Source of the DNA: Clostridia bacterium
GTDB lineage: Bacteria; Bacillota; Clostridia; Lachnospirales; CAG-274
NCBI GenBank assembly: GCA_030524425.1
Contig: JAUNGN010000001.1
Location: 1 to 64,000 of the forward strand
Direction: 5' to 3'
DNA: 64,000 nucleotides
Shown here: piece by piece, positions 1-64,000 of the stretch
Numbering within the stretch: the first letter of the stretch is position 1
Layout: every line of letters begins with the position of its first letter
Translations under genes and position numbers: made by a program
Notes under the pieces: model-generated
What the model was told of the DNA's origin: nothing
Databases searched by the model: none
Seen by the model: only the letters and a program-made list of their open reading frames with translations

Positions 1-141
1 AGTTGAACCTTACTTTTTTATTTCTTTTGTTACCTATCTATTGTACCTCAACAATTACAAGCAAAACGGAAATTTTTTTAATCCTCGCCAATAATTCTGT
101 CACTTTTCACAATAACTTATCAACTTTTTTGTATATTTTTT

Positions 142-987
142 CTATTTACTTTTTAGTTTTTTTATTATATCTATACCCGCTATTGCACCGTCGCTGACAG
201 CTTTTGCAACCTGTAAAAGTCCTCCGGTGCAGTCACCTACAGCATATAACAAAGGAATATTTGTTGCCATATTTTCATCTACGGCAATATAATTACCCTT
301 TACAACAGCACCAAGCTTTTTTGCAAGATCAACTCCGCCTGCCACACCAATAGCAATAAAAATACCATTTACCTCCAGTTCATCCCCATCCTCAAATATA
401 ACCTTTTCAACTGTGTCATTACCCTCAACAGACCTTATTTTTCTGTCATCACAGTTAGCATAATCCGGAGATTCCTTGCCGTCAGTTAAAATAGTAACAC
501 TGCCGGCAACCTTTTCAAGAATATAAGCCTCATGCATGGCATAATCACCGTTTCCTATTACACAGACATTTTTACCTCTGTAAAAGAATGCATCACATAC
601 AGCACAATAGCTTACTCCTTTGCCCTCAAATTCCTTTATATTATTTATTTTAGGTACACTTCTGCCGGCACCGTTTGCAATAACTAAAGCATCAGCCTCA
701 TAATCATTATTCTTTGTACTTACTGCAAACTTACCGTTATATCCTACACCTATTACTTCTTCTTCAATAACATCAGCACCCAATCTTTTAACCGAATCAA
801 TACCCCTGCTGTAAAGCTCCTCACCGCTTATTCCATTTGGAAATCCATAATAATTTTCAATTTTTTCAGCTTTCATAAGGGCACTGCCGCCTTGTGTAAA
901 TATTACAGTGTCAATATTGCCTCTTAGCGTATAAAGTCCCGCTGAAACTCCTGCAGGACCGCCTCCTATTATAATTACATTTGACAT
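142..987 (-). CDS. Thioredoxin-reductase-like FAD/NAD(P)-dependent oxidoreductase
   Basis: A 281-residue cytoplasmic flavoprotein of the thioredoxin reductase family, expected to move electrons from NAD(P)H through FAD to a redox-active disulfide. The N-terminus has the FAD-binding GGGPAGVSAG motif, a CAVC redox pair lies near residue 130, a second nucleotide-binding GNGDYA segment follows, and the C-terminal AVGDCTGG motif contacts FAD. It is shorter than typical TrxB (about 310 residues), and the second nucleotide site has GNGDYA rather than GGGxSA, so the electron donor or partner may differ. The start is preceded by AAAGGAG. It lies 15 nt after the deacetylase-like gene upstream and is probably co-transcribed with it. 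No thioredoxin gene is adjacent, so the substrate is uncertain. Confidence 0.85.
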   Translation of the reverse strand: MSNVIIIGGGPAGVSAGLYTLRGNIDTVIFTQGGSALMKAEKIENYYGFPNGISGEELYSRGIDSVKRLGADVIEEEVIGVGYNGKFAVSTKNNDYEADALVIANGAGRSVPKINNIKEFEGKGVSYCAVCDAFFYRGKNVCVIGNGDYAMHEAYILEKVAGSVTILTDGKESPDYANCDDRKIRSVEGNDTVEKVIFEDGDELEVNGIFIAIGVAGGVDLAKKLGAVVKGNYIAVDENMATNIPLLYAVGDCTGGLLQVAKAVSDGAIAGIDIIKKLKSK

Positions 988-1002
988 TAAGCCTTATCTC
1001 CT

Positions 1003-2280
1003 TTATCTAAAGTCAGAAAAGCTGTATCCCAGCTTAATAATATAATCCACTATATTTGGAAGAGCAGCATCATCCGAATAGCTCCATACTCTTTTGCCGT
1101 CAACGGTTTCCACCTCAAGCTGTTTCTCATCTATTACGGGATGATAAAAAAGACTTAATGTGTAACCCTTATCAGCAGAGTCCTTAATCCTGTCAAATAT
1201 GGAATAATCCCTTATGTAATGCACATAATCCGCAGGTGTTGGTATGTAAAATACATTTTTATCCGACCTTGTTGTATAAGTAAGGTAATTATAATGTTTG
1301 TCATCAGGATAAGACTGATAAATTGCATCAAAATAATGCTCAGCCATAAGCATCTGTTCATTTGTGGCACCATAATGAGGAAATTCAAAAAATTCCTCTT
1401 TATAACCAAGTCTGTGACAGGTTTCTTTAGCTGCCGCCATTCTTCTTGCCTGCTCATTAAGATTATAGGGTGTATTCTCACCCCACTCATAGCCTACTCC
1501 GCTTTCCTCATTACCATATTGATGAGTGTAGCCATGCAGTCCCAAATGTCCATTATGGTCTGTCATATAATCAATAACATACAAAAAATATGAATTGTAT
1601 AAATTATAATCCTTTGATACATCGTTCCAATAACCTCCTGCAGGATAGGCATATACAGGAATCCATGCTATATAATATTCCTGATTTCTGTCATATAAAT
1701 ACTTTGAAGTATATTTAAGTTTTTCAAGCATATCAACGGTATAGTTTCCCTTATTACCGGGCTTTAAACCGTCTGCCGTAACATCCTCAAGTCTTATATA
1801 TGCTTCTTTACAGTCTGATGCCGCCTCAGTATAAAGTTCTGCATTATTACCGCATTTTTCACTTATAATTTTAGCAGAATTATTATCTAAGTCAACTAAA
1901 ATTTCATAATTAAAAGGGGTAATCAGTTCATAAAGTGAAATATATTCCACATTATTATAAGCAAATATTACTGGCCGGTTGCCTGTAACCCCGCCGTTTA
2001 AAAATTCGGTTTTCCCGTCAATCTCTATATTGTAACCCTTGGTTACGCTTATGAGTTTACCGCCCATAAATTTTACACCTTCAACCAAGGGTACGGACAG
2101 CCTGCCATTGCAAAAAAATGTTTCGGTACTCTCTCCGCAAGGATATTCTATCTTAACATCAGCAGGCTGAACATTATAGCTTATTTCAGGTTCCGTATAT
2201 TCAATATAGCAGTTTTCTTCTGCCTGAACAACAGTTGTCATAATAATAAAAACAATTAACAGCACAATTATATTTCTCAT
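1003..2280 (-). CDS. Secreted DUF2334 polysaccharide-deacetylase-like protein
   Basis: A 425-residue exported protein with a signal peptide in the first 20 residues (hydrophobic IIVLLIVFIIMTTVV then AEE). Residues about 20-150 resemble the beta-rich copper-amine-oxidase-N-like wall modules of Clostridia. The second half is a DUF2334 NodB-like domain, shown by LGLHGYTHQYG, EFFEFPHYG and LSLFYHPV, which carry the His and Asp/Glu residues expected for metal binding. The family is thought to deacetylate cell-surface or extracellular polysaccharides, but the substrate is not known. The start follows GAAGGA. It is in the same orientation as, and 15 nt from, the flavoprotein gene downstream. Confidence 0.78.
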   Translation of the reverse strand: MRNIIVLLIVFIIMTTVVQAEENCYIEYTEPEISYNVQPADVKIEYPCGESTETFFCNGRLSVPLVEGVKFMGGKLISVTKGYNIEIDGKTEFLNGGVTGNRPVIFAYNNVEYISLYELITPFNYEILVDLDNNSAKIISEKCGNNAELYTEAASDCKEAYIRLEDVTADGLKPGNKGNYTVDMLEKLKYTSKYLYDRNQEYYIAWIPVYAYPAGGYWNDVSKDYNLYNSYFLYVIDYMTDHNGHLGLHGYTHQYGNEESGVGYEWGENTPYNLNEQARRMAAAKETCHRLGYKEEFFEFPHYGATNEQMLMAEHYFDAIYQSYPDDKHYNYLTYTTRSDKNVFYIPTPADYVHYIRDYSIFDRIKDSADKGYTLSLFYHPVIDEKQLEVETVDGKRVWSYSDDAALPNIVDYIIKLGYSFSDFR

Positions 2281-2371
2281 ATTATTTCCTTCTTCTGTAT
2301 ATAATCAATAGCAATTATACAATACATTTAAACTATATTCAAGAAAATTGTTGTTAATAATTTATTACATT

Positions 2372-3121
2372 TTAATATATCCATACTCCCGTTCCTGTTT
2401 CTATATTATTAAAAAACCACTCTGCATCTTCAACACTCATTCTGACACAGCCGCTTGACCTCTTTCTTCCCAAAACATCATCGGTAATCTTTTTATCCTT
2501 ATCCATAGCTACAGAGTGAAATAAATAGCTTCCGTTAAACCTTACCCAGTACATAGCTCCGCTGCCTAATCTTTCTGAATAAAACCATTTCCCTCTGTCA
2601 CTGATTTCAAATAACCCCCTGACTGTAGGGGAAGTATTGTGCCCTGTAGCACACACAATTCTTTTTTCTATGCTTCTTTTGCCATTTTCTCCTTTTAATA
2701 TATAAACTCTCTGTCTGTCAATATCCACCCACACAAAATGACTTGTTTTGCTCTCTAAACTTGAATTTGCATAATCCAGTATAACTTTATCGGAAAGCTT
2801 GGATGTATTTGTGCTCATATCCGGAGGTATTGAAAGAGCAGTATTCTTTACCCAGCCCAGGCGGTTTTTATATCTTACATAATACCATTTTTCATTTCTG
2901 TCCTTTAATATTTCTACCTTTTCTCCAGATAATATTAAATTTACGGCATTTCCGTCCACATTATCATAAAGCACCGCTCCCTGAGGCACTGCTGCAAACA
3001 CAGCGGAGGGTCTTATTACAGAGGGAATTGTATTTGCATCAACTATTTCCTTTTTTACAACAAACAGAACTGAAATTGCAACAACAAGACCAAAGCTTAA
3101 TAAAATATATCTCTTCTTCAA
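2372..3121 (-). CDS. L,D-transpeptidase (YkuD family) with SH3-like domain
   Basis: A 249-residue exported protein that should cross-link peptidoglycan stems (3-3 links) or attach proteins to the wall. An N-terminal signal anchor (ILLSFGLVVAISVLFVV) is followed by an SH3-like module around residues 45-95 (GWVKNTA), then the YkuD catalytic domain ending with the signature SSGCVRMS, where Cys is the nucleophile and an upstream HSVAMD supplies the His. I place the start at the TTG at 3121, because GAGGTGA lies 6 nt upstream; the in-frame GTG at 3130 sits inside that ribosome binding site. It is divergent from nadB. Confidence 0.85.
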   Translation of the reverse strand: MKKRYILLSFGLVVAISVLFVVKKEIVDANTIPSVIRPSAVFAAVPQGAVLYDNVDGNAVNLILSGEKVEILKDRNEKWYYVRYKNRLGWVKNTALSIPPDMSTNTSKLSDKVILDYANSSLESKTSHFVWVDIDRQRVYILKGENGKRSIEKRIVCATGHNTSPTVRGLFEISDRGKWFYSERLGSGAMYWVRFNGSYLFHSVAMDKDKKITDDVLGRKRSSGCVRMSVEDAEWFFNNIETGTGVWIY

Positions 3122-3187
3122 AAAAATCACCTCTTAATAAAAATTATGACTAAATCAATTTTTTTTATACTAATATTAATATAAATC

Positions 3188-3215
3188 TTGAATTATTTTT
3201 TTTTTAGTGTAAAAT
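3188..3215 (+). promoter_or_regulatory. Probable sigma-A promoter of nadB
   Basis: TTGAAT at 3188-3193 and TAAAAT at 3210-3215 are separated by 16 nt, followed about 34 nt later by the nadB start with its GAGGG ribosome binding site. The spacer is an almost pure T tract. Call is by motif reading only. Confidence 0.55.
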
Positions 3216-3249
3216 GATAATAAGACATACTTTTAAAGAGGGAAATTTT

Positions 3250-4725
3250 ATGATAAGAACCGACATATTAATAATAGGCTCAGGTATAGGTGCCCTAAGT
3301 GTAGCCTCAGAGCTTTGTAAATATAACAAAAAAATAACAATAATAACAAAGGGATTAAGAAAAGCCTGCAATTCTTCTTTGGCACAAGGCGGTATCTCCG
3401 TAGCTCTGTCAGACGAAGATGATTACCATTGGCATTATGAGGATACTATGGTAGCAGGATGCAATATTAATGATGCTGATGCAGTAATGAAGCTTGTTTC
3501 AACTGCTCCGCAAGTTATACTTGATTTCATTAATACAGGCATGATATTTGATAAAGACAGCACCGGAAACTTAGCCTTTGGCAGAGAGGGCGCCCACAGA
3601 CTTAACAGAATAATACACGCAGGCGGTGACAGGACAGGCTTAAGGGTAGTTGAACAGCTTTTAAGAAACATTACCACTAACGTTAATATTGTTCAAAATG
3701 AAATGGCACTTGATTTGAGAGTAAATAACAGCAAATGCAGCGGTGCAATTACCCGTAGCTTTAAAACAGGAGAGATTTCCTATTATCAGGCTGATTATAC
3801 AATACTTGCAACCGGGGGCATAGGCCAGCTTTATCCTTCAACATCAAATGACATAACAATTACGGGCGATGGTATGGCTATGGCCTACAGAGCAGGCTGC
3901 AAATTAAAAAATCTTGAATTTATACAGTTCCACCCTACAATGCTTACAATAAACGGCAAGGCTTACGGTCTTGTATCAGAGGCTGTAAGAGGCGCAGGCG
4001 GAATACTTGTAAGTGATAAAGGTGAAAAAATTATGGAAAAGATTCACCCGCAGAAAGATTTAGCTCCAAGGGATGTTGTGGCAAGAGAGGTTTATGCCCG
4101 CTACTTAAAGGGGGAGAAAATCTTTCTTGACATATCAGACATTGATAATTTCAGAGAAAAATTCCCTACAGTAACTGAAATATGCGAGGAGCATGGTGTA
4201 AATGTTGATGATAAAATGATACCTGTTGCTCCGGGTGCTCACTTCCATATGGGTGGTGTTGAAGCAACTCCGGAGGGAGTTACAAATATTGACGGTCTTT
4301 ATGCAGTAGGTGAGGTTGCCTGTACAGGTGTACATGGTGCAAACAGACTTGCAAGCAATTCTCTCCTTGAAGGTCTTGTATTCGGCAAACTTTTAGCTGA
4401 CCACATAGTAAAGACACCAAGAAAAGCAGAAGAATTTGAGGATAAAATACCTGAGTCTAAATTGGACAGGCTTCCAGAAAAGCAGGAAATACAAAAGCAA
4501 ATGATGGAATTTGTAGGTATTGTAAGGCATACAGGCAAAATACATACAATAATTGACTGGTTTGAAAAATTTGTGCCCGACAAAAACTTTGGCAAACTTG
4601 ATATTATTAACACAGATAACGAAAAACTTGAAATTTATAATATGCTTACTGCAGGCTGGCTTATAGCCAAAGCTGCCGAAAGCAGAAAAGAGAGCATAGG
4701 TGCTCATTATATTGTTGAAGATTAA
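3250..4725 (+). CDS. nadB: L-aspartate oxidase
   Basis: A 491-residue FAD enzyme that oxidises L-aspartate to iminoaspartate, the first step of de novo NAD synthesis. Seen are the dinucleotide-binding GSGIGALSVASEL, the flavin/substrate motif NSSLAQGGI, HRLNRIIHAGGDRTG, the active-site APGAHFHMGGV and the C-terminal GLYAVGEVACTGVHGANRLASNSLLEG, all typical of NadB and the succinate dehydrogenase flavoprotein superfamily. The start is taken as the ATG at 3250 (IRTDILIIGSG), preceded by AAAGAGGG; an upstream in-frame ATG lacks such a site. In many Firmicutes nadB is joined to nadA and nadC; here it stands alone, ending in a terminator. Fumarate is the likely electron acceptor if the host is anaerobic (inference). 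Confidence 0.93.
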   Translation: MIRTDILIIGSGIGALSVASELCKYNKKITIITKGLRKACNSSLAQGGISVALSDEDDYHWHYEDTMVAGCNINDADAVMKLVSTAPQVILDFINTGMIFDKDSTGNLAFGREGAHRLNRIIHAGGDRTGLRVVEQLLRNITTNVNIVQNEMALDLRVNNSKCSGAITRSFKTGEISYYQADYTILATGGIGQLYPSTSNDITITGDGMAMAYRAGCKLKNLEFIQFHPTMLTINGKAYGLVSEAVRGAGGILVSDKGEKIMEKIHPQKDLAPRDVVAREVYARYLKGEKIFLDISDIDNFREKFPTVTEICEEHGVNVDDKMIPVAPGAHFHMGGVEATPEGVTNIDGLYAVGEVACTGVHGANRLASNSLLEGLVFGKLLADHIVKTPRKAEEFEDKIPESKLDRLPEKQEIQKQMMEFVGIVRHTGKIHTIIDWFEKFVPDKNFGKLDIINTDNEKLEIYNMLTAGWLIAKAAESRKESIGAHYIVED

Positions 4726-4758
4726 TAACAACTGTCCTAACTTTAAATCATAAATAAT

Positions 4759-4790
4759 AAAAATGCTGCCATATTACAGGCAGCATTTTT
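4759..4790. terminator. Bidirectional terminator between nadB and the LRR gene
   Basis: A hairpin with stem AAAATGCTGCC / GGCAGCATTTT, an 8-nt loop, an A run before and a T run after, lying between convergent genes. It can serve both strands. Confidence 0.85.
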
Positions 4791-4826
4791 GCTTATTGAG
4801 TCATACTTAGTCCATTAAAATATTAT

Positions 4827-7367
4827 TTAATTATAATTTACGTCTATAGAATATATATTAACATTATCCTTTTCTGAATATACATATAAGCTGTCTACTC
4901 TTCCTGTATACTCAACACTGCCGATACTAAGCTCTTCACCTGCAGGAATAGTGCCTAATACCGTGCCGTCTGCCTTAACAACCTTAAGACTTCTTGAAGC
5001 ATCATTTGATGCGGCTGCAATACTAATTGTACAATCTCTTGTAACGTCAATCTTAACTGCTCTGTAATCAGTACTTCCCTTGCCTCTGAGAGAAAGGCAG
5101 TAATCATATGTTACGCCGTCCAATGTTCTTGCATTCTCCTTTACCTGAACAGGATGTGTAGTGTCAGCTAAAATAGTAACATCATCAAAAGCTGTATTTG
5201 ATGTAATTGTTCCAAGACCGCTTAATGAAGCATCGCTGAAATTCCATGTTTTAGTTTCAGGAGTTGTTTTTATCATAACGCACTTTTTATAGATAAATGT
5301 AGGTGTGGTAAATCCTGTTTTGCCCTCATAGAAATATAATACAAGGTCAGAACTGCAGCCTGAAAATGCATTCTCATCCTCTGCAAGGTTATTAGGTGCA
5401 TCACCTTCAAAATAAACCTTCAACAGATTTGTACATCCTCTAAAGGCTTTTTCGTGAATATTAGTCACACTTTCAGGTATGATTATTTCGCTGATTGCTG
5501 TGCGCGAAAATGCCATCCAGCTTATTACAGCTAAGTTTGAATTTTCTTCAATTGTAACCTCTTCAAGAGATAATGCATAATAAAATGCATATTCATCAAT
5601 ATAAGTTACAGTATTTGGTATAAATAACGTCTTAATATTAGTACAGCTTTCAAATGCGGAATAACCAATGTACTCAACACCATTTTCTATTGTTACGCTT
5701 CCAAGTCTTTCCCATTCCGTAAAGGCTTCCTCATCAATACCTGTTACCTCAGTGCCGTCAATAACGCTTGGAATAACCAAATCCTGCGGATTTTGAAGAA
5801 CTCCGTTATCATCATATGCAGGCTCTAAATTGTCTATGTAGCCTGTAATTCTGCCTGTGCCCTTGTCTAAAATAAGACTGTAATCACTTGTTCTAGGGCT
5901 TATCATCTGACACTTATGACCAATCCATGTTGGACTGCTATAGCCTGTTTTGCCCTCATAATAGTAAAGCACTAAATAAGAACTGCAGTTACTAAAAGCA
6001 TTTTCATCCTCTTCCAGATTCTGAGGTGCATCTCCCTCAAAATATACCTTTTCAAGATACTTACAGTTTCTAAATGCCTTTTCATGGATATTGGTTACGC
6101 TTGCAGGTATTGTTACTTCCTCAAAGCAACAGCCTGCAAATGCCATATAGTTAATTACGGCAAGCTGCGGATTTTCACCAAATACAAGCTTATCAAGAAA
6201 CTTTGCATCATAAAAGGCATACTCATCAATATAAGTTAAGCTGTCAGGTATATATACGGTTTCAAGATTACCGCACTCCTGAAAAGCTGATACGCCGATA
6301 TATTCAATACCGTCTTCTATTGTTACACTTCCGAGTCTTTCCCAGCCCATTAATGCTTCTTCATCAATGCCTGTTATCTCAATACCGTTAATAACACTCG
6401 GAATAACCAAATCTAACGGATTCTGAAGGAAATTACCTGAATACACAGGCTCAATGTTATCTGTATAGCCTGTAATTCTTCCCGTATTTTCATCTACAAT
6501 AAGCCTGTAATCACTTGTGCTTATCATCTCACATCTGAAATAACCTAACCAATAAGGTGAAGTGAAACCGGTCTTTCCCTCATAGTAATATATAGTCAGA
6601 ATTTCCTCAAGATAACCTGCAAAAGCTGAACTGTCAATATTTTCAGGCGCATCACCTTCAAAAATGCACTCACTCAAACCCTCATTACTTTTAAAAGCAC
6701 ATCTGCCAATTGTTTTAACACTTGCAGGTATTCTTATAGATGCTAAATCGCAATAAGCAAAAGCCAATTCACCAATTGTTTCAAGCTGTGAGTTTTCGGC
6801 AAAATTTACATGGCTTACCATTCCTTCTGAATAAAAAGCCTTATATTTTATTTCAGTTATAGTAGAAGGTATATCTATTGAGTATAAATCACAGAACTTA
6901 AAGGCTTCATCCTCTATTGTACGGACACCCTCTTCAATAACAACCGATCTGTAATAGCCTTCGTTCATAAACGCACGCTGACCTATACCCAAAACAGGTA
7001 TACCGTTTATTTCTGATGGTATAACAATGTCAATATTTTTATTGCCGTCGTCATGATAGCCTGTAATCATCTGTGTATCTTCATTAAAATAAAGATATCC
7101 ATAAATAATATCATCCTTATGTGCTGTATCTTCCTCGTCTTCTTCGTCATCTGCTGTTTCAACAGCATCATTTTCTGCAGCAGTTTCATCCTCTGCAACA
7201 GTTGTTTCATCCTCAGCAGCTTCGTCTTCTGTAACGGCTGCTTCTGCTTCAACAGCTTCATTTTCCGCAGCCAATTCCACATCTGCAGCAAATACAGGCA
7301 AATTAGCACTTCCAATTGCCAGCATTGCAGTCAATGCAGAAGCCGCTGCTCTTTTGTTAATTTTCAT
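4827..7367 (-). CDS. Secreted BspA-type leucine-rich-repeat surface protein
   Basis: An 846-residue secreted protein. Signal peptide residues 1-28 end at VFAAD. An acidic low-complexity stretch (Glu/Asp/Ala/Thr, about residues 30-80) follows. The body is LRR_5 (BspA/TpLRR) repeats recognisable by recurring IPxSVTxIxxxAFxxC and YIGVSAF-like units. Two large copies of about 200 residues each begin with near-identical DENTGRITGY / DKGTGRITGY segments and end with YYYEGKTG. The last 130 residues (from TWNFSDASL) look like a beta-sandwich adhesion or carbohydrate-binding module. The start is the ATG at 7367, because GGGAGGA sits 9 nt upstream; the ATG at 7376 overlaps that site. Such proteins usually bind host or bacterial surfaces. 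No sortase LPxTG or SLH anchor is visible, so it may be released. Confidence 0.82.
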   Translation of the reverse strand: MKINKRAAASALTAMLAIGSANLPVFAADVELAAENEAVEAEAAVTEDEAAEDETTVAEDETAAENDAVETADDEEDEEDTAHKDDIIYGYLYFNEDTQMITGYHDDGNKNIDIVIPSEINGIPVLGIGQRAFMNEGYYRSVVIEEGVRTIEDEAFKFCDLYSIDIPSTITEIKYKAFYSEGMVSHVNFAENSQLETIGELAFAYCDLASIRIPASVKTIGRCAFKSNEGLSECIFEGDAPENIDSSAFAGYLEEILTIYYYEGKTGFTSPYWLGYFRCEMISTSDYRLIVDENTGRITGYTDNIEPVYSGNFLQNPLDLVIPSVINGIEITGIDEEALMGWERLGSVTIEDGIEYIGVSAFQECGNLETVYIPDSLTYIDEYAFYDAKFLDKLVFGENPQLAVINYMAFAGCCFEEVTIPASVTNIHEKAFRNCKYLEKVYFEGDAPQNLEEDENAFSNCSSYLVLYYYEGKTGYSSPTWIGHKCQMISPRTSDYSLILDKGTGRITGYIDNLEPAYDDNGVLQNPQDLVIPSVIDGTEVTGIDEEAFTEWERLGSVTIENGVEYIGYSAFESCTNIKTLFIPNTVTYIDEYAFYYALSLEEVTIEENSNLAVISWMAFSRTAISEIIIPESVTNIHEKAFRGCTNLLKVYFEGDAPNNLAEDENAFSGCSSDLVLYFYEGKTGFTTPTFIYKKCVMIKTTPETKTWNFSDASLSGLGTITSNTAFDDVTILADTTHPVQVKENARTLDGVTYDYCLSLRGKGSTDYRAVKIDVTRDCTISIAAASNDASRSLKVVKADGTVLGTIPAGEELSIGSVEYTGRVDSLYVYSEKDNVNIYSIDVNYN
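5275..6516 (-). repeat. Large tandem duplication within the LRR gene
   Basis: Two consecutive units of about 620 bp encode near-parallel protein segments: each starts with TSDYxLIxD-GTGRITGY, passes through IDEEA, WERLGSVTIE, YIDEYAFY and NIHEKAF, and ends with YEGKTG. A third, more divergent and partial unit lies towards the N-terminus. The DNA is also visibly similar, consistent with internal segmental duplication. Confidence 0.7.
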
Positions 7368-7737
7368 AATAATCATTCCTCCCTGTTTTTAATAAATATA
7401 AATTTTCTCTGATATCTAACCTCTGATATATCAATACACGGTAAAACAACAGCAAATCTTTAATATTTATACCGCAGTACCCCCGTTAACACTTAGTATC
7501 AAAAGTTGGATACAATTTATTTTAACATTTATTGGAATTCGTTTCAATAATCCTTCCCATACAAATAACGACAAAAGTATCACTCATTCAGCATAGATAT
7601 AATCCGCAAAAAAATTCTGTAATAAATAAAAGCCGTACAAGAAAGCAGACCTGTCTGCAGTCCTATCCGGCTTTTTAATCAGGGCAAACACCCATAATTT
7701 AAAAAATTATTTTATTATAAATAAACTTTATTATAAG
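7368..7737. other. Intergenic region upstream of the LRR gene
   Basis: About 370 bases with no gene. The part near 7370-7610 is the A+T-rich 5' region of the LRR gene and ends in its GGGAGGA ribosome binding site; I could not assign a convincing -35/-10 pair. The part near 7628-7676 is the terminator of the GNAT/DUF2156 pair. Confidence 0.6.
7628..7676 (-). terminator. Branched terminator after the GNAT gene
   Basis: An outer stem AAAAGCCG / CGGCTTTT encloses an inner hairpin GCAGAC / GTCTGC. On the minus strand it is followed by a T-rich tail (TTTTATTTATT). It lies about 60 nt past the GNAT stop codon. Confidence 0.75.
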
Positions 7738-8505
7738 CTAATTATACATTAAATTCATATAACCTTTATCCATATTGAATTTGCTATGCTTTTTTATCAT
7801 ACCCAGAGGAATCTTTTCACCCCTTACGGTAATTTCCACCTCATCACACTTAAGATATCTGCAGACCGAATTTAAAAGAACTTCCTTATCTCTCTCATCA
7901 GAATACATTAATTCTTCAACCTTATCAGACACAACAGCATAAGCATTATTATAAATAAAAATTTTACCTCCTAATGCCTTATACATATTAATCTGTGTTT
8001 TCCAGTAAGCCTCTGTTCTTATAATTTCTCCGTCATAAAGGGACATAAGCCCGGGGATATGGCAGTATTGAACCTCTTTTATATTGTCAATATCTTTACC
8101 TGCCTTATAAATTTCTCTGATTACATAAAAAGCCCTTTCATATCCAAGTCTGCCGTAATAATCAAACAACGGCTTATTTGCAGGTATAAGTATGGAAGCT
8201 GAAACACCCTTTTCAATATCAATTTCAAATGACTTCTTCAAAAGCTCACTCATTAAACCCTGTTTTCTGTATTTAGGATTAGTGGCTGCCCCATAAATAT
8301 AGGTGGCTTTTCCTGCACCCTTTATTTCATAAGGCATCATCTGTGCCATAGACAAAAGCTCATTATCTCTAACCATAATAAGTGTATTTTTACAGTCAAA
8401 TACATTTTTAAAAAAATACCTGTTAAAATCAGGCTCTTCGGGAAAAGCAATATCCCAAAGCTCAATTATGGAATCAATATCCTTTTTTTCCGCAAACCTT
8501 ATCAT
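7738..8505 (-). CDS. GNAT-family N-acetyltransferase
   Basis: A 255-residue protein with a GCN5-related acetyltransferase fold in its first half, which would transfer an acetyl group from acetyl-CoA. Visible are an N-terminal MIRFAEKKDIDSIIELW, the strand-4 region YIYGAATNPKYRKQGLMSELLKK containing the acetyl-CoA pyrophosphate-binding RKQGLM pattern, and the following FDYYGRLGYE. The length and the additional C-terminal domain resemble the Eis-like two-domain acetyltransferases; the substrate is unknown. The start overlaps the end of the DUF2156 gene by 4 nt (ATGA), so the two are translationally coupled. Confidence 0.8.
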   Translation of the reverse strand: MIRFAEKKDIDSIIELWDIAFPEEPDFNRYFFKNVFDCKNTLIMVRDNELLSMAQMMPYEIKGAGKATYIYGAATNPKYRKQGLMSELLKKSFEIDIEKGVSASILIPANKPLFDYYGRLGYERAFYVIREIYKAGKDIDNIKEVQYCHIPGLMSLYDGEIIRTEAYWKTQINMYKALGGKIFIYNNAYAVVSDKVEELMYSDERDKEVLLNSVCRYLKCDEVEITVRGEKIPLGMIKKHSKFNMDKGYMNLMYN

Positions 8506-9386
8506 TTTAATCTTCCCATATAATTAAGAGTAGTAAATTCAGGATAATAAGACTCCTTAGCTTTTCTTAATCCCTCAATTCCCAAATCCTCTTCTCTGTC
8601 TACATATTTAACATCACTGCAGCTGTTAATAACAAACTGCTGATTTATTACCTGATAAGCTCCGTTAATATTATAATCAGCCTTTTCAATATGGACAATC
8701 ATAGTATCCTCAAAAGATTTTGAGCCGAGAGTAACCGCCACAATTTTACCGTCAACCCTGAGTATACCTCCCTCAATACCAAGCTCCCTGTAATTCTTAA
8801 GGGCTGTTGACGCTGCACAAAGCTCACCTAAAAAATCATTATCCTCTTCACACCAGTCAAGCTGATAACTGAAAAACTCTCTTATATTGTCATCATTAAG
8901 AGATTCATAGCTCCAGCGTCCCTCATATTCCTTATAAAAACGGTTAACATGATTTTTCTTTTTGTGAAGCTTTTTACCTGAAAGTGAAGCAAGTTTTTCT
9001 GCTAAATAAACATAATCTGCATTATCTCTGTTTTCCTCAAACTCAAACATATTGGGATAATACTTTTCAACCTTTTCCCTGAGTTCAGGATATACTGACA
9101 TAAAAAGCCACGGTCTGCCAACTTTCCCGGTATATTCAAAAAGCCTTTCCATAGCCTTTTTAAAATCACCTTCACCATCAGGCACAAAATAATAATCTGT
9201 TTTTCCGTCTTCTCCGTCACTTTTAATATACAAAAAGTCATCAGCTACGGCAAACTGTGTATTGTAATGCTTTCCCCATATAAAAAGATCCGTAAAGCAG
9301 TATTCGCATAAAAAATGATTTTCCTTTTTAAAGTGCTTATCTATAATTTCCTTATCCTTAATTTCTATTGGTTTAAACTCCAACAT
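8502..9386 (-). CDS. DUF2156 (phosphatidylglycerol lysyltransferase C-terminal-like) protein
   Basis: A 294-residue soluble protein of the DUF2156/LPG-synthase C-terminal family, built of two GNAT-like halves. It starts with FKPIEIKDKEIID, contains HKKKNHVNRF (the conserved KxxNxxxRF region) and ends with YVDREEDLGIEGLRKAKESYYP, all typical of this family. No membrane segments are present, so it is not a full MprF-type lipid aminoacyltransferase. Members without the flippase part transfer aminoacyl or similar groups to unknown acceptors. It is coupled to the downstream acetyltransferase gene by a 4-nt overlap. Confidence 0.78.
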   Translation of the reverse strand: MLEFKPIEIKDKEIIDKHFKKENHFLCEYCFTDLFIWGKHYNTQFAVADDFLYIKSDGEDGKTDYYFVPDGEGDFKKAMERLFEYTGKVGRPWLFMSVYPELREKVEKYYPNMFEFEENRDNADYVYLAEKLASLSGKKLHKKKNHVNRFYKEYEGRWSYESLNDDNIREFFSYQLDWCEEDNDFLGELCAASTALKNYRELGIEGGILRVDGKIVAVTLGSKSFEDTMIVHIEKADYNINGAYQVINQQFVINSCSDVKYVDREEDLGIEGLRKAKESYYPEFTTLNYMGRLK

Positions 9387-9438
9387 TTGTATACCTTCAT
9401 TTCCTCTATGGATTTTGCGTTGAAACCCAATTTATTAT

Positions 9439-11208
9439 TTACAACTTACTATTATACAACATTTTTTTCAGCTCGTCAATTTCATTAACAACCTGATCAA
9501 TGCCTGCAAGCCAAAATTCCTTACTGTAAAGGTCAATTCCCATAATTTCCGCCACTTTATACAACGGCATTGTACTTGATGCAGACAGAAATTTATCGTA
9601 AAGAGGCAAAAAATCATCTCCCATTTTATTATAAATACCATATAATCCTTTTGAAAGCAAAGCACCAAAGGCATAAGGAAAATTATAGTAGTTAAAGTCA
9701 GCATCATAATAATGAGGCTTGCAAACCCACATATACTTATGAAGATAATTGTCGTCAAGTCCTTTGCCATATGCCCTTTTCTGTGCCTCAAGCATCAGAG
9801 CACTTAGTTCATCACTTGAAAGTGTGCCATCCTTTCTCTTATTAAAAACAGAGTCCTCAAAAAGAAATCTCGAATAAATATCAACTATACACTGAGTAAT
9901 ACCCATAATATCACTTTCAAGTATATTTATTTTTTCATTATTCTCACCATACTTTAATGCTTCATTTACAACAATGCTTTCGCAGAATGTAGATGCCGTT
10001 TCAGCAATAGGCATAGGATAAAAGCTGTTTAATCCGGATAAATGAAAAAGTCTTGTATTATGAAAAGCATGACCAAGCTCATGGGCAATTGTAATAACAT
10101 CATCAAAGGCTCCGCCAAAATTTGCAAGTATTCTGCTTTCACCCATAGAATGTATTGTTTCGCAATAGGCACCGCCGGCTTTACCCTTTTTAGGCATAAG
10201 GTCGAGCCAGCGTTTTTCAAAAGCTGATTTGGCAAAGTCTCCCAAATCCTTACTGAAGCCGTAAAAGCATTTTAAAACAAAATCCCTTGCTTCTTCAGCT
10301 GTATAGCTTTTGTCGCTTTCGGCAACAGGGGCAAATAAATCATAAAAAGGCAATGACCCTTTATGCCCCAATGCATTGGCTTTAATTAAAAAATATTCCT
10401 GTAAGCTTTCAAGTTTTTCCTCAACAGCCGATAACATTGTTCCAAGAATTTTATCATCAATTCTTGACTCTTCAAGGGTCATATCAAGGGGAGATTTATA
10501 TTTGCGCATTTCAGAAATTGCAATAACTTCACCCTTAATACCGTTCATACAAAAAGCACAAGGCCGCTCAATTTTCTCATAGGCCTTAAGCTCGGCTTCA
10601 TAAGCTTTTTTTCTGACCTTCGCAGACTTATTATAAGCCAGGTTTCTTGCTTGTGACAATGGTATTTCTTCATTATTAAAACTTACGGTTAGGTTGGAGG
10701 AAAGCTGATTCCACTGCTTTTCCCACAAAAGAGAACCCGTATTTTTCATTTTGGATATGACAGCTTCTTCATTAGCTGAGAGAGTGTGCAGGCTTCTCTT
10801 TTTTATCTCACTTAAATAAAAGCTGTGAGCCCTTAAAATATCACTTCTGTTTATAATATCCTCCAAGTTTTCAATATCCTTAACAAAATCAACAACGGCT
10901 GTATCATGACAGGAAGTTTCAGCCTCTGCACTTTCAAGCATATCAAGAGCCTTTGCAAGATTTTCATTTGTCGTATCGGTACTCTGGGCCAGATTTACAT
11001 ACATCTTAAGCCTGTCATAAGACATAATTTCATTTTTCAGCTCAATATATTTTTCAAGTTTATCTCCTGCTTTACTCTTATCTTTAAAATTAATAACGCA
11101 CCAGTCATTAAGTTCCTTTATAAGCTCCTTATACCTTTTAAAATCCTCAGTAAATTTTTCCGAATTTACAGAAGTATATATATTATCCAAATTCCAGTCC
11201 GTATTCAT
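9439..11208 (-). CDS. pepF: Oligoendopeptidase F
   Basis: A 589-residue cytoplasmic M3-family zinc metallopeptidase that cuts oligopeptides. The zinc motif HELGHAFH lies near residue 385 and the third-ligand region IAETASTFCESIV follows about 25 residues later. The N-terminal half is the helical PepF domain (WNLDNIYTS start). Length agrees with the usual 590-600 residues. The start follows TTGGAGG. It is divergent from glgB, with about 150 nt between. Confidence 0.92.
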   Translation of the reverse strand: MNTDWNLDNIYTSVNSEKFTEDFKRYKELIKELNDWCVINFKDKSKAGDKLEKYIELKNEIMSYDRLKMYVNLAQSTDTTNENLAKALDMLESAEAETSCHDTAVVDFVKDIENLEDIINRSDILRAHSFYLSEIKKRSLHTLSANEEAVISKMKNTGSLLWEKQWNQLSSNLTVSFNNEEIPLSQARNLAYNKSAKVRKKAYEAELKAYEKIERPCAFCMNGIKGEVIAISEMRKYKSPLDMTLEESRIDDKILGTMLSAVEEKLESLQEYFLIKANALGHKGSLPFYDLFAPVAESDKSYTAEEARDFVLKCFYGFSKDLGDFAKSAFEKRWLDLMPKKGKAGGAYCETIHSMGESRILANFGGAFDDVITIAHELGHAFHNTRLFHLSGLNSFYPMPIAETASTFCESIVVNEALKYGENNEKINILESDIMGITQCIVDIYSRFLFEDSVFNKRKDGTLSSDELSALMLEAQKRAYGKGLDDNYLHKYMWVCKPHYYDADFNYYNFPYAFGALLSKGLYGIYNKMGDDFLPLYDKFLSASSTMPLYKVAEIMGIDLYSKEFWLAGIDQVVNEIDELKKMLYNSKL

Positions 11209-11357
11209 ATTTTTCCTCCAATTTTTTAATATGTTATAAAAGATTTTACCACTTTTCTGTTATTTATACTAGCATTATTTATAAAAATCGTTTATAATAA
11301 AATTAAAGTATTAATTTAATATAAATTAATTTTATTAAAGAGAAGGGATGTGCATAT

Positions 11358-13568
11358 ATGCTCACAACAGTTAATATGATGGAAATGCAGTTAATTATTA
11401 CAGCTTCACACGGTGACCCCCATACTGTACTGGGAATGCATGAAACAGTTATTGAGGACAAGCCTTGTCTTGTAGTAAGGGCATTTATACCCCAGGCTAA
11501 ATCAATTACTGTAATTGATGATAAAAAGCCAGATAAAACATTTGAAATGGAAAAGATACACATGGACGGTTTCTTTGAGTGTGTAATAAAAACAAGAAAG
11601 AAATGGTTTAAGTATCAGCTTCAAATAGAAGACTACCAAGGCAATTGCTGGATAACCTATGACCCTTACTCCTTTGCACCGGGTATAGGGGAACAGGATA
11701 TATACCTTTTCAATCAGGGTACACACTATCAGATTTATGAAAAGCTCGGCGCTAATCCTGTTTCTATAGATGGTGTTGATGGTGTGCTTTTCGGCGTATG
11801 GGCACCTAATGCAAAGAGAGTCAGTGTAATAGGTGAATTTAACAGCTGGGACGGAAGAAGAAATGCTATGAGACTTTTAGCCGGCTCAGGCATATGGGAA
11901 ATATTTATTCCAGGTTTACAGGATTGTGATAAATATAAATTTGAAATTAAGACTGCTAACGGAGATTTAATTCAAAAATCCGATCCTTATGCCAAGTTTG
12001 CTGAATTAAGACCCAGCACAACCTCCCTTGTTTATAATATTAATAATCACAAGTGGAAAGACAGCAAGTGGTATAAACATCTCGACAAATCAGACAAATA
12101 TAATGTACCCATGAATATTTATGAAGTTCATTTAGGTTCATGGAAAAGAGTTGACAGCGAAGAAAACCGTTTCTTAAGCTACTTGGAGCTGTCTGATGAA
12201 CTTATACCTTATGTTAAGGAAATGGGTTATACTCATATTGAAATTTTACCTATTGAAGAACACCCATTTGACGGAAGCTGGGGATATCAGGTAACAGGAT
12301 ATTATGCTCCGACAAGCCGTTACGGCAATCCGGAGGAATTTATGACTTTTGTTGACAAGTGTCATCAGGCAGGTATAGGTGTTATACTTGACTGGGTACC
12401 TGCACATTTTCCAAAGGATGCTCACGGTCTTGCCAGATTTGACGGTACAGCTCTTTATGAGCATCAGGATCCTAAACAGGGTGAACATCCCGAATGGGGT
12501 ACTCTCATATTTAATTACGGCAGAAACGAGGTAAAAAATTTCCTTATTGCCAATGCTTTATACTGGATTGAAAAATTCCATATTGACGGCTTAAGAGTTG
12601 ATGCTGTAGCGTCAATGCTCTACCTTGACTACTGCAAAGATGAGGGGCAGTGGGTGCCTAACAAATACGGCGGCAGAGAAAATCTTGATGCAGTTGAATT
12701 TATGAAGCATATGAACTCCGTAATTACGGGAAAGCATCCTAATGTTCATATGATAGCCGAAGAATCCACATCATGGCCCGGTGTTACAACTCCTGCACAG
12801 GATGACGGATTAGGCTTTACATTAAAATGGAATATGGGCTGGATGAACGATTTCCTTGAATATGTAGAGCTTGACCCTATTTATAAAAAATATCATCATT
12901 ATAATATGACATTTGCCTCTACCTATGCCTACAGTGAAAAATTCGTACTTGTATTAAGTCACGATGAAGTGGTACATGGCAAGAAGTCAATGCTTGATAA
13001 AATGCCGGGGGATCTTTGGCAGAAATTTGCAAATCTCAGAGCTGCATACGGCTTTGCTATGGCTCACCCGGGAAAAAAACTTTTGTTTATGGGCGGTGAG
13101 TTTGGTCAGTTTATTGAATGGAATGAAAAGAGACCTCTTGACTGGTTCCTGCTTGAATATGACCACCATCAGCAGATGCTTGACTTTGTAAAGGAATTAA
13201 ATCACCTTTATCTTGATAACAATGCTTTATGGGAAAAGGACTATGACGGATTCGGCTTTGAATGGATTGATGCCGATGACAGAGACAGAAGCATCTACTC
13301 CTTTATAAGACGAGGAGAAACTAAAGAAGATACCTTAGTTATTATATGTAATTTTACCCCTAATGCAGATGAAGAATTCCGTGTAGCAGTTCCTTTTGAG
13401 GGTACATGGAAGGAAATATTAAATAGTGATGATACACGCTTTGGAGGCAGCGGTGTAGTAAACACCGTACCTGCTAAGTCAGAAAAGATTGAATGTAACC
13501 ACAGAGAGGATAGTATTGGTTTAAGACTTGCTCCCCTTTCTGTAACTATATTTAAGTGTATTGACTAA
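11358..13568 (+). CDS. glgB: 1,4-alpha-glucan branching enzyme
   Basis: A 736-residue GH13 enzyme that makes alpha-1,6 branches in glycogen. An N-terminal GlgB-type module is followed by a CBM48 (GVWAPNAKRVSVIGEFNSWDGR, here residues about 145-165), then the TIM barrel. Catalytic motifs are DGLRVDAVASM (Asp nucleophile), MIAEESTSWP (Glu acid/base) and LVLSHDEVVHGKKSM (transition-state Asp). It ends with the usual beta domain. AGAAGGGATG lies upstream of the ATG. No other glycogen gene is adjacent, so it is probably monocistronic, ending at the palindromic terminator. Confidence 0.94.
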   Translation: MLTTVNMMEMQLIITASHGDPHTVLGMHETVIEDKPCLVVRAFIPQAKSITVIDDKKPDKTFEMEKIHMDGFFECVIKTRKKWFKYQLQIEDYQGNCWITYDPYSFAPGIGEQDIYLFNQGTHYQIYEKLGANPVSIDGVDGVLFGVWAPNAKRVSVIGEFNSWDGRRNAMRLLAGSGIWEIFIPGLQDCDKYKFEIKTANGDLIQKSDPYAKFAELRPSTTSLVYNINNHKWKDSKWYKHLDKSDKYNVPMNIYEVHLGSWKRVDSEENRFLSYLELSDELIPYVKEMGYTHIEILPIEEHPFDGSWGYQVTGYYAPTSRYGNPEEFMTFVDKCHQAGIGVILDWVPAHFPKDAHGLARFDGTALYEHQDPKQGEHPEWGTLIFNYGRNEVKNFLIANALYWIEKFHIDGLRVDAVASMLYLDYCKDEGQWVPNKYGGRENLDAVEFMKHMNSVITGKHPNVHMIAEESTSWPGVTTPAQDDGLGFTLKWNMGWMNDFLEYVELDPIYKKYHHYNMTFASTYAYSEKFVLVLSHDEVVHGKKSMLDKMPGDLWQKFANLRAAYGFAMAHPGKKLLFMGGEFGQFIEWNEKRPLDWFLLEYDHHQQMLDFVKELNHLYLDNNALWEKDYDGFGFEWIDADDRDRSIYSFIRRGETKEDTLVIICNFTPNADEEFRVAVPFEGTWKEILNSDDTRFGGSGVVNTVPAKSEKIECNHREDSIGLRLAPLSVTIFKCID

Positions 13569-13589
13569 TTATATAAATAAAATTTTTGA

Positions 13590-13613
13590 GGGTGCTGCCA
13601 ATTGGCAGCACCC
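13590..13613. terminator. Perfect palindrome between convergent glgB and CotS-like genes
   Basis: A 24-nt perfect palindrome (half-site GGGTGCTGCCAA) lies 22 nt after the glgB stop. On the minus strand it is followed by a short A/T-rich tail; on the plus strand the T run is weak. It is probably a shared bidirectional terminator. Confidence 0.7.
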
Positions 13614-13643
13614 TTATTCAAAACATTTCACAACGGCACAAAT

Positions 13644-14612
13644 CTACTTAAGATACATCTCTGCAAACTCCTTTTGCTCCACAATTTCCTCCAGTTTATT
13701 TTTAACCCCTGAAGGCACAAAATTTTTGGATGTCTTAAAAAATGTTTCCATAGTGGATACAAAGCGGTGGGGGTATTCAAGCACTACCCTGAGTACCTCA
13801 TACTCATAATCAGAAATACTTGTGAATCTTGAATACTTGTTAAGCACATCATCAAGACTCATAAAACTCATATTATGCTTACTGCTGTAATAACAGTTTT
13901 TTCTCATATATCGTCTTATAAAAAATGATATATCCTCAATATAATTAAGATATTTCATATTATCCCAGTCTATAATATAAGTTCTTCCTTTTTTATATAT
14001 AATATTGCCTTCCTTAAGTCCGCAATGACAGTAAGTGGAAACCTTTCCATAATTAAGCTCATCCAGCCTTGCCGTAAGTTCAAGGCATTTTTCAATTAAA
14101 TCTCTGAAGGAATTTATTGTTTCCTTATTCCAATATTTATTTCCCTTTTGTATTAAAAGCTTCTTTATTCTTTCAAGACTTCTTGCCTTGCTGTGATACA
14201 TGGAAATTGTAGCATTGCTGTCACTGGCTACAGACAGCATTTCCTCTCCCATAAGCCTTAAACCCTTATGCAGTCTGCCTATATCGTTAAGAGCAATGCT
14301 TACCTGCGTATCATTCATAAAATCCAATTCATTAGAACCAAAAAATCTGGTTGCCACATAAACCCTGTCATCATCCTCATAATAAGGATTTCCCTGTGCC
14401 GTTACACAATAGGTATCTATATTATGAATACCATAATCAAAAAGACATTCCTTAACCTTATGTATTTCATTTATTTTGCCCGGTTTTGGTCTGGCAACAG
14501 ACAAGGAATATGCTCCGTTTCCGCAATTAAGCACATAATAATATCTGCATTTATAAACATTAATGGGCATAATATTAAATTTTTTTGCTATTTCTATTAT
14601 ATTATCATACAC
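13644..14612 (-). CDS. CotS-family spore coat / aminoglycoside-phosphotransferase-fold protein
   Basis: A 322-residue protein with a kinase-like APH fold. The catalytic-loop region YCHCGLKEGNIIY and the metal-binding YIIDWDNM match the HxDxxxxN and DxD patterns, although Cys replaces the catalytic Asp. The C-terminal region (DISFFIRRYMRKN, LEYPHRF) is typical of the CotS/YutH/YsxE coat proteins of Clostridia and Bacilli. The start is a GTG at 14612 with AAGGAGG exactly 7 nt upstream. The family is tied to spore coat assembly, so the gene suggests a spore-forming host. Whether it phosphorylates anything is doubtful given the Cys substitution. Confidence 0.8.
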   Translation of the reverse strand: MYDNIIEIAKKFNIMPINVYKCRYYYVLNCGNGAYSLSVARPKPGKINEIHKVKECLFDYGIHNIDTYCVTAQGNPYYEDDDRVYVATRFFGSNELDFMNDTQVSIALNDIGRLHKGLRLMGEEMLSVASDSNATISMYHSKARSLERIKKLLIQKGNKYWNKETINSFRDLIEKCLELTARLDELNYGKVSTYCHCGLKEGNIIYKKGRTYIIDWDNMKYLNYIEDISFFIRRYMRKNCYYSSKHNMSFMSLDDVLNKYSRFTSISDYEYEVLRVVLEYPHRFVSTMETFFKTSKNFVPSGVKNKLEEIVEQKEFAEMYLK

Positions 14613-14699
14613 AAAAACACCTCCTTGCGGGAAAAGCAAATATATCCGCTTTTCTCACACATACTTTATTGTATGATTAGAAGGTGTCCGGTATGATTG

Positions 14700-15206
14700 T
14701 TATTTAATCAGTGCCTTTATTTTTTCAAGAGTTTCGTCAATATCAATATTGCTTACATCAAGAATAATGTCCGCACATTTGTTATAAGCCGGCTCTCTTT
14801 CCTCCAAAAGCCTTGCTATTTTTTCCTCCTTGCCGCTTCCTGCAAGCAAGGGTCTTGTATTATCAAACCTAAGGTTATATGCAATTTGCTTTGGAGTAGA
14901 TTTCAAATATAGAATAATACCGCCTTTTTTTAGATTAGCCACATTTTCATCATTTTTAATTACCCCTCCGCCTGTTGCAATTATTTTGCTTTTAGGATCA
15001 GCAAATCTCTTGCAAAGCTCTTTTTCAAGACTTCTGAAATAAGCTTCACCCTTTTTTTTAAAAATATCATTTATGGACATACCTTCCTTATTAACAATAA
15101 AATCATCCATATCAATAAATTCTCTCTTTAAATCCATAGAAAGCTTTTTTCCTACACTTGTTTTACCGCTTCCCATAAATCCAATGAGGACAATATTCTT
15201 TTCCAT
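14700..15206 (-). CDS. aroK: Shikimate kinase
   Basis: A 168-residue enzyme phosphorylating shikimate with ATP in the chorismate pathway. It has the Walker A motif GFMGSGKTSVGKK, the shikimate-binding DMDDFI and ATGGGVI segments, and the lid region with FDNTRPLL. Length is normal. It directly follows aroE: its ATG abuts the aroE stop codon, so the two are translated from one message. Confidence 0.95.
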   Translation of the reverse strand: MEKNIVLIGFMGSGKTSVGKKLSMDLKREFIDMDDFIVNKEGMSINDIFKKKGEAYFRSLEKELCKRFADPKSKIIATGGGVIKNDENVANLKKGGIILYLKSTPKQIAYNLRFDNTRPLLAGSGKEEKIARLLEEREPAYNKCADIILDVSNIDIDETLEKIKALIK

Positions 15207-16094
15207 TTAACAATTCTCCCTGAAATACTTACTTAATTTCTCACACAGCTCCTCCTGAAGCTCTTTGCTGTACTTTTCATCAAACCATATTTCCTCTGCG
15301 GCTACAGCCTGATAAATAAGCATGCTAAAGCCATTAAGAGTTTCAACACCCTGCTCTCCTGCATCCTTTAAAAGCTGTGTTTCCCATGGAGTGTAAATTG
15401 CATCAAAAACAAACTCAACACCCTTAGCCTTGTAAAAACTCTTATCCTCAATGGGACTTAATCCTGCCTTATCACCAAAACCAACAGTAGTTGCATTAAT
15501 TATAAGCTCACAGGAATCAACGGAATTTAAATCCTTCATAGAAACGGTCTCAATTTCACAGTCATAAAATGCCGAAATATTTTTAGCCAGTCTTTTTGCT
15601 TTATCCTCAGTTCTGTTGGCAATTATCAGCTTTTTACAGCCTTCATCACAGGCCGTTACGGCACAGGCATTAGCCGCACCGCCGGCACCAATCAAAAGCA
15701 CGGTTTTATCCTTAATTTCATAGCCTTTATTTTTAATTGCATAGCCTGCTCCAATAACATCAGTATTGTATCCAACATAGCCATCCTCTGTATATTTCAA
15801 TGTATTTACCGCACCAATAACCCTTGCTTTCTTATCAATGTCACAAAGAAGGTCCATAACAGCTACTTTATGAGGAACAGTAACATTAATACCCTTTATA
15901 CCCAAACAATAGGCGCCCTTAATTGCTCCCTGAACGCAATCACTCTGCACCTCCATGGCAGTGTATATAAAATCTCTGCCTGTAACCAGGGCCATGGTAT
16001 TATGTATAACAGGACTAAAGCTATGTTTAACGGGACAGCCTATAACTGTGAATACAGAAGTAGTACCTTTTACTCTGCTGAATATATCTTTCAT
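15207..16094 (-). CDS. aroE: Shikimate dehydrogenase
   Basis: A 295-residue NADP-dependent reductase converting 3-dehydroshikimate to shikimate. The substrate-binding IGCPVKHSFSP and NVTVPHK (catalytic Lys), NTDVIGAGYAI and the nucleotide-binding LIGAGGAANACA motifs are all present. It sits between yqeG (4-nt ATGA overlap) and aroK (no gap), forming a tight three-gene unit. Confidence 0.95.
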   Translation of the reverse strand: MKDIFSRVKGTTSVFTVIGCPVKHSFSPVIHNTMALVTGRDFIYTAMEVQSDCVQGAIKGAYCLGIKGINVTVPHKVAVMDLLCDIDKKARVIGAVNTLKYTEDGYVGYNTDVIGAGYAIKNKGYEIKDKTVLLIGAGGAANACAVTACDEGCKKLIIANRTEDKAKRLAKNISAFYDCEIETVSMKDLNSVDSCELIINATTVGFGDKAGLSPIEDKSFYKAKGVEFVFDAIYTPWETQLLKDAGEQGVETLNGFSMLIYQAVAAEEIWFDEKYSKELQEELCEKLSKYFRENC

Positions 16095-16597
16095 TTCTTT
16101 CCCTCACTTTTTAAATACATTTTAACAATAATTTTTTCAAAAGGTCTTTTAGGAGCAGTAATAAACTCATCCTTGGGGCTGACCTGCTTAACAAGAACGG
16201 AATACGCCCCGGCTTTATTTCCACACCACACATCAGTGAAAATCTGATCTCCCACAATCATTGAGCTTTCAGCTAAAGAACCCATTTTATCCATAATTTC
16301 AAAAAAACCCTTTGTACCAGGCTTTTTTGCCCTGAAAACATAAGGGATATTAACAGGAGTACAAAAGGTTTTGCTCCTTTCTTCCCTGCTGTTTGAAAGA
16401 ACTCCAAGCTTAATACCGCCTTCTCTTAGCTCATTAAAATATTTAATCAGTCTTTCATCAGGCACCTTTATCCAATAAGGTACCAAAGTATTATCTATAT
16501 CAAAAATAATTGTGTCAATTCCCAAGGTTCTCAGCTTGTCCACGGTTATATCAAATACAGAGGAAAGATATTCCTTGGGATAAAGAAATTTGAACAC
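16091..16597 (-). CDS. YqeG-family HAD IIIA phosphatase
   Basis: A 168-residue HAD-superfamily phosphatase. Motif I is FDIDNTLVPYW, motif II is GVLSNSREE, and VGDQIFTDVW is motif IV, matching YqeG. The natural substrate is uncertain; members are often linked to lipid or shikimate-adjacent operons. The start is a GTG at 16597, with GAGGTGAG upstream; the longer reading frame to 16627 lacks a ribosome binding site. It overlaps aroE by 4 nt. Confidence 0.85.
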   Translation of the reverse strand: MFKFLYPKEYLSSVFDITVDKLRTLGIDTIIFDIDNTLVPYWIKVPDERLIKYFNELREGGIKLGVLSNSREERSKTFCTPVNIPYVFRAKKPGTKGFFEIMDKMGSLAESSMIVGDQIFTDVWCGNKAGAYSVLVKQVSPKDEFITAPKRPFEKIIVKMYLKSEGKK

Positions 16598-16671
16598 TTT
16601 ACTCACCTCAATAATAGAGTACAACAATTTTTAGTTTTTGTAAATAGCCAATTAATAAGCATAGTCCATTT

Positions 16672-17754
16672 TTAAGAAAGCATTTCCGAAAATATCATAT
16701 TTGAAATGTCAAATCCTCCTGTTACAAGAGATAATCTGTCCTCATCAATAACAAAATAATCCTTATATTTAGCAATAACATCTTTATATCTGTAAAGCAT
16801 ATCCTCATTAAATTCCCTATTAAATTGTGACAAGGAAACTCCTTTATTCATTCTAAGTCCCAAAAACATAAATTCAGCCATTTCATCCTCTTTTGTAAGT
16901 ACTTCTTTTTCAGTGACGGTTATGCCATTTATATAATCCTTAATGCTTTCCGTATTTTTGTATCTTACATTATCAATAAAGCTTGCCGCACCCAAGCCAA
17001 AGCCCTTATAAGCTCCTCTTTGCCAGTAAACCATATTATGAACAGACTCAAATCCCCCATTTGCAAAATTGGATATTTCATACTGCCTATAGCCTTTTTC
17101 CTCAAGTAATTTAATTGCGGAATGATACATTTTCCGGTCAGTTTCCTCATCAGGCAGATTCAGCTCCATATCATAAAACGGAGTTCCCTCCTCTACAATA
17201 AGGCTGTATGCTGAAATATGCTGCGGCTTTAAAGCTGTTACATTTTCAAGGGTTTCAATCCACATTTCATAACTTTGATTCGGAAGAGAAAACATAAGAT
17301 CAATATTTATATTATCAAAATATTTCCGAGTAAGCTCATAACTTTCCAAAAAACTCTCTCTTGTATGTATTCTTCCCAACGTTTTAAGCATACTGTCCTG
17401 CCATGCCTGCAGTCCCATGCTTATTCTGTTTATACCGCTTTTCCTGTATTCCTTTACTTTTTCCAATGTAAGGGTGCCGGGGTTTGCTTCTATTGTGATT
17501 TCCGCATTTTTTTCTATATTAAACTTTCCCGTTAATTCCATAATTTCAGCTATTATACTGCTGTCTATAACAGAAGGCGTTCCTCCTCCAATAAAAATGC
17601 TTTTGATTGACTCATTTTCACAATCAAAAGCATTTATTTCGTTAAGCAATGCCCTTTTATAAGCATTGATATATTCAGTATTCGGAAAGCTTAGAAAATC
17701 ACAATATTTACACTTACTTCTGCAAAATGGTATGTGTATATATAATGATATCAT
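16672..17754 (-). CDS. hemW: HemW-type radical SAM protein
   Basis: A 360-residue protein of the HemW family (earlier often annotated as oxygen-independent coproporphyrinogen III oxidase), now regarded as a heme chaperone. The N-terminal SAM cluster motif CRSKCKYC follows SLYIHIPF, GGGTPSV and EANPGT are the usual SAM and fold motifs, and the C-terminal HemN_C domain is present. The length of about 360 and the lack of the extra N-terminal part point to HemW rather than HemN. It starts 2 nt after the lepA stop, the standard lepA-hemW operon of Firmicutes. Confidence 0.9.
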   Translation of the reverse strand: MISLYIHIPFCRSKCKYCDFLSFPNTEYINAYKRALLNEINAFDCENESIKSIFIGGGTPSVIDSSIIAEIMELTGKFNIEKNAEITIEANPGTLTLEKVKEYRKSGINRISMGLQAWQDSMLKTLGRIHTRESFLESYELTRKYFDNINIDLMFSLPNQSYEMWIETLENVTALKPQHISAYSLIVEEGTPFYDMELNLPDEETDRKMYHSAIKLLEEKGYRQYEISNFANGGFESVHNMVYWQRGAYKGFGLGAASFIDNVRYKNTESIKDYINGITVTEKEVLTKEDEMAEFMFLGLRMNKGVSLSQFNREFNEDMLYRYKDVIAKYKDYFVIDEDRLSLVTGGFDISNMIFSEMLS

Positions 17755-17756
17755 AT

Positions 17757-19571
17757 TTACTCCTCATCTAATTTAAGAACACTCATAAAAGCTGCCTGAG
17801 GCACTTCTACGCTGCCAATCTGGCGCATTCTCTTTTTACCTTCTTTCTGTTTTTCAAGAAGCTTTTTCTTTCTGGTAATGTCACCGCCGTAACACTTGGC
17901 AAGAACGTCCTTTCTTACGGCAGAAATTGTTTCTCTTGCTATAATCTTATTGCCGATTGCGGCCTGAATAGGTATTTCAAACTGATGCCTAGGTATTTCC
18001 TGTTTAAGTTTTTCTGCCATTTTTCTGCCCTTTTCAGCCGCAGAGTCTTCATGAACAATGAAGCTTAAAGCATCTACAACTTCTCTGTTTACAAGCATAT
18101 CAAGCTTAACAAGCCTGCTTTCCTGATATCCTATAAGCTCATAGTCAAAGGATGCATAGCCTCTTGAACGGGACTTTAATACATCAAAAAAGTCATATAT
18201 TATTTCATTAAGAGGTAATTTATAAGTAAGCACAGCTCTTGTCTTTTCAAGATATTCCATGCCTTCATACTCCCCTCGTCTTTGCTGACAAAGCTCCATA
18301 ATAGTACCAATGTATTCACTTGGTAATATAATTTCCGCCCTTACAATAGGCTCTTCCATTTTTATAATTGTTGTTATGTCAGGCAAATCTGACGGATTTG
18401 ATAAATTTATAACAGAACCGTCTGTTAAATATACCTTATAAATAACAGAAGGTGCAGTGGTAACAAGATCAAGATTATACTCCCTTTCAAGTCTTTCCTG
18501 CACAATTTCAAGATGCAAAAGTCCTAAAAATCCGCAGCGGAAACCAAAACCTAAAGCTATAGATGTTTCAGCTTCAAAATTAAGAGCAGCATCATTAAGC
18601 TGCAGCTTTTCAAGGGCATCTCTCAAGTCACCGTATTTTGCTCCGTCAGCAGGGAAAATACCACAGTAAACCATTGAATTTACCTTTTTATATCCCGGAA
18701 GAGGTTCGGAAACAGGATTTTTTGCATCTGTAACAGTATCTCCTATACGTGTGTCACGCACATTTTTTATACTTGCCGTAAGATAACCAACATCACCTGC
18801 CTTCAACTCATCTACAGGAATATACTGTCCCGGACCGAAAGCACCAACCTCAACAACGTCAAACTCCTTATTTGTTGCCATAAAACGAACTTTTGTGCCT
18901 TTTTTGATTTTTCCGTCAAATACACGCATAAATACAATGACACCCTTATAGCTGTCATAAAAACTGTCAAATATAAGTGCTTTTAAAGGAGCGTCTTCAT
19001 CTCCTGACGGGGCAGGAAGGTCATTTATTATTTTATCAAACACTTCGCCAATATTAATATTTGCCTTAGCTGAAATAAGAGGTGCTTCACTTGAATCAAG
19101 TCCTATAATATCCTCAATTTCTTCCTTAACCCTGTCAGGATCTGCACTTGGCAAATCAATCTTATTAATAACAGGAAGAATTTCAAGATTGTTATCAAGA
19201 GCAAGATACACATTTGCCAAAGTCTGTGCCTCTACACCCTGAGCCGCATCTACTACAAGCACTGCTCCGTCACAGGCAGCAAGACTTCTTGAAACCTCAT
19301 AGTTAAAGTCAACATGACCCGGAGTATCAATAAGATTTAAGGTATATTCCTCTCCGTCTGCGGTCTTGTAAATAAGACGCACTGCCTGTGCCTTTATTGT
19401 AATTCCTCTTTCTCTTTCAAGGTCCATATTGTCTAAGACCTGCTCCTGCATTTCTCTTTCAGTAAGCAGACCTGACTGCTGAATAAGCCTGTCCGCAAGA
19501 GTAGACTTGCCATGGTCAATATGGGCAATTATGCTAAAATTTCTTATTTTAGATTGTCTGTCTAAGCTCAT
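17757..19571 (-). CDS. lepA: Elongation factor 4 (ribosomal back-translocase)
   Basis: A 604-residue GTPase that acts on stalled or mis-translocated ribosomes. G1 is [15 protein letters not shown]3 is DTPGHVDF and G4 is NKIDLP, with the LepA-specific C-terminal domain ending in [22 protein letters not shown]. Length is normal (about 600). The ribosome binding site is AAGGAGG. It is upstream of hemW in the same message. Confidence 0.97.
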
Positions 19572-19692
19572 ATTTTCCTCCTTACAAAATTTTCTTCATA
19601 CACATTATTTTTAGTATAACATATTTTATAAAAATTTAAAAGAAAAATTTAATTCAAAAAAATCATAAATAAATATCTTTTAAATTTATATA

Positions 19693-20616
19693 TCAATGCT
19701 TGCTATACTTTCCCTGCCAGCTTCCTCTCCTTACAAATTCCTTGGCAACAGAGTTAAGCACCCTTCTCTTATTAAGGCTCCACCATGGCTCAAAAAGCTC
19801 TGCCTTATCGGCATCACCCGTAATCCTGTGAATGACAATATTTTGAGGTATTTTTTCAATAATATTAACTACGGTATTCACATAATCCTCAAGAGAAAAA
19901 ATTTTAAAGGGTTTTTCCATATAAAAATCATAAAGAGCAGTGCCTTTTATAATGTGAAGAAGCTGCAGCTTAATTCCCTTAGTCCCGCAGTCTATGGCAT
20001 AGTTTACACTATTGAGCATATCCTCACAGCATTCATGGGGAAGTCCCAGTATAATGTGAGTTACAGTATCTATACCATATTCATTAAGCATTCTCAAAGC
20101 CTTATCATAAACATTATTGTCATAACAGCGATTAATAAAACCGGCACTTTTTTCACTGCTTGTCTGTAAACCAAGCTCAACACATACATAAACCTTTTTT
20201 GAAATTTCTTTTAAAAGCTCCATGATTTCTTCATTTATGCAGTCCGGTCTTGTAGCTACGGAAAGTGCCGCAACCCCCTCACACTCTATAGCCTCATAAT
20301 AAAGCTTTCTCAATTTTTCAACAGGTGCATATGTATTGGTATATGCTTGAAAATACATCATATATCTGCCATTAGGCCATTTAGAAGACATTTTTTCCTT
20401 CATCTGTTTATACTGCTCACTTATTGTAAGGCTCCTGCTGCCTGCAAAATCTCCTGAGCCTTTACCGCTGCAAAATATACATCCATTATAAGACAATGTA
20501 CCGTCTCTGTTGGGGCAGGTAAATCCTCCGTCTATGGCCAGCTTAATAATCTTTTCACCAAATATTTCCCTGTAAAAATCATTTGCCGAATAAAAGGGGT
20601 GTTTAGGATTTAACAT
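19693..20616 (-). CDS. TIGR01212-family radical SAM protein (YhcC-like)
   Basis: A 307-residue radical SAM protein. The cluster-binding Cys residues are in CPNRDGTLSYNGCIFC, an arrangement characteristic of the TIGR01212/YhcC family, followed by YFQAYTNTYAP, SVATRPDCI and HIILGLPHE. It has a conserved but unsettled function, thought to act on RNA or protein. Its start overlaps the end of addA by 14 nt, so it is probably translated with addA. Confidence 0.88.
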   Translation of the reverse strand: MLNPKHPFYSANDFYREIFGEKIIKLAIDGGFTCPNRDGTLSYNGCIFCSGKGSGDFAGSRSLTISEQYKQMKEKMSSKWPNGRYMMYFQAYTNTYAPVEKLRKLYYEAIECEGVAALSVATRPDCINEEIMELLKEISKKVYVCVELGLQTSSEKSAGFINRCYDNNVYDKALRMLNEYGIDTVTHIILGLPHECCEDMLNSVNYAIDCGTKGIKLQLLHIIKGTALYDFYMEKPFKIFSLEDYVNTVVNIIEKIPQNIVIHRITGDADKAELFEPWWSLNKRRVLNSVAKEFVRRGSWQGKYSKH

Positions 20617-23600
20617 ATACGCACTCCCCCTTATCTATTGAATATATTATACACTCTGTCACTTTCATACCTGTATTTTTTTCAAGAGCCTCCTTATAAA
20701 GCTCAAGCTGAATCTTATATTTAGAAGCAAGCTCACAGACATTTTCCTTTATTTTATCAGTCTTATAGTCCACAAGCACAAGCCCATCCTTTTCCTTAAA
20801 GTACAAATCTATTATGCCATGAACAACAAGCTCTGCATCTGTATTTTCATATTCCCTCAGCCTTGAAGCCTTTATTGTCATTACAAAGGGTGCCTCTTTG
20901 AATATTCTTTCAGAATTTCTGATTCGCTTAAACAAATCAGAAGAAACAAAGCCGGCTATTTTATCTTTACTTAAAGCCTTACTCTCTTCATAAGTTATTA
21001 TGCCTCTGTTAACCAAATCCTCAAGTATGACATCCGGATAAGTGCTTATTTCCATATTTTTGAAGTCTATTTGTTCCATAACAGTATGATAAAGAGTACC
21101 AAGCTGTGCCGATGTAATTTTTTCTTCTTTCTTCATAAATTCAGGCTTACCCGTTATTTTAGTCTTGTGATAATGATTCTTAATATCCTCATCTCCAATA
21201 TTCATTTTTCTTTTTATTTCGGTTATCGAAATTTTAGACGGAAGCAAAGTTTCATCAATATCCGGATACACATAATTGAGTCTTTCATCAATAATATCAC
21301 TGTAGCAGCCCTTTATTTCTCCCTCCTCAATATTATTGATTTTGCTGAGAACATTAACAGCCGATTCACCCTTAAGCATATCAAGATTATCTATATCCTC
21401 ACAGTTTATAAATCGGAAATCTATTTCATTTCTGTCATATAAGTAATCCCTCTGCAAAGCTGCAATTATCCAGAACAGCTGATTATTTGCCCTGCTTCTG
21501 TAAGAATAGGGCAAAAGTATATTGCCGTCTTCTTCAAACTCTGCTATACTCTTGGCATTTTCATTCATACAGCCTGTAACTATAAGCTTTTCCTTAGCTC
21601 TTGTCATTGCAACATACAAAAGTCTTAAAAGTTCAGACCTTTCCTCTGTTTTCCAGTAATCGGCAATAATGTTGTAAACAGGAGTTTTGTACTTTATTCG
21701 GTTCACTTCATCTATGTACCTGAGTCCTATTCCAAGTTCTCTGTCAAAAATATAGTTTTGTGATATTTCATCATTGCCAATAGAGCTTTGAAGCTGTGAA
21801 ACAAAGACAACAGGAAATTCAAGCCCCTTGCTTTTGTGTATTGTCATAATTCTTACTACATCGTCATTTTCAGACAGTACGGAAGCAACACCTACCATAT
21901 CCCTGTCATCTATATCATCGCTTAAATCCGTATCAATATAATTAATAAAACTGTGTAAATCCATTGAATTAACTGCCTCAAACTCCATAGCCTTTTCTTT
22001 AAAAAGTCTTAAATTCGCCTGCCTGAAGCTGCCATTATCCTGTATTCCGGCATAATTAAAATAACCGCTCCTGTCATATATTTCAGAAATCAAATCCGCA
22101 AGAGTATTATTAACAGCAAAATCCCTGTAATATTCAATATCATATATAAACTTTCTGAGAACTGAAGCAATATTATCATCCTTTTCCGCCCACTCCTTAA
22201 CAGCATCAAATATATAATCATAACTGTTATTAATCCTTATCCTTGTAATTGAATCAAAAGAAAGAGCATACATGGGAGAATGCAATACATTTACAATATC
22301 AATATCCTGCAAAGGATTATCAATAAGCCTTAAAAGAGAAATAATATTCTTAACCTCAGTAACCTTAAACAAAGGATTTGATCTTTCAAAAACACAGCTT
22401 ATACCTATTGAATTAAGCTCTTCAAAGAAAAGTCCTGCATTTGTTCTTGCCTTTACAAGAATAACTATATCTCTTTTCTTAACAGGTCTGTACCTTTCCT
22501 CTTCCTTGTCATACACATAAAGAGGATTGGTATAAAGCATATCATATATTCTCTTTGCAACAACCTTAGCTTCTTCTTCCTTTGCATTATTTGCATTTAC
22601 AATTAAAAATTCAGCACTTTCTGATATATTCATATTTTCATCAGGTACGGGAAAATCAGCCTTAGGGTTTAATGCAACCTCATCGGTATAATCCACATTT
22701 CCGAGTCTGCTGTCCATTATCTGCTTAAACACTAAGTTGCAGGCATCTAACACAACTTTTCTGGAACGATAATTCTCTGACAAAAGTATAAGCTCTTCAT
22801 TTTCATCCTCACCGGAATATCGGTCATACTTATTTTTAAAAAGCTTGGGTGTCGTTTGTCTGAATTTATAAATAGCCTGCTTAACGTCACCTACCATAAA
22901 TATGTTATTTTCGCCCGTTTCACATTTGGAAACGGCAGTAAGTATTTCTTCCTGCAGATAATTACTGTCCTGATATTCATCAATTATAATTTCGTTAAAT
23001 TTTTTCTGATACTCCTTAGCAGTTTCTGTTGTACTGCCGCCACTGTTTCTCAAAATATTCAGACAACAATGAGAAATATCATTAAATTCCGCAAACTGCT
23101 TTTCTATTTTAAGCTGACCGTACCTTTTAATAAAAGCCTTGACTGCCTTTATTAATGAGGCCGCAAGAGATTTTGTATCCTCAAAAACAATATTTATTTT
23201 CTCCATTGGAACAGCGGTTTTAGCCTTAACTGTTCCGAGAGAATCCTTAACCGACCTAAGACAAGACTTAATATCATCAATATTTTGAACCACAAATTCA
23301 TCTAATGCTTCCGTTTCCTTTTTGTACATTTGTATTCTATAGCTTAAATCCACATCTGCCATTGAATCAAAATCACCTGTCTCATAAGCTCTTTTCATCA
23401 TTTCAAATGATTCCAAAGCACTTATCATACAGCCGGGCATTTTTTGTGTTTTACAATATTTAAAATAATCCTTTGCCTTATTAATATTTCTCTCGGCAGC
23501 TTTTAATTCAGTTCCAATACTGTCCTTATATATTCTGCCCCATTTACTGACATAAAAATTTTCAGCATCCTCATAATTTCTTTGGCATTCATCAAGCCAT

Positions 23601-24187
23601 GCTTCGGGATAAGGCAGCTTGTCCGCAAATTCATAAAGCTTATATATCATTCTTATTATATCATCGTCACCGTATTTACTTGAATACATATTGTAAAATA
23701 CTTTAAACTCATCATCATCCTCTTCCAGGAGATTTTCCAGCACTTCGCCCACTGCCTGCTTTTTTAATGCTGTTGTTTCAATTTTATCAGGATTTTTATA
23801 TCCTAAGTCCAGTTCTGTTTTATGAAAATTCTGCCTTATTACACTTGAGCAAAAGGCATCTATGGTAGATATATTAGCCTTGTTTATAAGTATAAGCTGT
23901 TTTTCAAGATGAAGCTTAAGCTCTTCGTCAACAATGACAGCCGAAGCAGTTTCCTTTAACTTTTCCTCAATGCTTTTAACTATTCTCCCTTTCATTTCCC
24001 CGGCAGCATCTCTTGTAAAGGTAACAATAAGAAAGGAATCCACATTCCATCTGTCCTCAATAATTCTTGACAATACCCTTTGAGTAAGGACAAAGGTTTT
24101 GCCTGAGCCTGCAGCAGCACTTACCAGTATATTTTTATTTCTTGTATTTATTGCTCTTTTTTGACCTTCGCTAAGTATTAATGCCAT
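20603..24187 (-). CDS. addA: ATP-dependent helicase/nuclease subunit A
   Basis: A 1194-residue AddA protein, the helicase and nuclease subunit that processes double-strand DNA ends for recombination, usually with AddB. Walker A AAAGSGKTFVLTQRV is at residues 24-38, VDEYQDSN is Walker B, and motifs RIMTIHKSKGLEFPVVF and LLYVAMTRAKEKL follow. The C-terminal RecB-type nuclease has GIIDLYF and LVDYKTDK. In most Firmicutes addB is directly upstream of addA; here the upstream neighbour is a divergent small-peptide gene, so addB is elsewhere or absent. The downstream radical SAM gene overlaps it. Confidence 0.93.
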   Translation of the reverse strand: MALILSEGQKRAINTRNKNILVSAAAGSGKTFVLTQRVLSRIIEDRWNVDSFLIVTFTRDAAGEMKGRIVKSIEEKLKETASAVIVDEELKLHLEKQLILINKANISTIDAFCSSVIRQNFHKTELDLGYKNPDKIETTALKKQAVGEVLENLLEEDDDEFKVFYNMYSSKYGDDDIIRMIYKLYEFADKLPYPEAWLDECQRNYEDAENFYVSKWGRIYKDSIGTELKAAERNINKAKDYFKYCKTQKMPGCMISALESFEMMKRAYETGDFDSMADVDLSYRIQMYKKETEALDEFVVQNIDDIKSCLRSVKDSLGTVKAKTAVPMEKINIVFEDTKSLAASLIKAVKAFIKRYGQLKIEKQFAEFNDISHCCLNILRNSGGSTTETAKEYQKKFNEIIIDEYQDSNYLQEEILTAVSKCETGENNIFMVGDVKQAIYKFRQTTPKLFKNKYDRYSGEDENEELILLSENYRSRKVVLDACNLVFKQIMDSRLGNVDYTDEVALNPKADFPVPDENMNISESAEFLIVNANNAKEEEAKVVAKRIYDMLYTNPLYVYDKEEERYRPVKKRDIVILVKARTNAGLFFEELNSIGISCVFERSNPLFKVTEVKNIISLLRLIDNPLQDIDIVNVLHSPMYALSFDSITRIRINNSYDYIFDAVKEWAEKDDNIASVLRKFIYDIEYYRDFAVNNTLADLISEIYDRSGYFNYAGIQDNGSFRQANLRLFKEKAMEFEAVNSMDLHSFINYIDTDLSDDIDDRDMVGVASVLSENDDVVRIMTIHKSKGLEFPVVFVSQLQSSIGNDEISQNYIFDRELGIGLRYIDEVNRIKYKTPVYNIIADYWKTEERSELLRLLYVAMTRAKEKLIVTGCMNENAKSIAEFEEDGNILLPYSYRSRANNQLFWIIAALQRDYLYDRNEIDFRFINCEDIDNLDMLKGESAVNVLSKINNIEEGEIKGCYSDIIDERLNYVYPDIDETLLPSKISITEIKRKMNIGDEDIKNHYHKTKITGKPEFMKKEEKITSAQLGTLYHTVMEQIDFKNMEISTYPDVILEDLVNRGIITYEESKALSKDKIAGFVSSDLFKRIRNSERIFKEAPFVMTIKASRLREYENTDAELVVHGIIDLYFKEKDGLVLVDYKTDKIKENVCELASKYKIQLELYKEALEKNTGMKVTECIIYSIDKGECVYVKS

Positions 24188-24315
24188 ATTTTACCTGCCT
24201 TTTTAATATCATAATTACAGTTTTCCGCTATATAATTATAACAAATGAAAACACAATTTTTACACATCTTAATCAAATTGTAAAATTTTTTAATATTAAT
24301 GTCAACATATTATTA

Positions 24316-24343
24316 TTGAAAAAAAATTTTTGTCTGTTATAAT
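24316..24343 (+). promoter_or_regulatory. Probable sigma-A promoter for the small-peptide/VanW genes
   Basis: TTGAAA (24316-24321) and TATAAT (24338-24343) with a 16-nt spacer, followed 36 nt later by the ATG of the small peptide. Read by eye; good match to the consensus. Confidence 0.65.
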
Positions 24344-24379
24344 AAGAAGATAGGAGAAATTATACAAGGAGAAATTAAT

Positions 24380-24487
24380 ATGAGAAGAATGAAAACAGAA
24401 TTAAAAAGAAAAATAGCAGGCATTGTAGCATTACTGCTGGTGGCTGCATTATTGTTAAGTTCAATATCAATATTTTTCGTTAATTGA
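24380..24487 (+). CDS. 35-residue single-pass membrane peptide
   Basis: A short gene encoding MRRMKTELKRKIAG followed by a hydrophobic stretch (IVALLLVAALLL, SSISIFFV) and ending in Asn. AAGGAG stands 9 nt before the ATG, and a good promoter lies just upstream, so expression is likely. The basic N-terminus followed by one membrane span predicts an N-in small membrane protein. Its stop lies 20 nt before the start of the next protein, so it heads the message of the two PG-binding/VanW-type genes. Function unknown; homologous peptides are hard to find by standard annotation because of size. Confidence 0.65.
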   Translation: MRRMKTELKRKIAGIVALLLVAALLLSSISIFFVN

Positions 24488-24507
24488 TAAAAACCGGAGG
24501 TATAATA

Positions 24508-25287
24508 ATGCGTTCTAAAATTAAAGGGCCAAAACATGGTTCAGATACAAATAACAATCAAATACAAATAAATACAAAAGCAATTGCAAACGGTATAAAA
24601 AGTACAGGTAAAAAAATAGATAACAGCCTTAACAGTATTAAAATTTCTGCTGAAAATCCGGGAGAGCAATTATCAGGTAAAACACCAAAATTTAACAAGG
24701 GCTATGCTTTTTTTGGAATCGGTATCGCCTTTTTACTTGCTGCTTCAATATTTAGCGTAAGCTTTGCCGTCAACAGTAAAATGAATACCGCTGTTGATAC
24801 TGCCTTTGAAGCTCTTGATTCTAACCTTATATATAACGGTATATTTATAGAAGAAGTAAATATAAGCGGTTTGACAAAGGAGCAGGCAATAAGAAGAGCT
24901 TCCAAAGATTATGCCGGAAGAAGACTTGCAAGAAGCTTTACTATTGCTTTCGGAGACTACTCAAAGGATGTAACTTACGAAGATTTAGGCGGCAGGTATA
25001 ATATTGAAGCCACGGTTAATGAAGCCTACAAAATGGGCAGAAGCGGCAGCAAGGCCTCAAGAATAGCATTTGCAGACAATCTTGAAAACAAAAGAGAATA
25101 CCTTGTTTCATCCCTTTCAATTGATAAAAGCAAAATGAAAAGCAAACTTAGGGAAATTGCAGATGAAATTAAGAACTCAGGTATAAGCAACAGTGAAGCT
25201 GATGTATATGCAATAATGGATCATCTGGAGAAAAGTATGCTTATTGGTGAGGAAGATATAATTTACAATATACCTGTCAAGTCATAA
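24508..25287 (+). CDS. Membrane-anchored YoaR-like (PG_binding_4-type) wall protein
   Basis: A 259-residue protein: a hydrophilic N-terminal cytoplasmic tail, one membrane span near residues 70-90 (FFGIGIAFLLAASIFSVSFAV), and an extracellular domain with NLIYNGIFIEEVNISGLTKE and ITFG-like repeats resembling the PG_binding_4 module that precedes VanW domains. The start is the ATG at 24508 with CCGGAGG upstream; a TTG at 24484 overlaps the preceding gene and has no such site. It lacks the VanW catalytic-type domain, but the following gene has both, so this looks like a partial duplicate of its neighbour. The role is probably in cell-wall binding, not shown directly. Confidence 0.72.
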   Translation: MRSKIKGPKHGSDTNNNQIQINTKAIANGIKSTGKKIDNSLNSIKISAENPGEQLSGKTPKFNKGYAFFGIGIAFLLAASIFSVSFAVNSKMNTAVDTAFEALDSNLIYNGIFIEEVNISGLTKEQAIRRASKDYAGRRLARSFTIAFGDYSKDVTYEDLGGRYNIEATVNEAYKMGRSGSKASRIAFADNLENKREYLVSSLSIDKSKMKSKLREIADEIKNSGISNSEADVYAIMDHLEKSMLIGEEDIIYNIPVKS

Positions 25288-25302
25288 CAAGGGAGTGATA
25301 GT

Positions 25303-26763
25303 ATGCCTAATGCCGGAAGAAAGCATAATTACAAAAGGCGAAGAAAAAACAAACGAAATCACTTCAACAGAATACTCAGCAAAACCATATTAGCCTTTAT
25401 TATAGCAATCACAGCAGGCTGTATTCTGCGCCGGCCTGTGATGAGCAGATATTATCAATGGAAAATTGACCAGCCTAAGCCGTCTCAGGAAAATGTAATC
25501 CTTTCAGGTATATCAATTGACGGCAAAGATGTTTCGGGAATGAGCTATGAAGAGGCGATTACCCATATAAACTCTCAGGTTGATACCAATACGGAAGGTA
25601 ATATAATAACTATAAAAAGCAGTGACGGAAAACATACATATAACTATACCTTTCAGGACTTTGAGCTTAAATTTGACATAGAAAATGCCGTAAATCAGGC
25701 AATAAACTTTGGAAAGGACAGTACCTCCCCAGACTGGTGGCGCCAATTTAAGGCACTTGAGGCAGGACGGGTAGACTTTGCAATAATGAGCTATAACAAG
25801 GCACAGGTACGTTCCTTTGTTAATGCTATTTCAGACAAAATAACCGTTCAGGCAAAAAATGCAGGCTTAAAGCGTGAAAACGGACAGTTTGTTGTAACGC
25901 CTGCCCAAACAGGCTATGCCATAGATAAGGAAGCAATATTATTACAGGTATATGACCTTATTGATAAAAGAGAATTTGGCAAAGAAGTTAATTTTGACAT
26001 AAAGGTAACAGAGCCTACACACAAGGATGCCGATGTAAGCGGTATTACAGGCATCATAGGTACTTATTCAAGTCCATATACAGGAGGAGATGACAACAGA
26101 ATACAAAACCTCAGAAACGGCTGTGCCAAAATTAATGAGGTTGTTGTTTACCCCGGAGAAGAGTTTTCAACAAATGACCATTTCAATCCCTGTACAGAAG
26201 CTAACGGATGGGCAAGTGCAGGCACAATTGTCAACGGTAAAATTGAAGACAGTATAGGCGGAGGTATGTGTCAGGTATCAAGTGCTCTTTATATGGCGCT
26301 TCTTAATGCAGAGGTTAAAATAACCGAGCGTTATAACCACTCAATGAAGGTTGGATATGCAGATTACGGATTTGATGCAACCCTTGCAGGAGACTACAAG
26401 GACTTAAAGTTCCTTAATGATACGGGCTGTGCTATTTTCATTGAATCTTATCTTGCAAACTCCAATGTAGTTGTCAACATATACGGCAAGGAAATACACA
26501 GTCAGGGCAGAACCTTAAAGTTCTATAATAAATTTATAAAGGAAACAGAGCCCGATGAGCCTATAACGAAAGAGGATGATACCTTACCTGCAGGCACCAC
26601 AAAAATTGATATGACAGCTAAAAAGGGCTATGTGTACGAATTATATAAAGAGGTTTATGAAAACGGTGTACTTAAAGATACTGTTAAAATAAATACAAGT
26701 ACTTATCTGCCAAGACGACAGGTAACTCTTGTAGGCACAAAACCTGTTGAAGAAACAACATAG
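25303..26763 (+). CDS. VanW-family protein with PG_binding_4 domain
   Basis: A 486-residue protein anchored by a span near residues 25-45 (TILAFIIAITAGCIL). Residues about 65-200 form a PG_binding_4/YoaR-like domain that starts with VILSGISIDGKDVSGMSYEEA. The VanW domain follows, with INEVVVYPGEEFSTNDHFNP, SIGGGMCQVSSALYMALL and ERYNHSMKVGY. The family is wall-associated and of unsettled function despite its name from vancomycin resistance clusters; no other van gene is near. It is 15 nt after the related 259-residue gene. RBS: AAGGGAGTGAT. Confidence 0.88.
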   Translation: MPNAGRKHNYKRRRKNKRNHFNRILSKTILAFIIAITAGCILRRPVMSRYYQWKIDQPKPSQENVILSGISIDGKDVSGMSYEEAITHINSQVDTNTEGNIITIKSSDGKHTYNYTFQDFELKFDIENAVNQAINFGKDSTSPDWWRQFKALEAGRVDFAIMSYNKAQVRSFVNAISDKITVQAKNAGLKRENGQFVVTPAQTGYAIDKEAILLQVYDLIDKREFGKEVNFDIKVTEPTHKDADVSGITGIIGTYSSPYTGGDDNRIQNLRNGCAKINEVVVYPGEEFSTNDHFNPCTEANGWASAGTIVNGKIEDSIGGGMCQVSSALYMALLNAEVKITERYNHSMKVGYADYGFDATLAGDYKDLKFLNDTGCAIFIESYLANSNVVVNIYGKEIHSQGRTLKFYNKFIKETEPDEPITKEDDTLPAGTTKIDMTAKKGYVYELYKEVYENGVLKDTVKINTSTYLPRRQVTLVGTKPVEETT

Positions 26764-26793
26764 AAAGTTAAACCATTTGCAGGAGGTATTTAA

Positions 26794-27267
26794 ATGGAGT
26801 TTAAGAATCCTATGCTGGTAGTAACGGATATTGATGAAACCGTTGAGTTTTATAAAAGAGTTTTGGGCCTTCAGGTAGTCATGGACTTTGGCGCAAACAA
26901 GACCTTAACAGGCGGTTTAGCATTGCAGACTTTGGAAACATATAAGAATTTTATTGGTACAAATGATATTTATTTCGGCGGCAATAATTTTGAAATTTAT
27001 TTTGAAGAAGATGATTTTGATAAATTTGCAGATAACCTCAGAAGGTGTAATGTTCAATATGTTCACCCGGTCAAGGAACATTCGTGGGGACAGAGGGTGG
27101 TTCGCTTCTATGACCCGGACAGGTATATTATCGAAGTGGGCGAAAACATGAAAGCGGTTTGCAAAAGGTTTATAGACAGTGGAATGACACCGGAACAAGC
27201 AGCAGAGCGCATGGACGTACCTATGGAATACATAAATGAATGTATGCAGCAGAGAATAAACAGATGA
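26794..27267 (+). CDS. VOC-fold glyoxalase/bleomycin-resistance-like protein
   Basis: A 157-residue protein with the vicinal oxygen chelate fold: an N-terminal FKNPMLVVTDIDETVEFYKRVLGL and a second half with HPVKEHSWGQRVVRFYDPDRYIIEVGE, the usual metal-binding and strand pattern. The function within the family cannot be given. AGGAGG lies 7 nt before the ATG. It opens a run of three accessory genes with the DUF1697 and DUF3795 genes. Confidence 0.8.
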   Translation: MEFKNPMLVVTDIDETVEFYKRVLGLQVVMDFGANKTLTGGLALQTLETYKNFIGTNDIYFGGNNFEIYFEEDDFDKFADNLRRCNVQYVHPVKEHSWGQRVVRFYDPDRYIIEVGENMKAVCKRFIDSGMTPEQAAERMDVPMEYINECMQQRINR

Positions 27268-27289
27268 GGTTATGGAGGTATCAGCGAAT

Positions 27290-27829
27290 ATGAAAAGATA
27301 TATTGCCTTTCTGCGCGGTGTCAATATAAACGGCAGAAACAAGGTTCCAATGGCTGAACTAAAAAAAGAGGTTGAAAGATTGGGGCATAAAGAAGTTAGG
27401 ACATATCTAAACAGCGGCAATGTGATTTTTTCGAGCGATGAAAATGACAGAAAAAGTGTTTCAAGACAGATTGTGACGATGATAAAAAATCAATTTAGTT
27501 TGGATATTCCTGTTTTTGTTATAGCAAAAGAAGAACTTGAAGGCATCTTACGCAATGCTCCTGATTGGTGGGGCAATAAAGATAAGGAAATTTATGATAA
27601 TCTGATTTTTATTATGTCGCCAACTACCTTTACTGACGTATTCAATGAGATTGGAGAACCGAAAGAAGAATTAGAAAAGATAATGGACTACAAAGAAGCG
27701 ATATTTTGGTCTTTCAGCCGAAAAAACTATCAAAAGACAAATTGGTGGTCAAAAACAGCGAGTGCAAGTATCAGTAACCAATTAACAATTAGAACGGCAA
27801 ATACTGTCAGAAAAGTAGTTGGAATGTAG
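27290..27829 (+). CDS. DUF1697 protein
   Basis: A 179-residue member of the DUF1697 family (MKRYIAFLRGVNINGRNKVPMAELK start, NSGNVIFSS, and the C-terminal SRKNYQKTNWW region). Function unknown. I use the ATG at 27290, which has GGAGG 11 nt upstream and matches the family N-terminus; an ATG at 27272 would add six residues. The gap to the VOC gene is 22 nt. Confidence 0.85.
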   Translation: MKRYIAFLRGVNINGRNKVPMAELKKEVERLGHKEVRTYLNSGNVIFSSDENDRKSVSRQIVTMIKNQFSLDIPVFVIAKEELEGILRNAPDWWGNKDKEIYDNLIFIMSPTTFTDVFNEIGEPKEELEKIMDYKEAIFWSFSRKNYQKTNWWSKTASASISNQLTIRTANTVRKVVGM

Positions 27830-27877
27830 TTGCTGAAACCGAACAGAGCAAAAATCAGAATTTACGGGACTTATATT

Positions 27878-28420
27878 ATGAAAGGATTTGAACGAAAAAA
27901 TCAATTATTTTCTCTTTGTGGATTAAATTGCGGGTTGTGTCCTATGCTGTTGGGAAATTACTGCGGCGGCTGCGGCAATGGTAATCAATCATGCAGGATA
28001 GCGAAATGCAGTCTGGAGCATGGAAAGGTTGAATATTGCTATGAGTGCAAACAATATCCATGCGAAAAATATCAACATATTGATGAATATGACTCCTTTA
28101 TTACGCACAGGCGCCGAAAGGCAGATTTAGAAAGAGCGCAAAGCATAGGCATTGAGCAATATAATCTTGAACAGCAGGAAAAAATACAAATTCTTTCTTA
28201 CTTACTTTCTAACTATAATGACGGGCGCAGGAAAAATTTCTTTTGTGCTGCAGTCAATTTATTAGAACTTTCGGAGATACAAGAAGCAATAAAGCAAATA
28301 CAATCCAATGATAAATTGTTCTCACTGCCATTTAAGGCACAATGTTTGTATGCTGCAGAGGTGTTTCAAGAGATTGCCGACAGAAGCAATATAAAATTGA
28401 AACTTATCAAGAAAAAGTAA
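27878..28420 (+). CDS. DUF3795 cysteine-rich protein
   Basis: A 180-residue protein with an N-terminal cluster of Cys residues (CGLNCGLCPM, CGGCGNG, CRIAKCS, CYECKQYPCEKY), the mark of DUF3795, which probably binds metal. The rest is helical. Start taken as the ATG at 27878, matching the family start; a TTG at 27830 is in frame but poor. Function unknown. It follows the DUF1697 gene by 48 nt. Confidence 0.82.
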   Translation: MKGFERKNQLFSLCGLNCGLCPMLLGNYCGGCGNGNQSCRIAKCSLEHGKVEYCYECKQYPCEKYQHIDEYDSFITHRRRKADLERAQSIGIEQYNLEQQEKIQILSYLLSNYNDGRRKNFFCAAVNLLELSEIQEAIKQIQSNDKLFSLPFKAQCLYAAEVFQEIADRSNIKLKLIKKK

Positions 28421-28680
28421 TATATATCCTGTTTGCCGGGAGAATAGCAAATTCAGCCGAGCCTGTCAGCGACGGCACATTTCATGTGCCGGATAAGACC
28501 GGCGGACACCTCAGGCAGAAGATAGGGATTGTCCGGAGCTTTATAGGAGAACGGGAACAGGGCGAGGACAAACTGACGGTTGAAAGGCAGAAAAAATCAG
28601 AACGGCACAGCTTTTGACTATTCCGCCCTGCAAGAGTAAAAGTACTTCTTTATAGGCAATAGCCTCTTTCTATACAAAAA
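28421..28680. other. GC-richer intergenic scar, possible degenerate mobile DNA
   Basis: This segment lacks a convincing gene. A reading frame overlapping the DUF3795 gene (28342-28617) continues through it, using GC-ending codons (GGC, GAC, CGG, CAG, CTG) unlike the A/T-ending codons of all neighbours. Its translated part has phrases such as FHVPDKTGG, but I do not recognise it. It has no start of its own. I treat it as a possible remnant of transferred DNA rather than a gene. Confidence 0.4.
28473..28491. other. Perfect 8-bp hairpin inside the scar
   Basis: CGGCACAT and ATGTGCCG are exact inverted copies separated by TTC. There is no T run after it, so it is not a typical terminator. It might be an end or recognition structure of a lost element. 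Confidence 0.5.
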
Positions 28681-28725
28681 TGCCGAAGTCAAAAACAAAC
28701 ATAAAGTCTGTTAATAGCTTCGGCA
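28681..28725 (-). terminator. Terminator of the export/NRPS operon
   Basis: Stem TGCCGAAG / CTTCGGCA with a long A/T-rich loop; on the minus strand the stem is followed by TTTTTGT. It lies about 60 nt after the stop of the Lgt-like gene. Confidence 0.72.
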
Positions 28726-28784
28726 TTCAAATGCATCAGGCTAATCATATTCAACAGGGTTAGGCTCATTTAAGCTTTTTCTTG

Positions 28785-29522
28785 TCATTCACAGTATTTC
28801 ATTCTTCTGAATAATTCCGATATCCCAATTATAATACAGCATATCTGCGGTATTGAAAATATCAATATTTCCCTCTCATACCCATATCTGTACATAAAAA
28901 ATTCAGATATAAATATACAAAGCGAAAACAGAAGCACAAACAAACTAAAAGTATAATTTTTTCTATTTTTTATTCCCCATACAACAGCTATAAATATAAA
29001 TACAGAAAATAAAACTTCAAAAATCTGTGTAGGAAAAATATTAACCTCTCTGCCGTAAACATTATATGGATTTGTGCCATAAGGAAAAACAATACTGAAA
29101 GGTCCTTTATATGGTTTGCCAAAGCAGCAGCCAAGAGTATAGCATCCAATTCTGCTGAATATATGCTGAATAAGAAAGAAGAGTGATGAAACAGACTTTA
29201 CTCCTTCACAAGGCTTTTGTTTGTAAACCGGCCTGTAAACTACAGGAAATATAAAATAAAATACCAATACCATTCCCATAAAATGGCTGCCGGATTTAAT
29301 AAACTCCTCAAGAGAGTATGCTTCAGAAATACCTCTTAAAACACGAGAAAAAGGAGCTGAAATAAACAATGACAGAACATAGACAATATAAAGCCTTTTA
29401 TCATGAGCCTCTGTTTTATACAAGGTAAAAAACATTATCCCAAGTCCTGCTATCGTTCCAAATATTAAAAATATATCATATAAAAATATGTTTTGTCCAA
29501 AAATATAAACTGACGGACACAT
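28785..29522 (-). CDS. Lgt-like (prolipoprotein diacylglyceryl transferase family) membrane protein
   Basis: A 245-residue integral membrane protein with about seven hydrophobic spans. It has the Lgt-family core SRIGCYTLGCCFGKPY (replacing the GRxGNFxNxE of true Lgt) and the FPTQIFEVLF segment, plus SHFMGM in place of the HGGL-type motif. It belongs to the GCC-type Lgt paralogues common in Clostridia, whose substrate is not established; it is unlikely to be the housekeeping Lgt. AAAGGAGG stands before the ATG. It is the last gene of the export/NRPS operon, 118 nt after the double-glycine peptide gene; a role in modifying that system's product or lipoprotein is inference. Confidence 0.75.
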   Translation of the reverse strand: MCPSVYIFGQNIFLYDIFLIFGTIAGLGIMFFTLYKTEAHDKRLYIVYVLSLFISAPFSRVLRGISEAYSLEEFIKSGSHFMGMVLVFYFIFPVVYRPVYKQKPCEGVKSVSSLFFLIQHIFSRIGCYTLGCCFGKPYKGPFSIVFPYGTNPYNVYGREVNIFPTQIFEVLFSVFIFIAVVWGIKNRKNYTFSLFVLLFSLCIFISEFFMYRYGYEREILIFSIPQICCIIIGISELFRRMKYCE

Positions 29523-29640
29523 AACAAACCCTCCTTTTTCACGAAATGACGGAAGTTTTACCCTCCGTCATTTATTTAAGTCAGGATATTACTGCTTCGT
29601 TTCCCGCTCATAGCCGAGGGTGTAATAATGCCCTTGGCAG
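29523..29640 (-). other. Structured leader between peptide gene and Lgt-like gene
   Basis: Two structures lie here on the minus strand. The first (about 29580-29640) pairs TATTAC with GTAATA around a GC-richer loop containing ATGAGCGGGAAACGAAGC. The second is a hairpin with stem ATGACGGA / TCCGTCAT and a 10-nt loop, just before the Lgt-like ribosome binding site. Neither is followed by a T run. I could not match it to a known riboswitch class. Confidence 0.45.
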
Positions 29641-29790
29641 TTAAATCCTGTCTTTAGATGATGAAGATGCAGATGATGTGTTTCTTACATGTGCATCTCT
29701 AAGTGAGCCTCCTGTTACCTTTTCAAGAGTATCAAGATCGAGTTCTTGTTCCTCATTTTTAACTGCATTTAAATTTTTATTTTCTTCCAT
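29641..29790 (-). CDS. Double-glycine leader peptide (putative exported precursor)
   Basis: A 49-residue peptide. The leader is residues 1-28 and ends ELDLDTLEKVTGG, a classic double-glycine leader of the kind cut by C39 peptidase exporters. The predicted mature part (21 residues) begins SLRDAHVRN and ends SSSSKDRI; it has seven Ser, one Thr and no Cys, so no lanthionine, thiazole-from-Cys or disulfide chemistry is possible. The start is the ATG at 29790, 8 nt after AAAGGAGG; upstream in-frame ATGs belong to the spacer. It lies 64 nt after the giant SLH protein gene and upstream of the Lgt-like gene. The C39-ABC exporter encoded 14 kb upstream in the same operon is the natural processing partner (inference). 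Confidence 0.82.
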   Translation of the reverse strand: MEENKNLNAVKNEEQELDLDTLEKVTGGSLRDAHVRNTSSASSSSKDRI

Positions 29791-29854
29791 ATCTATATCC
29801 TCCTTTATTTTCTTTGAGGACGGATAATATGTATCCGCCCTTTTAATATAAATA

Positions 29855-32800
29855 TTATTCATCAAGAACAACAATGTTGTAAATCATCTGTGCTGCCTCA
29901 TTTCTCTTAGCAAAATCAAGAGGCTTAATAAGGTTATTGCTTCCTGTTACAATACCGCCGGATGAAAGATTTGTAATACTCTTTACTGCATAAGGTGTTA
30001 TATCATCCTTGTCACTGTAAGTAAGCTCATAATCATCTGCATTTTCAAGTCTTCCCAAACTAAGAAGCGTTCTTTCCGTAAATGCAAACATTTCTTCTCT
30101 TGAAATGTTATTATCAGGCTTAAATTCATTGTTTTCATAGCCTGCCGCAATACCCAGAGCTTTTGCTTTAAGAATATACGCACCGTAATACTTATTGATA
30201 TCAATATCATCAAACCGTTCAGTATTTTCGGTTTCAGCATCAATATTCATATCACCTTCAAGCATTCTCATAAGCATTGTAACAAATTCAGCCCTTGTTA
30301 CATTCTTTTCAGGATTAAAGAGATTATTTCCTACGCCTGCAACAATGCCTGCATCTGCAAGATACATAACTGCCTTTTCTGCCCATGTACCCTTTACATC
30401 ATCAAATACTGATTTAACTTTGTTATCATCACCTATATAATCTGACGTAGTTTTTTCCGTAACATTTTCAGAAGCAGAGGCCGCTGTTTCAGTTGTTGCT
30501 TCTGTAGCTTCAGTCCTTTTACCCCTTCCTGCTCCGCCGCCTGACGAATGTCTTTGAGCTGATGTGGTTGATTCCGTTGTTTCTTCAATAGTTTCGGTTA
30601 CAGCCTCATTAGTAACATTTACAGCAATAGTCTTTATAATAATGCCGTCTCCTGTAATTTCAGTGTAAATATCATCTGTAGTGTATGAGCCGTCAGAAAG
30701 AATATGTATAGTTCTGTCACTTGGCATTATCATTGCAGTAAGTGCAGCTGTACCTTCTGAAATACCTGAAACAAGACCTGATGAATTAACATCAGCAACA
30801 GCAGGATTGTCGCTTATCCACTTAACCTTGAGAGATGAATATTCATCTGTTACACTATCGTAAACAAGACCATAATCACCTTTTACAACATTAATATTAT
30901 CAGCCCCGTCATTTATAACAGGTGATAAGGAATCTATAAGCTCCTTTTCTTCCTTGGTAATATATCTCATTACACTTGTTGAGGCATTACCGCCTTCACT
31001 TGTAAGCAATACAAATTCAGCACTTTCCTGAGAAGCATACTCTTCATCATCAGGAGTTATTGAAACAAAAGCGTCATCATCAATTTCACAGTATAATGTA
31101 ATCTCTTCTGATGCTCCCATAACAAGATTGTCAATAACAGTTTTGCCAACAGTATTGCCTGTTGCATCAGATATAGCCTTGACTGTCACATTTTCAGCAT
31201 CAGCCGTACCATTATTTGTAATAATACTGCTAAGCTTCACTATATTTCTGTCAATAAGTTCAGAAGATATTGAATCTATTTTAAGTTCAGCAGCAGCCTT
31301 AACATCGGTATCAGCAGTATCTATAAGCTTGCTGTCCTTATAAAGCTTAACTTCAATATTACCCTCAGGAACAACAGATGAAATGCTTATGTCACCGCCT
31401 GAATACAATTTGTCAAGATTAACTGTATCTGCAAGTTCATTATTGCTGTAGAATTCAATCTTCAGATTTTCAGTATCCTCAATGCCCTCATTGCTTACTG
31501 TAACTGATACATTTGCAGCTGCATTACCGTAAATTTCATCAACAGTTATTTCAGACATTGCAATTCTCTCAAAATCACTAAAGCTTAGAGCTACAAGACT
31601 TCTTGAAGAAATATCCTCAACTGTACCATATTCCTTATCCGCAGCAGACATACCCTTAACAGCAAGTGCTGAAATACCGCCATTATTTACAAACGGTGTA
31701 ACAGTTGAATAGTTGGCGCCCTGTCCCTCTGTAACCTTCATAGGTGCAGACCAAGTGCCAAAATCATCTTCACTTTCGCATCTGAAAGCTGACATATAAA
31801 TCTGTGTTTCCACAAATCTGTTTTCAGGGTCATTTGCCTCTTCTGAAGCAGGGTCAATACCCTCCTTATATGTAAGTCCTACCTGTGTCCATAATGCATA
31901 TACATTCTGATTTTCATCAGCCACAAGCTCAAATTCACCAATCTCTGTGTCCTCTCCTGCATCTGCAATTAAATATTCAGGTATATATTCACCCTCTGTC
32001 TTATTTATAATATATACATTATTACCTCCCACATTCTGTTCAAGAAGACAATACTTGTATACATTTGAGAAATCAAGAGCCTTAATATTACCATCAGAAA
32101 GCCATGCAATATATGTTTTGTCATCAAACCTGCCAAGCTTTACGCTGTCATCGCACACGCTGTTGCTTGTTATCTGAATAGGATAGAAGAAAGTATTTGT
32201 GTCAAAATCATAAACCTGAACATAAATCTCTCTGTCATAAACCGTTTCCTGACTCTGGTCTAGGTCAACAGTATAAGCAAATATTGAAAGATTATTGTAT
32301 GAAACAGCATCACTGTCCACTACAAGAGGGTCTGTATGCTCATATGAAGCTGTTATTTCAGGCATTTCCTTCCAGAAGCCATAGTCATCATACAAATCAG
32401 TATCATTGATGAGTACATTTGTGCCTAACTTAACAAAGCTCTGACCATACCATTCCTTCTCATATACATCAAAATTACTTTCTGTTACGGTTTCACCGCT
32501 GCTTGTTACAGCCATTCCCGTTTCTATAATTTCCCTTTTATCCTCTTCCGAATATGTGTTAATCCAGCTGTTTGTTTCTGCATCATAAAACATATAAGCC
32601 GTAACCGAATAAGGATCTACAATATCTCCTATAACACCGTCATCTGATGAAGCCTCATATTCAGTCTTAGTATAATAAAGCATTACATAGTCATTACGTC
32701 CCATAAATTTGCCTGATACAAATTTAGGCTGAGTATCTGCACAATAGTCTGCAGCTGTTGTATATGTTACGTCAACAGGCTCACCGAATGATGTGCCGTC

Positions 32801-35800
32801 AAATACTGCCGATTTAATATTCATTTTGTTAAGTGCCTCAATGGCATTGTCACTTGCTGTAACCTTTTCTCCCGCACTTGACCATGCTGCAATAACAAGA
32901 CCATTATCAAGTACAAATAAATCAGGCGCATCATCCAATGTACCGTCATTATCAATAGCTGCAGGCTGTGACCACCTGCCGTTTTCATATACGGAATACT
33001 TAACTGTTGCATAGTTGTACTCATCCTTTGAAATATCATCATCAATGAATACAAGCATATATCTGCCATCGTTAAGCTTTTTAATAACACTCTTAGGATA
33101 AGGGTTTGCACCAGCAAGGAGAGTAGTTTCATTTACTCCGTTATTATTTGCAGCCATACGCAGCCTGCCTGAGCCGGAATTCCATGAACCTCTGTTATTT
33201 ATATAGCTTAAATCCATGGTTTCCATACTGTCAACGGACTGCTCAAGAATACTTTCCTCACTGTCAAGGGCAAACATACTTACTGTCTTTTCAGCAAGCT
33301 TCCACTCCTTTTTGAAGAACAGTACCTTAATTCCCAGGTATGCAGAAAACTTAACATTGCCGTTGCTGTCACCCAATGTGTCAAAATTCATATCAAATTT
33401 AGCAGTACCGCTTACCGTTACATTAAGCAAGCATGAAAGCTCAACTCCTGCCTTAAGTGTAATTGACGGAACAAGCTGAAGCGAACCATAAAATGTAAAT
33501 GCCTTTGTAGGATCTGTTGCGTCACCCTTCTTAAGCATAGTCATATCACCAAAGTCAATACCGCCGTTGCCGTCAAAGAAGCTTTCATCTGCCTGAGATC
33601 CCTTGCTTATTATTATTGCGCCGTTTACCTCACCGCTTATTTCAAAACCTATAACAATGTTTATTGCTATAGGAGTCGGTATTTTGGCTTCCATTCCAAA
33701 ACCGCCAGCACCCTTTACCGTAAAGAGAATATCCTTTAAGTAATACTCACCTATATGCTCAGGATCATCGGTTTTCTGCATTATAACATCAAGACCAATA
33801 GCAATACTTAAGGAAGCCTGTTTGGTTATTTCAGTCTTTTTCTTATTGCCATTATCAGATGTATCCGTTGCATCCTTTACCGCCTCTTTTACTGTCTGTT
33901 CCTTTTCGTTGCCGTCGCTGTCTGTAGTTTTTATTGTGGCATCCTCATTGCCCTCAGCCTTTTCCTTAACGGCATCCTTAAGCTTTTCCGTATTTGTTTC
34001 CTTATCGGCTTTTTTATCCTTGTCGCCTACTTCTCCTTCTTTACTCCAATCCTTATTAAAGCCAAATGATAAAGTTTTGTACTCTACTTCCATACCGTTT
34101 TCAACGGCAGTTGAAGCAGTAAAGTACTTATCAGTCTTTCCCGAAAGCCCCAGTCCCAAAGAAGTATCAACAGAACCCAAAAGATCAAATACAGGCTTAA
34201 TTGGAGTATCAAAACTTGCAAGAATAGTAAATGTACCTGTATATCTTGCAAATGTGATACCCGTATTATGCTCAATATATCCCTTACCGTTTTGGTCATA
34301 GAACTGAACCGTCATATATGAACCCGGAGAAATTCCTTTTGCCGCAGGATTAAATTCATAAGAAAAGCTTCCGCCCTTCTCAGGGTCTGTAACATCATCA
34401 CTGCAAATAAGCTTTCCTGTTTTATCATAGGCTCTGAATATAGCCTTATTTGCATAAACCGCCTCACTGGAGGACTTTGTTTTAATATTAATTTTTATAT
34501 TGGAATCAAAGTTTTCAACCTCATTAATTCCTATGGATGAATAATCACCGCTTTCATTTGCCTTGTAAATCTCAGCTTCTGTTACTGATATTGTATCATA
34601 TTCATCAATCTTTATTGTTTTGTATATATTTACATCCTGTGTAAAGCTGTATGTGTTACCGTCAAAGGTAACATTAACCATTGCCTTGTCAGCATCAATA
34701 AAATCCGCACTGCTTATTTGATAAGCACCTTTACTGTCTGTAACTGCTGAAACATCATTTACTGCAACAGTGGCATTTTGCACCGGCACTGTATATGTTT
34801 TTTCTGAAAATACAGCCTTTTTCTGAAGCTGTACCTTACCGTTTACAACACCCTCATCTCCATCCGTCTTTTTATAAAAGCCATAATATATAACAGGAGT
34901 CGGCGCAAGCTTTGCAACATAGCTGTATACCGAACCGACAACAGCAGATCTGTCTATGTCAAGGTTTTCGTTCTTCTCGGCTTCATCAAGAATACCGTCA
35001 CTGTTAACATCACCTGTAAAATCCTGCCACTTTGTAATATAGCCTTCATTTACAACGGAATTAAAGGTATAGGTCTTGCCCATAGTCATAGGATCAATTC
35101 TGATTTCAGTAACATTGCCTTCTTCATCAACTCCGGCTTCACGCAATATATTGTCATCAATAGTGTATACACCGCCCTGGGCCTTGCTTGAATTTCTTGG
35201 ATTAACCCTTACCTTTAAATAAGGTTCGCCGTAGATTGGAGTAATACTCGTTACCATTGCCCCCGGCTTTATATTTAATGTTGAAGCACTGCTTTCATAC
35301 CATGTAACACCGGTTCTGTCCGCAACATAATATTTGTCCACAGAATTCAGCTTGTTTTTTCTAAAGGCTGATATATCATTTCCCTCAGCATCCTTGTCAC
35401 TGTAAACCTTTGAATCATTATTCTTTGTAGTCAGAACGTTAAAGCCTGAAACATATTTTCCTGCATTGGGCACTGCCTTGATTTCAACATTATCAAGTCT
35501 TGTAACCTTCATAACATTGTTTTTATCCGAATTATGAGCTGTTACAGCTCCATCTGATGTCTGTGGAAAATGTATAAATGCAGACTTGGGGTAATACACA
35601 GGTACAACGGTAATGGTTTTGCTTTCATAGCGGTTGCCTATATATTTATCAACAAAAGCATTTTTAAAGTCAATTTTGCTGCCTTCAATAAAACCTGTTT
35701 TACCATTGCTTCCTGTTATAAAAAGTCCTGCAAGATAAACACTGTCATTAAGTCTTGAATCAACATCTGAATTTACTTTTGAAGTAAATGTAACAGAACC

Positions 35801-37852
35801 GTCTATAGACGGCTTGGAATTGCTTACGGTTGCCGTACCTGCAAGAATGTTTGTTCCTGCCTTACCTCCCGTCACTACGGAATCATAGGTATAATAAGCA
35901 TTATTACTGCTGTCAAAAGCAGATGTTGTGTAATCCTTATTTACTGTCCATACCTTAGCATCTACATAAGAATTGTATTCAGTGTTATTTTTGCCTGCTG
36001 CTGCTCTGCCGTTTGAAATATTAATTGTATAGCTTGGCGTTGCATAGTAAAGTTTTACTGAATGTATTCTTAAATCCGAATAATTGTTGCTGCCTGTAGG
36101 TTTTGTATGAAAAACTATTCTTCCCTTTTCTTTTCTGCTTTTTACAGGTACAGTACATTCATCGGTTCTCTTGCTGAATTTAATCTCACTTCCGTTATTA
36201 TTAGGATACTTTACATCATTTGAACCGTCAAAGGTAATCCAGTTTGAACCGGAGGTATAATAGCCGCTGCTTTTAACCTTTTTACACTTTTTTACTTCCC
36301 AGTATGTGCCGTTTGAAGCATTTTCCCAAACAACAGATATTTTTGTAACTCTTGAAAGATCAGTATTTATTGCATATGTATTTTCAGAGCCTGACTGTGA
36401 TGACTTTATCTGTCTGTAACCTGATACATCACTGCCCCAGTAATCATAAGCCATAATACCATACGGATCGGTTTCATTGTTTGTATCAATTTCTATTTCC
36501 TTATAATATCCGTTTTCATCCTGCTTAAGCTCATCCATATATTCAGAGGATAAAAGGCTTATGCCTGCTTCAGTACCCTGAGATGGAGAGTTTTTAAGGG
36601 TGACTATGGTTTGAGATTTTGAACTGTTTACCGTTTCCGAAGAGCTGTCAAGACTTACCATAAACTGCAAACCGTCCTGTGAGGCTGTTTCCTTAATTAT
36701 TTCAACCTCAAAGGTTCTCTCCTTAACACCCTGGGGGAACACTATTTCCCTTGCGTCAGCCTTATAGTCAATGCCGGGCTTTGCGGTTATTTCGCCTGTA
36801 GTTACATATACTGAGCCAAACTTGGCAATGCCTGCTGTTCTCTTAATTGTAACAACTGCCTTTTTATCACCTCTTGCAGCATCAATTCTTGCATCAGCCA
36901 TTTCAAACTTCTGAAGCTCATTTACATCATTATCCTCAATATTGAGATATGACTTATAATTATCTCCCAGCTCTCCGCCTGTAGGATTTGAGAGAAAGAA
37001 TAAAACCTGTTCATCAGTTTCTGAAAGACTGTCATCAAGTATCTCTGCCGTAAATGTTTTTACATACTCACCGTCAGCAAATGTAACGGAAGTTGTTACA
37101 CCGGGGATTTCATCAGCCCATTCTGAAACAGACTCGTTAGCAAAGTCAACAGCCCTTTCATTTGGAACCGTGCCCTCCTTTTCTGTCCATGACTTACGGT
37201 CCGAAATTGTTCCTGTTGAAGCATTTCTGGCATTTTTAAGTCCGCTTGCATTTGCTTTATTTTCAGACTTTTCAGAAATGCTGTCTTCAACATATTCCGT
37301 TTCAGTTTCTTCTTCTGTTTCCTCTTCTGTTTCAGCCTCAATGCCGAAAGCCTCCTCAAGAGCTTTATCAACATCAACTGCTGAGCCTGATTCAGCAGTA
37401 TTTACAACTGAAATTATGTCATCGTTCTTTTCTATGGTTTCATTTATTTCTGAAACCTCTGAATATGCATCCACAAGAGGTCTGGCATCAGGATTTTCCT
37501 CAAGAGTTGTCTTAAAAAAGCCTTCTCCCGCCTTAATAACATAATCTTCACCATACTTTGCCGAAACATCTATAGCCTTTAAATCAAGGGACACCTCACC
37601 TTTAGTACCTCCTTTTCTTACTATTGCTATTTCAATGGAACGGTTATCCTCTGATGCATTCATTGATCCTGCAAGAAATTCAAACTGTCCCTTTGGATGT
37701 GCAGCTGCAAATTCATCATCACCTCTAAGCTCCGCCCGAAACTGCTCATCATAAAGGTTTTCATATGAACCTATATCCGCATAAGCAGGCATGCACTCAC
37801 CCAAAAGCATAACAAGTGAAAGTAAACCTGCCCCAATTTTTTTAAACTGCAT
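29855..37852 (-). CDS. Giant (2665-residue) Calx-beta / CARDB / SLH surface protein
   Basis: A secreted protein with a signal peptide (residues 1-25, ending PAYAD). Domains in order: a Calx-beta-like unit split by a Glu-rich linker (about 50-310, ending FFLSNPTGG...NIEDND), a second Calx-beta (about 315-430), beta-rich repeats, an EF-hand/dockerin-like DVNSDGILDEAE near 955, a carboxypeptidase-regulatory-like fold near 1010-1060, a charged Lys/Glu linker near 1280-1350, a propeller-like region (about 1590-2090), CARDB-like units (about 2100-2250), a Big_2 Ig-like domain (about 2300-2420), a Thr/Ser/Glu linker, and three SLH repeats from about 2475 to the end (FDDVKGTWAEKAVMYLADAGI, FDDIDINKYYGAYI). 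SLH repeats bind secondary wall polymers, so it should be displayed on the cell. It lies within the NRPS/exporter operon, 83 nt after the NRPS. Its role there is not known. Confidence 0.88.
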   Translation of the reverse strand: MQFKKIGAGLLSLVMLLGECMPAYADIGSYENLYDEQFRAELRGDDEFAAAHPKGQFEFLAGSMNASEDNRSIEIAIVRKGGTKGEVSLDLKAIDVSAKYGEDYVIKAGEGFFKTTLEENPDARPLVDAYSEVSEINETIEKNDDIISVVNTAESGSAVDVDKALEEAFGIEAETEEETEEETETEYVEDSISEKSENKANASGLKNARNASTGTISDRKSWTEKEGTVPNERAVDFANESVSEWADEIPGVTTSVTFADGEYVKTFTAEILDDSLSETDEQVLFFLSNPTGGELGDNYKSYLNIEDNDVNELQKFEMADARIDAARGDKKAVVTIKRTAGIAKFGSVYVTTGEITAKPGIDYKADAREIVFPQGVKERTFEVEIIKETASQDGLQFMVSLDSSSETVNSSKSQTIVTLKNSPSQGTEAGISLLSSEYMDELKQDENGYYKEIEIDTNNETDPYGIMAYDYWGSDVSGYRQIKSSQSGSENTYAINTDLSRVTKISVVWENASNGTYWEVKKCKKVKSSGYYTSGSNWITFDGSNDVKYPNNNGSEIKFSKRTDECTVPVKSRKEKGRIVFHTKPTGSNNYSDLRIHSVKLYYATPSYTINISNGRAAAGKNNTEYNSYVDAKVWTVNKDYTTSAFDSSNNAYYTYDSVVTGGKAGTNILAGTATVSNSKPSIDGSVTFTSKVNSDVDSRLNDSVYLAGLFITGSNGKTGFIEGSKIDFKNAFVDKYIGNRYESKTITVVPVYYPKSAFIHFPQTSDGAVTAHNSDKNNVMKVTRLDNVEIKAVPNAGKYVSGFNVLTTKNNDSKVYSDKDAEGNDISAFRKNKLNSVDKYYVADRTGVTWYESSASTLNIKPGAMVTSITPIYGEPYLKVRVNPRNSSKAQGGVYTIDDNILREAGVDEEGNVTEIRIDPMTMGKTYTFNSVVNEGYITKWQDFTGDVNSDGILDEAEKNENLDIDRSAVVGSVYSYVAKLAPTPVIYYGFYKKTDGDEGVVNGKVQLQKKAVFSEKTYTVPVQNATVAVNDVSAVTDSKGAYQISSADFIDADKAMVNVTFDGNTYSFTQDVNIYKTIKIDEYDTISVTEAEIYKANESGDYSSIGINEVENFDSNIKINIKTKSSSEAVYANKAIFRAYDKTGKLICSDDVTDPEKGGSFSYEFNPAAKGISPGSYMTVQFYDQNGKGYIEHNTGITFARYTGTFTILASFDTPIKPVFDLLGSVDTSLGLGLSGKTDKYFTASTAVENGMEVEYKTLSFGFNKDWSKEGEVGDKDKKADKETNTEKLKDAVKEKAEGNEDATIKTTDSDGNEKEQTVKEAVKDATDTSDNGNKKKTEITKQASLSIAIGLDVIMQKTDDPEHIGEYYLKDILFTVKGAGGFGMEAKIPTPIAINIVIGFEISGEVNGAIIISKGSQADESFFDGNGGIDFGDMTMLKKGDATDPTKAFTFYGSLQLVPSITLKAGVELSCLLNVTVSGTAKFDMNFDTLGDSNGNVKFSAYLGIKVLFFKKEWKLAEKTVSMFALDSEESILEQSVDSMETMDLSYINNRGSWNSGSGRLRMAANNNGVNETTLLAGANPYPKSVIKKLNDGRYMLVFIDDDISKDEYNYATVKYSVYENGRWSQPAAIDNDGTLDDAPDLFVLDNGLVIAAWSSAGEKVTASDNAIEALNKMNIKSAVFDGTSFGEPVDVTYTTAADYCADTQPKFVSGKFMGRNDYVMLYYTKTEYEASSDDGVIGDIVDPYSVTAYMFYDAETNSWINTYSEEDKREIIETGMAVTSSGETVTESNFDVYEKEWYGQSFVKLGTNVLINDTDLYDDYGFWKEMPEITASYEHTDPLVVDSDAVSYNNLSIFAYTVDLDQSQETVYDREIYVQVYDFDTNTFFYPIQITSNSVCDDSVKLGRFDDKTYIAWLSDGNIKALDFSNVYKYCLLEQNVGGNNVYIINKTEGEYIPEYLIADAGEDTEIGEFELVADENQNVYALWTQVGLTYKEGIDPASEEANDPENRFVETQIYMSAFRCESEDDFGTWSAPMKVTEGQGANYSTVTPFVNNGGISALAVKGMSAADKEYGTVEDISSRSLVALSFSDFERIAMSEITVDEIYGNAAANVSVTVSNEGIEDTENLKIEFYSNNELADTVNLDKLYSGGDISISSVVPEGNIEVKLYKDSKLIDTADTDVKAAAELKIDSISSELIDRNIVKLSSIITNNGTADAENVTVKAISDATGNTVGKTVIDNLVMGASEEITLYCEIDDDAFVSITPDDEEYASQESAEFVLLTSEGGNASTSVMRYITKEEKELIDSLSPVINDGADNINVVKGDYGLVYDSVTDEYSSLKVKWISDNPAVADVNSSGLVSGISEGTAALTAMIMPSDRTIHILSDGSYTTDDIYTEITGDGIIIKTIAVNVTNEAVTETIEETTESTTSAQRHSSGGGAGRGKRTEATEATTETAASASENVTEKTTSDYIGDDNKVKSVFDDVKGTWAEKAVMYLADAGIVAGVGNNLFNPEKNVTRAEFVTMLMRMLEGDMNIDAETENTERFDDIDINKYYGAYILKAKALGIAAGYENNEFKPDNNISREEMFAFTERTLLSLGRLENADDYELTYSDKDDITPYAVKSITNLSSGGIVTGSNNLIKPLDFAKRNEAAQMIYNIVVLDE

Positions 37853-37935
37853 TGTTATTTCCTCCCTTCATTTCTTATTTAAAATTTATATATAAAGTCA
37901 CAGCTTATATTAACAGGCATAATATGCACTGTGAT

Positions 37936-40900
37936 TTACAGCATCATATTATTGATTATACCGCATATATCTTCACTGTTGGTTTCCGTAATAAAATGTC
38001 TGCCTCCTTTTATTAATTCAATATCATAATTTCCTCTTATACGTTTTTTAAGCTCCGATATAATTTTACTGCTGTTTTTTGTAAACAAATCATCACTGCC
38101 TAAAATAACGCATATTTTACAGTCTAAATCAACACTGCTATATCTTTGAGATATATACCTGAAAAACCGGTCTGTATCTTTTCTGAAGGCTGATATAATT
38201 GCAGGATTATATTTATTGTCCTCTCCTCCTGCTTTTATAAGGATTTTTTTTATAAGTCCGTCACTTAAAAGCCTCCACGGAGATACAATAAAGGGTATAT
38301 TTCCCGTTACAGACGGAGCCGCAAAAACAACGCCCTTTATTTTTTCTTTAAGCCTTTTTACAAACTCTATTACATTTACACAGCCTACACAATGTCCGTA
38401 TAAATATATATCATTATATTTTTCCACAGGTATTTCATTTATAAGGATATCTGTTATATTTGCAATATCAGCATTTTTGTCAAAAGCCGAAATATAAACA
38501 CCAGCCGCATCACAGTCAAGTCCTTTTGCAATATGCTCAAAATAATTCGGCTCTCCTCCCGCATATGGGAAGCATATAAGAAGCTTTTTTGAATTCTGCT
38601 TTTTCAGCCATATATAATATTTTTTATTGCTGATATTATCTGCAATTTTTCTAACCGAAAGTCCTTCGTAAAAATCACCGAATGTTATATCCATACCCTT
38701 TTCCTGCAGACTGCACACAATTTCAAGTATGCTTACCGAATCAAGCCCCATGTCAAATAAATTATCATTTACGTCTGCCGAAACATAATTTGAAACCACA
38801 GATAAAATTTCCTTTTCCATATTGTTGGGCTCTTTTATATTGGCTATATGGTTATCGGCACTTTTTATAAGGCTTTTTATGTCTGCCTTTCCGTTTTGGG
38901 TAAAAGGAATTTTATTAACCCTATTAAATACTGACGGCACAGCATAAACCTGCATTTTAGCAAGTATCTTTTCCTTGATTTCCGAAACGTCTGCCATACC
39001 GCTGTAAAAACATTCAAGTCTGTTGTTTACCTTTATTACAGACGCATCAGTAACATTTTTACATGACAGAACAATATTTTTTATTTCGGAAAGGTTTATT
39101 CTCATACCTCTTACTTTAACCTGGCTGTCATTCCTTCCATAAATATATATAAGACTGTCAAATCCTATTTTTCCAATATCACCTGTTTTATAGGCATTTT
39201 TATTATTCAGCTTAAAATATCCGCCTTTATCACTGTTTATATAGCCTTTGCCTACAAGCTCCCCTGCAACGCATATCTCACCCCATGTATTTACGGGAAG
39301 TATTTTATTACTGCTGTCAATAATATAAATTTCCGTATTGTCAGCAGGAGTACCTATGGGAACATCCTCATATTCTCCGCTGCATTTATACCCCGTAACA
39401 TCTATTGTACACTCGGAAGGACCATACAAATTTACAAGCTCTGCATCAAACACATTGCAAAATTCCCTGACCGTTGCTGCCTCCAGTTTTTCACCGCTTG
39501 AAAACACAGTATTAAGTGCAGGAAAATTCAGACTGTTAATTCTTACATAATTTATAAATGAATTTAATACGGAAGGTACAAAGTGAAGCTTTTCAACACC
39601 GTATAATGTAATTGCTTCAGCTATTTTGTCCGGAAATTTTTCATATCCCGGTTTTAAAAGACAAAGCCTTGCTCCGTAAATAACACTAAGCATTTCCCAG
39701 ACGGATACATCAAATGTATTTATTGTTTTCTGAAGTATTGTACCCTTAAGTCCGTAATTGTTATTTGCCCATTCAAGTCTTGATATAAGAGAATTTCTGC
39801 TTATTTCAATACATTTAGGCTCCCCTGTCGAGCCTGATGTCCACACAAGATAAGCAGTTGATTTTCCATTATATTCACCGCATACATATTCTGAATTATC
39901 AATGCCTGCTATATCCTCCCTTGTAAGGACTATATCGCAGTATTTGTCCATATTTGTAATGGTATCAGAAACAATCATAAAGGCAGCACCTGCTTTAAGA
40001 ATGCCTATTACAGCCTCTATCATTTCTATACACCTTCCTGTTTTTATACCCACAACCAATGCCTGCTTTTTGCTTATGTATGCAGCTATGCTGTCGCTTT
40101 TTCTGTCAAGCTCGTAACCGCTGATGCTTGTATTACCACAAACTACGGCTTCATTATCCGACAAATGGTCCTTAAAACATTCAATTACATCCCTGTATTT
40201 ATGCTTTGTAGCTGTAGAATTAAGCTGAGAGTAAATTTTTCTGTCCAAGGGTGAAAGAACATCTATTTCTGATATTTTTTTATTTTCCTTATCCTGATCC
40301 AATACCGATAATATTCCATTGCCAAAATTGTTTATTTGTTCCTCCGTAAAAATATCTTTTCTGTAATGAATATTAAAATCAAGCCTGTCATCATATTCTT
40401 CTGCGAAAATTCTTATAGGAACATCAAGATAACCGTTAAAATACTCTATAACCTTTCCTATTTTTATCTCAGGAATAAACTCTGAAATTTTATATGAAAC
40501 AGATACATCAAATATATTGCTGCTTACACCATTGTATTTTTTCAGTTCTTCAAAGGAATAAGATGAATATTTGAGAAGTGAAAATATATCCCTGCTTATT
40601 TTTTTACACACATCGGAAAAATACTCATTTTCAAATTCCATTACAAGGGGAAGTGTGTTAGCAAACATACCGGCCATTTCCATTTCATTTTTTCGCCTGT
40701 TGCCAAGAACATTGCCTATTATCACTTTTTTAGAGTCAGTTACTGCTGATATATAGACATATAATGATGCCATAAATTCAGACGCCATATTTTTAGCTTT
40801 TAAGGGAAGGGAAAATCTTACAATATCAGCACTGTAATCACTGCTTTCTCTTTCTGCAATTCTGTTCTGAGGTATTTTGTCAAGTCTTTTACCAAAATAT

Positions 40901-41421
40901 TCAGATGCATTTTTTATCTGTTTCTCACTTAATTCAGTATATTCAACAGCTTTGCTTTCACATTTAAACACCTGAGAGTTTCTTATTTTGTAATAGCCTT
41001 CTTCAATTTTTTTGCAGATTATAACAATAGTCACTGCATCCCCTATAAGGTGATGAAGCTTGAGAAAGCCGGCACTTTTGCCCTTATATTCAACAAAGGC
41101 AAACTCAAAAAGATTACTGCCGTATATAGACTTAAACGGAGTCCTCATTTCCTTTGACACTCTTTTATCAAGCTCACATCTTTCTCCCTCAATTACGATA
41201 TGAGGTATTTCAAGACAGGGATTTAATTCCTCATAAAGCTCCTTGTCATCACCAAGCCTTAATCTTAATGAAGGCGTACCCCATATAATTTCCGTTATGA
41301 TTTCACAAAATTCCTTATATGTAATATTAACCGAAAAATCAATTATACCGCCTATGTTTGAAACAGCCGTTCCCTTTGCTGCTATTTCGGTGTTTAATAT
41401 ATTTTTCTGAAAATTATTCAT
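37936..41421 (-). CDS. Single-module NRPS: C-A(Ser)-PCP-TE with cysteine thioesterase
   Basis: An 1161-residue nonribosomal peptide synthetase with EntF-like domain order. C domain residues 1-400 has HHLIGDA (123-129), fitting HHxxxDG apart from the last residue. The A domain (about 400-860) has YLVWTSGSTGEPK, FDVSVWE, NLYGPSE, YKTGDIG and the A10 Lys in TQNGKADIK. Reading the ten specificity positions by alignment with GrsA/EntF gives D-V-W-H-F-S-L-I-D-K; EntF (serine) is D-V-W-H-F-S-L-V-D-K. The carrier domain has MGLDSVS near residue 895. The thioesterase (about 940-1161) resembles the type II kind (ICFPYAGGE) and carries GHCVG where GHSxG is usual, with GSDD and GGRHF supplying Asp and His. 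It starts 13 nt after the second ABC gene. No MbtH, PPTase or aryl-activating partner is nearby. Confidence 0.92.
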   Translation of the reverse strand: MNNFQKNILNTEIAAKGTAVSNIGGIIDFSVNITYKEFCEIITEIIWGTPSLRLRLGDDKELYEELNPCLEIPHIVIEGERCELDKRVSKEMRTPFKSIYGSNLFEFAFVEYKGKSAGFLKLHHLIGDAVTIVIICKKIEEGYYKIRNSQVFKCESKAVEYTELSEKQIKNASEYFGKRLDKIPQNRIAERESSDYSADIVRFSLPLKAKNMASEFMASLYVYISAVTDSKKVIIGNVLGNRRKNEMEMAGMFANTLPLVMEFENEYFSDVCKKISRDIFSLLKYSSYSFEELKKYNGVSSNIFDVSVSYKISEFIPEIKIGKVIEYFNGYLDVPIRIFAEEYDDRLDFNIHYRKDIFTEEQINNFGNGILSVLDQDKENKKISEIDVLSPLDRKIYSQLNSTATKHKYRDVIECFKDHLSDNEAVVCGNTSISGYELDRKSDSIAAYISKKQALVVGIKTGRCIEMIEAVIGILKAGAAFMIVSDTITNMDKYCDIVLTREDIAGIDNSEYVCGEYNGKSTAYLVWTSGSTGEPKCIEISRNSLISRLEWANNNYGLKGTILQKTINTFDVSVWEMLSVIYGARLCLLKPGYEKFPDKIAEAITLYGVEKLHFVPSVLNSFINYVRINSLNFPALNTVFSSGEKLEAATVREFCNVFDAELVNLYGPSECTIDVTGYKCSGEYEDVPIGTPADNTEIYIIDSSNKILPVNTWGEICVAGELVGKGYINSDKGGYFKLNNKNAYKTGDIGKIGFDSLIYIYGRNDSQVKVRGMRINLSEIKNIVLSCKNVTDASVIKVNNRLECFYSGMADVSEIKEKILAKMQVYAVPSVFNRVNKIPFTQNGKADIKSLIKSADNHIANIKEPNNMEKEILSVVSNYVSADVNDNLFDMGLDSVSILEIVCSLQEKGMDITFGDFYEGLSVRKIADNISNKKYYIWLKKQNSKKLLICFPYAGGEPNYFEHIAKGLDCDAAGVYISAFDKNADIANITDILINEIPVEKYNDIYLYGHCVGCVNVIEFVKRLKEKIKGVVFAAPSVTGNIPFIVSPWRLLSDGLIKKILIKAGGEDNKYNPAIISAFRKDTDRFFRYISQRYSSVDLDCKICVILGSDDLFTKNSSKIISELKKRIRGNYDIELIKGGRHFITETNSEDICGIINNMML

Positions 41422-41434
41422 GATTAATCACACC

Positions 41435-43549
41435 TTATTTTATCTTCTGATTTTTTACCAAAGCGTAAAACATTCCCTTTTTATCAATTAATTCGTTATA
41501 TGTACCTGATTCTGATACAGTGCCCCTGTCTAAAACAATAATTCTGTCGCAGTCAGCAATAGTTGATAATCTGTGAGCAACAATTATTGCCGAAGCTTTT
41601 GTTTTGTCTATATAATCAGTAATAGCTGCCTGAGTTATGTTGTCAAGGTTATTTGTGGCTTCATCAAGAATAAGAAATTTCGGCTTATTAATAAGTGCCC
41701 TTGCCAAAAGTATTCTCTGTCTTTGTCCCTGTGATATTGTAAGGCTGTCATCAGATACAAATGTATGCAGCTTCATAGGCATTCGTTCAATATCATCTTT
41801 AAGTCCCACCGCCTCTGCAATTTCCCATACCTCCTGCTCTGATGCCATTGGATTTGTAAGGGTAATATTTGAAAATATATCTCCCGTAATAAGCTTTGAG
41901 CTCTGAAGCACTACACCAAGATTTTTTCTGTAGCTTTTTAAATTAATTTCATTAAGGTCGGTATTGTCTGCAAAAATTCTGCCGGAATCAGGTTTTTCAA
42001 AGCCTAATATCAGCCTTAGCAATGTTGTTTTTCCGCATCCGCTTCTGCCTGTTATTCCTATTTTTTCACCCTGGCTTATACTGATGCTTATATTGTTGAT
42101 TACATATCTGTCACTGTCTTTATACTTAAATGACACTTCAGAAAGCTCAATATTTCCCCGAAAATCCTTTATATCCTTTTTTTCAGACACTGTTTCAGTT
42201 TCAGCATTAAAGAAATCCTCAAGCTGAACATACAGAGAACTAAAATCAGCCCATTTATTAAGAAATTCAGCCGTTCCCTTAACAGAACCTATAAACAAAC
42301 CAAACACGGCAAGAAATGCTATAAAATCCGCACTGCTTATGGACTCTTTAATTCCTGCATAAAATAACACAAGAGTAATACAGGAAATTACAAAAGTATT
42401 AATTGCAGAAAAATGTCTGACAAAAAACGGCCTTTTTTCAGCTCTCAGTCCGTCTGAATAATATTCACTCCATTTTTTCAGCATACTGCTTTGTGCATTG
42501 CTCAGCTTAATATTTTCCATACCGCAAAAAAGCTCATACACAAAGCCCGACATATTATTTATCTTAATATTGAAATTACAGGTATGCTTTTTTAACAGCT
42601 TTGAATTAACAAAACTCATAATAAGCATAATAACAAGGCTTGCATAAACATAAGGCATAAATTCATTTGAATATAAATACATTTGTGCAATATATATAAC
42701 AGAAAGAACAAATGAAAGTGCATCTGTTATGGTACCTGCGGAAAAAATATCTGATATTTCCGATACATTTAAAATATTGTGACTGAGAGCACCGGCTCTC
42801 TTGTCTGCAAAGTAGCCAGCCTTAATGTTCAGTAATCTTGATATAACAGCTCCCTGAATATTAGCATTAATATTTGATGGTATATTTTCAGTAATAATAC
42901 TCCTGAAAATATAAAGAACTGCTGATATAATTATTATTCCCAAAAGAAGACTTGTAAGAGGAAGAATATCACTTTTTGTTCCCGAAGGAATAATATTGTT
43001 AAATATATAATACTGAGCCTCCGGAATTACCATTGAAAACAGTATTACAAAAACCGATGCTGCCAGAACCACTCCATATTCAGCAGGAGTTATACAGCCA
43101 AGCATATATTTTATAAAATCTTTTCTCTTTATTTTATCCTTATTGAAGCCTTTATAAAAACAAATTGCCTGTTCAGAAAACATACTGCTGTTTTCTGCTG
43201 TAATTCTTACTTTTCTCCCATTTTCAAAAAAGAAACACCTTCCCATAAAATCAGGCAGTATTATTTTCCCCTCATTGCCCTTAAAGCATAATATAGGAAG
43301 CATATTTTTTTTGTACCAGTCTCCCTCCAATAAAACAACTCTGCTGCTTACATCATATTTTTTCTTTATTTCCTCGATTTGGAGAGGTATGTTTTCAGCT
43401 TCAATATTTCCCTCTATATTAAAGTGTTTTAATACTCTTTCAAGCTCACTGTCACAAACCTGTTCAGATAAGGCAATAATATTCCTGAACGCCTTTTCTT
43501 TATTTTCATTATGTTTCCTTCTAAGTTCTTCAAGCTCTTTATCAAGCAT
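41435..43549 (-). CDS. ABC exporter lacking a peptidase domain (NHLM ABC2-like)
   Basis: A 704-residue fused permease-ATPase. The first 150 residues are a soluble N-terminal region without C39 catalytic residues, followed by about six spans (about 155-430) and an ATPase with Walker A TGRSGCGKTTL, Walker B FLILDEATNN and H-loop VAHRLS. The signature is TISQGQRQR, with Gln for the first Gly of LSGGQ. Size, N-terminal region and neighbours fit the second ATP-binding exporter of NHLM bacteriocin systems (TIGR03797-like), which works with a C39-bearing partner. The start is the ATG at 43549 (GGGGAGTG upstream), 4 nt after the partner's stop. Confidence 0.85.
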   Translation of the reverse strand: MLDKELEELRRKHNENKEKAFRNIIALSEQVCDSELERVLKHFNIEGNIEAENIPLQIEEIKKKYDVSSRVVLLEGDWYKKNMLPILCFKGNEGKIILPDFMGRCFFFENGRKVRITAENSSMFSEQAICFYKGFNKDKIKRKDFIKYMLGCITPAEYGVVLAASVFVILFSMVIPEAQYYIFNNIIPSGTKSDILPLTSLLLGIIIISAVLYIFRSIITENIPSNINANIQGAVISRLLNIKAGYFADKRAGALSHNILNVSEISDIFSAGTITDALSFVLSVIYIAQMYLYSNEFMPYVYASLVIMLIMSFVNSKLLKKHTCNFNIKINNMSGFVYELFCGMENIKLSNAQSSMLKKWSEYYSDGLRAEKRPFFVRHFSAINTFVISCITLVLFYAGIKESISSADFIAFLAVFGLFIGSVKGTAEFLNKWADFSSLYVQLEDFFNAETETVSEKKDIKDFRGNIELSEVSFKYKDSDRYVINNISISISQGEKIGITGRSGCGKTTLLRLILGFEKPDSGRIFADNTDLNEINLKSYRKNLGVVLQSSKLITGDIFSNITLTNPMASEQEVWEIAEAVGLKDDIERMPMKLHTFVSDDSLTISQGQRQRILLARALINKPKFLILDEATNNLDNITQAAITDYIDKTKASAIIVAHRLSTIADCDRIIVLDRGTVSESGTYNELIDKKGMFYALVKNQKIK

Positions 43550-43553
43550 AATA

Positions 43554-45707
43554 TCACTCCCCGCCATTTGAAACAAGTCTGTAGTATACACCCTTTTTTT
43601 CTATAAGCTCACTATGTGTTCCTCTTTCTTCCACAGTACCGTTATTAAATACAAGAATTTCGTCACAGTTCCTTATTGTGCTAAGTCTGTGAGCAATAAT
43701 TATGAGTGTAATACCCAGTGAAATTATGTTTTTCATAACCCTGGCTTCTGTTTCTGTATCAAGATCGCTGGTAGCCTCATCAAGTATCATTATTGCAGGC
43801 TTTTTAACAAGAGCTCTTGCTATTTCTATTCTCTGTTTTTGTCCGCCTGAAAAATTTCTTCCCTCTTCTGATATATTTTCATAGTAGGCATTTTTTCTCA
43901 ATACAATGTCATCGTGAAGGCATGCTGTCCTGCAGGCTTTTACTACATCATCATACCCAACGGAATTATCCCACATTGTAATATTATCAAATAATGTTCC
44001 ATCATAGAGATGAACAGACTGACTGACAACAGCAACCTTTGAATAAAAATAATCTCTCAAAAGTTCATTTTTTTCTGAATTGCCGTAATATATATGTCCG
44101 TCACATTCTTTATAAAGACCTGCTATAAGCTTTGCCATTGTAGACTTACCGCTTCCGCTTCCCCCTGCCAAAGCAACACTTCCGCCTTTATTAACGCTAA
44201 AACTTATATTTTCTATTATGTTAGAGCCATATTCATTATATCTGAAACCGACATTTTCAACCCTTACACTTCCGTCCATAAACTTAGTCTGGTTTTCTCT
44301 TTCATCAAGAAAAATGTCGTCATCTTTATACTTCATAGTATCATCTGTTCTTTCCGCTATACTTTTAAATTTAAATATATTGGATATTGAATTAATGACA
44401 TTACCGACAGGCACTAAAAATGCCGCAATCATACCTAACACAGCCACAGCTATACCCACAGAAAAAACACCTGAAAGTATTTCATAGACACCTGTTACAA
44501 GAACCGCTACTGACACCGTAAGATTAATAATATAAAATATGCCCGATGATATTATATTAACAAGAGCTATCTTCTGTCCCGTTACAATATTGGCCGCCGA
44601 AAGACCTGTAAGTCTCGAAAACACAGCTTCTTCACAGGCACAGGATTTTATTGTCTCCATCATACTGACAGAAGATGCTACAGAGCCCTGATAAAAGCCG
44701 CTGTTCTGGTTATAAAGTGACGAAAGGGTACTCATTTTACCGGAAGAATATAATACTGCGGCTATGTTTAATGCTATTGCTCCAATTCCTATTATGCCTA
44801 TATAAATATTAAATACAAACACAGCTGCGGAATATACAGCAATCAATACAATTTGAAAAAATATCGGAGAAATATATCTGCAAACAAGATATGACATTTC
44901 AAAACTGCCAAGCTGTCTGTTTGCAAGCTCTCCCGGTGTTCTCTGACCAAAGAAATTTACGGGAAGCTTAAATATTTTTTCCATAAAACCAATACTTAAC
45001 TTAATATTTATAAATTTTTCAATCTCATAATTAAGCCCGGAATATAAAAATGAGGCCAAAAAAGATAACATAATTACCGTAAACATAGCTCCGGCTATTA
45101 TATTAATGTTTTTTGTATTTCCATCCAAAAGCACATAGTCTATGTATGCAGAGCTGAAAAAAGGCTCTATAATGCTTAATACTGTTATAACAAAAAATAC
45201 CAATGAAGAAAAAATCAAAACAGGCGCATATTCAATTACACTGTTAAATGTAAATCCTCCAAACACACCCTTTTGACTGTCAGCAGTTTTTTCAAACTCT
45301 TCTGTTTTTTCAAATGTAAGTGCTATACCCGTAAAACTGCTGTCAAATTCATTTTCACCAATCTTAAGCCTGCCCGATGCAGGATCATTAATGTAATAAT
45401 AACCATTTTTATAACCACAGTACACAACAAAATGACACATATTCCAATGTATTACTGCCGGAGGAACTATTTCCCTTATACTCTCCGGAGTTTTCTTATA
45501 TGCCCTGCATACAAGACCGTTTTTTTCTGCTGCCCTTTTTATTCCTTTTGCGTTTACTCCATCTCTTGAAACATTGCAGTCCACTCTAAGCTGTTCAAGT
45601 GATATGCTTTTTTTACCGAAATATCTTAAAACCATTGCAAGAGAGGCAGCACCGCACTCCACATTTTCCATCTGCAGAACAAGGGGTACATTAACTTTTT
45701 TTCTCAT
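43554..45707 (-). CDS. C39 peptidase-containing ABC exporter (NHLM ABC1-like)
   Basis: A 717-residue peptidase-exporter that should cut double-glycine leaders and export the mature peptide. Residues 1-130 are a complete C39 domain: QMENVECGAASLAM with the catalytic Cys, HFVVYCGY with His and INDPASG with Asp. Six spans follow (about 160-450), then the ATPase with GGSGSGKSTM, FSGGQKQRIEIARAL, MILDEATSDLD and IAHRLS. It matches TIGR03796-type NHLM exporters. The start is the ATG at 45707, overlapping the HlyD gene stop (TGATG). The likely substrate is the 49-residue leader peptide encoded downstream in the operon (inference). Confidence 0.92.
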   Translation of the reverse strand: MRKKVNVPLVLQMENVECGAASLAMVLRYFGKKSISLEQLRVDCNVSRDGVNAKGIKRAAEKNGLVCRAYKKTPESIREIVPPAVIHWNMCHFVVYCGYKNGYYYINDPASGRLKIGENEFDSSFTGIALTFEKTEEFEKTADSQKGVFGGFTFNSVIEYAPVLIFSSLVFFVITVLSIIEPFFSSAYIDYVLLDGNTKNINIIAGAMFTVIMLSFLASFLYSGLNYEIEKFINIKLSIGFMEKIFKLPVNFFGQRTPGELANRQLGSFEMSYLVCRYISPIFFQIVLIAVYSAAVFVFNIYIGIIGIGAIALNIAAVLYSSGKMSTLSSLYNQNSGFYQGSVASSVSMMETIKSCACEEAVFSRLTGLSAANIVTGQKIALVNIISSGIFYIINLTVSVAVLVTGVYEILSGVFSVGIAVAVLGMIAAFLVPVGNVINSISNIFKFKSIAERTDDTMKYKDDDIFLDERENQTKFMDGSVRVENVGFRYNEYGSNIIENISFSVNKGGSVALAGGSGSGKSTMAKLIAGLYKECDGHIYYGNSEKNELLRDYFYSKVAVVSQSVHLYDGTLFDNITMWDNSVGYDDVVKACRTACLHDDIVLRKNAYYENISEEGRNFSGGQKQRIEIARALVKKPAIMILDEATSDLDTETEARVMKNIISLGITLIIIAHRLSTIRNCDEILVFNNGTVEERGTHSELIEKKGVYYRLVSNGGE

Positions 45708-46603
45708 CAGCTCCCACCTCCCAAAAGCCATTTATAAGGAGGCTTTTCTGAAATAACTATTGAACTGCTGCATACCGTTCCTGTTTCAACATTAATATTT
45801 CCGCTTCTGCTTTCTGACCAGTACAGCCCGCTTTCTGTATTTTCATCAGAAAGCAGGTTTATATATACAGCTATATATGTTTCATTTTCATCAAGAATGT
45901 TGGGAATATTATAAACGGCAAATTCCTTCTGTGCATCACTTTTAGTTATAATTGACTCTCCAATATCTGCAACATATCCGTTTATATAACCGAACTTTTC
46001 TCTCGGCGCATAATTGGGTGATACCTGAACGGCACATCCCTTACTTATGTTGTTTTTCTGACTTGTTGGAATGAATGCAAATATCTGCCTTTGATTATTG
46101 TCATTACGCCTTGCAGCAACTGAGGCTACGGCATCGCCTGTATTCACATAAGCTCCCTCACTTGAAACCGAAAGTACAGTACCATCAGTTTTTGAAGTAA
46201 TAACAGATGTGTTATAATAATCCTGCCTTAATTTTTCAATTACAGCATCATCACTGTTACTGCTTACTGCCTGATTAAGTTGTTTTAAAACCTCCTCATT
46301 TGGAATAACCGCAATAATATCTCCCGCTTTAACGCTTTCTCCTGTTTTTATGGTTATATCTGAAACTATTCCCGAAATTGATGCAGTTATTTTATCAATT
46401 CCCGCCGTTGGGTAAACAATGCCCGTTACATCTACCGTATTCACAACATTTCCGAAAATAAACCACACAACAGTAAAAATTAATCCCAAAATAAATATCA
46501 AAACAAGAAAAAATGTTGAAAATGACAGCTTTGTAATGTTCTTTTCTATTGAAAACTGATCCTTATAATTGTCAATAGCTTCCTTTCGGAATAAATTTCC
46601 CAT
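45707..46603 (-). CDS. HlyD-family export adaptor (NHLM secretion protein-like)
   Basis: A 298-residue membrane-fusion-type protein: one span near residues 28-52 (LSFSTFFLVLIFILGLIFTVVWFIFG), then biotinyl-lipoyl-like halves (ASISGIVSDITIKTGESVKAGDIIAVI and KTDGTVLSVSSEGAYVNTGDAVASV) separated by a short helical hairpin of about 25 residues. This is the HlyD/TIGR03794 layout of NHLM exporters. In a Gram-positive cell it would extend from the membrane into the wall. It starts 15 nt after the binding-protein gene stop and overlaps the peptidase exporter gene by one base. Confidence 0.87.
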   Translation of the reverse strand: MGNLFRKEAIDNYKDQFSIEKNITKLSFSTFFLVLIFILGLIFTVVWFIFGNVVNTVDVTGIVYPTAGIDKITASISGIVSDITIKTGESVKAGDIIAVIPNEEVLKQLNQAVSSNSDDAVIEKLRQDYYNTSVITSKTDGTVLSVSSEGAYVNTGDAVASVAARRNDNNQRQIFAFIPTSQKNNISKGCAVQVSPNYAPREKFGYINGYVADIGESIITKSDAQKEFAVYNIPNILDENETYIAVYINLLSDENTESGLYWSESRSGNINVETGTVCSSSIVISEKPPYKWLLGGGS

Positions 46604-46618
46604 TTACAAGACCTCCCA

Positions 46619-47704
46619 TCAATCCTCGTGGGTAACAATATATCCTATAACGTCCTCTCCCATAAACTCCAAATAACTGAACTTTTCGGATATCAATGCA
46701 CCCTTTTCATCAAATTTGTAGCTTTCAAGTTCACCGTCATAGCCATTTTTATGCAAAATTTCAGCTATAACCGCAGGGTTATTCGTATCATTCTCTATAG
46801 CGGTATCAACAATCATCTTTATTGTGTTATACCCGTGAATTTCCCATGTATCAAGGGATTCGTCCTCAGCAAAAACTTCGCTTTCCCCATCTTCCGTAAA
46901 AAAATTGTTTACCATATACACTCTAACAAAATAATTTATGTTTTCAAAATATTCATTTTGGTCATCAAGCTCAGCATCACCTATTATATAAAGCTCAGGC
47001 ATTTCTTTCTTCAATCTGTAAAGCAGTTCAAACCCCTCATTATCATAAGGTATAAGCACAACTCCCTCAACGCCCAAAAGCTTCCATCGTTCAACAGTTT
47101 TGTCAAAGTCCGATAAAAGTACATTTTCTTTCACAAAATCCACAACACTTATTCCGCTGCCGCCCTTAAACTCCTTTATCTCTGTTCTGCTTACTTCATC
47201 ATCGGAATAGCACATTGTCCACCTTGTTGCAGGCGAATCCTTGGCTATGCTTTCCATTATAATTCCAATATCTTCACTGCTGTAATTTAATGAAAATACC
47301 TTATCGTAATTGCCGTCAGTCAATATACTGTCATATGGCAAATGGGGAGAAATGAGAATTTTACCTGTCTTGTTTGTCTGATACACCTGATTTTTGCATA
47401 TTTCCTCTGACGAAGACCCAATAATTGCAGTCACACTGTCATCATTTACAAGTCCGGCAGTAATCTTTTCCGCCTCCTCATAACTGTCATTATCATCATA
47501 AAAGTTCACATTTATTTCAAAACCGCTGTCTTTATATTCCTCACATACATCAGCATAGGCTCTTTTTATTCCCTTTTCATAATACTCGGAATATACAGAC
47601 GGACTTCCCGTCACGGCTATGTTTATTTTCATTCCCTCACTTTTATTGCAGCCATACAATATCAACCCGGCTGCAAGTATTAAATATACGCACCCTTTTT
47701 TCAC
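46619..47704 (-). CDS. Orphan type-1 periplasmic-binding lipoprotein
   Basis: A 361-residue lipoprotein with the lipobox LILYGC at the N-terminus and a type-1 periplasmic-binding (Leu/Ile/Val-binding, Peripla_BP_6-like) fold: IAVTGSPSVYSEYYEKGIKRAY, SVTAIIGSSSEE, GVVLIPYDNEG and WEIHGYNTIKMIVD. The start is the GTG at 47704, with GGGGTG 5 nt upstream. No importer permease or ATPase is near, and it is the first gene of the export operon, so it may act as a receptor or substrate-holding subunit rather than in uptake (inference). Confidence 0.83.
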   Translation of the reverse strand: MKKGCVYLILAAGLILYGCNKSEGMKINIAVTGSPSVYSEYYEKGIKRAYADVCEEYKDSGFEINVNFYDDNDSYEEAEKITAGLVNDDSVTAIIGSSSEEICKNQVYQTNKTGKILISPHLPYDSILTDGNYDKVFSLNYSSEDIGIIMESIAKDSPATRWTMCYSDDEVSRTEIKEFKGGSGISVVDFVKENVLLSDFDKTVERWKLLGVEGVVLIPYDNEGFELLYRLKKEMPELYIIGDAELDDQNEYFENINYFVRVYMVNNFFTEDGESEVFAEDESLDTWEIHGYNTIKMIVDTAIENDTNNPAVIAEILHKNGYDGELESYKFDEKGALISEKFSYLEFMGEDVIGYIVTHED

Positions 47705-47730
47705 AACATCACCCCGCAATAAATCAGCAT

Positions 47731-47757
47731 ATTATATGATTATATTAACATAAACAA
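47731..47757 (-). promoter_or_regulatory. Possible promoter of the export/NRPS operon
   Basis: On the minus strand TATAAT (47731-47736) is preceded by TTGTTT (47752-47757) with a 15-nt spacer, which is short. It is the best candidate between the regulator's terminator and the first operon gene. A LytTR site might lie just upstream but I saw no clear direct repeat. Confidence 0.35.
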
Positions 47758-47828
47758 AATATAAAAACATTATTTATGCACGAATTGCCTTTTGTGTGAA
47801 TGAAAACTCAAATTCCGCAAAAAAAATA

Positions 47829-47850
47829 AACCCTGCTTTTAAACAGGGCT
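47829..47850 (-). terminator. Terminator after the LytTR regulator
   Basis: On the minus strand AAGCCCTG / CAGGGTTT form a hairpin with an 8-nt loop, followed by TTTATTTTTTTT. It directly follows the regulator stop, so the regulator and the export operon are separate transcripts. Confidence 0.85.
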
Positions 47851-47852
47851 TA

Positions 47853-48653
47853 TCAAAATTCTTTTGTAACAGTTTTTTCAAATTCTTTATAGTAATGATC
47901 TGAAACGGGAATTTTCTTATCTGAAATCAACAACACTTCACATGGTTTAATAAGTTTGATGTAATTTCTTTGAACCACATAGCTTCTGTGCACTCTCACA
48001 AACTTTTTATCAAGTAATTTTAAAAATGCCTTCCATGTTATTCTGGCAGTTATTTTTTCAGTAACAGTACAAACAATTGTATTATGTCCGCTGGCCTCGG
48101 CAAATTCAATTTCTCCCATAAGTATAAACCTTATATGTCCGTCAATATCCTTTACCTTAAGTGTGTTAACTTTATCATCATATTTTTCGGCAAGCTCACA
48201 AAAATATTTGTATGTTGCCTTTCCTATTTTGTGAGGAAAAACCTCCCCCTCCTCCAAATATCCTACAGGACTGGAAATATGCATATGCAGAAGCTTTAAT
48301 TCTCCCTCAGATATTTTCCATATAAAAGTACACCTTTGCTGTTCACTTATTATTTCATCTACACTGTCATCAGTAGTCACATAATATCTTCCGACAACAG
48401 TACAGGTATTCCTGTCATTTGATATACACCAAAATTCCTGCTGTAAAAGGCTGCAAACCGGATTTGTCTTGTTCGTATCAGCCAAATCATCAAATACAAT
48501 TTTTCTTCCCTGAATGAACTGTCTTTGCAACGCACCTATCCACATTATGTCCTCGGCAAAATAACTGTCCACATAACTGCTGTCGTTGTGCCAATAATGA
48601 ATTAAACATTGTCTTGTTTCGTTTATGGCTTTCTCAATTAATTTTTTGTTCAT
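47853..48653 (-). CDS. NTF2-like sensor / LytTR DNA-binding regulator
   Basis: A 266-residue regulator with an unusual layout. Residues about 1-130 form an NTF2/SnoaL-like domain (CLIHYWHNDSSYVDSYFAEDIMW, CTFIWKISEGELKLLHMHISSP). Residues about 155-266 are a LytTR DNA-binding domain (IEFAEASGHNTIVCTV, FVRVHRSYVVQRNYI). There is no receiver domain, so it is not a standard two-component regulator; the NTF2-like pocket could bind a small ligand directly. The start is the ATG at 48653, with GGGAG upstream; a longer frame starts at 48677. It is just upstream of, and in the same orientation as, the export/NRPS operon, so it is the likely regulator of it (inference). Confidence 0.85.
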   Translation of the reverse strand: MNKKLIEKAINETRQCLIHYWHNDSSYVDSYFAEDIMWIGALQRQFIQGRKIVFDDLADTNKTNPVCSLLQQEFWCISNDRNTCTVVGRYYVTTDDSVDEIISEQQRCTFIWKISEGELKLLHMHISSPVGYLEEGEVFPHKIGKATYKYFCELAEKYDDKVNTLKVKDIDGHIRFILMGEIEFAEASGHNTIVCTVTEKITARITWKAFLKLLDKKFVRVHRSYVVQRNYIKLIKPCEVLLISDKKIPVSDHYYKEFEKTVTKEF

Positions 48654-48905
48654 CAAACATTTTCTCCCAAAAATCATTCTATATTGTCATTAATTATAGC
48701 AAATAAACTTCAAAAAATCAAATGAGGAAATGTTTTTTTTGCTTGCAGAAATTAAACAGTAAATTAAACCAAACCTATTCTAAGTAAAAAGCACTTTCAA
48801 GGCTAAAAAATAAGAGATATAACATTTTTCTTTAATATAAGAAAGAGCTGTACACAAATTAACATAAAAATATTAACCTGCGGCAGCCCATTCTCTTCTT
48901 ATATC

Positions 48906-49868
48906 CTATTTTAAAATTTCAGAAGGGGTAACATCCATTGTAATTATTTTTTTATCTAAATAAAATTTTGAAATATCAGATACTCCACAATTTAAAATTC
49001 CACCTTCCTTTGCTAAATCATTATAGTTATCTGTGGAATAAAGCTTTACTGTTTTATACATGGAATCTGCTTCATCAGAAGACACATCAAGATATTTTGC
49101 TGTAATATCCATGGCCTCTTTATGAGTATTATTATCATTTGCAAAGGCAAGACCTTCATTATAAGCTCTGTTAAAGGCTTCCAGCCATTCTGCATCAATA
49201 TTTTCACTTCTTACGGCGAGAACATCAACAATTGAGCCGGGAGCATCAGAACTTGAAAAAATCATTTTACCTGCACCTTCGTTTACAGCATTTGACAAAT
49301 AAGGTTCCCATGTTACAGCGGCATCAAGATTACCGCTTATAAAAGAAACACCTGCATCTGAAGATGACATATTAACTAAGTTTACATCACTGTCACTAAG
49401 TCCCCCTCTTTCAAGAGCCTTGAGAAGCAAATAATGAGAAGTCTGATTTATGGAAACACCAACAGTTTTGCCCTTTAAATCTGCAAGAGAATTAATATCG
49501 TTTTTAATTAAAATACCATCGGCACCATCAGACTCATCAACAACTGATATAATCTTTATTTTGTTGTCTTCAGACTGACTTTCTGAAATAATTGCCGAAT
49601 CAAGGGTGCAATAAGCAACATCAACCTGATCTGACAATAAGGCTGTACAGGATGCCCCTGAATCATCAAAATTTACAAGATTAAAATCAATGCCATTTTC
49701 TTTAAAAAAGCCTTTGTCAATTGCTGTATAAATCGGTGCCGCTCCAATAAAAGGATTTGCCGCCATTGTGATTTTAGTTGTGCTTTCTTCATCTGAAACT
49801 GTCTTACCGCATCCTGCAAATGAAATTGCAGTTAATGAAGATATAAATAATAACAAAATTTTTTTCAT
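48906..49868 (-). CDS. NMT1/SsuA-type substrate-binding lipoprotein
   Basis: A 320-residue lipoprotein (lipobox FAGC) with the type-2 binding fold of nitrate, sulfonate and taurine-type transporters: PIYTAIDKGFFKENGIDFNLV, DVAYCTLDSA, LADLKGKTVGVSINQTSHYLLLKAL and AAVTWEPYLS. It is a diverged relative of the binding protein encoded 52959-54005, sharing the order of these motifs. It has no permease of its own and probably serves the same importer with a second ligand (inference). It follows the isochorismatase-fold gene by 21 nt. Confidence 0.88.
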   Translation of the reverse strand: MKKILLLFISSLTAISFAGCGKTVSDEESTTKITMAANPFIGAAPIYTAIDKGFFKENGIDFNLVNFDDSGASCTALLSDQVDVAYCTLDSAIISESQSEDNKIKIISVVDESDGADGILIKNDINSLADLKGKTVGVSINQTSHYLLLKALERGGLSDSDVNLVNMSSSDAGVSFISGNLDAAVTWEPYLSNAVNEGAGKMIFSSSDAPGSIVDVLAVRSENIDAEWLEAFNRAYNEGLAFANDNNTHKEAMDITAKYLDVSSDEADSMYKTVKLYSTDNYNDLAKEGGILNCGVSDISKFYLDKKIITMDVTPSEILK

Positions 49869-49889
49869 AATAAATTCCTCCTTATATTC

Positions 49890-50444
49890 CTATTTAATAA
49901 GTTCATTATAGCTTATAACCGCATTATGCTGTAAATAATTTATTGCATTTAATGCTGCATTGTGAGAAGCTAAAGATGAACCGCCTACAGCTTCTTTAAT
50001 AACCTTAATATAAAAATCTCTCTGGTGGGCATCAGCACAGGTATAATGAACACATACATCTGTAAGAAGCCCTATAATATACAGCCTTTTTATATTAAGT
50101 CCCTTAAGCAAAATTTCCAAATCGGTTGCAAAAAAACCACTGTAGCGCCTTTTTACAATTTGATATTCATTATCCATAGGTTCTAAACCCTTATAATATT
50201 CACAATTTTTACTGCCTTCAACACAATGAACAGACTCATCACCGTCAAGCTCTCTGCCAAAATCCACAATTTGTTTTCTATGAATTTCTCTCAGGTGAAT
50301 TACAGGCATTTTATTTTCTCTGAAAAATTTAAGAACTTTTTTAGCATACTCTGCCACTTCTTCTCCATTCATTTCTTCAGGCAGGTCATTTACAAACTGA
50401 TTTTGAATATCAATTACTATTAACCCGCTGCCCTCATCTATCAA
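49890..50444 (-). CDS. Isochorismatase-family cysteine hydrolase
   Basis: A 184-residue alpha/beta hydrolase of the isochorismatase/nicotinamidase group. Triad candidates are Asp in IVIDIQNQF, Lys in VKRRYSGFFATDLE and Cys in GLLTDVCVHYTCADA. In this family biuret hydrolase yields allophanate, the substrate of the AtzF-like hydrolase encoded upstream, so a urea, biuret or guanidine-related amide is a reasonable substrate (inference, not proven). I use a TTG start at 50444, with GAGGTG 6 nt upstream; the GTG at 50453 lies in that site. Confidence 0.8.
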   Translation of the reverse strand: MIDEGSGLIVIDIQNQFVNDLPEEMNGEEVAEYAKKVLKFFRENKMPVIHLREIHRKQIVDFGRELDGDESVHCVEGSKNCEYYKGLEPMDNEYQIVKRRYSGFFATDLEILLKGLNIKRLYIIGLLTDVCVHYTCADAHQRDFYIKVIKEAVGGSSLASHNAALNAINYLQHNAVISYNELIK

Positions 50445-50472
50445 TATAAGCACCTCTTTTCTTTAAAATAAA

Positions 50473-50508
50473 AAAGGATAGGAAAGTTTTTCGTCTTTGC
50501 TATCCTTT
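50473..50508 (-). terminator. Terminator after the split LuxR-type gene
   Basis: Stem AAAGGATAG / CTATCCTTT, extended by AAAG/CTTT inside, and followed on the minus strand by TTTTTTATTTT. It lies between the LuxR-type remnant and the isochorismatase-fold gene, so the latter needs its own promoter or read-through. Confidence 0.78.
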
Positions 50509-51289
50509 ATGGCTATATTTTATCAATAAAACAAAAATAAGGCAATAAACTTAAATATTGATTTTAGTAAAACTTTAGTAGTATTAATACTACCTATTTA
50601 AAAAGCTGAGTTCTCCTTGTAACTCCTGTTTTTTTGAAAATATTGTTTAAGTGTTTTTTAACAGTTGCAATACTAATATTAAGGCAATCACCAATTTCCT
50701 CATTAGAACAGCCTTTTAAAACAAGGCTTGCAATTTCTTTTTCTCTTTTTGAAAGATTATAGCTTGTAAAATGACTGAAATCCAGATTTAATTTATTCTT
50801 ATAAAAATTTAAAATGTTTTTTTCAAAATGAGGCATAAATGTTTTTAAAACCTCAAATTCATAATCACTTATATCATTTTCATATTTACTTCTTAAAATA
50901 TTTAAAAAACAGCAAACCCTCTCATTATTCATTATAATTAAACCACAGCCTGTATCAAGATTTTGCGGTTTAAAAAAATATTTATAAATTTCAGAATTTT
51001 TTCTTTTTTCATCCGTTAAAATATCAGTGTCCCTGTAACAGACAGATTTTGAAAAGCTACAAATATCATTAATATAATCCTTATAAAAATATTTCTTTAT
51101 AAAATCTGATTTACTTTTTTCATCAATATTGTTAAAAACCGATAACTCAGGCATAAGACGACCTTCATCATCAATAATTATAAAATAAGCCTGATTATAA
51201 GGAATAAATATCTTAATTAAATTAAGGCATTTTTCACCAAATTCTCTAATATTTTCAGTATAATAAATTTCATAAAGCACATCATTAAA

Positions 51290-51292
51290 TAA
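51290..51292. repeat. Target-site duplication TAA (left copy)
   Basis: TAA abuts the left end of the element; the right copy is at 52834-52836. Removal of one copy plus the element restores the LuxR-type frame. Confidence 0.85.
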
Positions 51293-51316
51293 TGATGTGA
51301 CCCCAAAAAGTTAGAC
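51293..51316 (+). repeat. Left inverted repeat of the IS3 element
   Basis: Begins TGATGTGACCCC and ends GTTAGAC. It matches the reverse complement of the right end at 20 of 24 positions. Confidence 0.85.
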
Positions 51317-51356
51317 TTTTTATAGCGTAGTAGTTTAAATAGCTACTACGCTATTT

Positions 51357-52157
51357 TTATGCAACCAAGGTGTTAAGTCTATATTGTATCGGACTCATCC
51401 ACCCTAATTTTTCTTTAATTCTTTTCTCGTTGTAATATTTTATATATTTTTCAATAGCATTTTTAAGTTCATCAAAGCTATAATAGGTATTTCCGTAATA
51501 CATTTCTTGTTTTAATATTCCAAAAAAATTTTCCATAACAGAATTATCATAGCAATTACCCTTTCGGGACATACTTTGAAATATTTTGTTATCTTTAAGA
51601 GCAAACGAATATGCTTTCATTTGATATGCCCAACCTCTGTCTGAATGGAATGTTCTTCTGTACAGACAATCAGACGTTATTTCTATTGCTTGTTTTTGTG
51701 CGGATAAAATACCGGCAGCTGATGGCACTTGTGTTATACTATAGCTTAAAACTTCTCCGTTAAACATATCAAGGAACGGGTCTAAATAAAGTTTTTTAAT
51801 TGTCATTTTACCATTTTTGCCTATTTCATAATATTTAAATTCAGTAGTATCCGTAGTTATCTTCTGATGAGGAACACTGGTATTAAATCGCCTGTTAATT
51901 CGATTTGGTGAAATTTTACCTACATTTCCTTTGTATGAACTGTATTTACGGCTTTTACGAGTAAATGAAGTTACTTGAAAATTGAATTTTTGCATTATTC
52001 TTTGAACACGCTTTTTATTAACCTTAATTCCACGATTTTTCAATTCACCACATACTCTGCGATAGCCATAATCCTTGTGTTCTTTATGAATTTCAATAAT
52101 TGCATCTTCAAGCTCTTTGTTGGGATTTTCTCTGTCAAAATGCTTTTGCCAATACAT
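51357..52157 (-). CDS. IS3-family transposase OrfB (DDE integrase core)
   Basis: A 266-residue rve-type catalytic domain. The DDE residues are in TDTTEFKYY (Asp), FHSDRGWAY (Asp) and ENFFG (Glu), with exactly 35 residues between the last two, the D35E spacing of IS3 elements. The HTH_21 region (HKDYGYRRVCGELKNRG) precedes it. The frame stays open upstream of the ATG into the end of orfA, consistent with a frameshift-made fusion protein. Complete. Confidence 0.94.
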   Translation of the reverse strand: MYWQKHFDRENPNKELEDAIIEIHKEHKDYGYRRVCGELKNRGIKVNKKRVQRIMQKFNFQVTSFTRKSRKYSSYKGNVGKISPNRINRRFNTSVPHQKITTDTTEFKYYEIGKNGKMTIKKLYLDPFLDMFNGEVLSYSITQVPSAAGILSAQKQAIEITSDCLYRRTFHSDRGWAYQMKAYSFALKDNKIFQSMSRKGNCYDNSVMENFFGILKQEMYYGNTYYSFDELKNAIEKYIKYYNEKRIKEKLGWMSPIQYRLNTLVA

Positions 52158-52198
52158 ATATGTTGATTTCGGAAAACCAACTACTGCGAGAATATCTT

Positions 52199-52777
52199 TT
52201 AATTTGAATTCTCCTCGGAGACTGTGTATAATTCTCGCTGTTTTTTCAGAAGATTTTCCTCCTCTAAACGCAGTCTCCTCAATTCTTTTAAATATGCGTT
52301 CTCTATCCTTAATTTTAAATTTTCATCTTCAAGCTCTTTGATGTGTTCAGCACTTGTATCAACAGATTTTTCTTTGCTAGATTTAGATGGCTTTTTAATT
52401 TCTCTTATATCCAATGTTTTCTTGCGACCTTTCTTTTTCGGCCTCAAAGCATCAGGACCTGTTATTCTAAAATCATTAACCCATTTGGTTATTAAAGATG
52501 AATTATTAATGCCTTGTGAAAGGGCTAATTCCTGATATGAGACTTCACTTGATAGATACAATTCTACTACAGAAAGCTTGAATTGAAAAGAGTATTTTTT
52601 ATTTTGTCTTGAACGCATCAACCCCTCCTTGCCAAACTTTTTGTATACAGCAACCCATTCTTTAAGTCTGCTGTTTGCAGGTATATCATATTTTTTTGCA
52701 AGATAATCATAGCTACCTTCGTCATTTAGATATGCCTGCACAACTTTTAATTTAAATTCATAACTATATTTTGCCAT
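52199..52777 (-). CDS. IS3-family transposase OrfA (helix-turn-helix)
   Basis: A 192-residue protein with two helix-turn-helix units (KYSYEFKLKVVQAYLN and YSFQFKLSVVELYL) followed by a coiled coil from about residue 125 (EHIKELEDENLKLRIENAYL). The ATG at 52777 follows GGGAGG. A run of six A at 52241-52246 (read on the minus strand) near its end lies where a -1 shift would enter the orfB frame. Confidence 0.9.
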   Translation of the reverse strand: MAKYSYEFKLKVVQAYLNDEGSYDYLAKKYDIPANSRLKEWVAVYKKFGKEGLMRSRQNKKYSFQFKLSVVELYLSSEVSYQELALSQGINNSSLITKWVNDFRITGPDALRPKKKGRKKTLDIREIKKPSKSSKEKSVDTSAEHIKELEDENLKLRIENAYLKELRRLRLEEENLLKKQRELYTVSEENSN

Positions 52778-52809
52778 AAAAAACCGACCTCCCAATCGTT
52801 AGATTTTTG

Positions 52810-52833
52810 GTCTAACTTTTGGGGGTCGGTTCA
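52810..52833 (-). repeat. Right inverted repeat of the IS3 element
   Basis: Read on the minus strand it begins TGAACCGACCCCC and ends GTTAGAC, followed inward by the orfA gene. Confidence 0.85.
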
Positions 52834-52836
52834 TAA
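52834..52836. repeat. Target-site duplication TAA (right copy)
   Basis: Second copy of the 3-bp duplication, inside codon 8 of the LuxR-type gene. Confidence 0.85.
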
Positions 52837-52911
52837 TGCCCAGTCCTTTTCAGTCATAAAAATCACTCCCATATATAAACTATATTACCACATAAAACAT
52901 AATTGCACAAT

Positions 52912-52946
52912 AAAAAAGCCGCCAACAATCAAGTCAGCAGCTTTTT
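52912..52946 (-). terminator. Terminator of the ABC importer operon
   Basis: On the minus strand AAAAAGC-T-GCTGAC pairs with GTTGGC-G-GCTTTTT, followed by TTATTG. It lies right after the binding-protein gene. Confidence 0.82.
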
Positions 52947-52958
52947 AGGAAGAGTAAT

Positions 52959-54005
52959 TTATTTTGCACCCTTAATAAATGTATCATCTGCAATAGACTT
53001 TACATTTTCAGGCATTTTGTCTATCATACCTACACTCAATAAAAACTCAGCACTTTTTTCAACAGTATAAGGCAAGGAAACATAATCACTGCCGTCAGCA
53101 AAGGTAGTTTCATTCATAGCCTTATCAAAAATTGTTACACCATTAAGCATGGTTTCATAATCCTCTGCTGAAAGCTCAGCCCCCGTATAAATAGCCTGCA
53201 TAAAGTCATTATCTCTTGAATTAAGCTTTTCTACACCATCAAACCAGGAATTAACAACAGCCTGAACAGCATCCTTTGAACTTGCTATTACTTCATCCCT
53301 TACAGCCAAGGTATCGGGAATAAGACCCGGCTCTGTCTTTGTGCTGCAAAGAATTTTACCGCCTCCCTCAACGGCCATTGAAAGAGTAGGTTCCCATAAA
53401 ACCGCTGCATCAACACTGCCTGCAATAAAGGCAGGGCCTGCATCATTTATTGTCATATTAACAAAATTTACATCATCAATAGTCATGCCATTGTCATTGA
53501 GAAGCTTTAATAAATACATATGCTCTAAAGTACCAAGCTCTGTAGCAACACTTTTACCCTTCAGATCTGTTACACTCTTAATGGAATCATCGTGAACCAC
53601 AAGAGCATCTGCACCGGCAGAATTATCATTTACAGCCACAATTTTAAAACCGATGCCTTCATTGTAAGGTGCAATGGCATCAGAAGCGGCAATACAAATA
53701 CCGTCAAGCTGACCTGAATTAAAAGCAGTAAGCGAATCGCTGTAAACAGGGAAAAACTTAATATCTGCATAAACACCATTTGCTTCAAAAATACCCGTAC
53801 CTTCAACGCCATACCATGCATACCAGCCTGACATTGGGCTTACACCAAGCTTAAAGGGATTTTCTTTTGTGCCAACCGCACCTGCCGCCGATGCTTCACT
53901 TTGATTCGATGTACTATTACTTTCTCCGCCAGAGCTGCCGCCACAGCCTGTAAGTAACATAGCTGACATAATTAATGCCATAAATAATGAAATTATCCTT
54001 TTCAT
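52959..54005 (-). CDS. NMT1/SsuA-type substrate-binding lipoprotein of the importer
   Basis: A 348-residue lipoprotein (lipobox LLTGC, then a Ser/Gly-rich linker of about 25 residues). The body has the type-2 binding fold: GWYAWYGVEGTGIFEANG, DGICIAASDAI, VTDLKGKSVATELGTLEHMYLLKLL and AAVLWEPTLSMAV. It ends the operon with the ATPase and permease genes immediately upstream, so the three form one importer. The context (guanidine/urea-type catabolism) suggests a small cationic or amide nitrogen compound as cargo (inference). Confidence 0.92.
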   Translation of the reverse strand: MKRIISLFMALIMSAMLLTGCGGSSGGESNSTSNQSEASAAGAVGTKENPFKLGVSPMSGWYAWYGVEGTGIFEANGVYADIKFFPVYSDSLTAFNSGQLDGICIAASDAIAPYNEGIGFKIVAVNDNSAGADALVVHDDSIKSVTDLKGKSVATELGTLEHMYLLKLLNDNGMTIDDVNFVNMTINDAGPAFIAGSVDAAVLWEPTLSMAVEGGGKILCSTKTEPGLIPDTLAVRDEVIASSKDAVQAVVNSWFDGVEKLNSRDNDFMQAIYTGAELSAEDYETMLNGVTIFDKAMNETTFADGSDYVSLPYTVEKSAEFLLSVGMIDKMPENVKSIADDTFIKGAK

Positions 54006-54112
54006 TTAAATCACTCCTTTTTATAAATTTTATATAAAACCTATTATACGCAATTAATATTTTCCGCATAATGTGGTTTTTACAGTACATTTAATAATAA
54101 CTTCTTAAATAC

Positions 54113-54937
54113 TTATATTTCGTCATTATGAATTAAACCGTTTACCTCTCGTCTGAGCTTTATAAATTCTTCTGTATCTTTTAAATCAAGAGTTCTGTCA
54201 TAGGGAAGATATACAGGTATTTCCTCCTTAACCGTACCGGGTCTTGCACTCATAACATAAATTTTTGTAGCAAGAAAAACGGCTTCTTCAATATCGTGAG
54301 TTACAAAAACAACAGTTGTTCTGTGTTTTTGCCATATTTGTCTTAACAAAAGCTGCATAGATGCCTTAGTCTGAGGATCTAAAGCACCAAAGGGCTCATC
54401 CATTAAAAGCACATCAGGCTTATTTGCCAAGGCTCTTGCAATTGCAACTCTTTGCTTCATACCGCCTGAAAGTTCTTTAGGATAATTTTTTGCAAATTTT
54501 TCAAGACCCACGGCCTGAATATACTCTTTTGCAATTTTATCCTGTTCTTCCTTTGGCATTTTTTTAAGCTTTAAGCCAAATTTTACATTTTCTTCAACCG
54601 TCATCCACGGAAAAAGTGTATAGCTTTGAAATACCATACCTCTGTCTGCCCCGGGGCCTTTTATAATTTTATCGTGGGCTATAATACTTCCTCCTGTCGG
54701 AAAGTCAAGTCCTGCCAGCATTCTTAAAAGAGTGGATTTACCACAGCCTGAAGGACCTATAATACATATAAATTCATTTTTTAGAACCTCCATATTACAG
54801 TCTTGCATTGCAACTGTATCGCCTTTTCTTGCATGGTAAATTTTTTCTACGCCTTTCACCTGTATAACTGAAGAGCCAACTGTAGCTTCAAGATTGGCAG
54901 GTTCCGTAATATTCTGTTTTTTATTTAAGCCAAACAT
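54113..54937 (-). CDS. ABC importer ATPase (SsuB/TauB-like)
   Basis: A 274-residue ATPase with Walker [16 protein letters not shown]-loop [16 protein letters not shown], signature [15 protein letters not shown], Walker [13 protein letters not shown] and H-loop [10 protein letters not shown]. This is the nitrate/sulfonate/taurine importer subfamily. It overlaps the permease gene by one base (TAATG). Confidence 0.95.
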
Positions 54938-55716
54938 TAGTTGCCCTCCCTCCAGTGGAATAGAATTTTATTTGCCATATCCAAAGCTCTGTCTGTAATT
55001 AGTCCCAATATGCCAATAACCAATATTCCCGTAAAAATAGCATCTGTTTTTAAAAATCTTTGTGCCTTCATAATTGAATAACCAAGACCATTGTTAGCTG
55101 CTACCATTTCAGCTACTACCAAATAAGTCCAAGCCCATCCAATCATCATTCTTAAAGTATCCAAGGCTCTTGGAAGCATTGCAGGAATTAAGATTTTAGT
55201 AACAGTCTGCCATTTTGTAGTTCCTAAAGTATAGCCTGCACAAAGCAAATCTTCACTTACACTCATTGCATCATCAGCTATCATAAGAATAAGCTGAAAG
55301 AAAATACCTATAAACAAAAGTGTAACCTTTGCTTCCTCACCAATACCTACCCAAACCATTACAAGGGGAGTAAAGGCAGGAACAGGCATATATCTTATAA
55401 ATTCACACAAAGGTCTTATAAGAGCTTCGCAAAACTTAAATGTACCGCATAAAAGTCCAAGAGGCACACCTAAAACTACGGCTATAAGAACACCAAAACA
55501 AATTCTCTGAACCGAAATTAAGGTGTTTTCAACAAGAGTACCATCCTTTAAAGACTCTAAAAAATATGTCCATACTTTAGATGGCGACGGCAAAAATACA
55601 GGGTCTACAAATTCAAAGTTACTTAATATAAGCCACAGTATAAACACAAACACAAAGGATAAAACTGCAAGGGATATATAGAAATTTTTGCTGATATGTC
55701 CTCTGATTTTAAACAT
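54937..55716 (-). CDS. ABC importer permease (SsuC/TauC-like)
   Basis: A 259-residue membrane protein with about six spans and the importer EAA-loop region [39 protein letters not shown] lies 8 nt before the ATG at 55716, so I prefer this to earlier in-frame GTG codons. It lies between the second PII gene and the ATPase gene, closely spaced. Confidence 0.92.
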
Positions 55717-55728
55717 AATCACCACTCC

Positions 55729-56088
55729 TTACATTATTGCATTAACATCTTTTTCTCCCGTTCTTACTCTAAGAGCCTGCTCAACAGGAAGTACAAATAT
55801 TTTGCCGTCTCCGGAAGTTCCTGTAGAAGAAACGCTTTTAACTATTTCAATTATTTTCTCACAATCCTCATCTCTTGAATAAATTTCAATCATTTTCTTG
55901 GCAACCATGGGATGATTATAGCTTGCCATAACCGTTCCGCTGCCTGTTGCATTAGCTTCAAACACAACAGGGGATTTACCTCTGCCAAGAACCTCTTTTG
56001 TACTCATTGAGTTAAAGCCTTCACTTAAAAGTTTATCTTTAAGCTCATAATATTTAGATGGTCTTATTGTAATTATAAGCTGTTTCAT
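55729..56088 (-). CDS. PII-family regulatory protein (second of a pair)
   Basis: A 119-residue PII-like protein: MKQLIITIRPSKYYELKDKL start, a diverged T-loop (GRGKSPVVFEANATG) and the C-terminal GDGKIFVLPVEQALRVRTGEK. The start is the ATG at 56088, after GGAGGTG. The T-loop lacks the uridylylation Tyr context, as in NifI2-like proteins. It sits between the other PII gene and the importer permease gene, suggesting it senses nitrogen or energy state and controls the importer or catabolic enzymes (inference). Confidence 0.85.
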   Translation of the reverse strand: MKQLIITIRPSKYYELKDKLLSEGFNSMSTKEVLGRGKSPVVFEANATGSGTVMASYNHPMVAKKMIEIYSRDEDCEKIIEIVKSVSSTGTSGDGKIFVLPVEQALRVRTGEKDVNAIM

Positions 56089-56106
56089 AAAGTCCACCTC
56101 CAAAAA

Positions 56107-56433
56107 TTAAAGTTCGTCTTTACCGCTTGAAATTGTAATACATCTTTCAACAGGAAGCACAAAGACCTTGCCGTCTCCATATGTGCCTGTCTTGCCTGTT
56201 TTTGCCGAATCCGTAATTACCTTTGTTACCTTTTCAACAGAACTGTCGCTGACTACAATCATAATCATATCCTTTGGAATTTCATCATAATGAGTTGTAC
56301 CGATTTTTAAGCCCTGCTGTTTTCCTCTGCCTAAAATACTAAACTTTGTTGCTGCAGGAAAACCTGCCACTCTTAATGCCTCCAAAACTTCTGCTGATTT
56401 TTCAGGTCTTACTACTGCTTTAATCATTTTCAT
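56107..56433 (-). CDS. PII-family regulatory protein (first of a pair)
   Basis: A 108-residue PII-like protein with IKAVVRPEKSAEVLEALRVAGF, GRGKQQGLKIG, HYDEIPK and GDGKVFVLPVERCITISSGK. The pattern resembles NifI1. The start is the ATG at 56433, with GAGGTG upstream; a GTG at 56442 overlaps that site. The tandem arrangement of two unlike PII genes resembles nifI1-nifI2, but no nif genes are present. Confidence 0.85.
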   Translation of the reverse strand: MKMIKAVVRPEKSAEVLEALRVAGFPAATKFSILGRGKQQGLKIGTTHYDEIPKDMIMIVVSDSSVEKVTKVITDSAKTGKTGTYGDGKVFVLPVERCITISSGKDEL

Positions 56434-56456
56434 TTTAATCACCTCATATTTTTTAT

Positions 56457-58151
56457 TTAAAAACTGCCTTTATCTGTAATATCTACAGCATCCTTTAAGG
56501 AATACCCATCACCTAAAAAGCCTTTTACAATCTCACCGTTACAAAGAGTAATATCACCTATTGATAAAGGCATATTAACCTGTTCCATAAACTTTCCAAA
56601 TTTATTTTTAGGAAGTAAATAAATATCAACTTCAATATTGTTTCCTCTGTCTGTCCTTACAAGAGCAGGTTTCTGCGGAGTTGTATTTAATATATATAAA
56701 CCGTATTGACTGTTTGTTTTTGTGTGAGAATAGAATTTTCCTCCAAGCTCTGTTATCTGATATTCCAATTCCCTGCCCACTTTATGTAAACCGCAAACTG
56801 CAATTTTCATCATTTCACTTTCCAAAAACAGCTTGGCTGTTTTTCTTGCAGCATTTTCTTCATTGCTTAAAGCAAAAATTGTAATTCCAAAAGGAAATTC
56901 GGTATCACTTGAATTTTCAGGCACTGCTATTGCCGACAAATCAAGTAAATTACAATGATTTGTGTATAAGCCCATAAGGGAATTGGTCTCAATAGGATTT
57001 TCCCTTACCTCATCTCTTGTAAAACTTCCTCCTGCCGTCGGCATAATCATAACAGAGTGCTTTAAAAGCTCCTTTGTTTTATGCCTGTATAACTGCAAAG
57101 CATGTAAATCTTCAAATAATCTTGAAGCTGTTGCCTCACTTCTGCAGCCTGAACGTAAAATTTTTTCTGTTACGGGGAAAGTTTCTCCGGGATTATTTTC
57201 TATAAATTCCTTTAAATCCTGCCATCTTTCAGCTACATAAGCACCCTCATATAAAATTAAGGCTGCCTTATTAAACATTTCATAGTCTATTTCTTCAATT
57301 TCAATACCTAAGGATTTTATTCTTTCAAGAGCATTAAGCCATTTTTCTCTGTAAATTTCAGCAAATTTACCAAAAAATTTGGGTTCGTATTTTGGAATAT
57401 AAATTTTTTCGGGATTTTTATCTCCTTTTATTTTATATTTTCTTGACCATGGACAATTTGTATCATAGCCTCTTGCTATACTGTCTACAAGCTCAGCTTC
57501 CTTGAGAGTTTTGGAAAATACCGTTACACAGTCAAGGCTTGCACAAGCAGGAACCACACCGCCTGTTGACCATGAGCCCAAAGGAGGCTTATATCCTACA
57601 AGAGTATTTAGCATTGCAGGAACTCTGCCCGAACCTGCCGTGTCTGTTCCAAGAGAAAAGGCTGCCAATCCAAGTGCCACACTTACTGCCGAGCCTGAAC
57701 TTGAACCACCGCTTATCATTTCACTCTGATAAGAGTTATGTACCTCTCCATAAGGACTTCTTGTGCCTACAAGACCTGTTGCAAACTGGTCCAAATTGGT
57801 TTTGCCTATGGGAATTGCACCTGCCTTAATAAGCTTTTCAACTACAAAAGCACTTTTTTTAGGAACATACTTAAACTTTGGACAAGCCGCTGTTGTAGGC
57901 ACACCTTCCAAATCAATATTATCTTTAATAGCAAAGGGAATACCCCAAAGAGGATAATTTTCTCTGTCCTTTGGAAGGTTGTCAATGTATTTTTGTATAA
58001 AGCTTAAATTTGGTTTCACAATCCAAATATTCCAATTATCATATTTTTCTGCCCTATTAATAATTTCTTCTATTAATTCCAAGGGCTTCATTCCATTATC
58101 ATAAGAATTTTTTATCCAGCTAATGGTAAGACTTTTGGGGAAATACGTCAT
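56457..58151 (-). CDS. atzF: Allophanate hydrolase
   Basis: A 564-residue amidase-signature enzyme, expected to split allophanate to ammonia and CO2. The Ser-cisSer-Lys triad is seen as Lys in PFAIKDNIDLEG, the GSSSGSAVSVALG segment, and the Ser of GTDTAGSGRVPA. The C-terminal 120 residues (from about 440) form the allophanate hydrolase C-terminal domain (MKIAVCGLHKVGRELE, INGEI-like end). It starts one base after the carboxylase stop. In fungi both parts are one protein; here they are separate genes. Confidence 0.9.
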   Translation of the reverse strand: MTYFPKSLTISWIKNSYDNGMKPLELIEEIINRAEKYDNWNIWIVKPNLSFIQKYIDNLPKDRENYPLWGIPFAIKDNIDLEGVPTTAACPKFKYVPKKSAFVVEKLIKAGAIPIGKTNLDQFATGLVGTRSPYGEVHNSYQSEMISGGSSSGSAVSVALGLAAFSLGTDTAGSGRVPAMLNTLVGYKPPLGSWSTGGVVPACASLDCVTVFSKTLKEAELVDSIARGYDTNCPWSRKYKIKGDKNPEKIYIPKYEPKFFGKFAEIYREKWLNALERIKSLGIEIEEIDYEMFNKAALILYEGAYVAERWQDLKEFIENNPGETFPVTEKILRSGCRSEATASRLFEDLHALQLYRHKTKELLKHSVMIMPTAGGSFTRDEVRENPIETNSLMGLYTNHCNLLDLSAIAVPENSSDTEFPFGITIFALSNEENAARKTAKLFLESEMMKIAVCGLHKVGRELEYQITELGGKFYSHTKTNSQYGLYILNTTPQKPALVRTDRGNNIEVDIYLLPKNKFGKFMEQVNMPLSIGDITLCNGEIVKGFLGDGYSLKDAVDITDKGSF

Positions 58152-58152
58152 A

Positions 58153-61100
58153 TTAGTCCTCCTTAATTTTTATTGCTGCAAGTACCTGTCCCGAATCCAC
58201 CTGCTCACCAGGTTTAACATAGATTTTTTCAATTATGCCGTCATATTCCGATTCAATGGGAAATTCCATTTTCATACTTTCAAGAACTGCAATTTCATCA
58301 CCCTTTAAAACAGACTGACCCTCTTTTGCAGCAACTTTCCACACACTTCCGGGAATTGTAGCATTTACTCCTTCGCAGTTATCAGGAATTTGTAAAATTT
58401 CATTATGTGATATATCATCATTTTCTGATATAAAATGATCAAGACCAAGTTCATGCCATCTCTGTCTTTCTGCCTCAAAGCTTGCCTCCTGATGAGCCTT
58501 AAATTTTGAAGCCGATTCCTTTATGCTTTCAAGATATTTTTTATATTCGCCTAAATTAAATGTAGTTTCTTCTATTTCAATGTCAAATTCTCCTCTTAAA
58601 AAATCATCTCTGTATTTTAAGATTTCATTGGCACTGCAAGGATAAAATTTAATTTGGTCAAAAAAGTTTAAAAGCCATGGCTTGCCCTTTTTAAAATATT
58701 TTGTTTCCCTTAAAGAATTCCACATTTGTATGGTTCTTCCGACAAACTGATATCCTCCCGGGCCTTCCATACCATAAACACAAAGATAAGCACCGCCAAT
58801 ACCTACGGCATTTTCAGGAGTCCACGGTCTTGCGGGATTATATTTTGTTGTAACCATTCTGTGTCTTGGGTCTACAGGAGTTGCAACAGGGGCACCTAAA
58901 TAAACATCCCCAAGACCCATTACAAGGTAATCCGCTTCAAAAACAATTTTTGCAACATCCTCAACACGTTCAAGACCATTTATTCTCCTTATAAATTCAG
59001 GATTACTCGGACACCATGGTGCATCAGCCCTTACAGTTTGCTGATAGCGCTTTGCTGCAAGCTGTGTCTGCGGGTCATCCCAAGACAGAGGAAGTTTTAT
59101 TATTCTTGACGGAACAGTAATATCATCAAGCTCCTTAAGGTCATTGTTTATCTTCTCAATTTCTTTTGCTGCTTCCAAAGCCTCTATTTTATCTACATCA
59201 AAATGAACCTGCAAAGACCTTATACCCGGTGTCATATCAATAATAGGCAAGCTGCTTTTTTTAAGAAGCTCCATAAGAATGTGAGCCCTGAATCTAAGCT
59301 CAATATTAAGCTCCATTTTTCCAAATTCAATAAGTATATTTTCTTCACCGTCAAGTCTTATTATATATTCAATATTATCGGCTATACCCTTTGAAATAAC
59401 AGCATAATTTGCATCAATATTCATTTGCTTTGGCAGTTCTATAAGAATATTGCCATTTTTAATATTTTCTTCAACATTTAATCTTATTTCCTTTGCCTGT
59501 TCCAATGTCAATAATTGAAAATGTACTTTATCTCCCGGGTGGAGCTGACCAAGTTTCCACATTTCACCCTTAGCCGTTGTAACAGGGCAAACAAAGCCGC
59601 CAAGGCTTGGTCCGTCAGGACCCAATAAAATTGACTGATCCCCCGTTAAGTCAAGAGTACCTATTGCATAAGCATTGTCGTGAATATTGGATGGGTGCAA
59701 GCCTGCTTCTCCGCCGTCTTCTCTAACCCATGGAGGAATAGGACCGTTTAATCTTATACCGGTTCTTGCCGAATTAAAATTAACAGTGTAAACAGACGTT
59801 GTAAGCTCATCTAAATATTCCGGCTTCAAATATTCATAAGTGGGCTGTGGTCCCGGAATTACACCAATTGTCCATTCATTTGTAATATTTGGAATAAAAT
59901 TTTTATCAAAACTATTTTTGCAATCTGTAACACATATGTCCTTTAACCTTAACACATCACCTGTTCTTAATGTTCTTCCGTTGTGACCGCCAAATTTACC
60001 GTCAACAAATGTTGATGAGCTGCCCATAATTTGCGGTACTTCAATTCCTCCCGCAACTGTAATATAACACCTCATTCCAATTTTACAAGTGCCGAGTTTT
60101 AACACATCCATGGCTTCTGCATTAATAACGGTATACATTGGTATTTCTTTTCCGTTTAAAGCAGGATTCATATTTGCTCCGGTAAGACAAAAACTCACAG
60201 AGGTTCTGAATCTGTATGTACCGCCTTTTAAAGTAAGCTCAATACCTGCAGCATTTTCATCATTTCTCAAAAGTCTGTTGCCAATTCTGAAACTATAACT
60301 ATCCATAGCACCGCAGGGCGGCACTCCTACTGTCCAATAACCAATCATACCCTTGCTGTCCTGAACTGTAGACTGAACTCCGCCGTCTAAAACCTCTATG
60401 GCATTTTCTTCAGCTGAAAAATCATCAAGCATTTTTGTAAAAAGTCTGCCCTGAGAATATTCCTTAGTATTAATTAAAGCCTTTAAATACTGCATATTTG
60501 TAGTAAGTCCATAAATTCTTGATTTATCAAGAACTTCCCTCATCTTATTTAAAGCTTCTTCTCTGTCATTTCCATATACAATAAGCTTTGCAAGCATTGG
60601 GTCATAAAGGGGAGATACTTCGATATTTTTTTTAATCCATGTTTCAATTCTCGCCTTGTCATAAAAAATTACATCATCGACTTTTCCGCTGCTTGGTCTG
60701 AAATTATTTATACAGTCCTCGGCATAAACTCTTACTTCTATTGAATGACCCGAAACGGTATATTCCTTTTCAATTCCTTTAAGCTCACCGCAGGCTTCTT
60801 TTATCATCCATTCAACAAGGTCAACGCCTGTTACTTCTTCCGTAATTCCATGTTCAACCTGTAAACGGGTGTTTACCTCAAGAAAATAAAATTTTTCATC
60901 TGATTCATCATATAAAAATTCAACTGTACCTGCACTTCTGTAGCCTGCAATTTTTGCTAAATTTTTAGCTGCTTCATGCATTTTTACTCTTACCTTTTCA
61001 GGAAAATTGGGAGCAGGTGATTCTTCAACTACCTTTTGATTTCTTCTTTGAACAGAACAATCTCTTTCACCCAAAACAGCAACTTCACCATATTCATTGC

Positions 61101-61740
61101 CAAAAATCTGAACTTCAATATGCCTAGCTTTTCTTATATATTTTTCAATAAAAACCCCGCCGTCATTAAAGTTGCTTTCAGCAAGATGAATTACATTATC
61201 ATAAGAATTTTTAAGCTCATCCTCATTCTCGCAAATTCTGATGCCAATACCGCCACCCCCTGCCGTACTTTTAATCATTACAGGATAGCCTATTACATTT
61301 GCAGCCTTAACCGCTTCCTCCAGATTTGAAAGCAAACCTGTTCCTGACAATAACGGCACATTTGCTTTTTCGGCAATTTCTCTTGCAGAATGCTTTAAGC
61401 CGAAAAGCTTAATTTGTTCAGAATCGGGACCAATAAACTTAATACCTTTTTCTTCACACTTTGCTGCAAATTCAGTATTTTCACTTAAAAATCCATAGCC
61501 CGGATGAATGGCTTCCGCACCTGTTTTTATTGCAGCGTCAATAATTTTTTCTATTACAAGGTAAGTATCCTTTGCACTACCCTCACCAATATATACAGCT
61601 TCATCTGCATTTTCTTTATGCAAACTGTCTCTGTCAGCCTTTGAATAAACCGCTGCACTTTTAATACCCATTTTATTCAAAGTTCTTTCTATTCTTACAG
61701 CAATAGCTCCTCTGTTAGCTATTAATACCTTTTTAAACAT
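58153..61740 (-). CDS. Biotin-dependent urea/guanidine carboxylase
   Basis: A 1195-residue multidomain carboxylase. Domain order: biotin carboxylase (residues 1-450; KSTAGGGGIGIR, EVNTRLQVEHGITEEV), a KipI/KipA-type carboxyltransferase pair (about 460-1080; GGVQSTVQDSKGMIGY, GLGDVYLGAPVATPVDPRHR, VGIGGAYLCVYGMEGPGGYQFVGRT) and a biotin carrier domain at the end with VLESMKMEF (biotinyl Lys). This is the urea-carboxylase architecture. Recent work reassigns many such enzymes beside DUF1989 genes to guanidine carboxylase. I cannot tell which from sequence alone, but the two DUF1989 genes upstream favour guanidine. RBS: GAGGTG. Confidence 0.93.
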   Translation of the reverse strand: MFKKVLIANRGAIAVRIERTLNKMGIKSAAVYSKADRDSLHKENADEAVYIGEGSAKDTYLVIEKIIDAAIKTGAEAIHPGYGFLSENTEFAAKCEEKGIKFIGPDSEQIKLFGLKHSAREIAEKANVPLLSGTGLLSNLEEAVKAANVIGYPVMIKSTAGGGGIGIRICENEDELKNSYDNVIHLAESNFNDGGVFIEKYIRKARHIEVQIFGNEYGEVAVLGERDCSVQRRNQKVVEESPAPNFPEKVRVKMHEAAKNLAKIAGYRSAGTVEFLYDESDEKFYFLEVNTRLQVEHGITEEVTGVDLVEWMIKEACGELKGIEKEYTVSGHSIEVRVYAEDCINNFRPSSGKVDDVIFYDKARIETWIKKNIEVSPLYDPMLAKLIVYGNDREEALNKMREVLDKSRIYGLTTNMQYLKALINTKEYSQGRLFTKMLDDFSAEENAIEVLDGGVQSTVQDSKGMIGYWTVGVPPCGAMDSYSFRIGNRLLRNDENAAGIELTLKGGTYRFRTSVSFCLTGANMNPALNGKEIPMYTVINAEAMDVLKLGTCKIGMRCYITVAGGIEVPQIMGSSSTFVDGKFGGHNGRTLRTGDVLRLKDICVTDCKNSFDKNFIPNITNEWTIGVIPGPQPTYEYLKPEYLDELTTSVYTVNFNSARTGIRLNGPIPPWVREDGGEAGLHPSNIHDNAYAIGTLDLTGDQSILLGPDGPSLGGFVCPVTTAKGEMWKLGQLHPGDKVHFQLLTLEQAKEIRLNVEENIKNGNILIELPKQMNIDANYAVISKGIADNIEYIIRLDGEENILIEFGKMELNIELRFRAHILMELLKKSSLPIIDMTPGIRSLQVHFDVDKIEALEAAKEIEKINNDLKELDDITVPSRIIKLPLSWDDPQTQLAAKRYQQTVRADAPWCPSNPEFIRRINGLERVEDVAKIVFEADYLVMGLGDVYLGAPVATPVDPRHRMVTTKYNPARPWTPENAVGIGGAYLCVYGMEGPGGYQFVGRTIQMWNSLRETKYFKKGKPWLLNFFDQIKFYPCSANEILKYRDDFLRGEFDIEIEETTFNLGEYKKYLESIKESASKFKAHQEASFEAERQRWHELGLDHFISENDDISHNEILQIPDNCEGVNATIPGSVWKVAAKEGQSVLKGDEIAVLESMKMEFPIESEYDGIIEKIYVKPGEQVDSGQVLAAIKIKED

Positions 61741-61772
61741 TTATATCACCTCAATTAATTGCCATAAAAGAT

Positions 61773-61826
61773 AAATACCACAGGCAATTTAATCTGCTCC
61801 ATTGCAGATACTTGTCCGTGGTATTT
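61773..61826 (-). other. Nested stem-loop between uca1 and the carboxylase gene
   Basis: On the minus strand an outer stem AAATACCAC / GTGGTATTT encloses an inner hairpin ATCTGC / GCAGAT with unpaired purine-rich joins (GGACAAGT and TAAATTGCCT). It begins 7 nt after the upstream stop and ends about 30 nt before the carboxylase start. The tail TTTATCTTTTATG is only partly T-rich. It could be an attenuator, a message-stabilising structure or a ligand-sensing RNA; I could not match it to the guanidine riboswitch classes. Confidence 0.5.
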
Positions 61827-61832
61827 AAAACA

Positions 61833-62483
61833 TTAATCCCATATAATTAATCTTACGGGAGTAGGATTATAAGCATTACATGGATTATTAAGCTGAGGAC
61901 AGTTACTGATTAAGATCATAACATCCTCCAAGGCTTTCATTTCAACATAATTTCCCGGTGCTGATACACCATCATCAAATTTTAAGCCGCCTTCCTTTGT
62001 AACAGGTACATTCATAAAAAAGTTTATGTTGGGGGCTAAATCTCTTTTTTGAATATCGGCTTCCGTATTATCCGCAAGCTGAAGCATAAAACTATCTCTG
62101 CAATTGTGCATATACCTTTTATCTCTTGAATATCTTACGGTATTGCTTTGAGATGAACAAGCTCCGCCCAATGTATCATGTCTGCCTGTTTTATCAGCTG
62201 TAATTTCAAGAAGAGGCTTTCCTGATTCAGCCCTTAAAATACTTCCTGTTGTAAGATAAATATTTTTCTGCATTAAAATTGTTTGTATTGCACTGTAGTG
62301 GTCCTCAGGATTTTTTAAATCATAAAATGTTGTATCAACTGCCTGATTACCCTCCACATCTAAAATTCTGAAACTCTGACCTGCCTTAAGGGGATGAATC
62401 CAGCCTAAGCCTGCATTGAGAACTTCGTTATAAACAGCATCTTCTATTTTTAATTTACTTTCTTTTTTTACTAATCCATACAT
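61833..62483 (-). CDS. Urea-carboxylase-associated DUF1989 protein 1
   Basis: A 216-residue DUF1989 protein. Conserved pieces are [43 protein letters not shown] and [18 protein letters not shown]. The pair of such proteins is reported to form carboxyguanidine deiminase, which turns carboxyguanidine into allophanate and ammonia. It lies 18 nt after its partner gene and upstream of the carboxylase. RBS: GGAGGG. Confidence 0.9.
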
Positions 62484-62501
62484 ACTCTGTACCCTCCTAT
62501 A

Positions 62502-63221
62502 TTAAAGACCTAAGAGATTATTATAATCCCAAGTATTTTCAAATGCTCTGTAATTTTCATCTCTGAAGTTTACACAATAATCGGTTAAATCAACAGGAGG
62601 TGCATTATAAACCTCCATTGTAATTGGTACTGAAGGATATTCCTTAGATGGGTTAAGAGGGTTTGGAGTATTTGAAGCAATAAACAAAATATCCATTTCA
62701 GTCCTTAAAGTTACGGTTGCACCGTCCTTACAATGATTATTTTCATAATGCATACTGCCATCTTCCTCTACATAAACCTTTGAAAAAAGATTTACACAAG
62801 GTACTATATCTCTTTTGCCCATATTGTTCCTTACAAGCTCAATTTTGAAATTTTCTTCACCACAGCGATAAAAATCATTACCCTGAACCTGATAAGATGT
62901 TTTTCCATATTTCTCATCAGTTAAAATTCTTGTTGTATGACCTGAAATACTGTCATGCCACCCTAAACTGTCTTGAACAATACTTGCCAAAACTCTGCCA
63001 TTGTCACTCATAAGCACATTGCCCTTTGTAAGATGTGATGTATACTGTGCCTTAAGGGTATCAGGCATATTATATCTTTCTGATTTATCCCTCATATTGT
63101 ATAAAAGAACAGATAAATTAGCATTATCACCTAATGCCTTAAAATGAATGTATTTACCTTTGCCTATAAAACCTGACCATTTTTCCCCGGCTCTGAATTC
63201 CTTTGTGAAAATTTTCTGCAT
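62502..63221 (-). CDS. Urea-carboxylase-associated DUF1989 protein 2
   Basis: A 239-residue DUF1989 protein with EFRAGEKWSGFIGKGKYIHF, NLFSKVYVEEDG, CKDGATVTLRTEMDILFIASNTPNPLNP and VPITMEVYNAPPVD. It is diverged from its partner and is probably the second subunit of the heteromer. I use the ATG at 63221, because GGGAGG lies 9 nt upstream, inside a frame that could otherwise begin at 63239. It is the first gene of the catabolic operon seen here. Confidence 0.88.
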   Translation of the reverse strand: MQKIFTKEFRAGEKWSGFIGKGKYIHFKALGDNANLSVLLYNMRDKSERYNMPDTLKAQYTSHLTKGNVLMSDNGRVLASIVQDSLGWHDSISGHTTRILTDEKYGKTSYQVQGNDFYRCGEENFKIELVRNNMGKRDIVPCVNLFSKVYVEEDGSMHYENNHCKDGATVTLRTEMDILFIASNTPNPLNPSKEYPSVPITMEVYNAPPVDLTDYCVNFRDENYRAFENTWDYNNLLGL

Positions 63222-63256
63222 ATATATTGCCTCCCTCATATTTTATAAAAACAAAA

Positions 63257-63288
63257 AGAGCCTAAAGACTTTTATGTCCTTAAGCTCC
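63257..63288 (-). terminator. Strong hairpin/terminator before the catabolic operon
   Basis: On the minus strand GGAGCTTAAGGAC pairs with GTCTTTAGGCTCT over 13 positions (three G-U) with a 6-nt loop, followed by TTTTTGTTTTT. It ends the LuxR-type gene, or it acts as an attenuator in the leader of the operon, whose start is only about 35 nt further on. Confidence 0.78.
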
Positions 63289-63383
63289 TTCACTTATCTT
63301 ATGCACAACATTATAGCTTTTTAAATAAATTTATTCAATTCCTCTAAATTATGATTTTATAAATTTTTTCTCATACTTTAGTT

Positions 63384-63992
63384 CTAATTTTTATCATTTT
63401 CATCTGAGTATACCAAATTTACAAGCTGTGTTCTGCTGTTTACTCCCATTTTATTAAATAAATTATATATATGCTTTTTTACTGTTGAAAGACTTATTGA
63501 TAATTTATCACCAATTTCATTATTTAAAAGACCCTTCGATATAAGCTTTAAAATTTCACACTCTCTTTTTGTAAGCTCATATTTATTTTTAACATAATCA
63601 AATCTGTCAAAATCTTTTACTTCGGCTTTTTTACTGCACAAATTATATATAATGTTTGCAATGTGCCCTTTTAACACATTTAAAATATATATGTCCTTTT
63701 CCCTAAAATCCCCAAAAAGCTCATTTCTAAATAAATTAAATACTCCTAAAATTCTGTTATTATTAATTATCAATATACCGCATCCATAGGGAATATCCTC
63801 ATTTTTTAAAAATTCTCTGAAAAAATCGGTTTCAACTCTCAAATTATCATTTAAAATATCCGAATCTCTGTATACCATAGTTTCGTGATTTATTTCATAA
63901 GCAAACTTTAAATAATCACTGTCGTAATATTTGTTAATATAATCATCTATTCCCCTTTCTTCCATACCTTCAAAATATGATTTTTCTTTCAT
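63384..63992 (-). CDS. LuxR-family regulator, 5' part probably beyond the window
   Basis: A 202-residue segment with a C-terminal LuxR/GerE helix-turn-helix (LTKRECEILKLISKGLLNNEIGDKLSIS, STVKKHIYNLFNKMG). The middle has VYRDSDILNDN and GCGILIINNNRILGVFNLFRN, matching the LuxR-type gene split by the IS3 element (CYRDTDILTDE, GCGLIIMNNERVCCFLNILRS). Relative to that gene the N-terminal part of about 70 residues is missing, and the frame stays open to the window edge, so the real start is likely outside. It is upstream of the guanidine/urea operon and probably regulates it (inference). Confidence 0.82.
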   Translation of the reverse strand: MKEKSYFEGMEERGIDDYINKYYDSDYLKFAYEINHETMVYRDSDILNDNLRVETDFFREFLKNEDIPYGCGILIINNNRILGVFNLFRNELFGDFREKDIYILNVLKGHIANIIYNLCSKKAEVKDFDRFDYVKNKYELTKRECEILKLISKGLLNNEIGDKLSISLSTVKKHIYNLFNKMGVNSRTQLVNLVYSDENDKN

Positions 63993-64000
63993 AATATTTC

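What the first reader, a model, noticed from the sequence alone, without database searches (positions are those of the whole stretch)
28785..48653. Undescribed mixed NRPS / double-glycine-peptide / SLH-display export locus
One minus-strand operon combines parts usually found apart: a C39 exporter pair and HlyD adaptor of NHLM type, a one-module NRPS, a giant SLH-anchored surface protein, a 49-residue double-glycine peptide, an Lgt-like membrane enzyme, an orphan binding lipoprotein, and an upstream LytTR regulator. No usual RiPP enzyme (LanM, radical SAM, YcaO, P450) is present, so the serine NRPS is the only evident chemistry. Gene spacing (overlaps or gaps under 120 nt) and terminators on each side support a single unit. 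Possible roles: a Ser-derived small molecule and a peptide exported together, an NRPS-modified peptide, or a surface-displayed signalling system.
Basis: partly seen in the sequence, partly recalled or inferred. Interest (0 to 1): 0.88.

Follow-up and report, generated by a model that had tools for sequence, protein, structure and literature searches.

The report
Serine-NRPS, surface-protein and exported-peptide locus
In a rare group of uncultured gut and rumen Clostridia, one gene cluster combines an exported small peptide, a giant cell-surface protein and an enzyme predicted to make a reactive serine β-lactone, and the same four-gene payload recurs in relatives beneath different export pumps.

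Summary
A minus-strand unit (47.72-28.78 kb) encodes a binding lipoprotein, HlyD adaptor, C39 and non-C39 ABC exporters, a serine-specific C-A-T-TE NRPS, a 2665-residue SLH protein, a 49-residue double-glycine peptide and an Lgt-like membrane protein. It is not chance: NRPS, Lgt-like protein and peptide occur together in exactly 6 of 48 species genomes of the family (a seventh is truncated), and all six have the same type of SLH protein. The LytTR gene lies behind its own terminator and is not part of the system. The peptide core SL[RK]DxHxR is conserved across genera and follows the payload, not the exporter. Main new result: the NRPS pairs an EntF-like serine pocket with a thioesterase that has a cysteine nucleophile and relocated aspartate, and its predicted structure is closest to ObiF1 and SulM, the β-lactone and β-lactam formers. 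I predict an N-acyl-serine β-lactone, either free or used to acylate the peptide or surface protein. Chemistry and function are inferred, not shown.

The parts
47825..47854 (-). Intrinsic terminator between LytTR gene and the unit (upstream boundary)
   Evidence: 13-pair stem, loop 4, then TTTTTT; by far the strongest terminator-like site in the stretch. Overall count of terminator-like sites is at chance level, so the strength of this one site, not the count, is the argument
46619..47704 (-). Binding lipoprotein (Peripla_BP_6, LivJ-like), GTG start at 47704, lipobox LYGC; export module
   Evidence: PF13458 E 1.3e-8; next to HlyD in related loci
45707..46603 (-). HlyD-type adaptor of NHLM kind; export module
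   Evidence: TIGR03794 162.7 bits, cut-off 156.2
43554..45731 (-). C39 peptidase-permease-ATPase exporter; export module
   Evidence: PF03412 E 7.8e-34; best model TIGR03796, below its cut-off
41435..43591 (-). Second ABC exporter without peptidase; export module
   Evidence: best model TIGR03797, below its cut-off
37936..41421 (-). One-module NRPS C-A(Ser)-PCP-TE with cysteine thioesterase; payload module
   Evidence: Pfam domains; EntF alignment; TE traits
29855..37852 (-). Giant SLH-anchored surface protein (signal peptide, Calx-beta, CARDB, Big_2-like, SLH); payload module
   Evidence: Pfam; 45-55% identical proteins in the six other payload genomes or nearest contigs
29812..29845 (-). RNA hairpin between the SLH gene and the peptide gene
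   Evidence: 10-pair stem; fold z-score -4.4; role unknown
29641..29790 (-). 49-aa double-glycine peptide, core SLRDAHVRNTSSASSSSKDRI; payload module
   Evidence: ribosome-binding site and frame; conserved in six genomes
28785..29522 (-). Lgt-like seven-helix membrane protein with altered active site; payload module
   Evidence: PF01790 E 8e-13; model matches E. coli Lgt 5azb; residue comparison
28670..28730 (-). Long-loop stem followed by Ts, possible terminator after the Lgt-like gene
   Evidence: TGCCGAAG ... CTTCGGCATTTTTG read by eye; not listed by the scan
47853..48677 (-). LytTR regulator: neighbour, judged not part of the system
   Evidence: PF04397; terminator in between; no match in any related locus

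Best explanation
A two-module surface and export locus. The export module (binding lipoprotein, HlyD, C39 ABC, second ABC) cleaves the short peptide after GG and secretes it. The payload module is NRPS + giant SLH protein + peptide + Lgt-like membrane protein. The NRPS loads L-serine, N-acylates it (donor unknown, most simply a fatty acyl-CoA or acyl-ACP), and its cysteine thioesterase closes the serine hydroxyl onto the thioester, giving an N-acyl-serine beta-lactone, a small acylating agent. The secreted peptide (core SLxDxHxR) acts at the cell surface together with the SLH protein it is usually encoded beside. The lactone is either exported as a free electrophile or consumed in acylating the peptide or the surface protein, with the Lgt-like protein handling a lipid part. 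Shown by sequence: gene content, co-occurrence, module exchange, serine pocket, cysteine thioesterase with relocated aspartate. Inferred: beta-lactone product, peptide-SLH partnership, role of the Lgt-like protein.
For: Payload co-occurrence in the same 6 of 48 genomes (Fisher p about 1e-7 treating genomes as independent, which overstates it). Exporter and payload trees disagree, exporters exchanged beneath one payload. Peptide core conserved with synonymous codon changes and different in loci lacking the NRPS. Serine pocket matches EntF at 9 of 10 positions and is invariant in six copies. TE: C1011, D1111 at the ObiF/SulM position, H1142, A1035 where EntF keeps its Asp, as described for beta-lactone and beta-lactam formers (PMC6668435, PMC11298585). 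TE model: ObiF1 and SulM fill the first five Foldseek rows and have the best Z, 19.0-19.6 against 17.8 or less for others.
Against: ObiF/SulM thioesterases resemble type II thioesterases, so the TE could simply hydrolyse; the lead in Z over RifR is about 1-2 units. No acyl donor enzyme is encoded in the unit. Only an AcpS-like PPTase was found in the 97% complete genome. No product, transcript or activity was measured. In G007 the SLH gene is on a separate contig with no other payload gene, and in L017/L018 the peptide gene is not next to the SLH gene.
Confidence: 0.5

Rival explanations
1. NRPS-tailored peptide: the acyl-serine thioester or lactone is transferred to the double-glycine peptide before or during export, making an acylated RiPP that anchors to or decorates the surface.
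For: The SLRDxHxR core occurs only where NRPS and Lgt-like protein occur; loci without them have other cores. The core type follows the payload, not the exporter. Core residues S, K/R and H could act as nucleophiles.
Against: No peptide-binding domain was recognised in the NRPS; leader cleavage and export are coupled, so the free core amine is not exposed in the cytoplasm; a C-A-PCP-TE module needs no peptide substrate.
Confidence: 0.17
2. The thioesterase merely hydrolyses: the NRPS makes a free N-acyl-serine (a lipoamino acid signal or surfactant) and the peptide system is functionally separate though co-inherited.
For: The TE also resembles type II hydrolases such as RifR and TesA; type II thioesterases share the aspartate position (PMC11298585).
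Against: Cysteine nucleophile in all copies; in ObiF1 the Cys-to-Ser mutant turned lactone closure into hydrolysis (PMC6668435). Tight co-occurrence with the peptide.
Confidence: 0.2
3. EntF-like iterative module: serine esters are joined into an oligomer or trilactone.
For: Same C-A(Ser)-PCP-TE layout and almost the same serine code as EntF.
Against: The TE lacks EntF's serine nucleophile and its aspartate position; no aryl-acid or iron-uptake genes among the genes annotated around the unit.
Confidence: 0.06
4. Ordinary bacteriocin cassette: the peptide is an antimicrobial and the other genes are hitch-hikers.
For: Double-glycine leader and C39 exporter of NHLM type.
Against: Core is 15-21 residues, hydrophilic, and conserved between genera; no immunity gene was identified; payload genes are inherited together.
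Confidence: 0.07

Closest known systems
Obafluorin synthetase ObiF1 and sulfazecin synthetase SulM thioesterases
   Same: Cysteine nucleophile, aspartate at position II, small residue at position I (ObiF1 Gly, here Ala), closest solved folds; one beta-hydroxy amino acid loaded, as in ObiF1
   Different: Low sequence identity (12-17%); loads plain serine; no fused MbtH-like or aryl-activating domain; product unknown
Enterobactin synthetase EntF
   Same: C-A-PCP-TE layout, serine code DVWHFSL[V/I]DK
   Different: Cysteine instead of serine TE nucleophile, aspartate elsewhere; about 22% identity; no siderophore genes seen nearby
NHLM/NHLP export systems (TIGR03794, TIGR03796, TIGR03797; Haft et al. 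2010, PMC2887384)
   Same: Adaptor, peptidase-ABC and ABC trio; double-glycine precursor
   Different: Precursor is neither nitrile-hydratase-like nor Nif11-like by family search; extra binding lipoprotein; no TOMM or LanM enzyme; ABC proteins below equivalog cut-offs
Prolipoprotein diacylglyceryl transferase (Lgt)
   Same: Fold (5azb E 8e-5, TM 0.66) and the arginine equivalent to E. coli R143
   Different: Signature GRxGNxxNxE replaced by SRxGCxxLGCC; essential R239 replaced by Ile; a canonical Lgt is present elsewhere in the genome

Membership tests
NHLM/NHLP export system | HlyD adaptor over the TIGR03794 cut-off | tested here: met
   162.7 against 156.2 bits
NHLM/NHLP export system | Both ABC proteins over the equivalog cut-offs of TIGR03796 and TIGR03797 | tested here: not met
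   682.6 against 853.3 and 537 against 709.4 bits, though these are the best models
NHLM/NHLP export system | Precursor with nitrile-hydratase-like or Nif11-like leader | tested here: not met
   No such Pfam or NCBIfam match for the peptide at E 0.1
ObiF-type beta-lactone-forming TE | Cysteine nucleophile in GxCxG | tested here: met
   GHC invariant in six copies; the residue two after Cys is G, S or A; partial seventh copy has GQC
ObiF-type beta-lactone-forming TE | Catalytic aspartate at position II, non-acidic small residue at position I | tested here: met
   D1111 and A1035 aligned to ObiF1 and EntF
ObiF-type beta-lactone-forming TE | Module loads a beta-hydroxy amino acid | tested here: met
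   Serine code by alignment to EntF; prediction, not an assay
ObiF-type beta-lactone-forming TE | Releases a beta-lactone | not testable with these tools
   needs enzyme assay and mass spectrometry
EntF-type iterative synthetase | Serine nucleophile and aspartate at position I in the TE | tested here: not met
   Cys and Ala at these places
Lgt | Lgt fold | tested here: met
   5azb is the only match at E below 0.001; model pLDDT 77
Lgt | Essential residues R143 and R239 (PMC4728403) | tested here: not met
   R143 equivalent kept, R239 equivalent is Ile
RiPP | Ribosomal precursor with leader and core, and a cognate processing exporter | tested here: met
   Peptide with GG leader next to the genome's only C39 exporter
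RiPP | Post-translational modification of the core | not testable with these tools
   needs mass spectrometry

The most novel reading that the evidence does not exclude
A new kind of ribosomal/non-ribosomal hybrid: an NRPS makes an N-acyl-serine beta-lactone that acylates a double-glycine peptide (or the SLH protein it partners), so that a lipidated peptide is displayed on the S-layer.
Probability: 0.17. Interest if true: 0.85.

Novelty: new variant of a known kind. Interest (0 to 1): 0.62.

Why it matters
NRPS-made β-lactones are rare, and the structurally studied strained-ring-forming thioesterases are ObiF1 and SulM. A plain serine module with the same thioesterase traits would be the simplest case and a direct test of what decides between EntF-type oligomerisation and β-lactone closure. 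The locus also links a double-glycine peptide of conserved sequence to a giant S-layer protein, a partnership I found no description of in the held literature, and it shows payload and exporter evolving as separate cassettes.

Tried and rejected
1) LytTR as part of the system: rejected (terminator, no counterpart in relatives). 2) Bacteriocin reading of the peptide: disfavoured, since the core is short, hydrophilic and conserved between genera; not excluded. 3) Anti-phage defence: no PADLOC hit for the four proteins scanned. 4) Lgt-like protein as the housekeeping Lgt: rejected, a canonical Lgt scores 247 bits elsewhere in the genome. 5) A collection scan with the single NRPS sequence found nothing and the viral scan with the peptide found nothing; the Lgt-like alignment found five loci, all contigs already in hand. 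6) Lgt-like profile over 392 genomes of the order: only weak hits (E about 1e-17 to 1e-20) outside the family. 7) Profile of the Lgt-like proteins against PDB sequences: no hit, though the fold matched. 8) Class of the C domain: best solved relatives are LgrA, bacitracin synthase 3, the RzmA starter C domain and AB3403; too weak to name the acyl donor. 10) Literature searches found no earlier description of this gene combination; the library lacks most subscription journals, so this is weak evidence of absence.

Full report
What is there. The window (contig C11, 178.8 kb, of a 2.62-Mb, 97% complete draft genome) carries a minus-strand unit read in this order: binding lipoprotein (46619-47704), HlyD adaptor (45707-46603), C39 ABC exporter (43554-45731), second ABC exporter (41435-43591), one-module NRPS (37936-41421), 2665-aa SLH protein (29855-37852), double-glycine peptide (29641-29790) and Lgt-like membrane protein (28785-29522). 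Genes overlap or lie at most about 120 nt apart. A strong terminator at 47854-47825 separates the LytTR gene; a long-loop stem followed by Ts lies after the Lgt-like gene (by eye). The peptide has a good ribosome-binding site and is preceded by a stable hairpin.

Is it more than chance. The adaptor was used to find related loci among 60 relatives, and their DNA was then read directly. Five further genomes of the family carry NRPS, Lgt-like protein, peptide and SLH protein: G007 (L017), G013 (L018), G008 (L020, L025), G023 (L021, L026) and G035 (L022). Another, G063 (L089), has an NRPS followed by the SLH gene on a contig that then ends. In the 48 held species genomes of the family, the Lgt-like protein is in 6, the NRPS orthologue in 7 and the peptide (E below 1e-17) in the same 6. 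All six also carry an SLH protein of the window's type, 45-55% identical in the five relatives; in G007 it lies on a separate contig. Outside the family only weak Lgt-like relatives were found in 392 genomes of the order. A pattern-based scan of 84,980 species found five contigs, all identical in length and place to those in hand: metagenome-assembled Clostridia/Eubacteriales/Bacillota, two of them labelled sheep rumen and roe-deer rumen. The system is therefore rare, patchy and confined to one family as far as these searches reach.

Two modules. Other loci of the family (L014, L015, L016, L063; probably L019) have lipoprotein-HlyD-ABC-ABC plus a large SLH protein, but no NRPS and no Lgt-like protein. 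Identities and trees show that the window's export module is closest to these (HlyD 59-65%), not to those of the other payload loci (46 and 39% for L017 and L018; 27-30% for L020-L022, whose exporters are closest to L066 from another family). NRPS identity to the window is 49-56% and Lgt-like identity 45-54% in all payload loci. So exporters were exchanged beneath one payload. In L020-L022 the Lgt-like protein is fused in frame to the binding protein, a hint that the membrane enzyme and the binding protein meet.

The peptide. Cores after GG are: window SLRDAHVRNTSSASSSSKDRI; L017 SLKDVHVRPPQPKDS; L018 SLKDVHTRPTQSVDN; L020 SLKDTHTRRTSKASSSSKSRA; L021 and L022 SLRDTHTRRTSSASSSSKSR[IV]. Over the ten codons from GG to R, payload loci differ by up to five synonymous changes while S, L, D, H and R stay fixed. 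Loci without NRPS have other cores that are likewise shared between genomes: KGFAVEKETVIGGDNRIKSVNN and KKYVVSGETVIGSDNIIKSNS (L014, L016), and RNLNPQRVDIHPYDDDVKGRM and GGSLNPPRVDIHPYDDDVKSRM (L015, L065). The peptide gene sits directly downstream of an SLH gene in the window, L014-L016, L020-L022 and L063, and one further SLH-peptide pair stands without an exporter (L090). In L017 and L018 the peptide gene lies instead between ABC2 and the Lgt-like gene. The core type thus follows NRPS, Lgt-like protein and SLH protein, not the exporter. Inference: the peptide is a dedicated partner or substrate within the payload, not a diversifying toxin.

The NRPS. It has the condensation motif HHLIGD (123-128), carrier serine S895, and a serine pocket D571 V572 W575 H613 F640 S642 L665 I673 D674 K845, identical to EntF except Val to Ile and invariant in the six copies. 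The TE has C1011, D1111 and H1142, with A1035 where EntF-like enzymes keep their aspartate. Two structural papers report these traits for ObiF1 and SulM: a cysteine nucleophile and aspartate moved to position II, with Gly at position I in ObiF1; they also state that EntF and ObiF1 differ in outcome because of the TE (PMC6668435, PMC11298585). An AlphaFold2 model of the TE (pLDDT 80) gives ObiF1 and SulM as the five top Foldseek rows among 350,542 PDB chains and Z 19.0-19.6 with rmsd 3.2-3.6 over 216 residues, against 17.8 or less for type II thioesterases. The SulM paper notes that ObiF and SulM TEs group with type II TEs, so hydrolysis remains possible. The prediction is an N-acyl-L-serine β-lactone. 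The C domain's nearest solved relatives include the RzmA starter domain, which uses acyl-CoA (PMC7804268), so a fatty acyl donor is plausible but not shown. The only PPTase found in the genome is AcpS-like in size, an open point.

The Lgt-like protein. It has the Lgt fold and keeps the arginine equivalent to R143 but not R239 or the signature asparagines and glutamate (essential residues from PMC4728403). The genome has a canonical Lgt and a second relative elsewhere. It is probably a membrane enzyme or lipid-binding protein with changed chemistry; this is inference.

Verdict. Shown: two modules, tight payload co-occurrence, conserved peptide core, serine pocket, ObiF/SulM-type thioesterase traits. 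Inferred: β-lactone product, peptide-SLH partnership, lipid role of the Lgt-like protein. Each component is a variant of a known kind; the combination was not found described in the held literature.

Noticed in passing
L090 (G065 contig C19) 9281-15258: A second SLH gene followed by a double-glycine peptide of the ETVIG type stands without any exporter nearby; the same genome has an exporter locus on contig C16 (L063). Suggests SLH + peptide is a cassette of its own.
   Followed up: partly
L066 (G178 contig C71) 670-9427: In another family of the order, an NHLM-type exporter with the same kind of binding lipoprotein sits near a double-glycine peptide with core RRRGKVEAGKGFIS and no SLH gene.
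   Followed up: partly
L020 6878-8737, L021 4785-6623, L022 1752-3590: The Lgt-like protein and the binding protein form one open reading frame in three genomes, with a lipobox-like stretch at the junction.
   Followed up: no
L020 13910-18609, L021 11818-16484: Downstream of the exporters lie an LPG_synthase_C protein, a 1000-aa MFS protein and a leucyl/phenylalanyl-tRNA-protein transferase in both genomes; a link to the locus was not tested.
   Followed up: no
L017 17319-17882: Two further paralogous double-glycine peptides with identical leaders (MTKINDDDLNNVSGG) lie upstream of the export module.
   Followed up: no
L017 8170-8790, L018 9177-9821: A roughly 210-aa membrane protein without Pfam match sits between the Lgt-like gene and the NRPS in these two loci only.
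   Followed up: no
window 51357-52795: Transposase gene pair (rve integrase core plus HTH_Tnp_1, IS3-like) about 3 kb upstream of LytTR; possible trace of mobility.
   Followed up: no
window 29812-29845 and 29545-29575: Stable RNA hairpins on both sides of the peptide gene (z -4.4 and -3.1); may set peptide level relative to neighbours.
   Followed up: partly
genome G000 contig C61 42067-42333: Only one phosphopantetheinyl transferase match, of AcpS size (123 aa), was found although an NRPS is present; the draft is 97% complete.
   Followed up: no

Follow-up and report, generated by a model that had tools for sequence, protein, structure and literature searches.

A conserved double-glycine peptide encoded with a C39 exporter, an NRPS and an Lgt homologue in Clostridia, possibly a secreted signal or ligand

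An operon of a Clostridia bacterium (Lachnospirales; CAG-274) encodes a 49-residue double-glycine precursor whose 21-residue core, we tentatively propose, is secreted as a linear peptide of a conserved envelope system and acts outside the cell as a self-made signal or ligand, while an NRPS and an Lgt homologue of the same operon would make a separate acyl-serine-type product. We put the probability of this reading at about 0.42. The leader, the C39 exporter, the operon and the conservation of the core, on which it builds, are established at the level of sequence. The stretch of DNA analysed, hereafter the window, comprises 64,000 nucleotides (assembly GCA_030524425.1, contig JAUNGN010000001.1, positions 1 to 64,000).

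The peptide gene and its operon

The operon runs on the minus strand in the order SBP lipoprotein, HlyD, C39 exporter, second ABC exporter, NRPS, giant S-layer protein, peptide and Lgt homologue, with the peptide gene near its end:

47853-48677 (-): LytTR DNA-binding protein without receiver domain, a possible regulator
47825-47854 (-): intrinsic terminator, 13-bp stem and 6 T, separating the LytTR gene from the operon
46619-47719 (-): substrate-binding-protein-like (SBP) lipoprotein; Peripla_BP_6, lipobox LYGC
45707-46603 (-): HlyD-type adaptor; TIGR03794, above cut-off
43554-45731 (-): C39 peptidase-containing ABC exporter; Pfam C39 116.8 bits, TIGR03796-like, below cut-off
41435-43591 (-): second exporter ABC protein; TIGR03797-like, below cut-off
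37936-41421 (-): NRPS of one module, C-A-T-TE; A domain with the code D-V-W-H-F-S-L-I-D-K, read as Ser; TE with Cys as nucleophile (GHCVG)
29855-37852 (-): giant surface protein of 2665 aa; signal sequence, Calx-beta, CARDB, Big_2 and C-terminal SLH domains
29791-29803 (-): Shine-Dalgarno AAAGGAGGATAT, 5' of the peptide ATG
29641-29790 (-): double-glycine peptide gene; 28-aa leader (29790-29707), 21-aa core SLRDAHVRNTSSASSSSKDRI (29706-29644) and stop
28785-29522 (-): divergent Lgt homologue of 245 aa, adjoining the peptide in 6/6 class A loci (defined below); its one fold match is E. coli Lgt 5AZB

The peptide reading frame starts with ATG, is preceded by aaaggaggata (including AAGGAGG) and reads MEENKNLNAVKNEEQELDLDTLEKVTGG followed by SLRDAHVRNTSSASSSSKDRI. 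Its leader, LDLDTLEKVTGG, has the make-up of a double-glycine, C39-exported precursor: it ends in GG (C-terminal end LEKVTGG), carries spaced hydrophobic residues before the GG and, at 28 residues, falls within ~15-30 aa. The core contains no Cys and seven Ser among its 21 residues; the calculated monoisotopic neutral mass of the free 21-mer is 2273.15. A strict leader rule (ATG, Shine-Dalgarno and [LIVM]xx[LIVM]xx[VI][TSAN]GG) gave one match in the window versus none in 60 first-order random windows. The peptide matched nothing in the family libraries (Pfam, NCBIfam), and no paralogue was found in its own genome. As far as sequence comparison goes, the 49-aa peptide gene is genuine, selected, linked to an exporter and part of a conserved cluster. 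The first-pass annotation had described a Cys-free, Ser-rich double-glycine precursor matched to a C39 exporter of the same operon, with no dedicated RiPP-modifying gene at hand, and on all these points it holds: the exporter at 43554-45731 shares strand and operon with the peptide and is the sole C39 protein of the genome, and no lanthipeptide, radical-SAM or YcaO-type enzyme is encoded in the operon (28785-48677).

The exporter trio resembles the NHLM set, with scores of 162.7 bits for TIGR03794 (cut-off 156.2), 682.6 for TIGR03796 (853.3) and 537 for TIGR03797 (709.4), so that the adaptor alone exceeds its cut-off. The LytTR gene upstream is probably a transcription unit of its own, separate from the operon. 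Farther along the window, an IS3-type transposase pair (51357-52795) lies between the operon's upstream genes and a nitrogen-related cluster (52959-62483) that encodes an NMT1-like binding protein, an ABC transporter, allophanate hydrolase, a urea carboxylase-like protein and DUF1989, and resembles a urea amidolyase cluster.

The NRPS is the sole Condensation protein of the genome and thus has no upstream module. Its C domain carries HHxxxD[AG], and its A-domain code, read by eye from an alignment, is that known for Ser in EntF-like domains. In all aligned sequences the thioesterase (TE) nucleophile is Cys (GHC); C82, D182 and H213 (alignment A4 numbering) are invariant, which combines a Cys nucleophile with a late Asp. 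The TE model (pLDDT 80) has SulM and ObiF1 as its top fold matches. SulM and ObiF are Cys thioesterases that form four-membered rings and have a relocated Asp (PMC6668435, PMC11298585). A single-module, Ser-type NRPS of this kind could make N-acyl-serine or its beta-lactone. Among 392 genomes of the order, seven carry this NRPS: the six with class A loci and G047, whose contig is cut at the end. In G047 (L072, L073) the NRPS and exporter genes are split into several frames, through decay or assembly errors.

The Lgt homologue, directly downstream of the peptide in six of six loci, was overlooked by the first-pass annotation. It has the Lgt fold by profile (Pfam LGT 48.7 bits, cut-off 24.9) and by model (pLDDT 76), for which E. 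coli Lgt 5AZB is the single significant fold match, and an Lgt profile run against PDB sequences returned no match. Two further Lgt copies, one of them canonical, are encoded in the genome. Four residues before a conserved Glu, these two copies have a conserved Arg, which we take to be Arg239 of E. coli Lgt; all five homologues aligned have Ile, an assignment of moderate certainty drawn from an alignment of distant homologues. This replacement suggests that the reaction may differ. In G008 (L046 2877-4736), and also in G023 and G035, the Lgt homologue and the SBP lipoprotein form one ORF, with the lipobox-like stretch of the SBP still visible at the junction.

Related loci and the conserved core head

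Related loci of the window's family were found starting from the C39 protein. Class A peptides, defined by the core head SL[KR]DxHxR directly after GG, occur in six loci of five genera (the window, G008, G023, G035, G013 and G007), and a weak peptide homologue is present in G053. A search for homologous peptides, suggested by the first-pass annotation, therefore succeeded, and yet the variable core that it expected did not appear, the N-terminal part being conserved. Across the six peptides, M1, K5, D18 and GG of the leader and S1, L2, D4, H6 and R8 of the core are invariant. The Ser-rich tail is restricted to one clade of four of the six loci (the window, G008, G023 and G035); the tails of G013 and G007 lack the Ser run (QSVDN, QPKDS), and the NRPS is nevertheless present. 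The Ser run thus loses its standing as the key feature, and the tail was rejected as an NRPS target, since it is not conserved and the NRPS is; if the NRPS handles a Ser of the peptide at all, the invariant Ser1 would be the one conceivable candidate. Judged by its codons, the class A core is under purifying selection: synonymous changes approach saturation with few amino-acid changes (window versus relatives, pS ~0.7 and pN 0.17-0.29; Fisher p = 2.4e-4 for the window/G023 pair).

All six class A loci have the Lgt homologue as the next gene downstream of the peptide and contain the NRPS in their cluster; class A peptide and this NRPS co-occur in 6/6 within the family. Where the assembly allows, the association of class A core, NRPS and Lgt homologue is without exception (Fisher p 5.7e-7 within the family, uncorrected for kinship); the link is strong, and as it rests on six related loci of one family, kinship inflates it. 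A profile scan of GTDB genome contigs with the Lgt alignment returned five loci, G035, G023, G008, G013 and G007, two of them from sheep and roe-deer rumen. In the exporter tree the window groups with NRPS-free loci and with G013/G007 (100/100), the G008/G023 exporters being far away, and in the NRPS tree it groups with G008/G023/G035 (87/89). Peptide, NRPS, giant and Lgt thus stay together while the exporter differs, and two distant exporter lineages (38% identity) serve the same peptide/NRPS/giant module. As a separate observation, G008 encodes, 3' of its exporter (L046 9909-14608), an LPG_synthase_C protein, an MFS protein with a large N-terminal part and a Leu/Phe-tRNA-protein transferase, which brings two aminoacyl-tRNA-dependent enzymes into one cluster; similar ORFs occur in G023.

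A second group of loci, G016, G009, G040 and G014, has the same exporter type (C39 56-64% identical to that of the window). In each of them a giant SLH protein gene is followed directly by one gene for a Cys-free double-glycine peptide, with neither NRPS nor Lgt in the locus. Their peptides belong to other core classes (ETVIGxDNxIKS; LNPxRVDIHPYDDDVKxRM). These loci suggest that the basic unit consists of exporter, peptide and giant, and that serving as an NRPS substrate is not the peptide's primary role. Immediately after the peptide gene, G009 encodes a LytTR response regulator and a GHKL histidine kinase, and in G040 a GHKL kinase and LytTR regulator pair lies upstream of the exporter; G014 has no kinase next to the peptide. 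The arrangement in G009 and G040 is the layout of double-glycine pheromone systems, in which a peptide lies with a kinase and regulator (review PMC7595303), and favours a signal. Tandem double-glycine peptides were also seen: six upstream of the exporter in G007 (C79:24358-25801), which share an almost identical short leader MTKINDDDLNNVSGG but differ in their cores, several of them containing P[HNR]Y motifs, and five with very short cores before another NHLM-type exporter (L080 7299-8202; G036:C97:21299-22202).

Signal or ligand, and alternative readings

We favour a signal or ligand mainly because the NRPS-free relatives keep exporter, giant and peptide, some of them with GHKL kinase and LytTR regulator. 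The C39 domain would cut after the GG, and a complex of SBP, HlyD, C39 exporter and second ABC protein would export SLRDAHVRNTSSASSSSKDRI. Outside, the conserved head would be recognised by a dedicated partner, be it a receptor, the SBP lipoprotein or the giant protein, and the recognised peptide would work as a self-made signal or ligand rather than a pore-forming bacteriocin. A separate, small lipid product of the acyl-serine type, belonging to the same system, would most likely come from the NRPS and the Lgt homologue, which occur only with the class A core; the peptide may report or control the making of this product. Substrates of PCATs are known to signal or compete (PMC7018657). Counting for the proposal are the invariance of the core head in six loci of five genera, the purifying selection and the sole C39 exporter in the same operon; the core's length of 21 residues and its high hydrophilicity also appear to suit a ligand better than a membrane-active bacteriocin. 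Three points weigh against it. The class A peptides have no kinase/regulator pair as neighbours, and the window has only the lone LytTR protein without receiver domain. The core head is kept between genera, and signal peptides usually diverge between species. Finally, an action of either enzyme on the peptide would better account for the strict link of the class A core with NRPS and Lgt.

This last point leads to the best-surviving alternative, a ribosomal/nonribosomal hybrid, which we regard as somewhat unlikely. Here an NRPS-made N-acyl-seryl thioester (or beta-lactone) would be joined to the peptide, for example at the Ser1 freed by GG cleavage, and/or the Lgt-like enzyme would add a glycerolipid to give a lipid-anchored peptide. 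Besides the constant company and adjacency of the genes and their retention with both exporter lineages, the NRPS without upstream module and its SulM/ObiF-like Cys thioesterase are consistent with such joining. An acyl donor is suggested by G492, outside the order, which has homologues of the NRPS (31%), Lgt (26%) and giant (31%), a GLUG protein and a double-glycine peptide whose core is unrelated; there a KS, a second KS without active-site Cys, an ACP and a ketoreductase (KR) precede the NRPS and Lgt homologue (L096 11584-19012). However, no enzyme capable of linking the peptide to the product of the NRPS was identified, the peptide offers Lgt no Cys, the Ser tail varies between loci, and the system occurs without NRPS and Lgt. 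G053, of another family, encodes a giant homologue and a class A-like peptide (core SLRNVHKTETVDISEDTRNKI), and no NRPS was detected in this 80% complete genome, whose contig begins at the giant gene. In its fullest form the idea amounts to a new class of product, a C39-exported peptide with the head SL[KR]DxHxR, capped by an NRPS acyl-seryl unit (through the Cys thioesterase, possibly via a beta-lactone) and/or given a lipid by a repurposed Lgt that would need no Cys, and displayed with a giant S-layer-type protein; this we consider unlikely.

It is likewise unlikely that the peptide helps to assemble or anchor the giant S-layer-type protein, leaving the cell alongside it and binding to it on the outside. 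The peptide does directly follow the giant gene in the window, G008, G023, G035 and G053 as well as in the NRPS-free G016, G040, G009 and G014, and its class tracks that of the giant. Against this, G007 carries peptide, exporter, Lgt and NRPS with no giant homologue on its 26-kb contig, and the giants of G564, G464, G598 and G751 have neither NRPS nor double-glycine peptide alongside (the G751 and G598 contigs are cut), the first two speaking against anchoring. Export without modification as a signal or bacteriocin, the other option of the first-pass annotation, survives in its first half, now our leading reading. A class II-like bacteriocin would fit the double-glycine leader, the C39 exporter and the NHLM-type exporter subunits, but is quite improbable: the core is short, very hydrophilic, rich in Arg and Ser and kept between genera, and no immunity-like gene was recognised in the operon. 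A chance ORF or pseudogene, conceivable for a short gene without a family match, is contradicted by the homologues in six loci, the codon pattern, the Shine-Dalgarno and the random-window test, and can practically be dismissed.

Should the signal or ligand reading be right, Clostridia of gut and rumen possess a peptide-exporter-surface-protein system that has not been described before, and one of its branches has taken in both an NRPS bearing a rare Cys thioesterase and an Lgt homologue in which a key residue is missing. A role of the Lgt family in specialised metabolism and the joining of ribosomal and nonribosomal products would then become testable.

Comparison with known systems

No published description of this system was found in the open-access literature. 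RiPPs of the lanthipeptide/sactipeptide type were rejected, as 28785-48677 encodes no dedicated enzyme and the core has no Cys. With NHLP/Nif11 RiPPs the operon shares exporter subunits related to TIGR03794/03796/03797; membership was rejected, since their leaders measure 66-85 aa (PMC4289311), whereas the present one has 28, is unrelated to nitrile hydratase or Nif11 and comes without the modifying enzymes of those systems. Lipidated RiPPs (lipolanthines, goadvionins, DAG-RiPPs) similarly cluster a ribosomal peptide with lipid-type enzymes, but here there is no lanthionine or MNIO chemistry, the precursor has neither Cys nor lipobox, and the Lgt homologue lacks the arginine at the position of E. 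coli Arg239. Unlike the NRPSs of ObiF (obafluorin) and SulM (sulfazecin), the present C-A(Ser)-T-TE module has no aryl carrier protein or MbtH domain; the thioesterases agree in their Cys nucleophile and in an Asp late in the fold, and ObiF and SulM are the nearest solved structures to the TE model. ComC/Blp-type pheromone systems differ in that class A peptides have no adjacent kinase and a core conserved between genera, and that the operon combines an NHLM-like exporter pair and a lipoprotein with NRPS, Lgt and a giant S-layer-type protein. They share with it the short precursor, the leader ending in GG, the C39 exporter with its adaptor and, in two related loci (G009 and G040), a GHKL kinase with a LytTR regulator next to either the peptide or the exporter.
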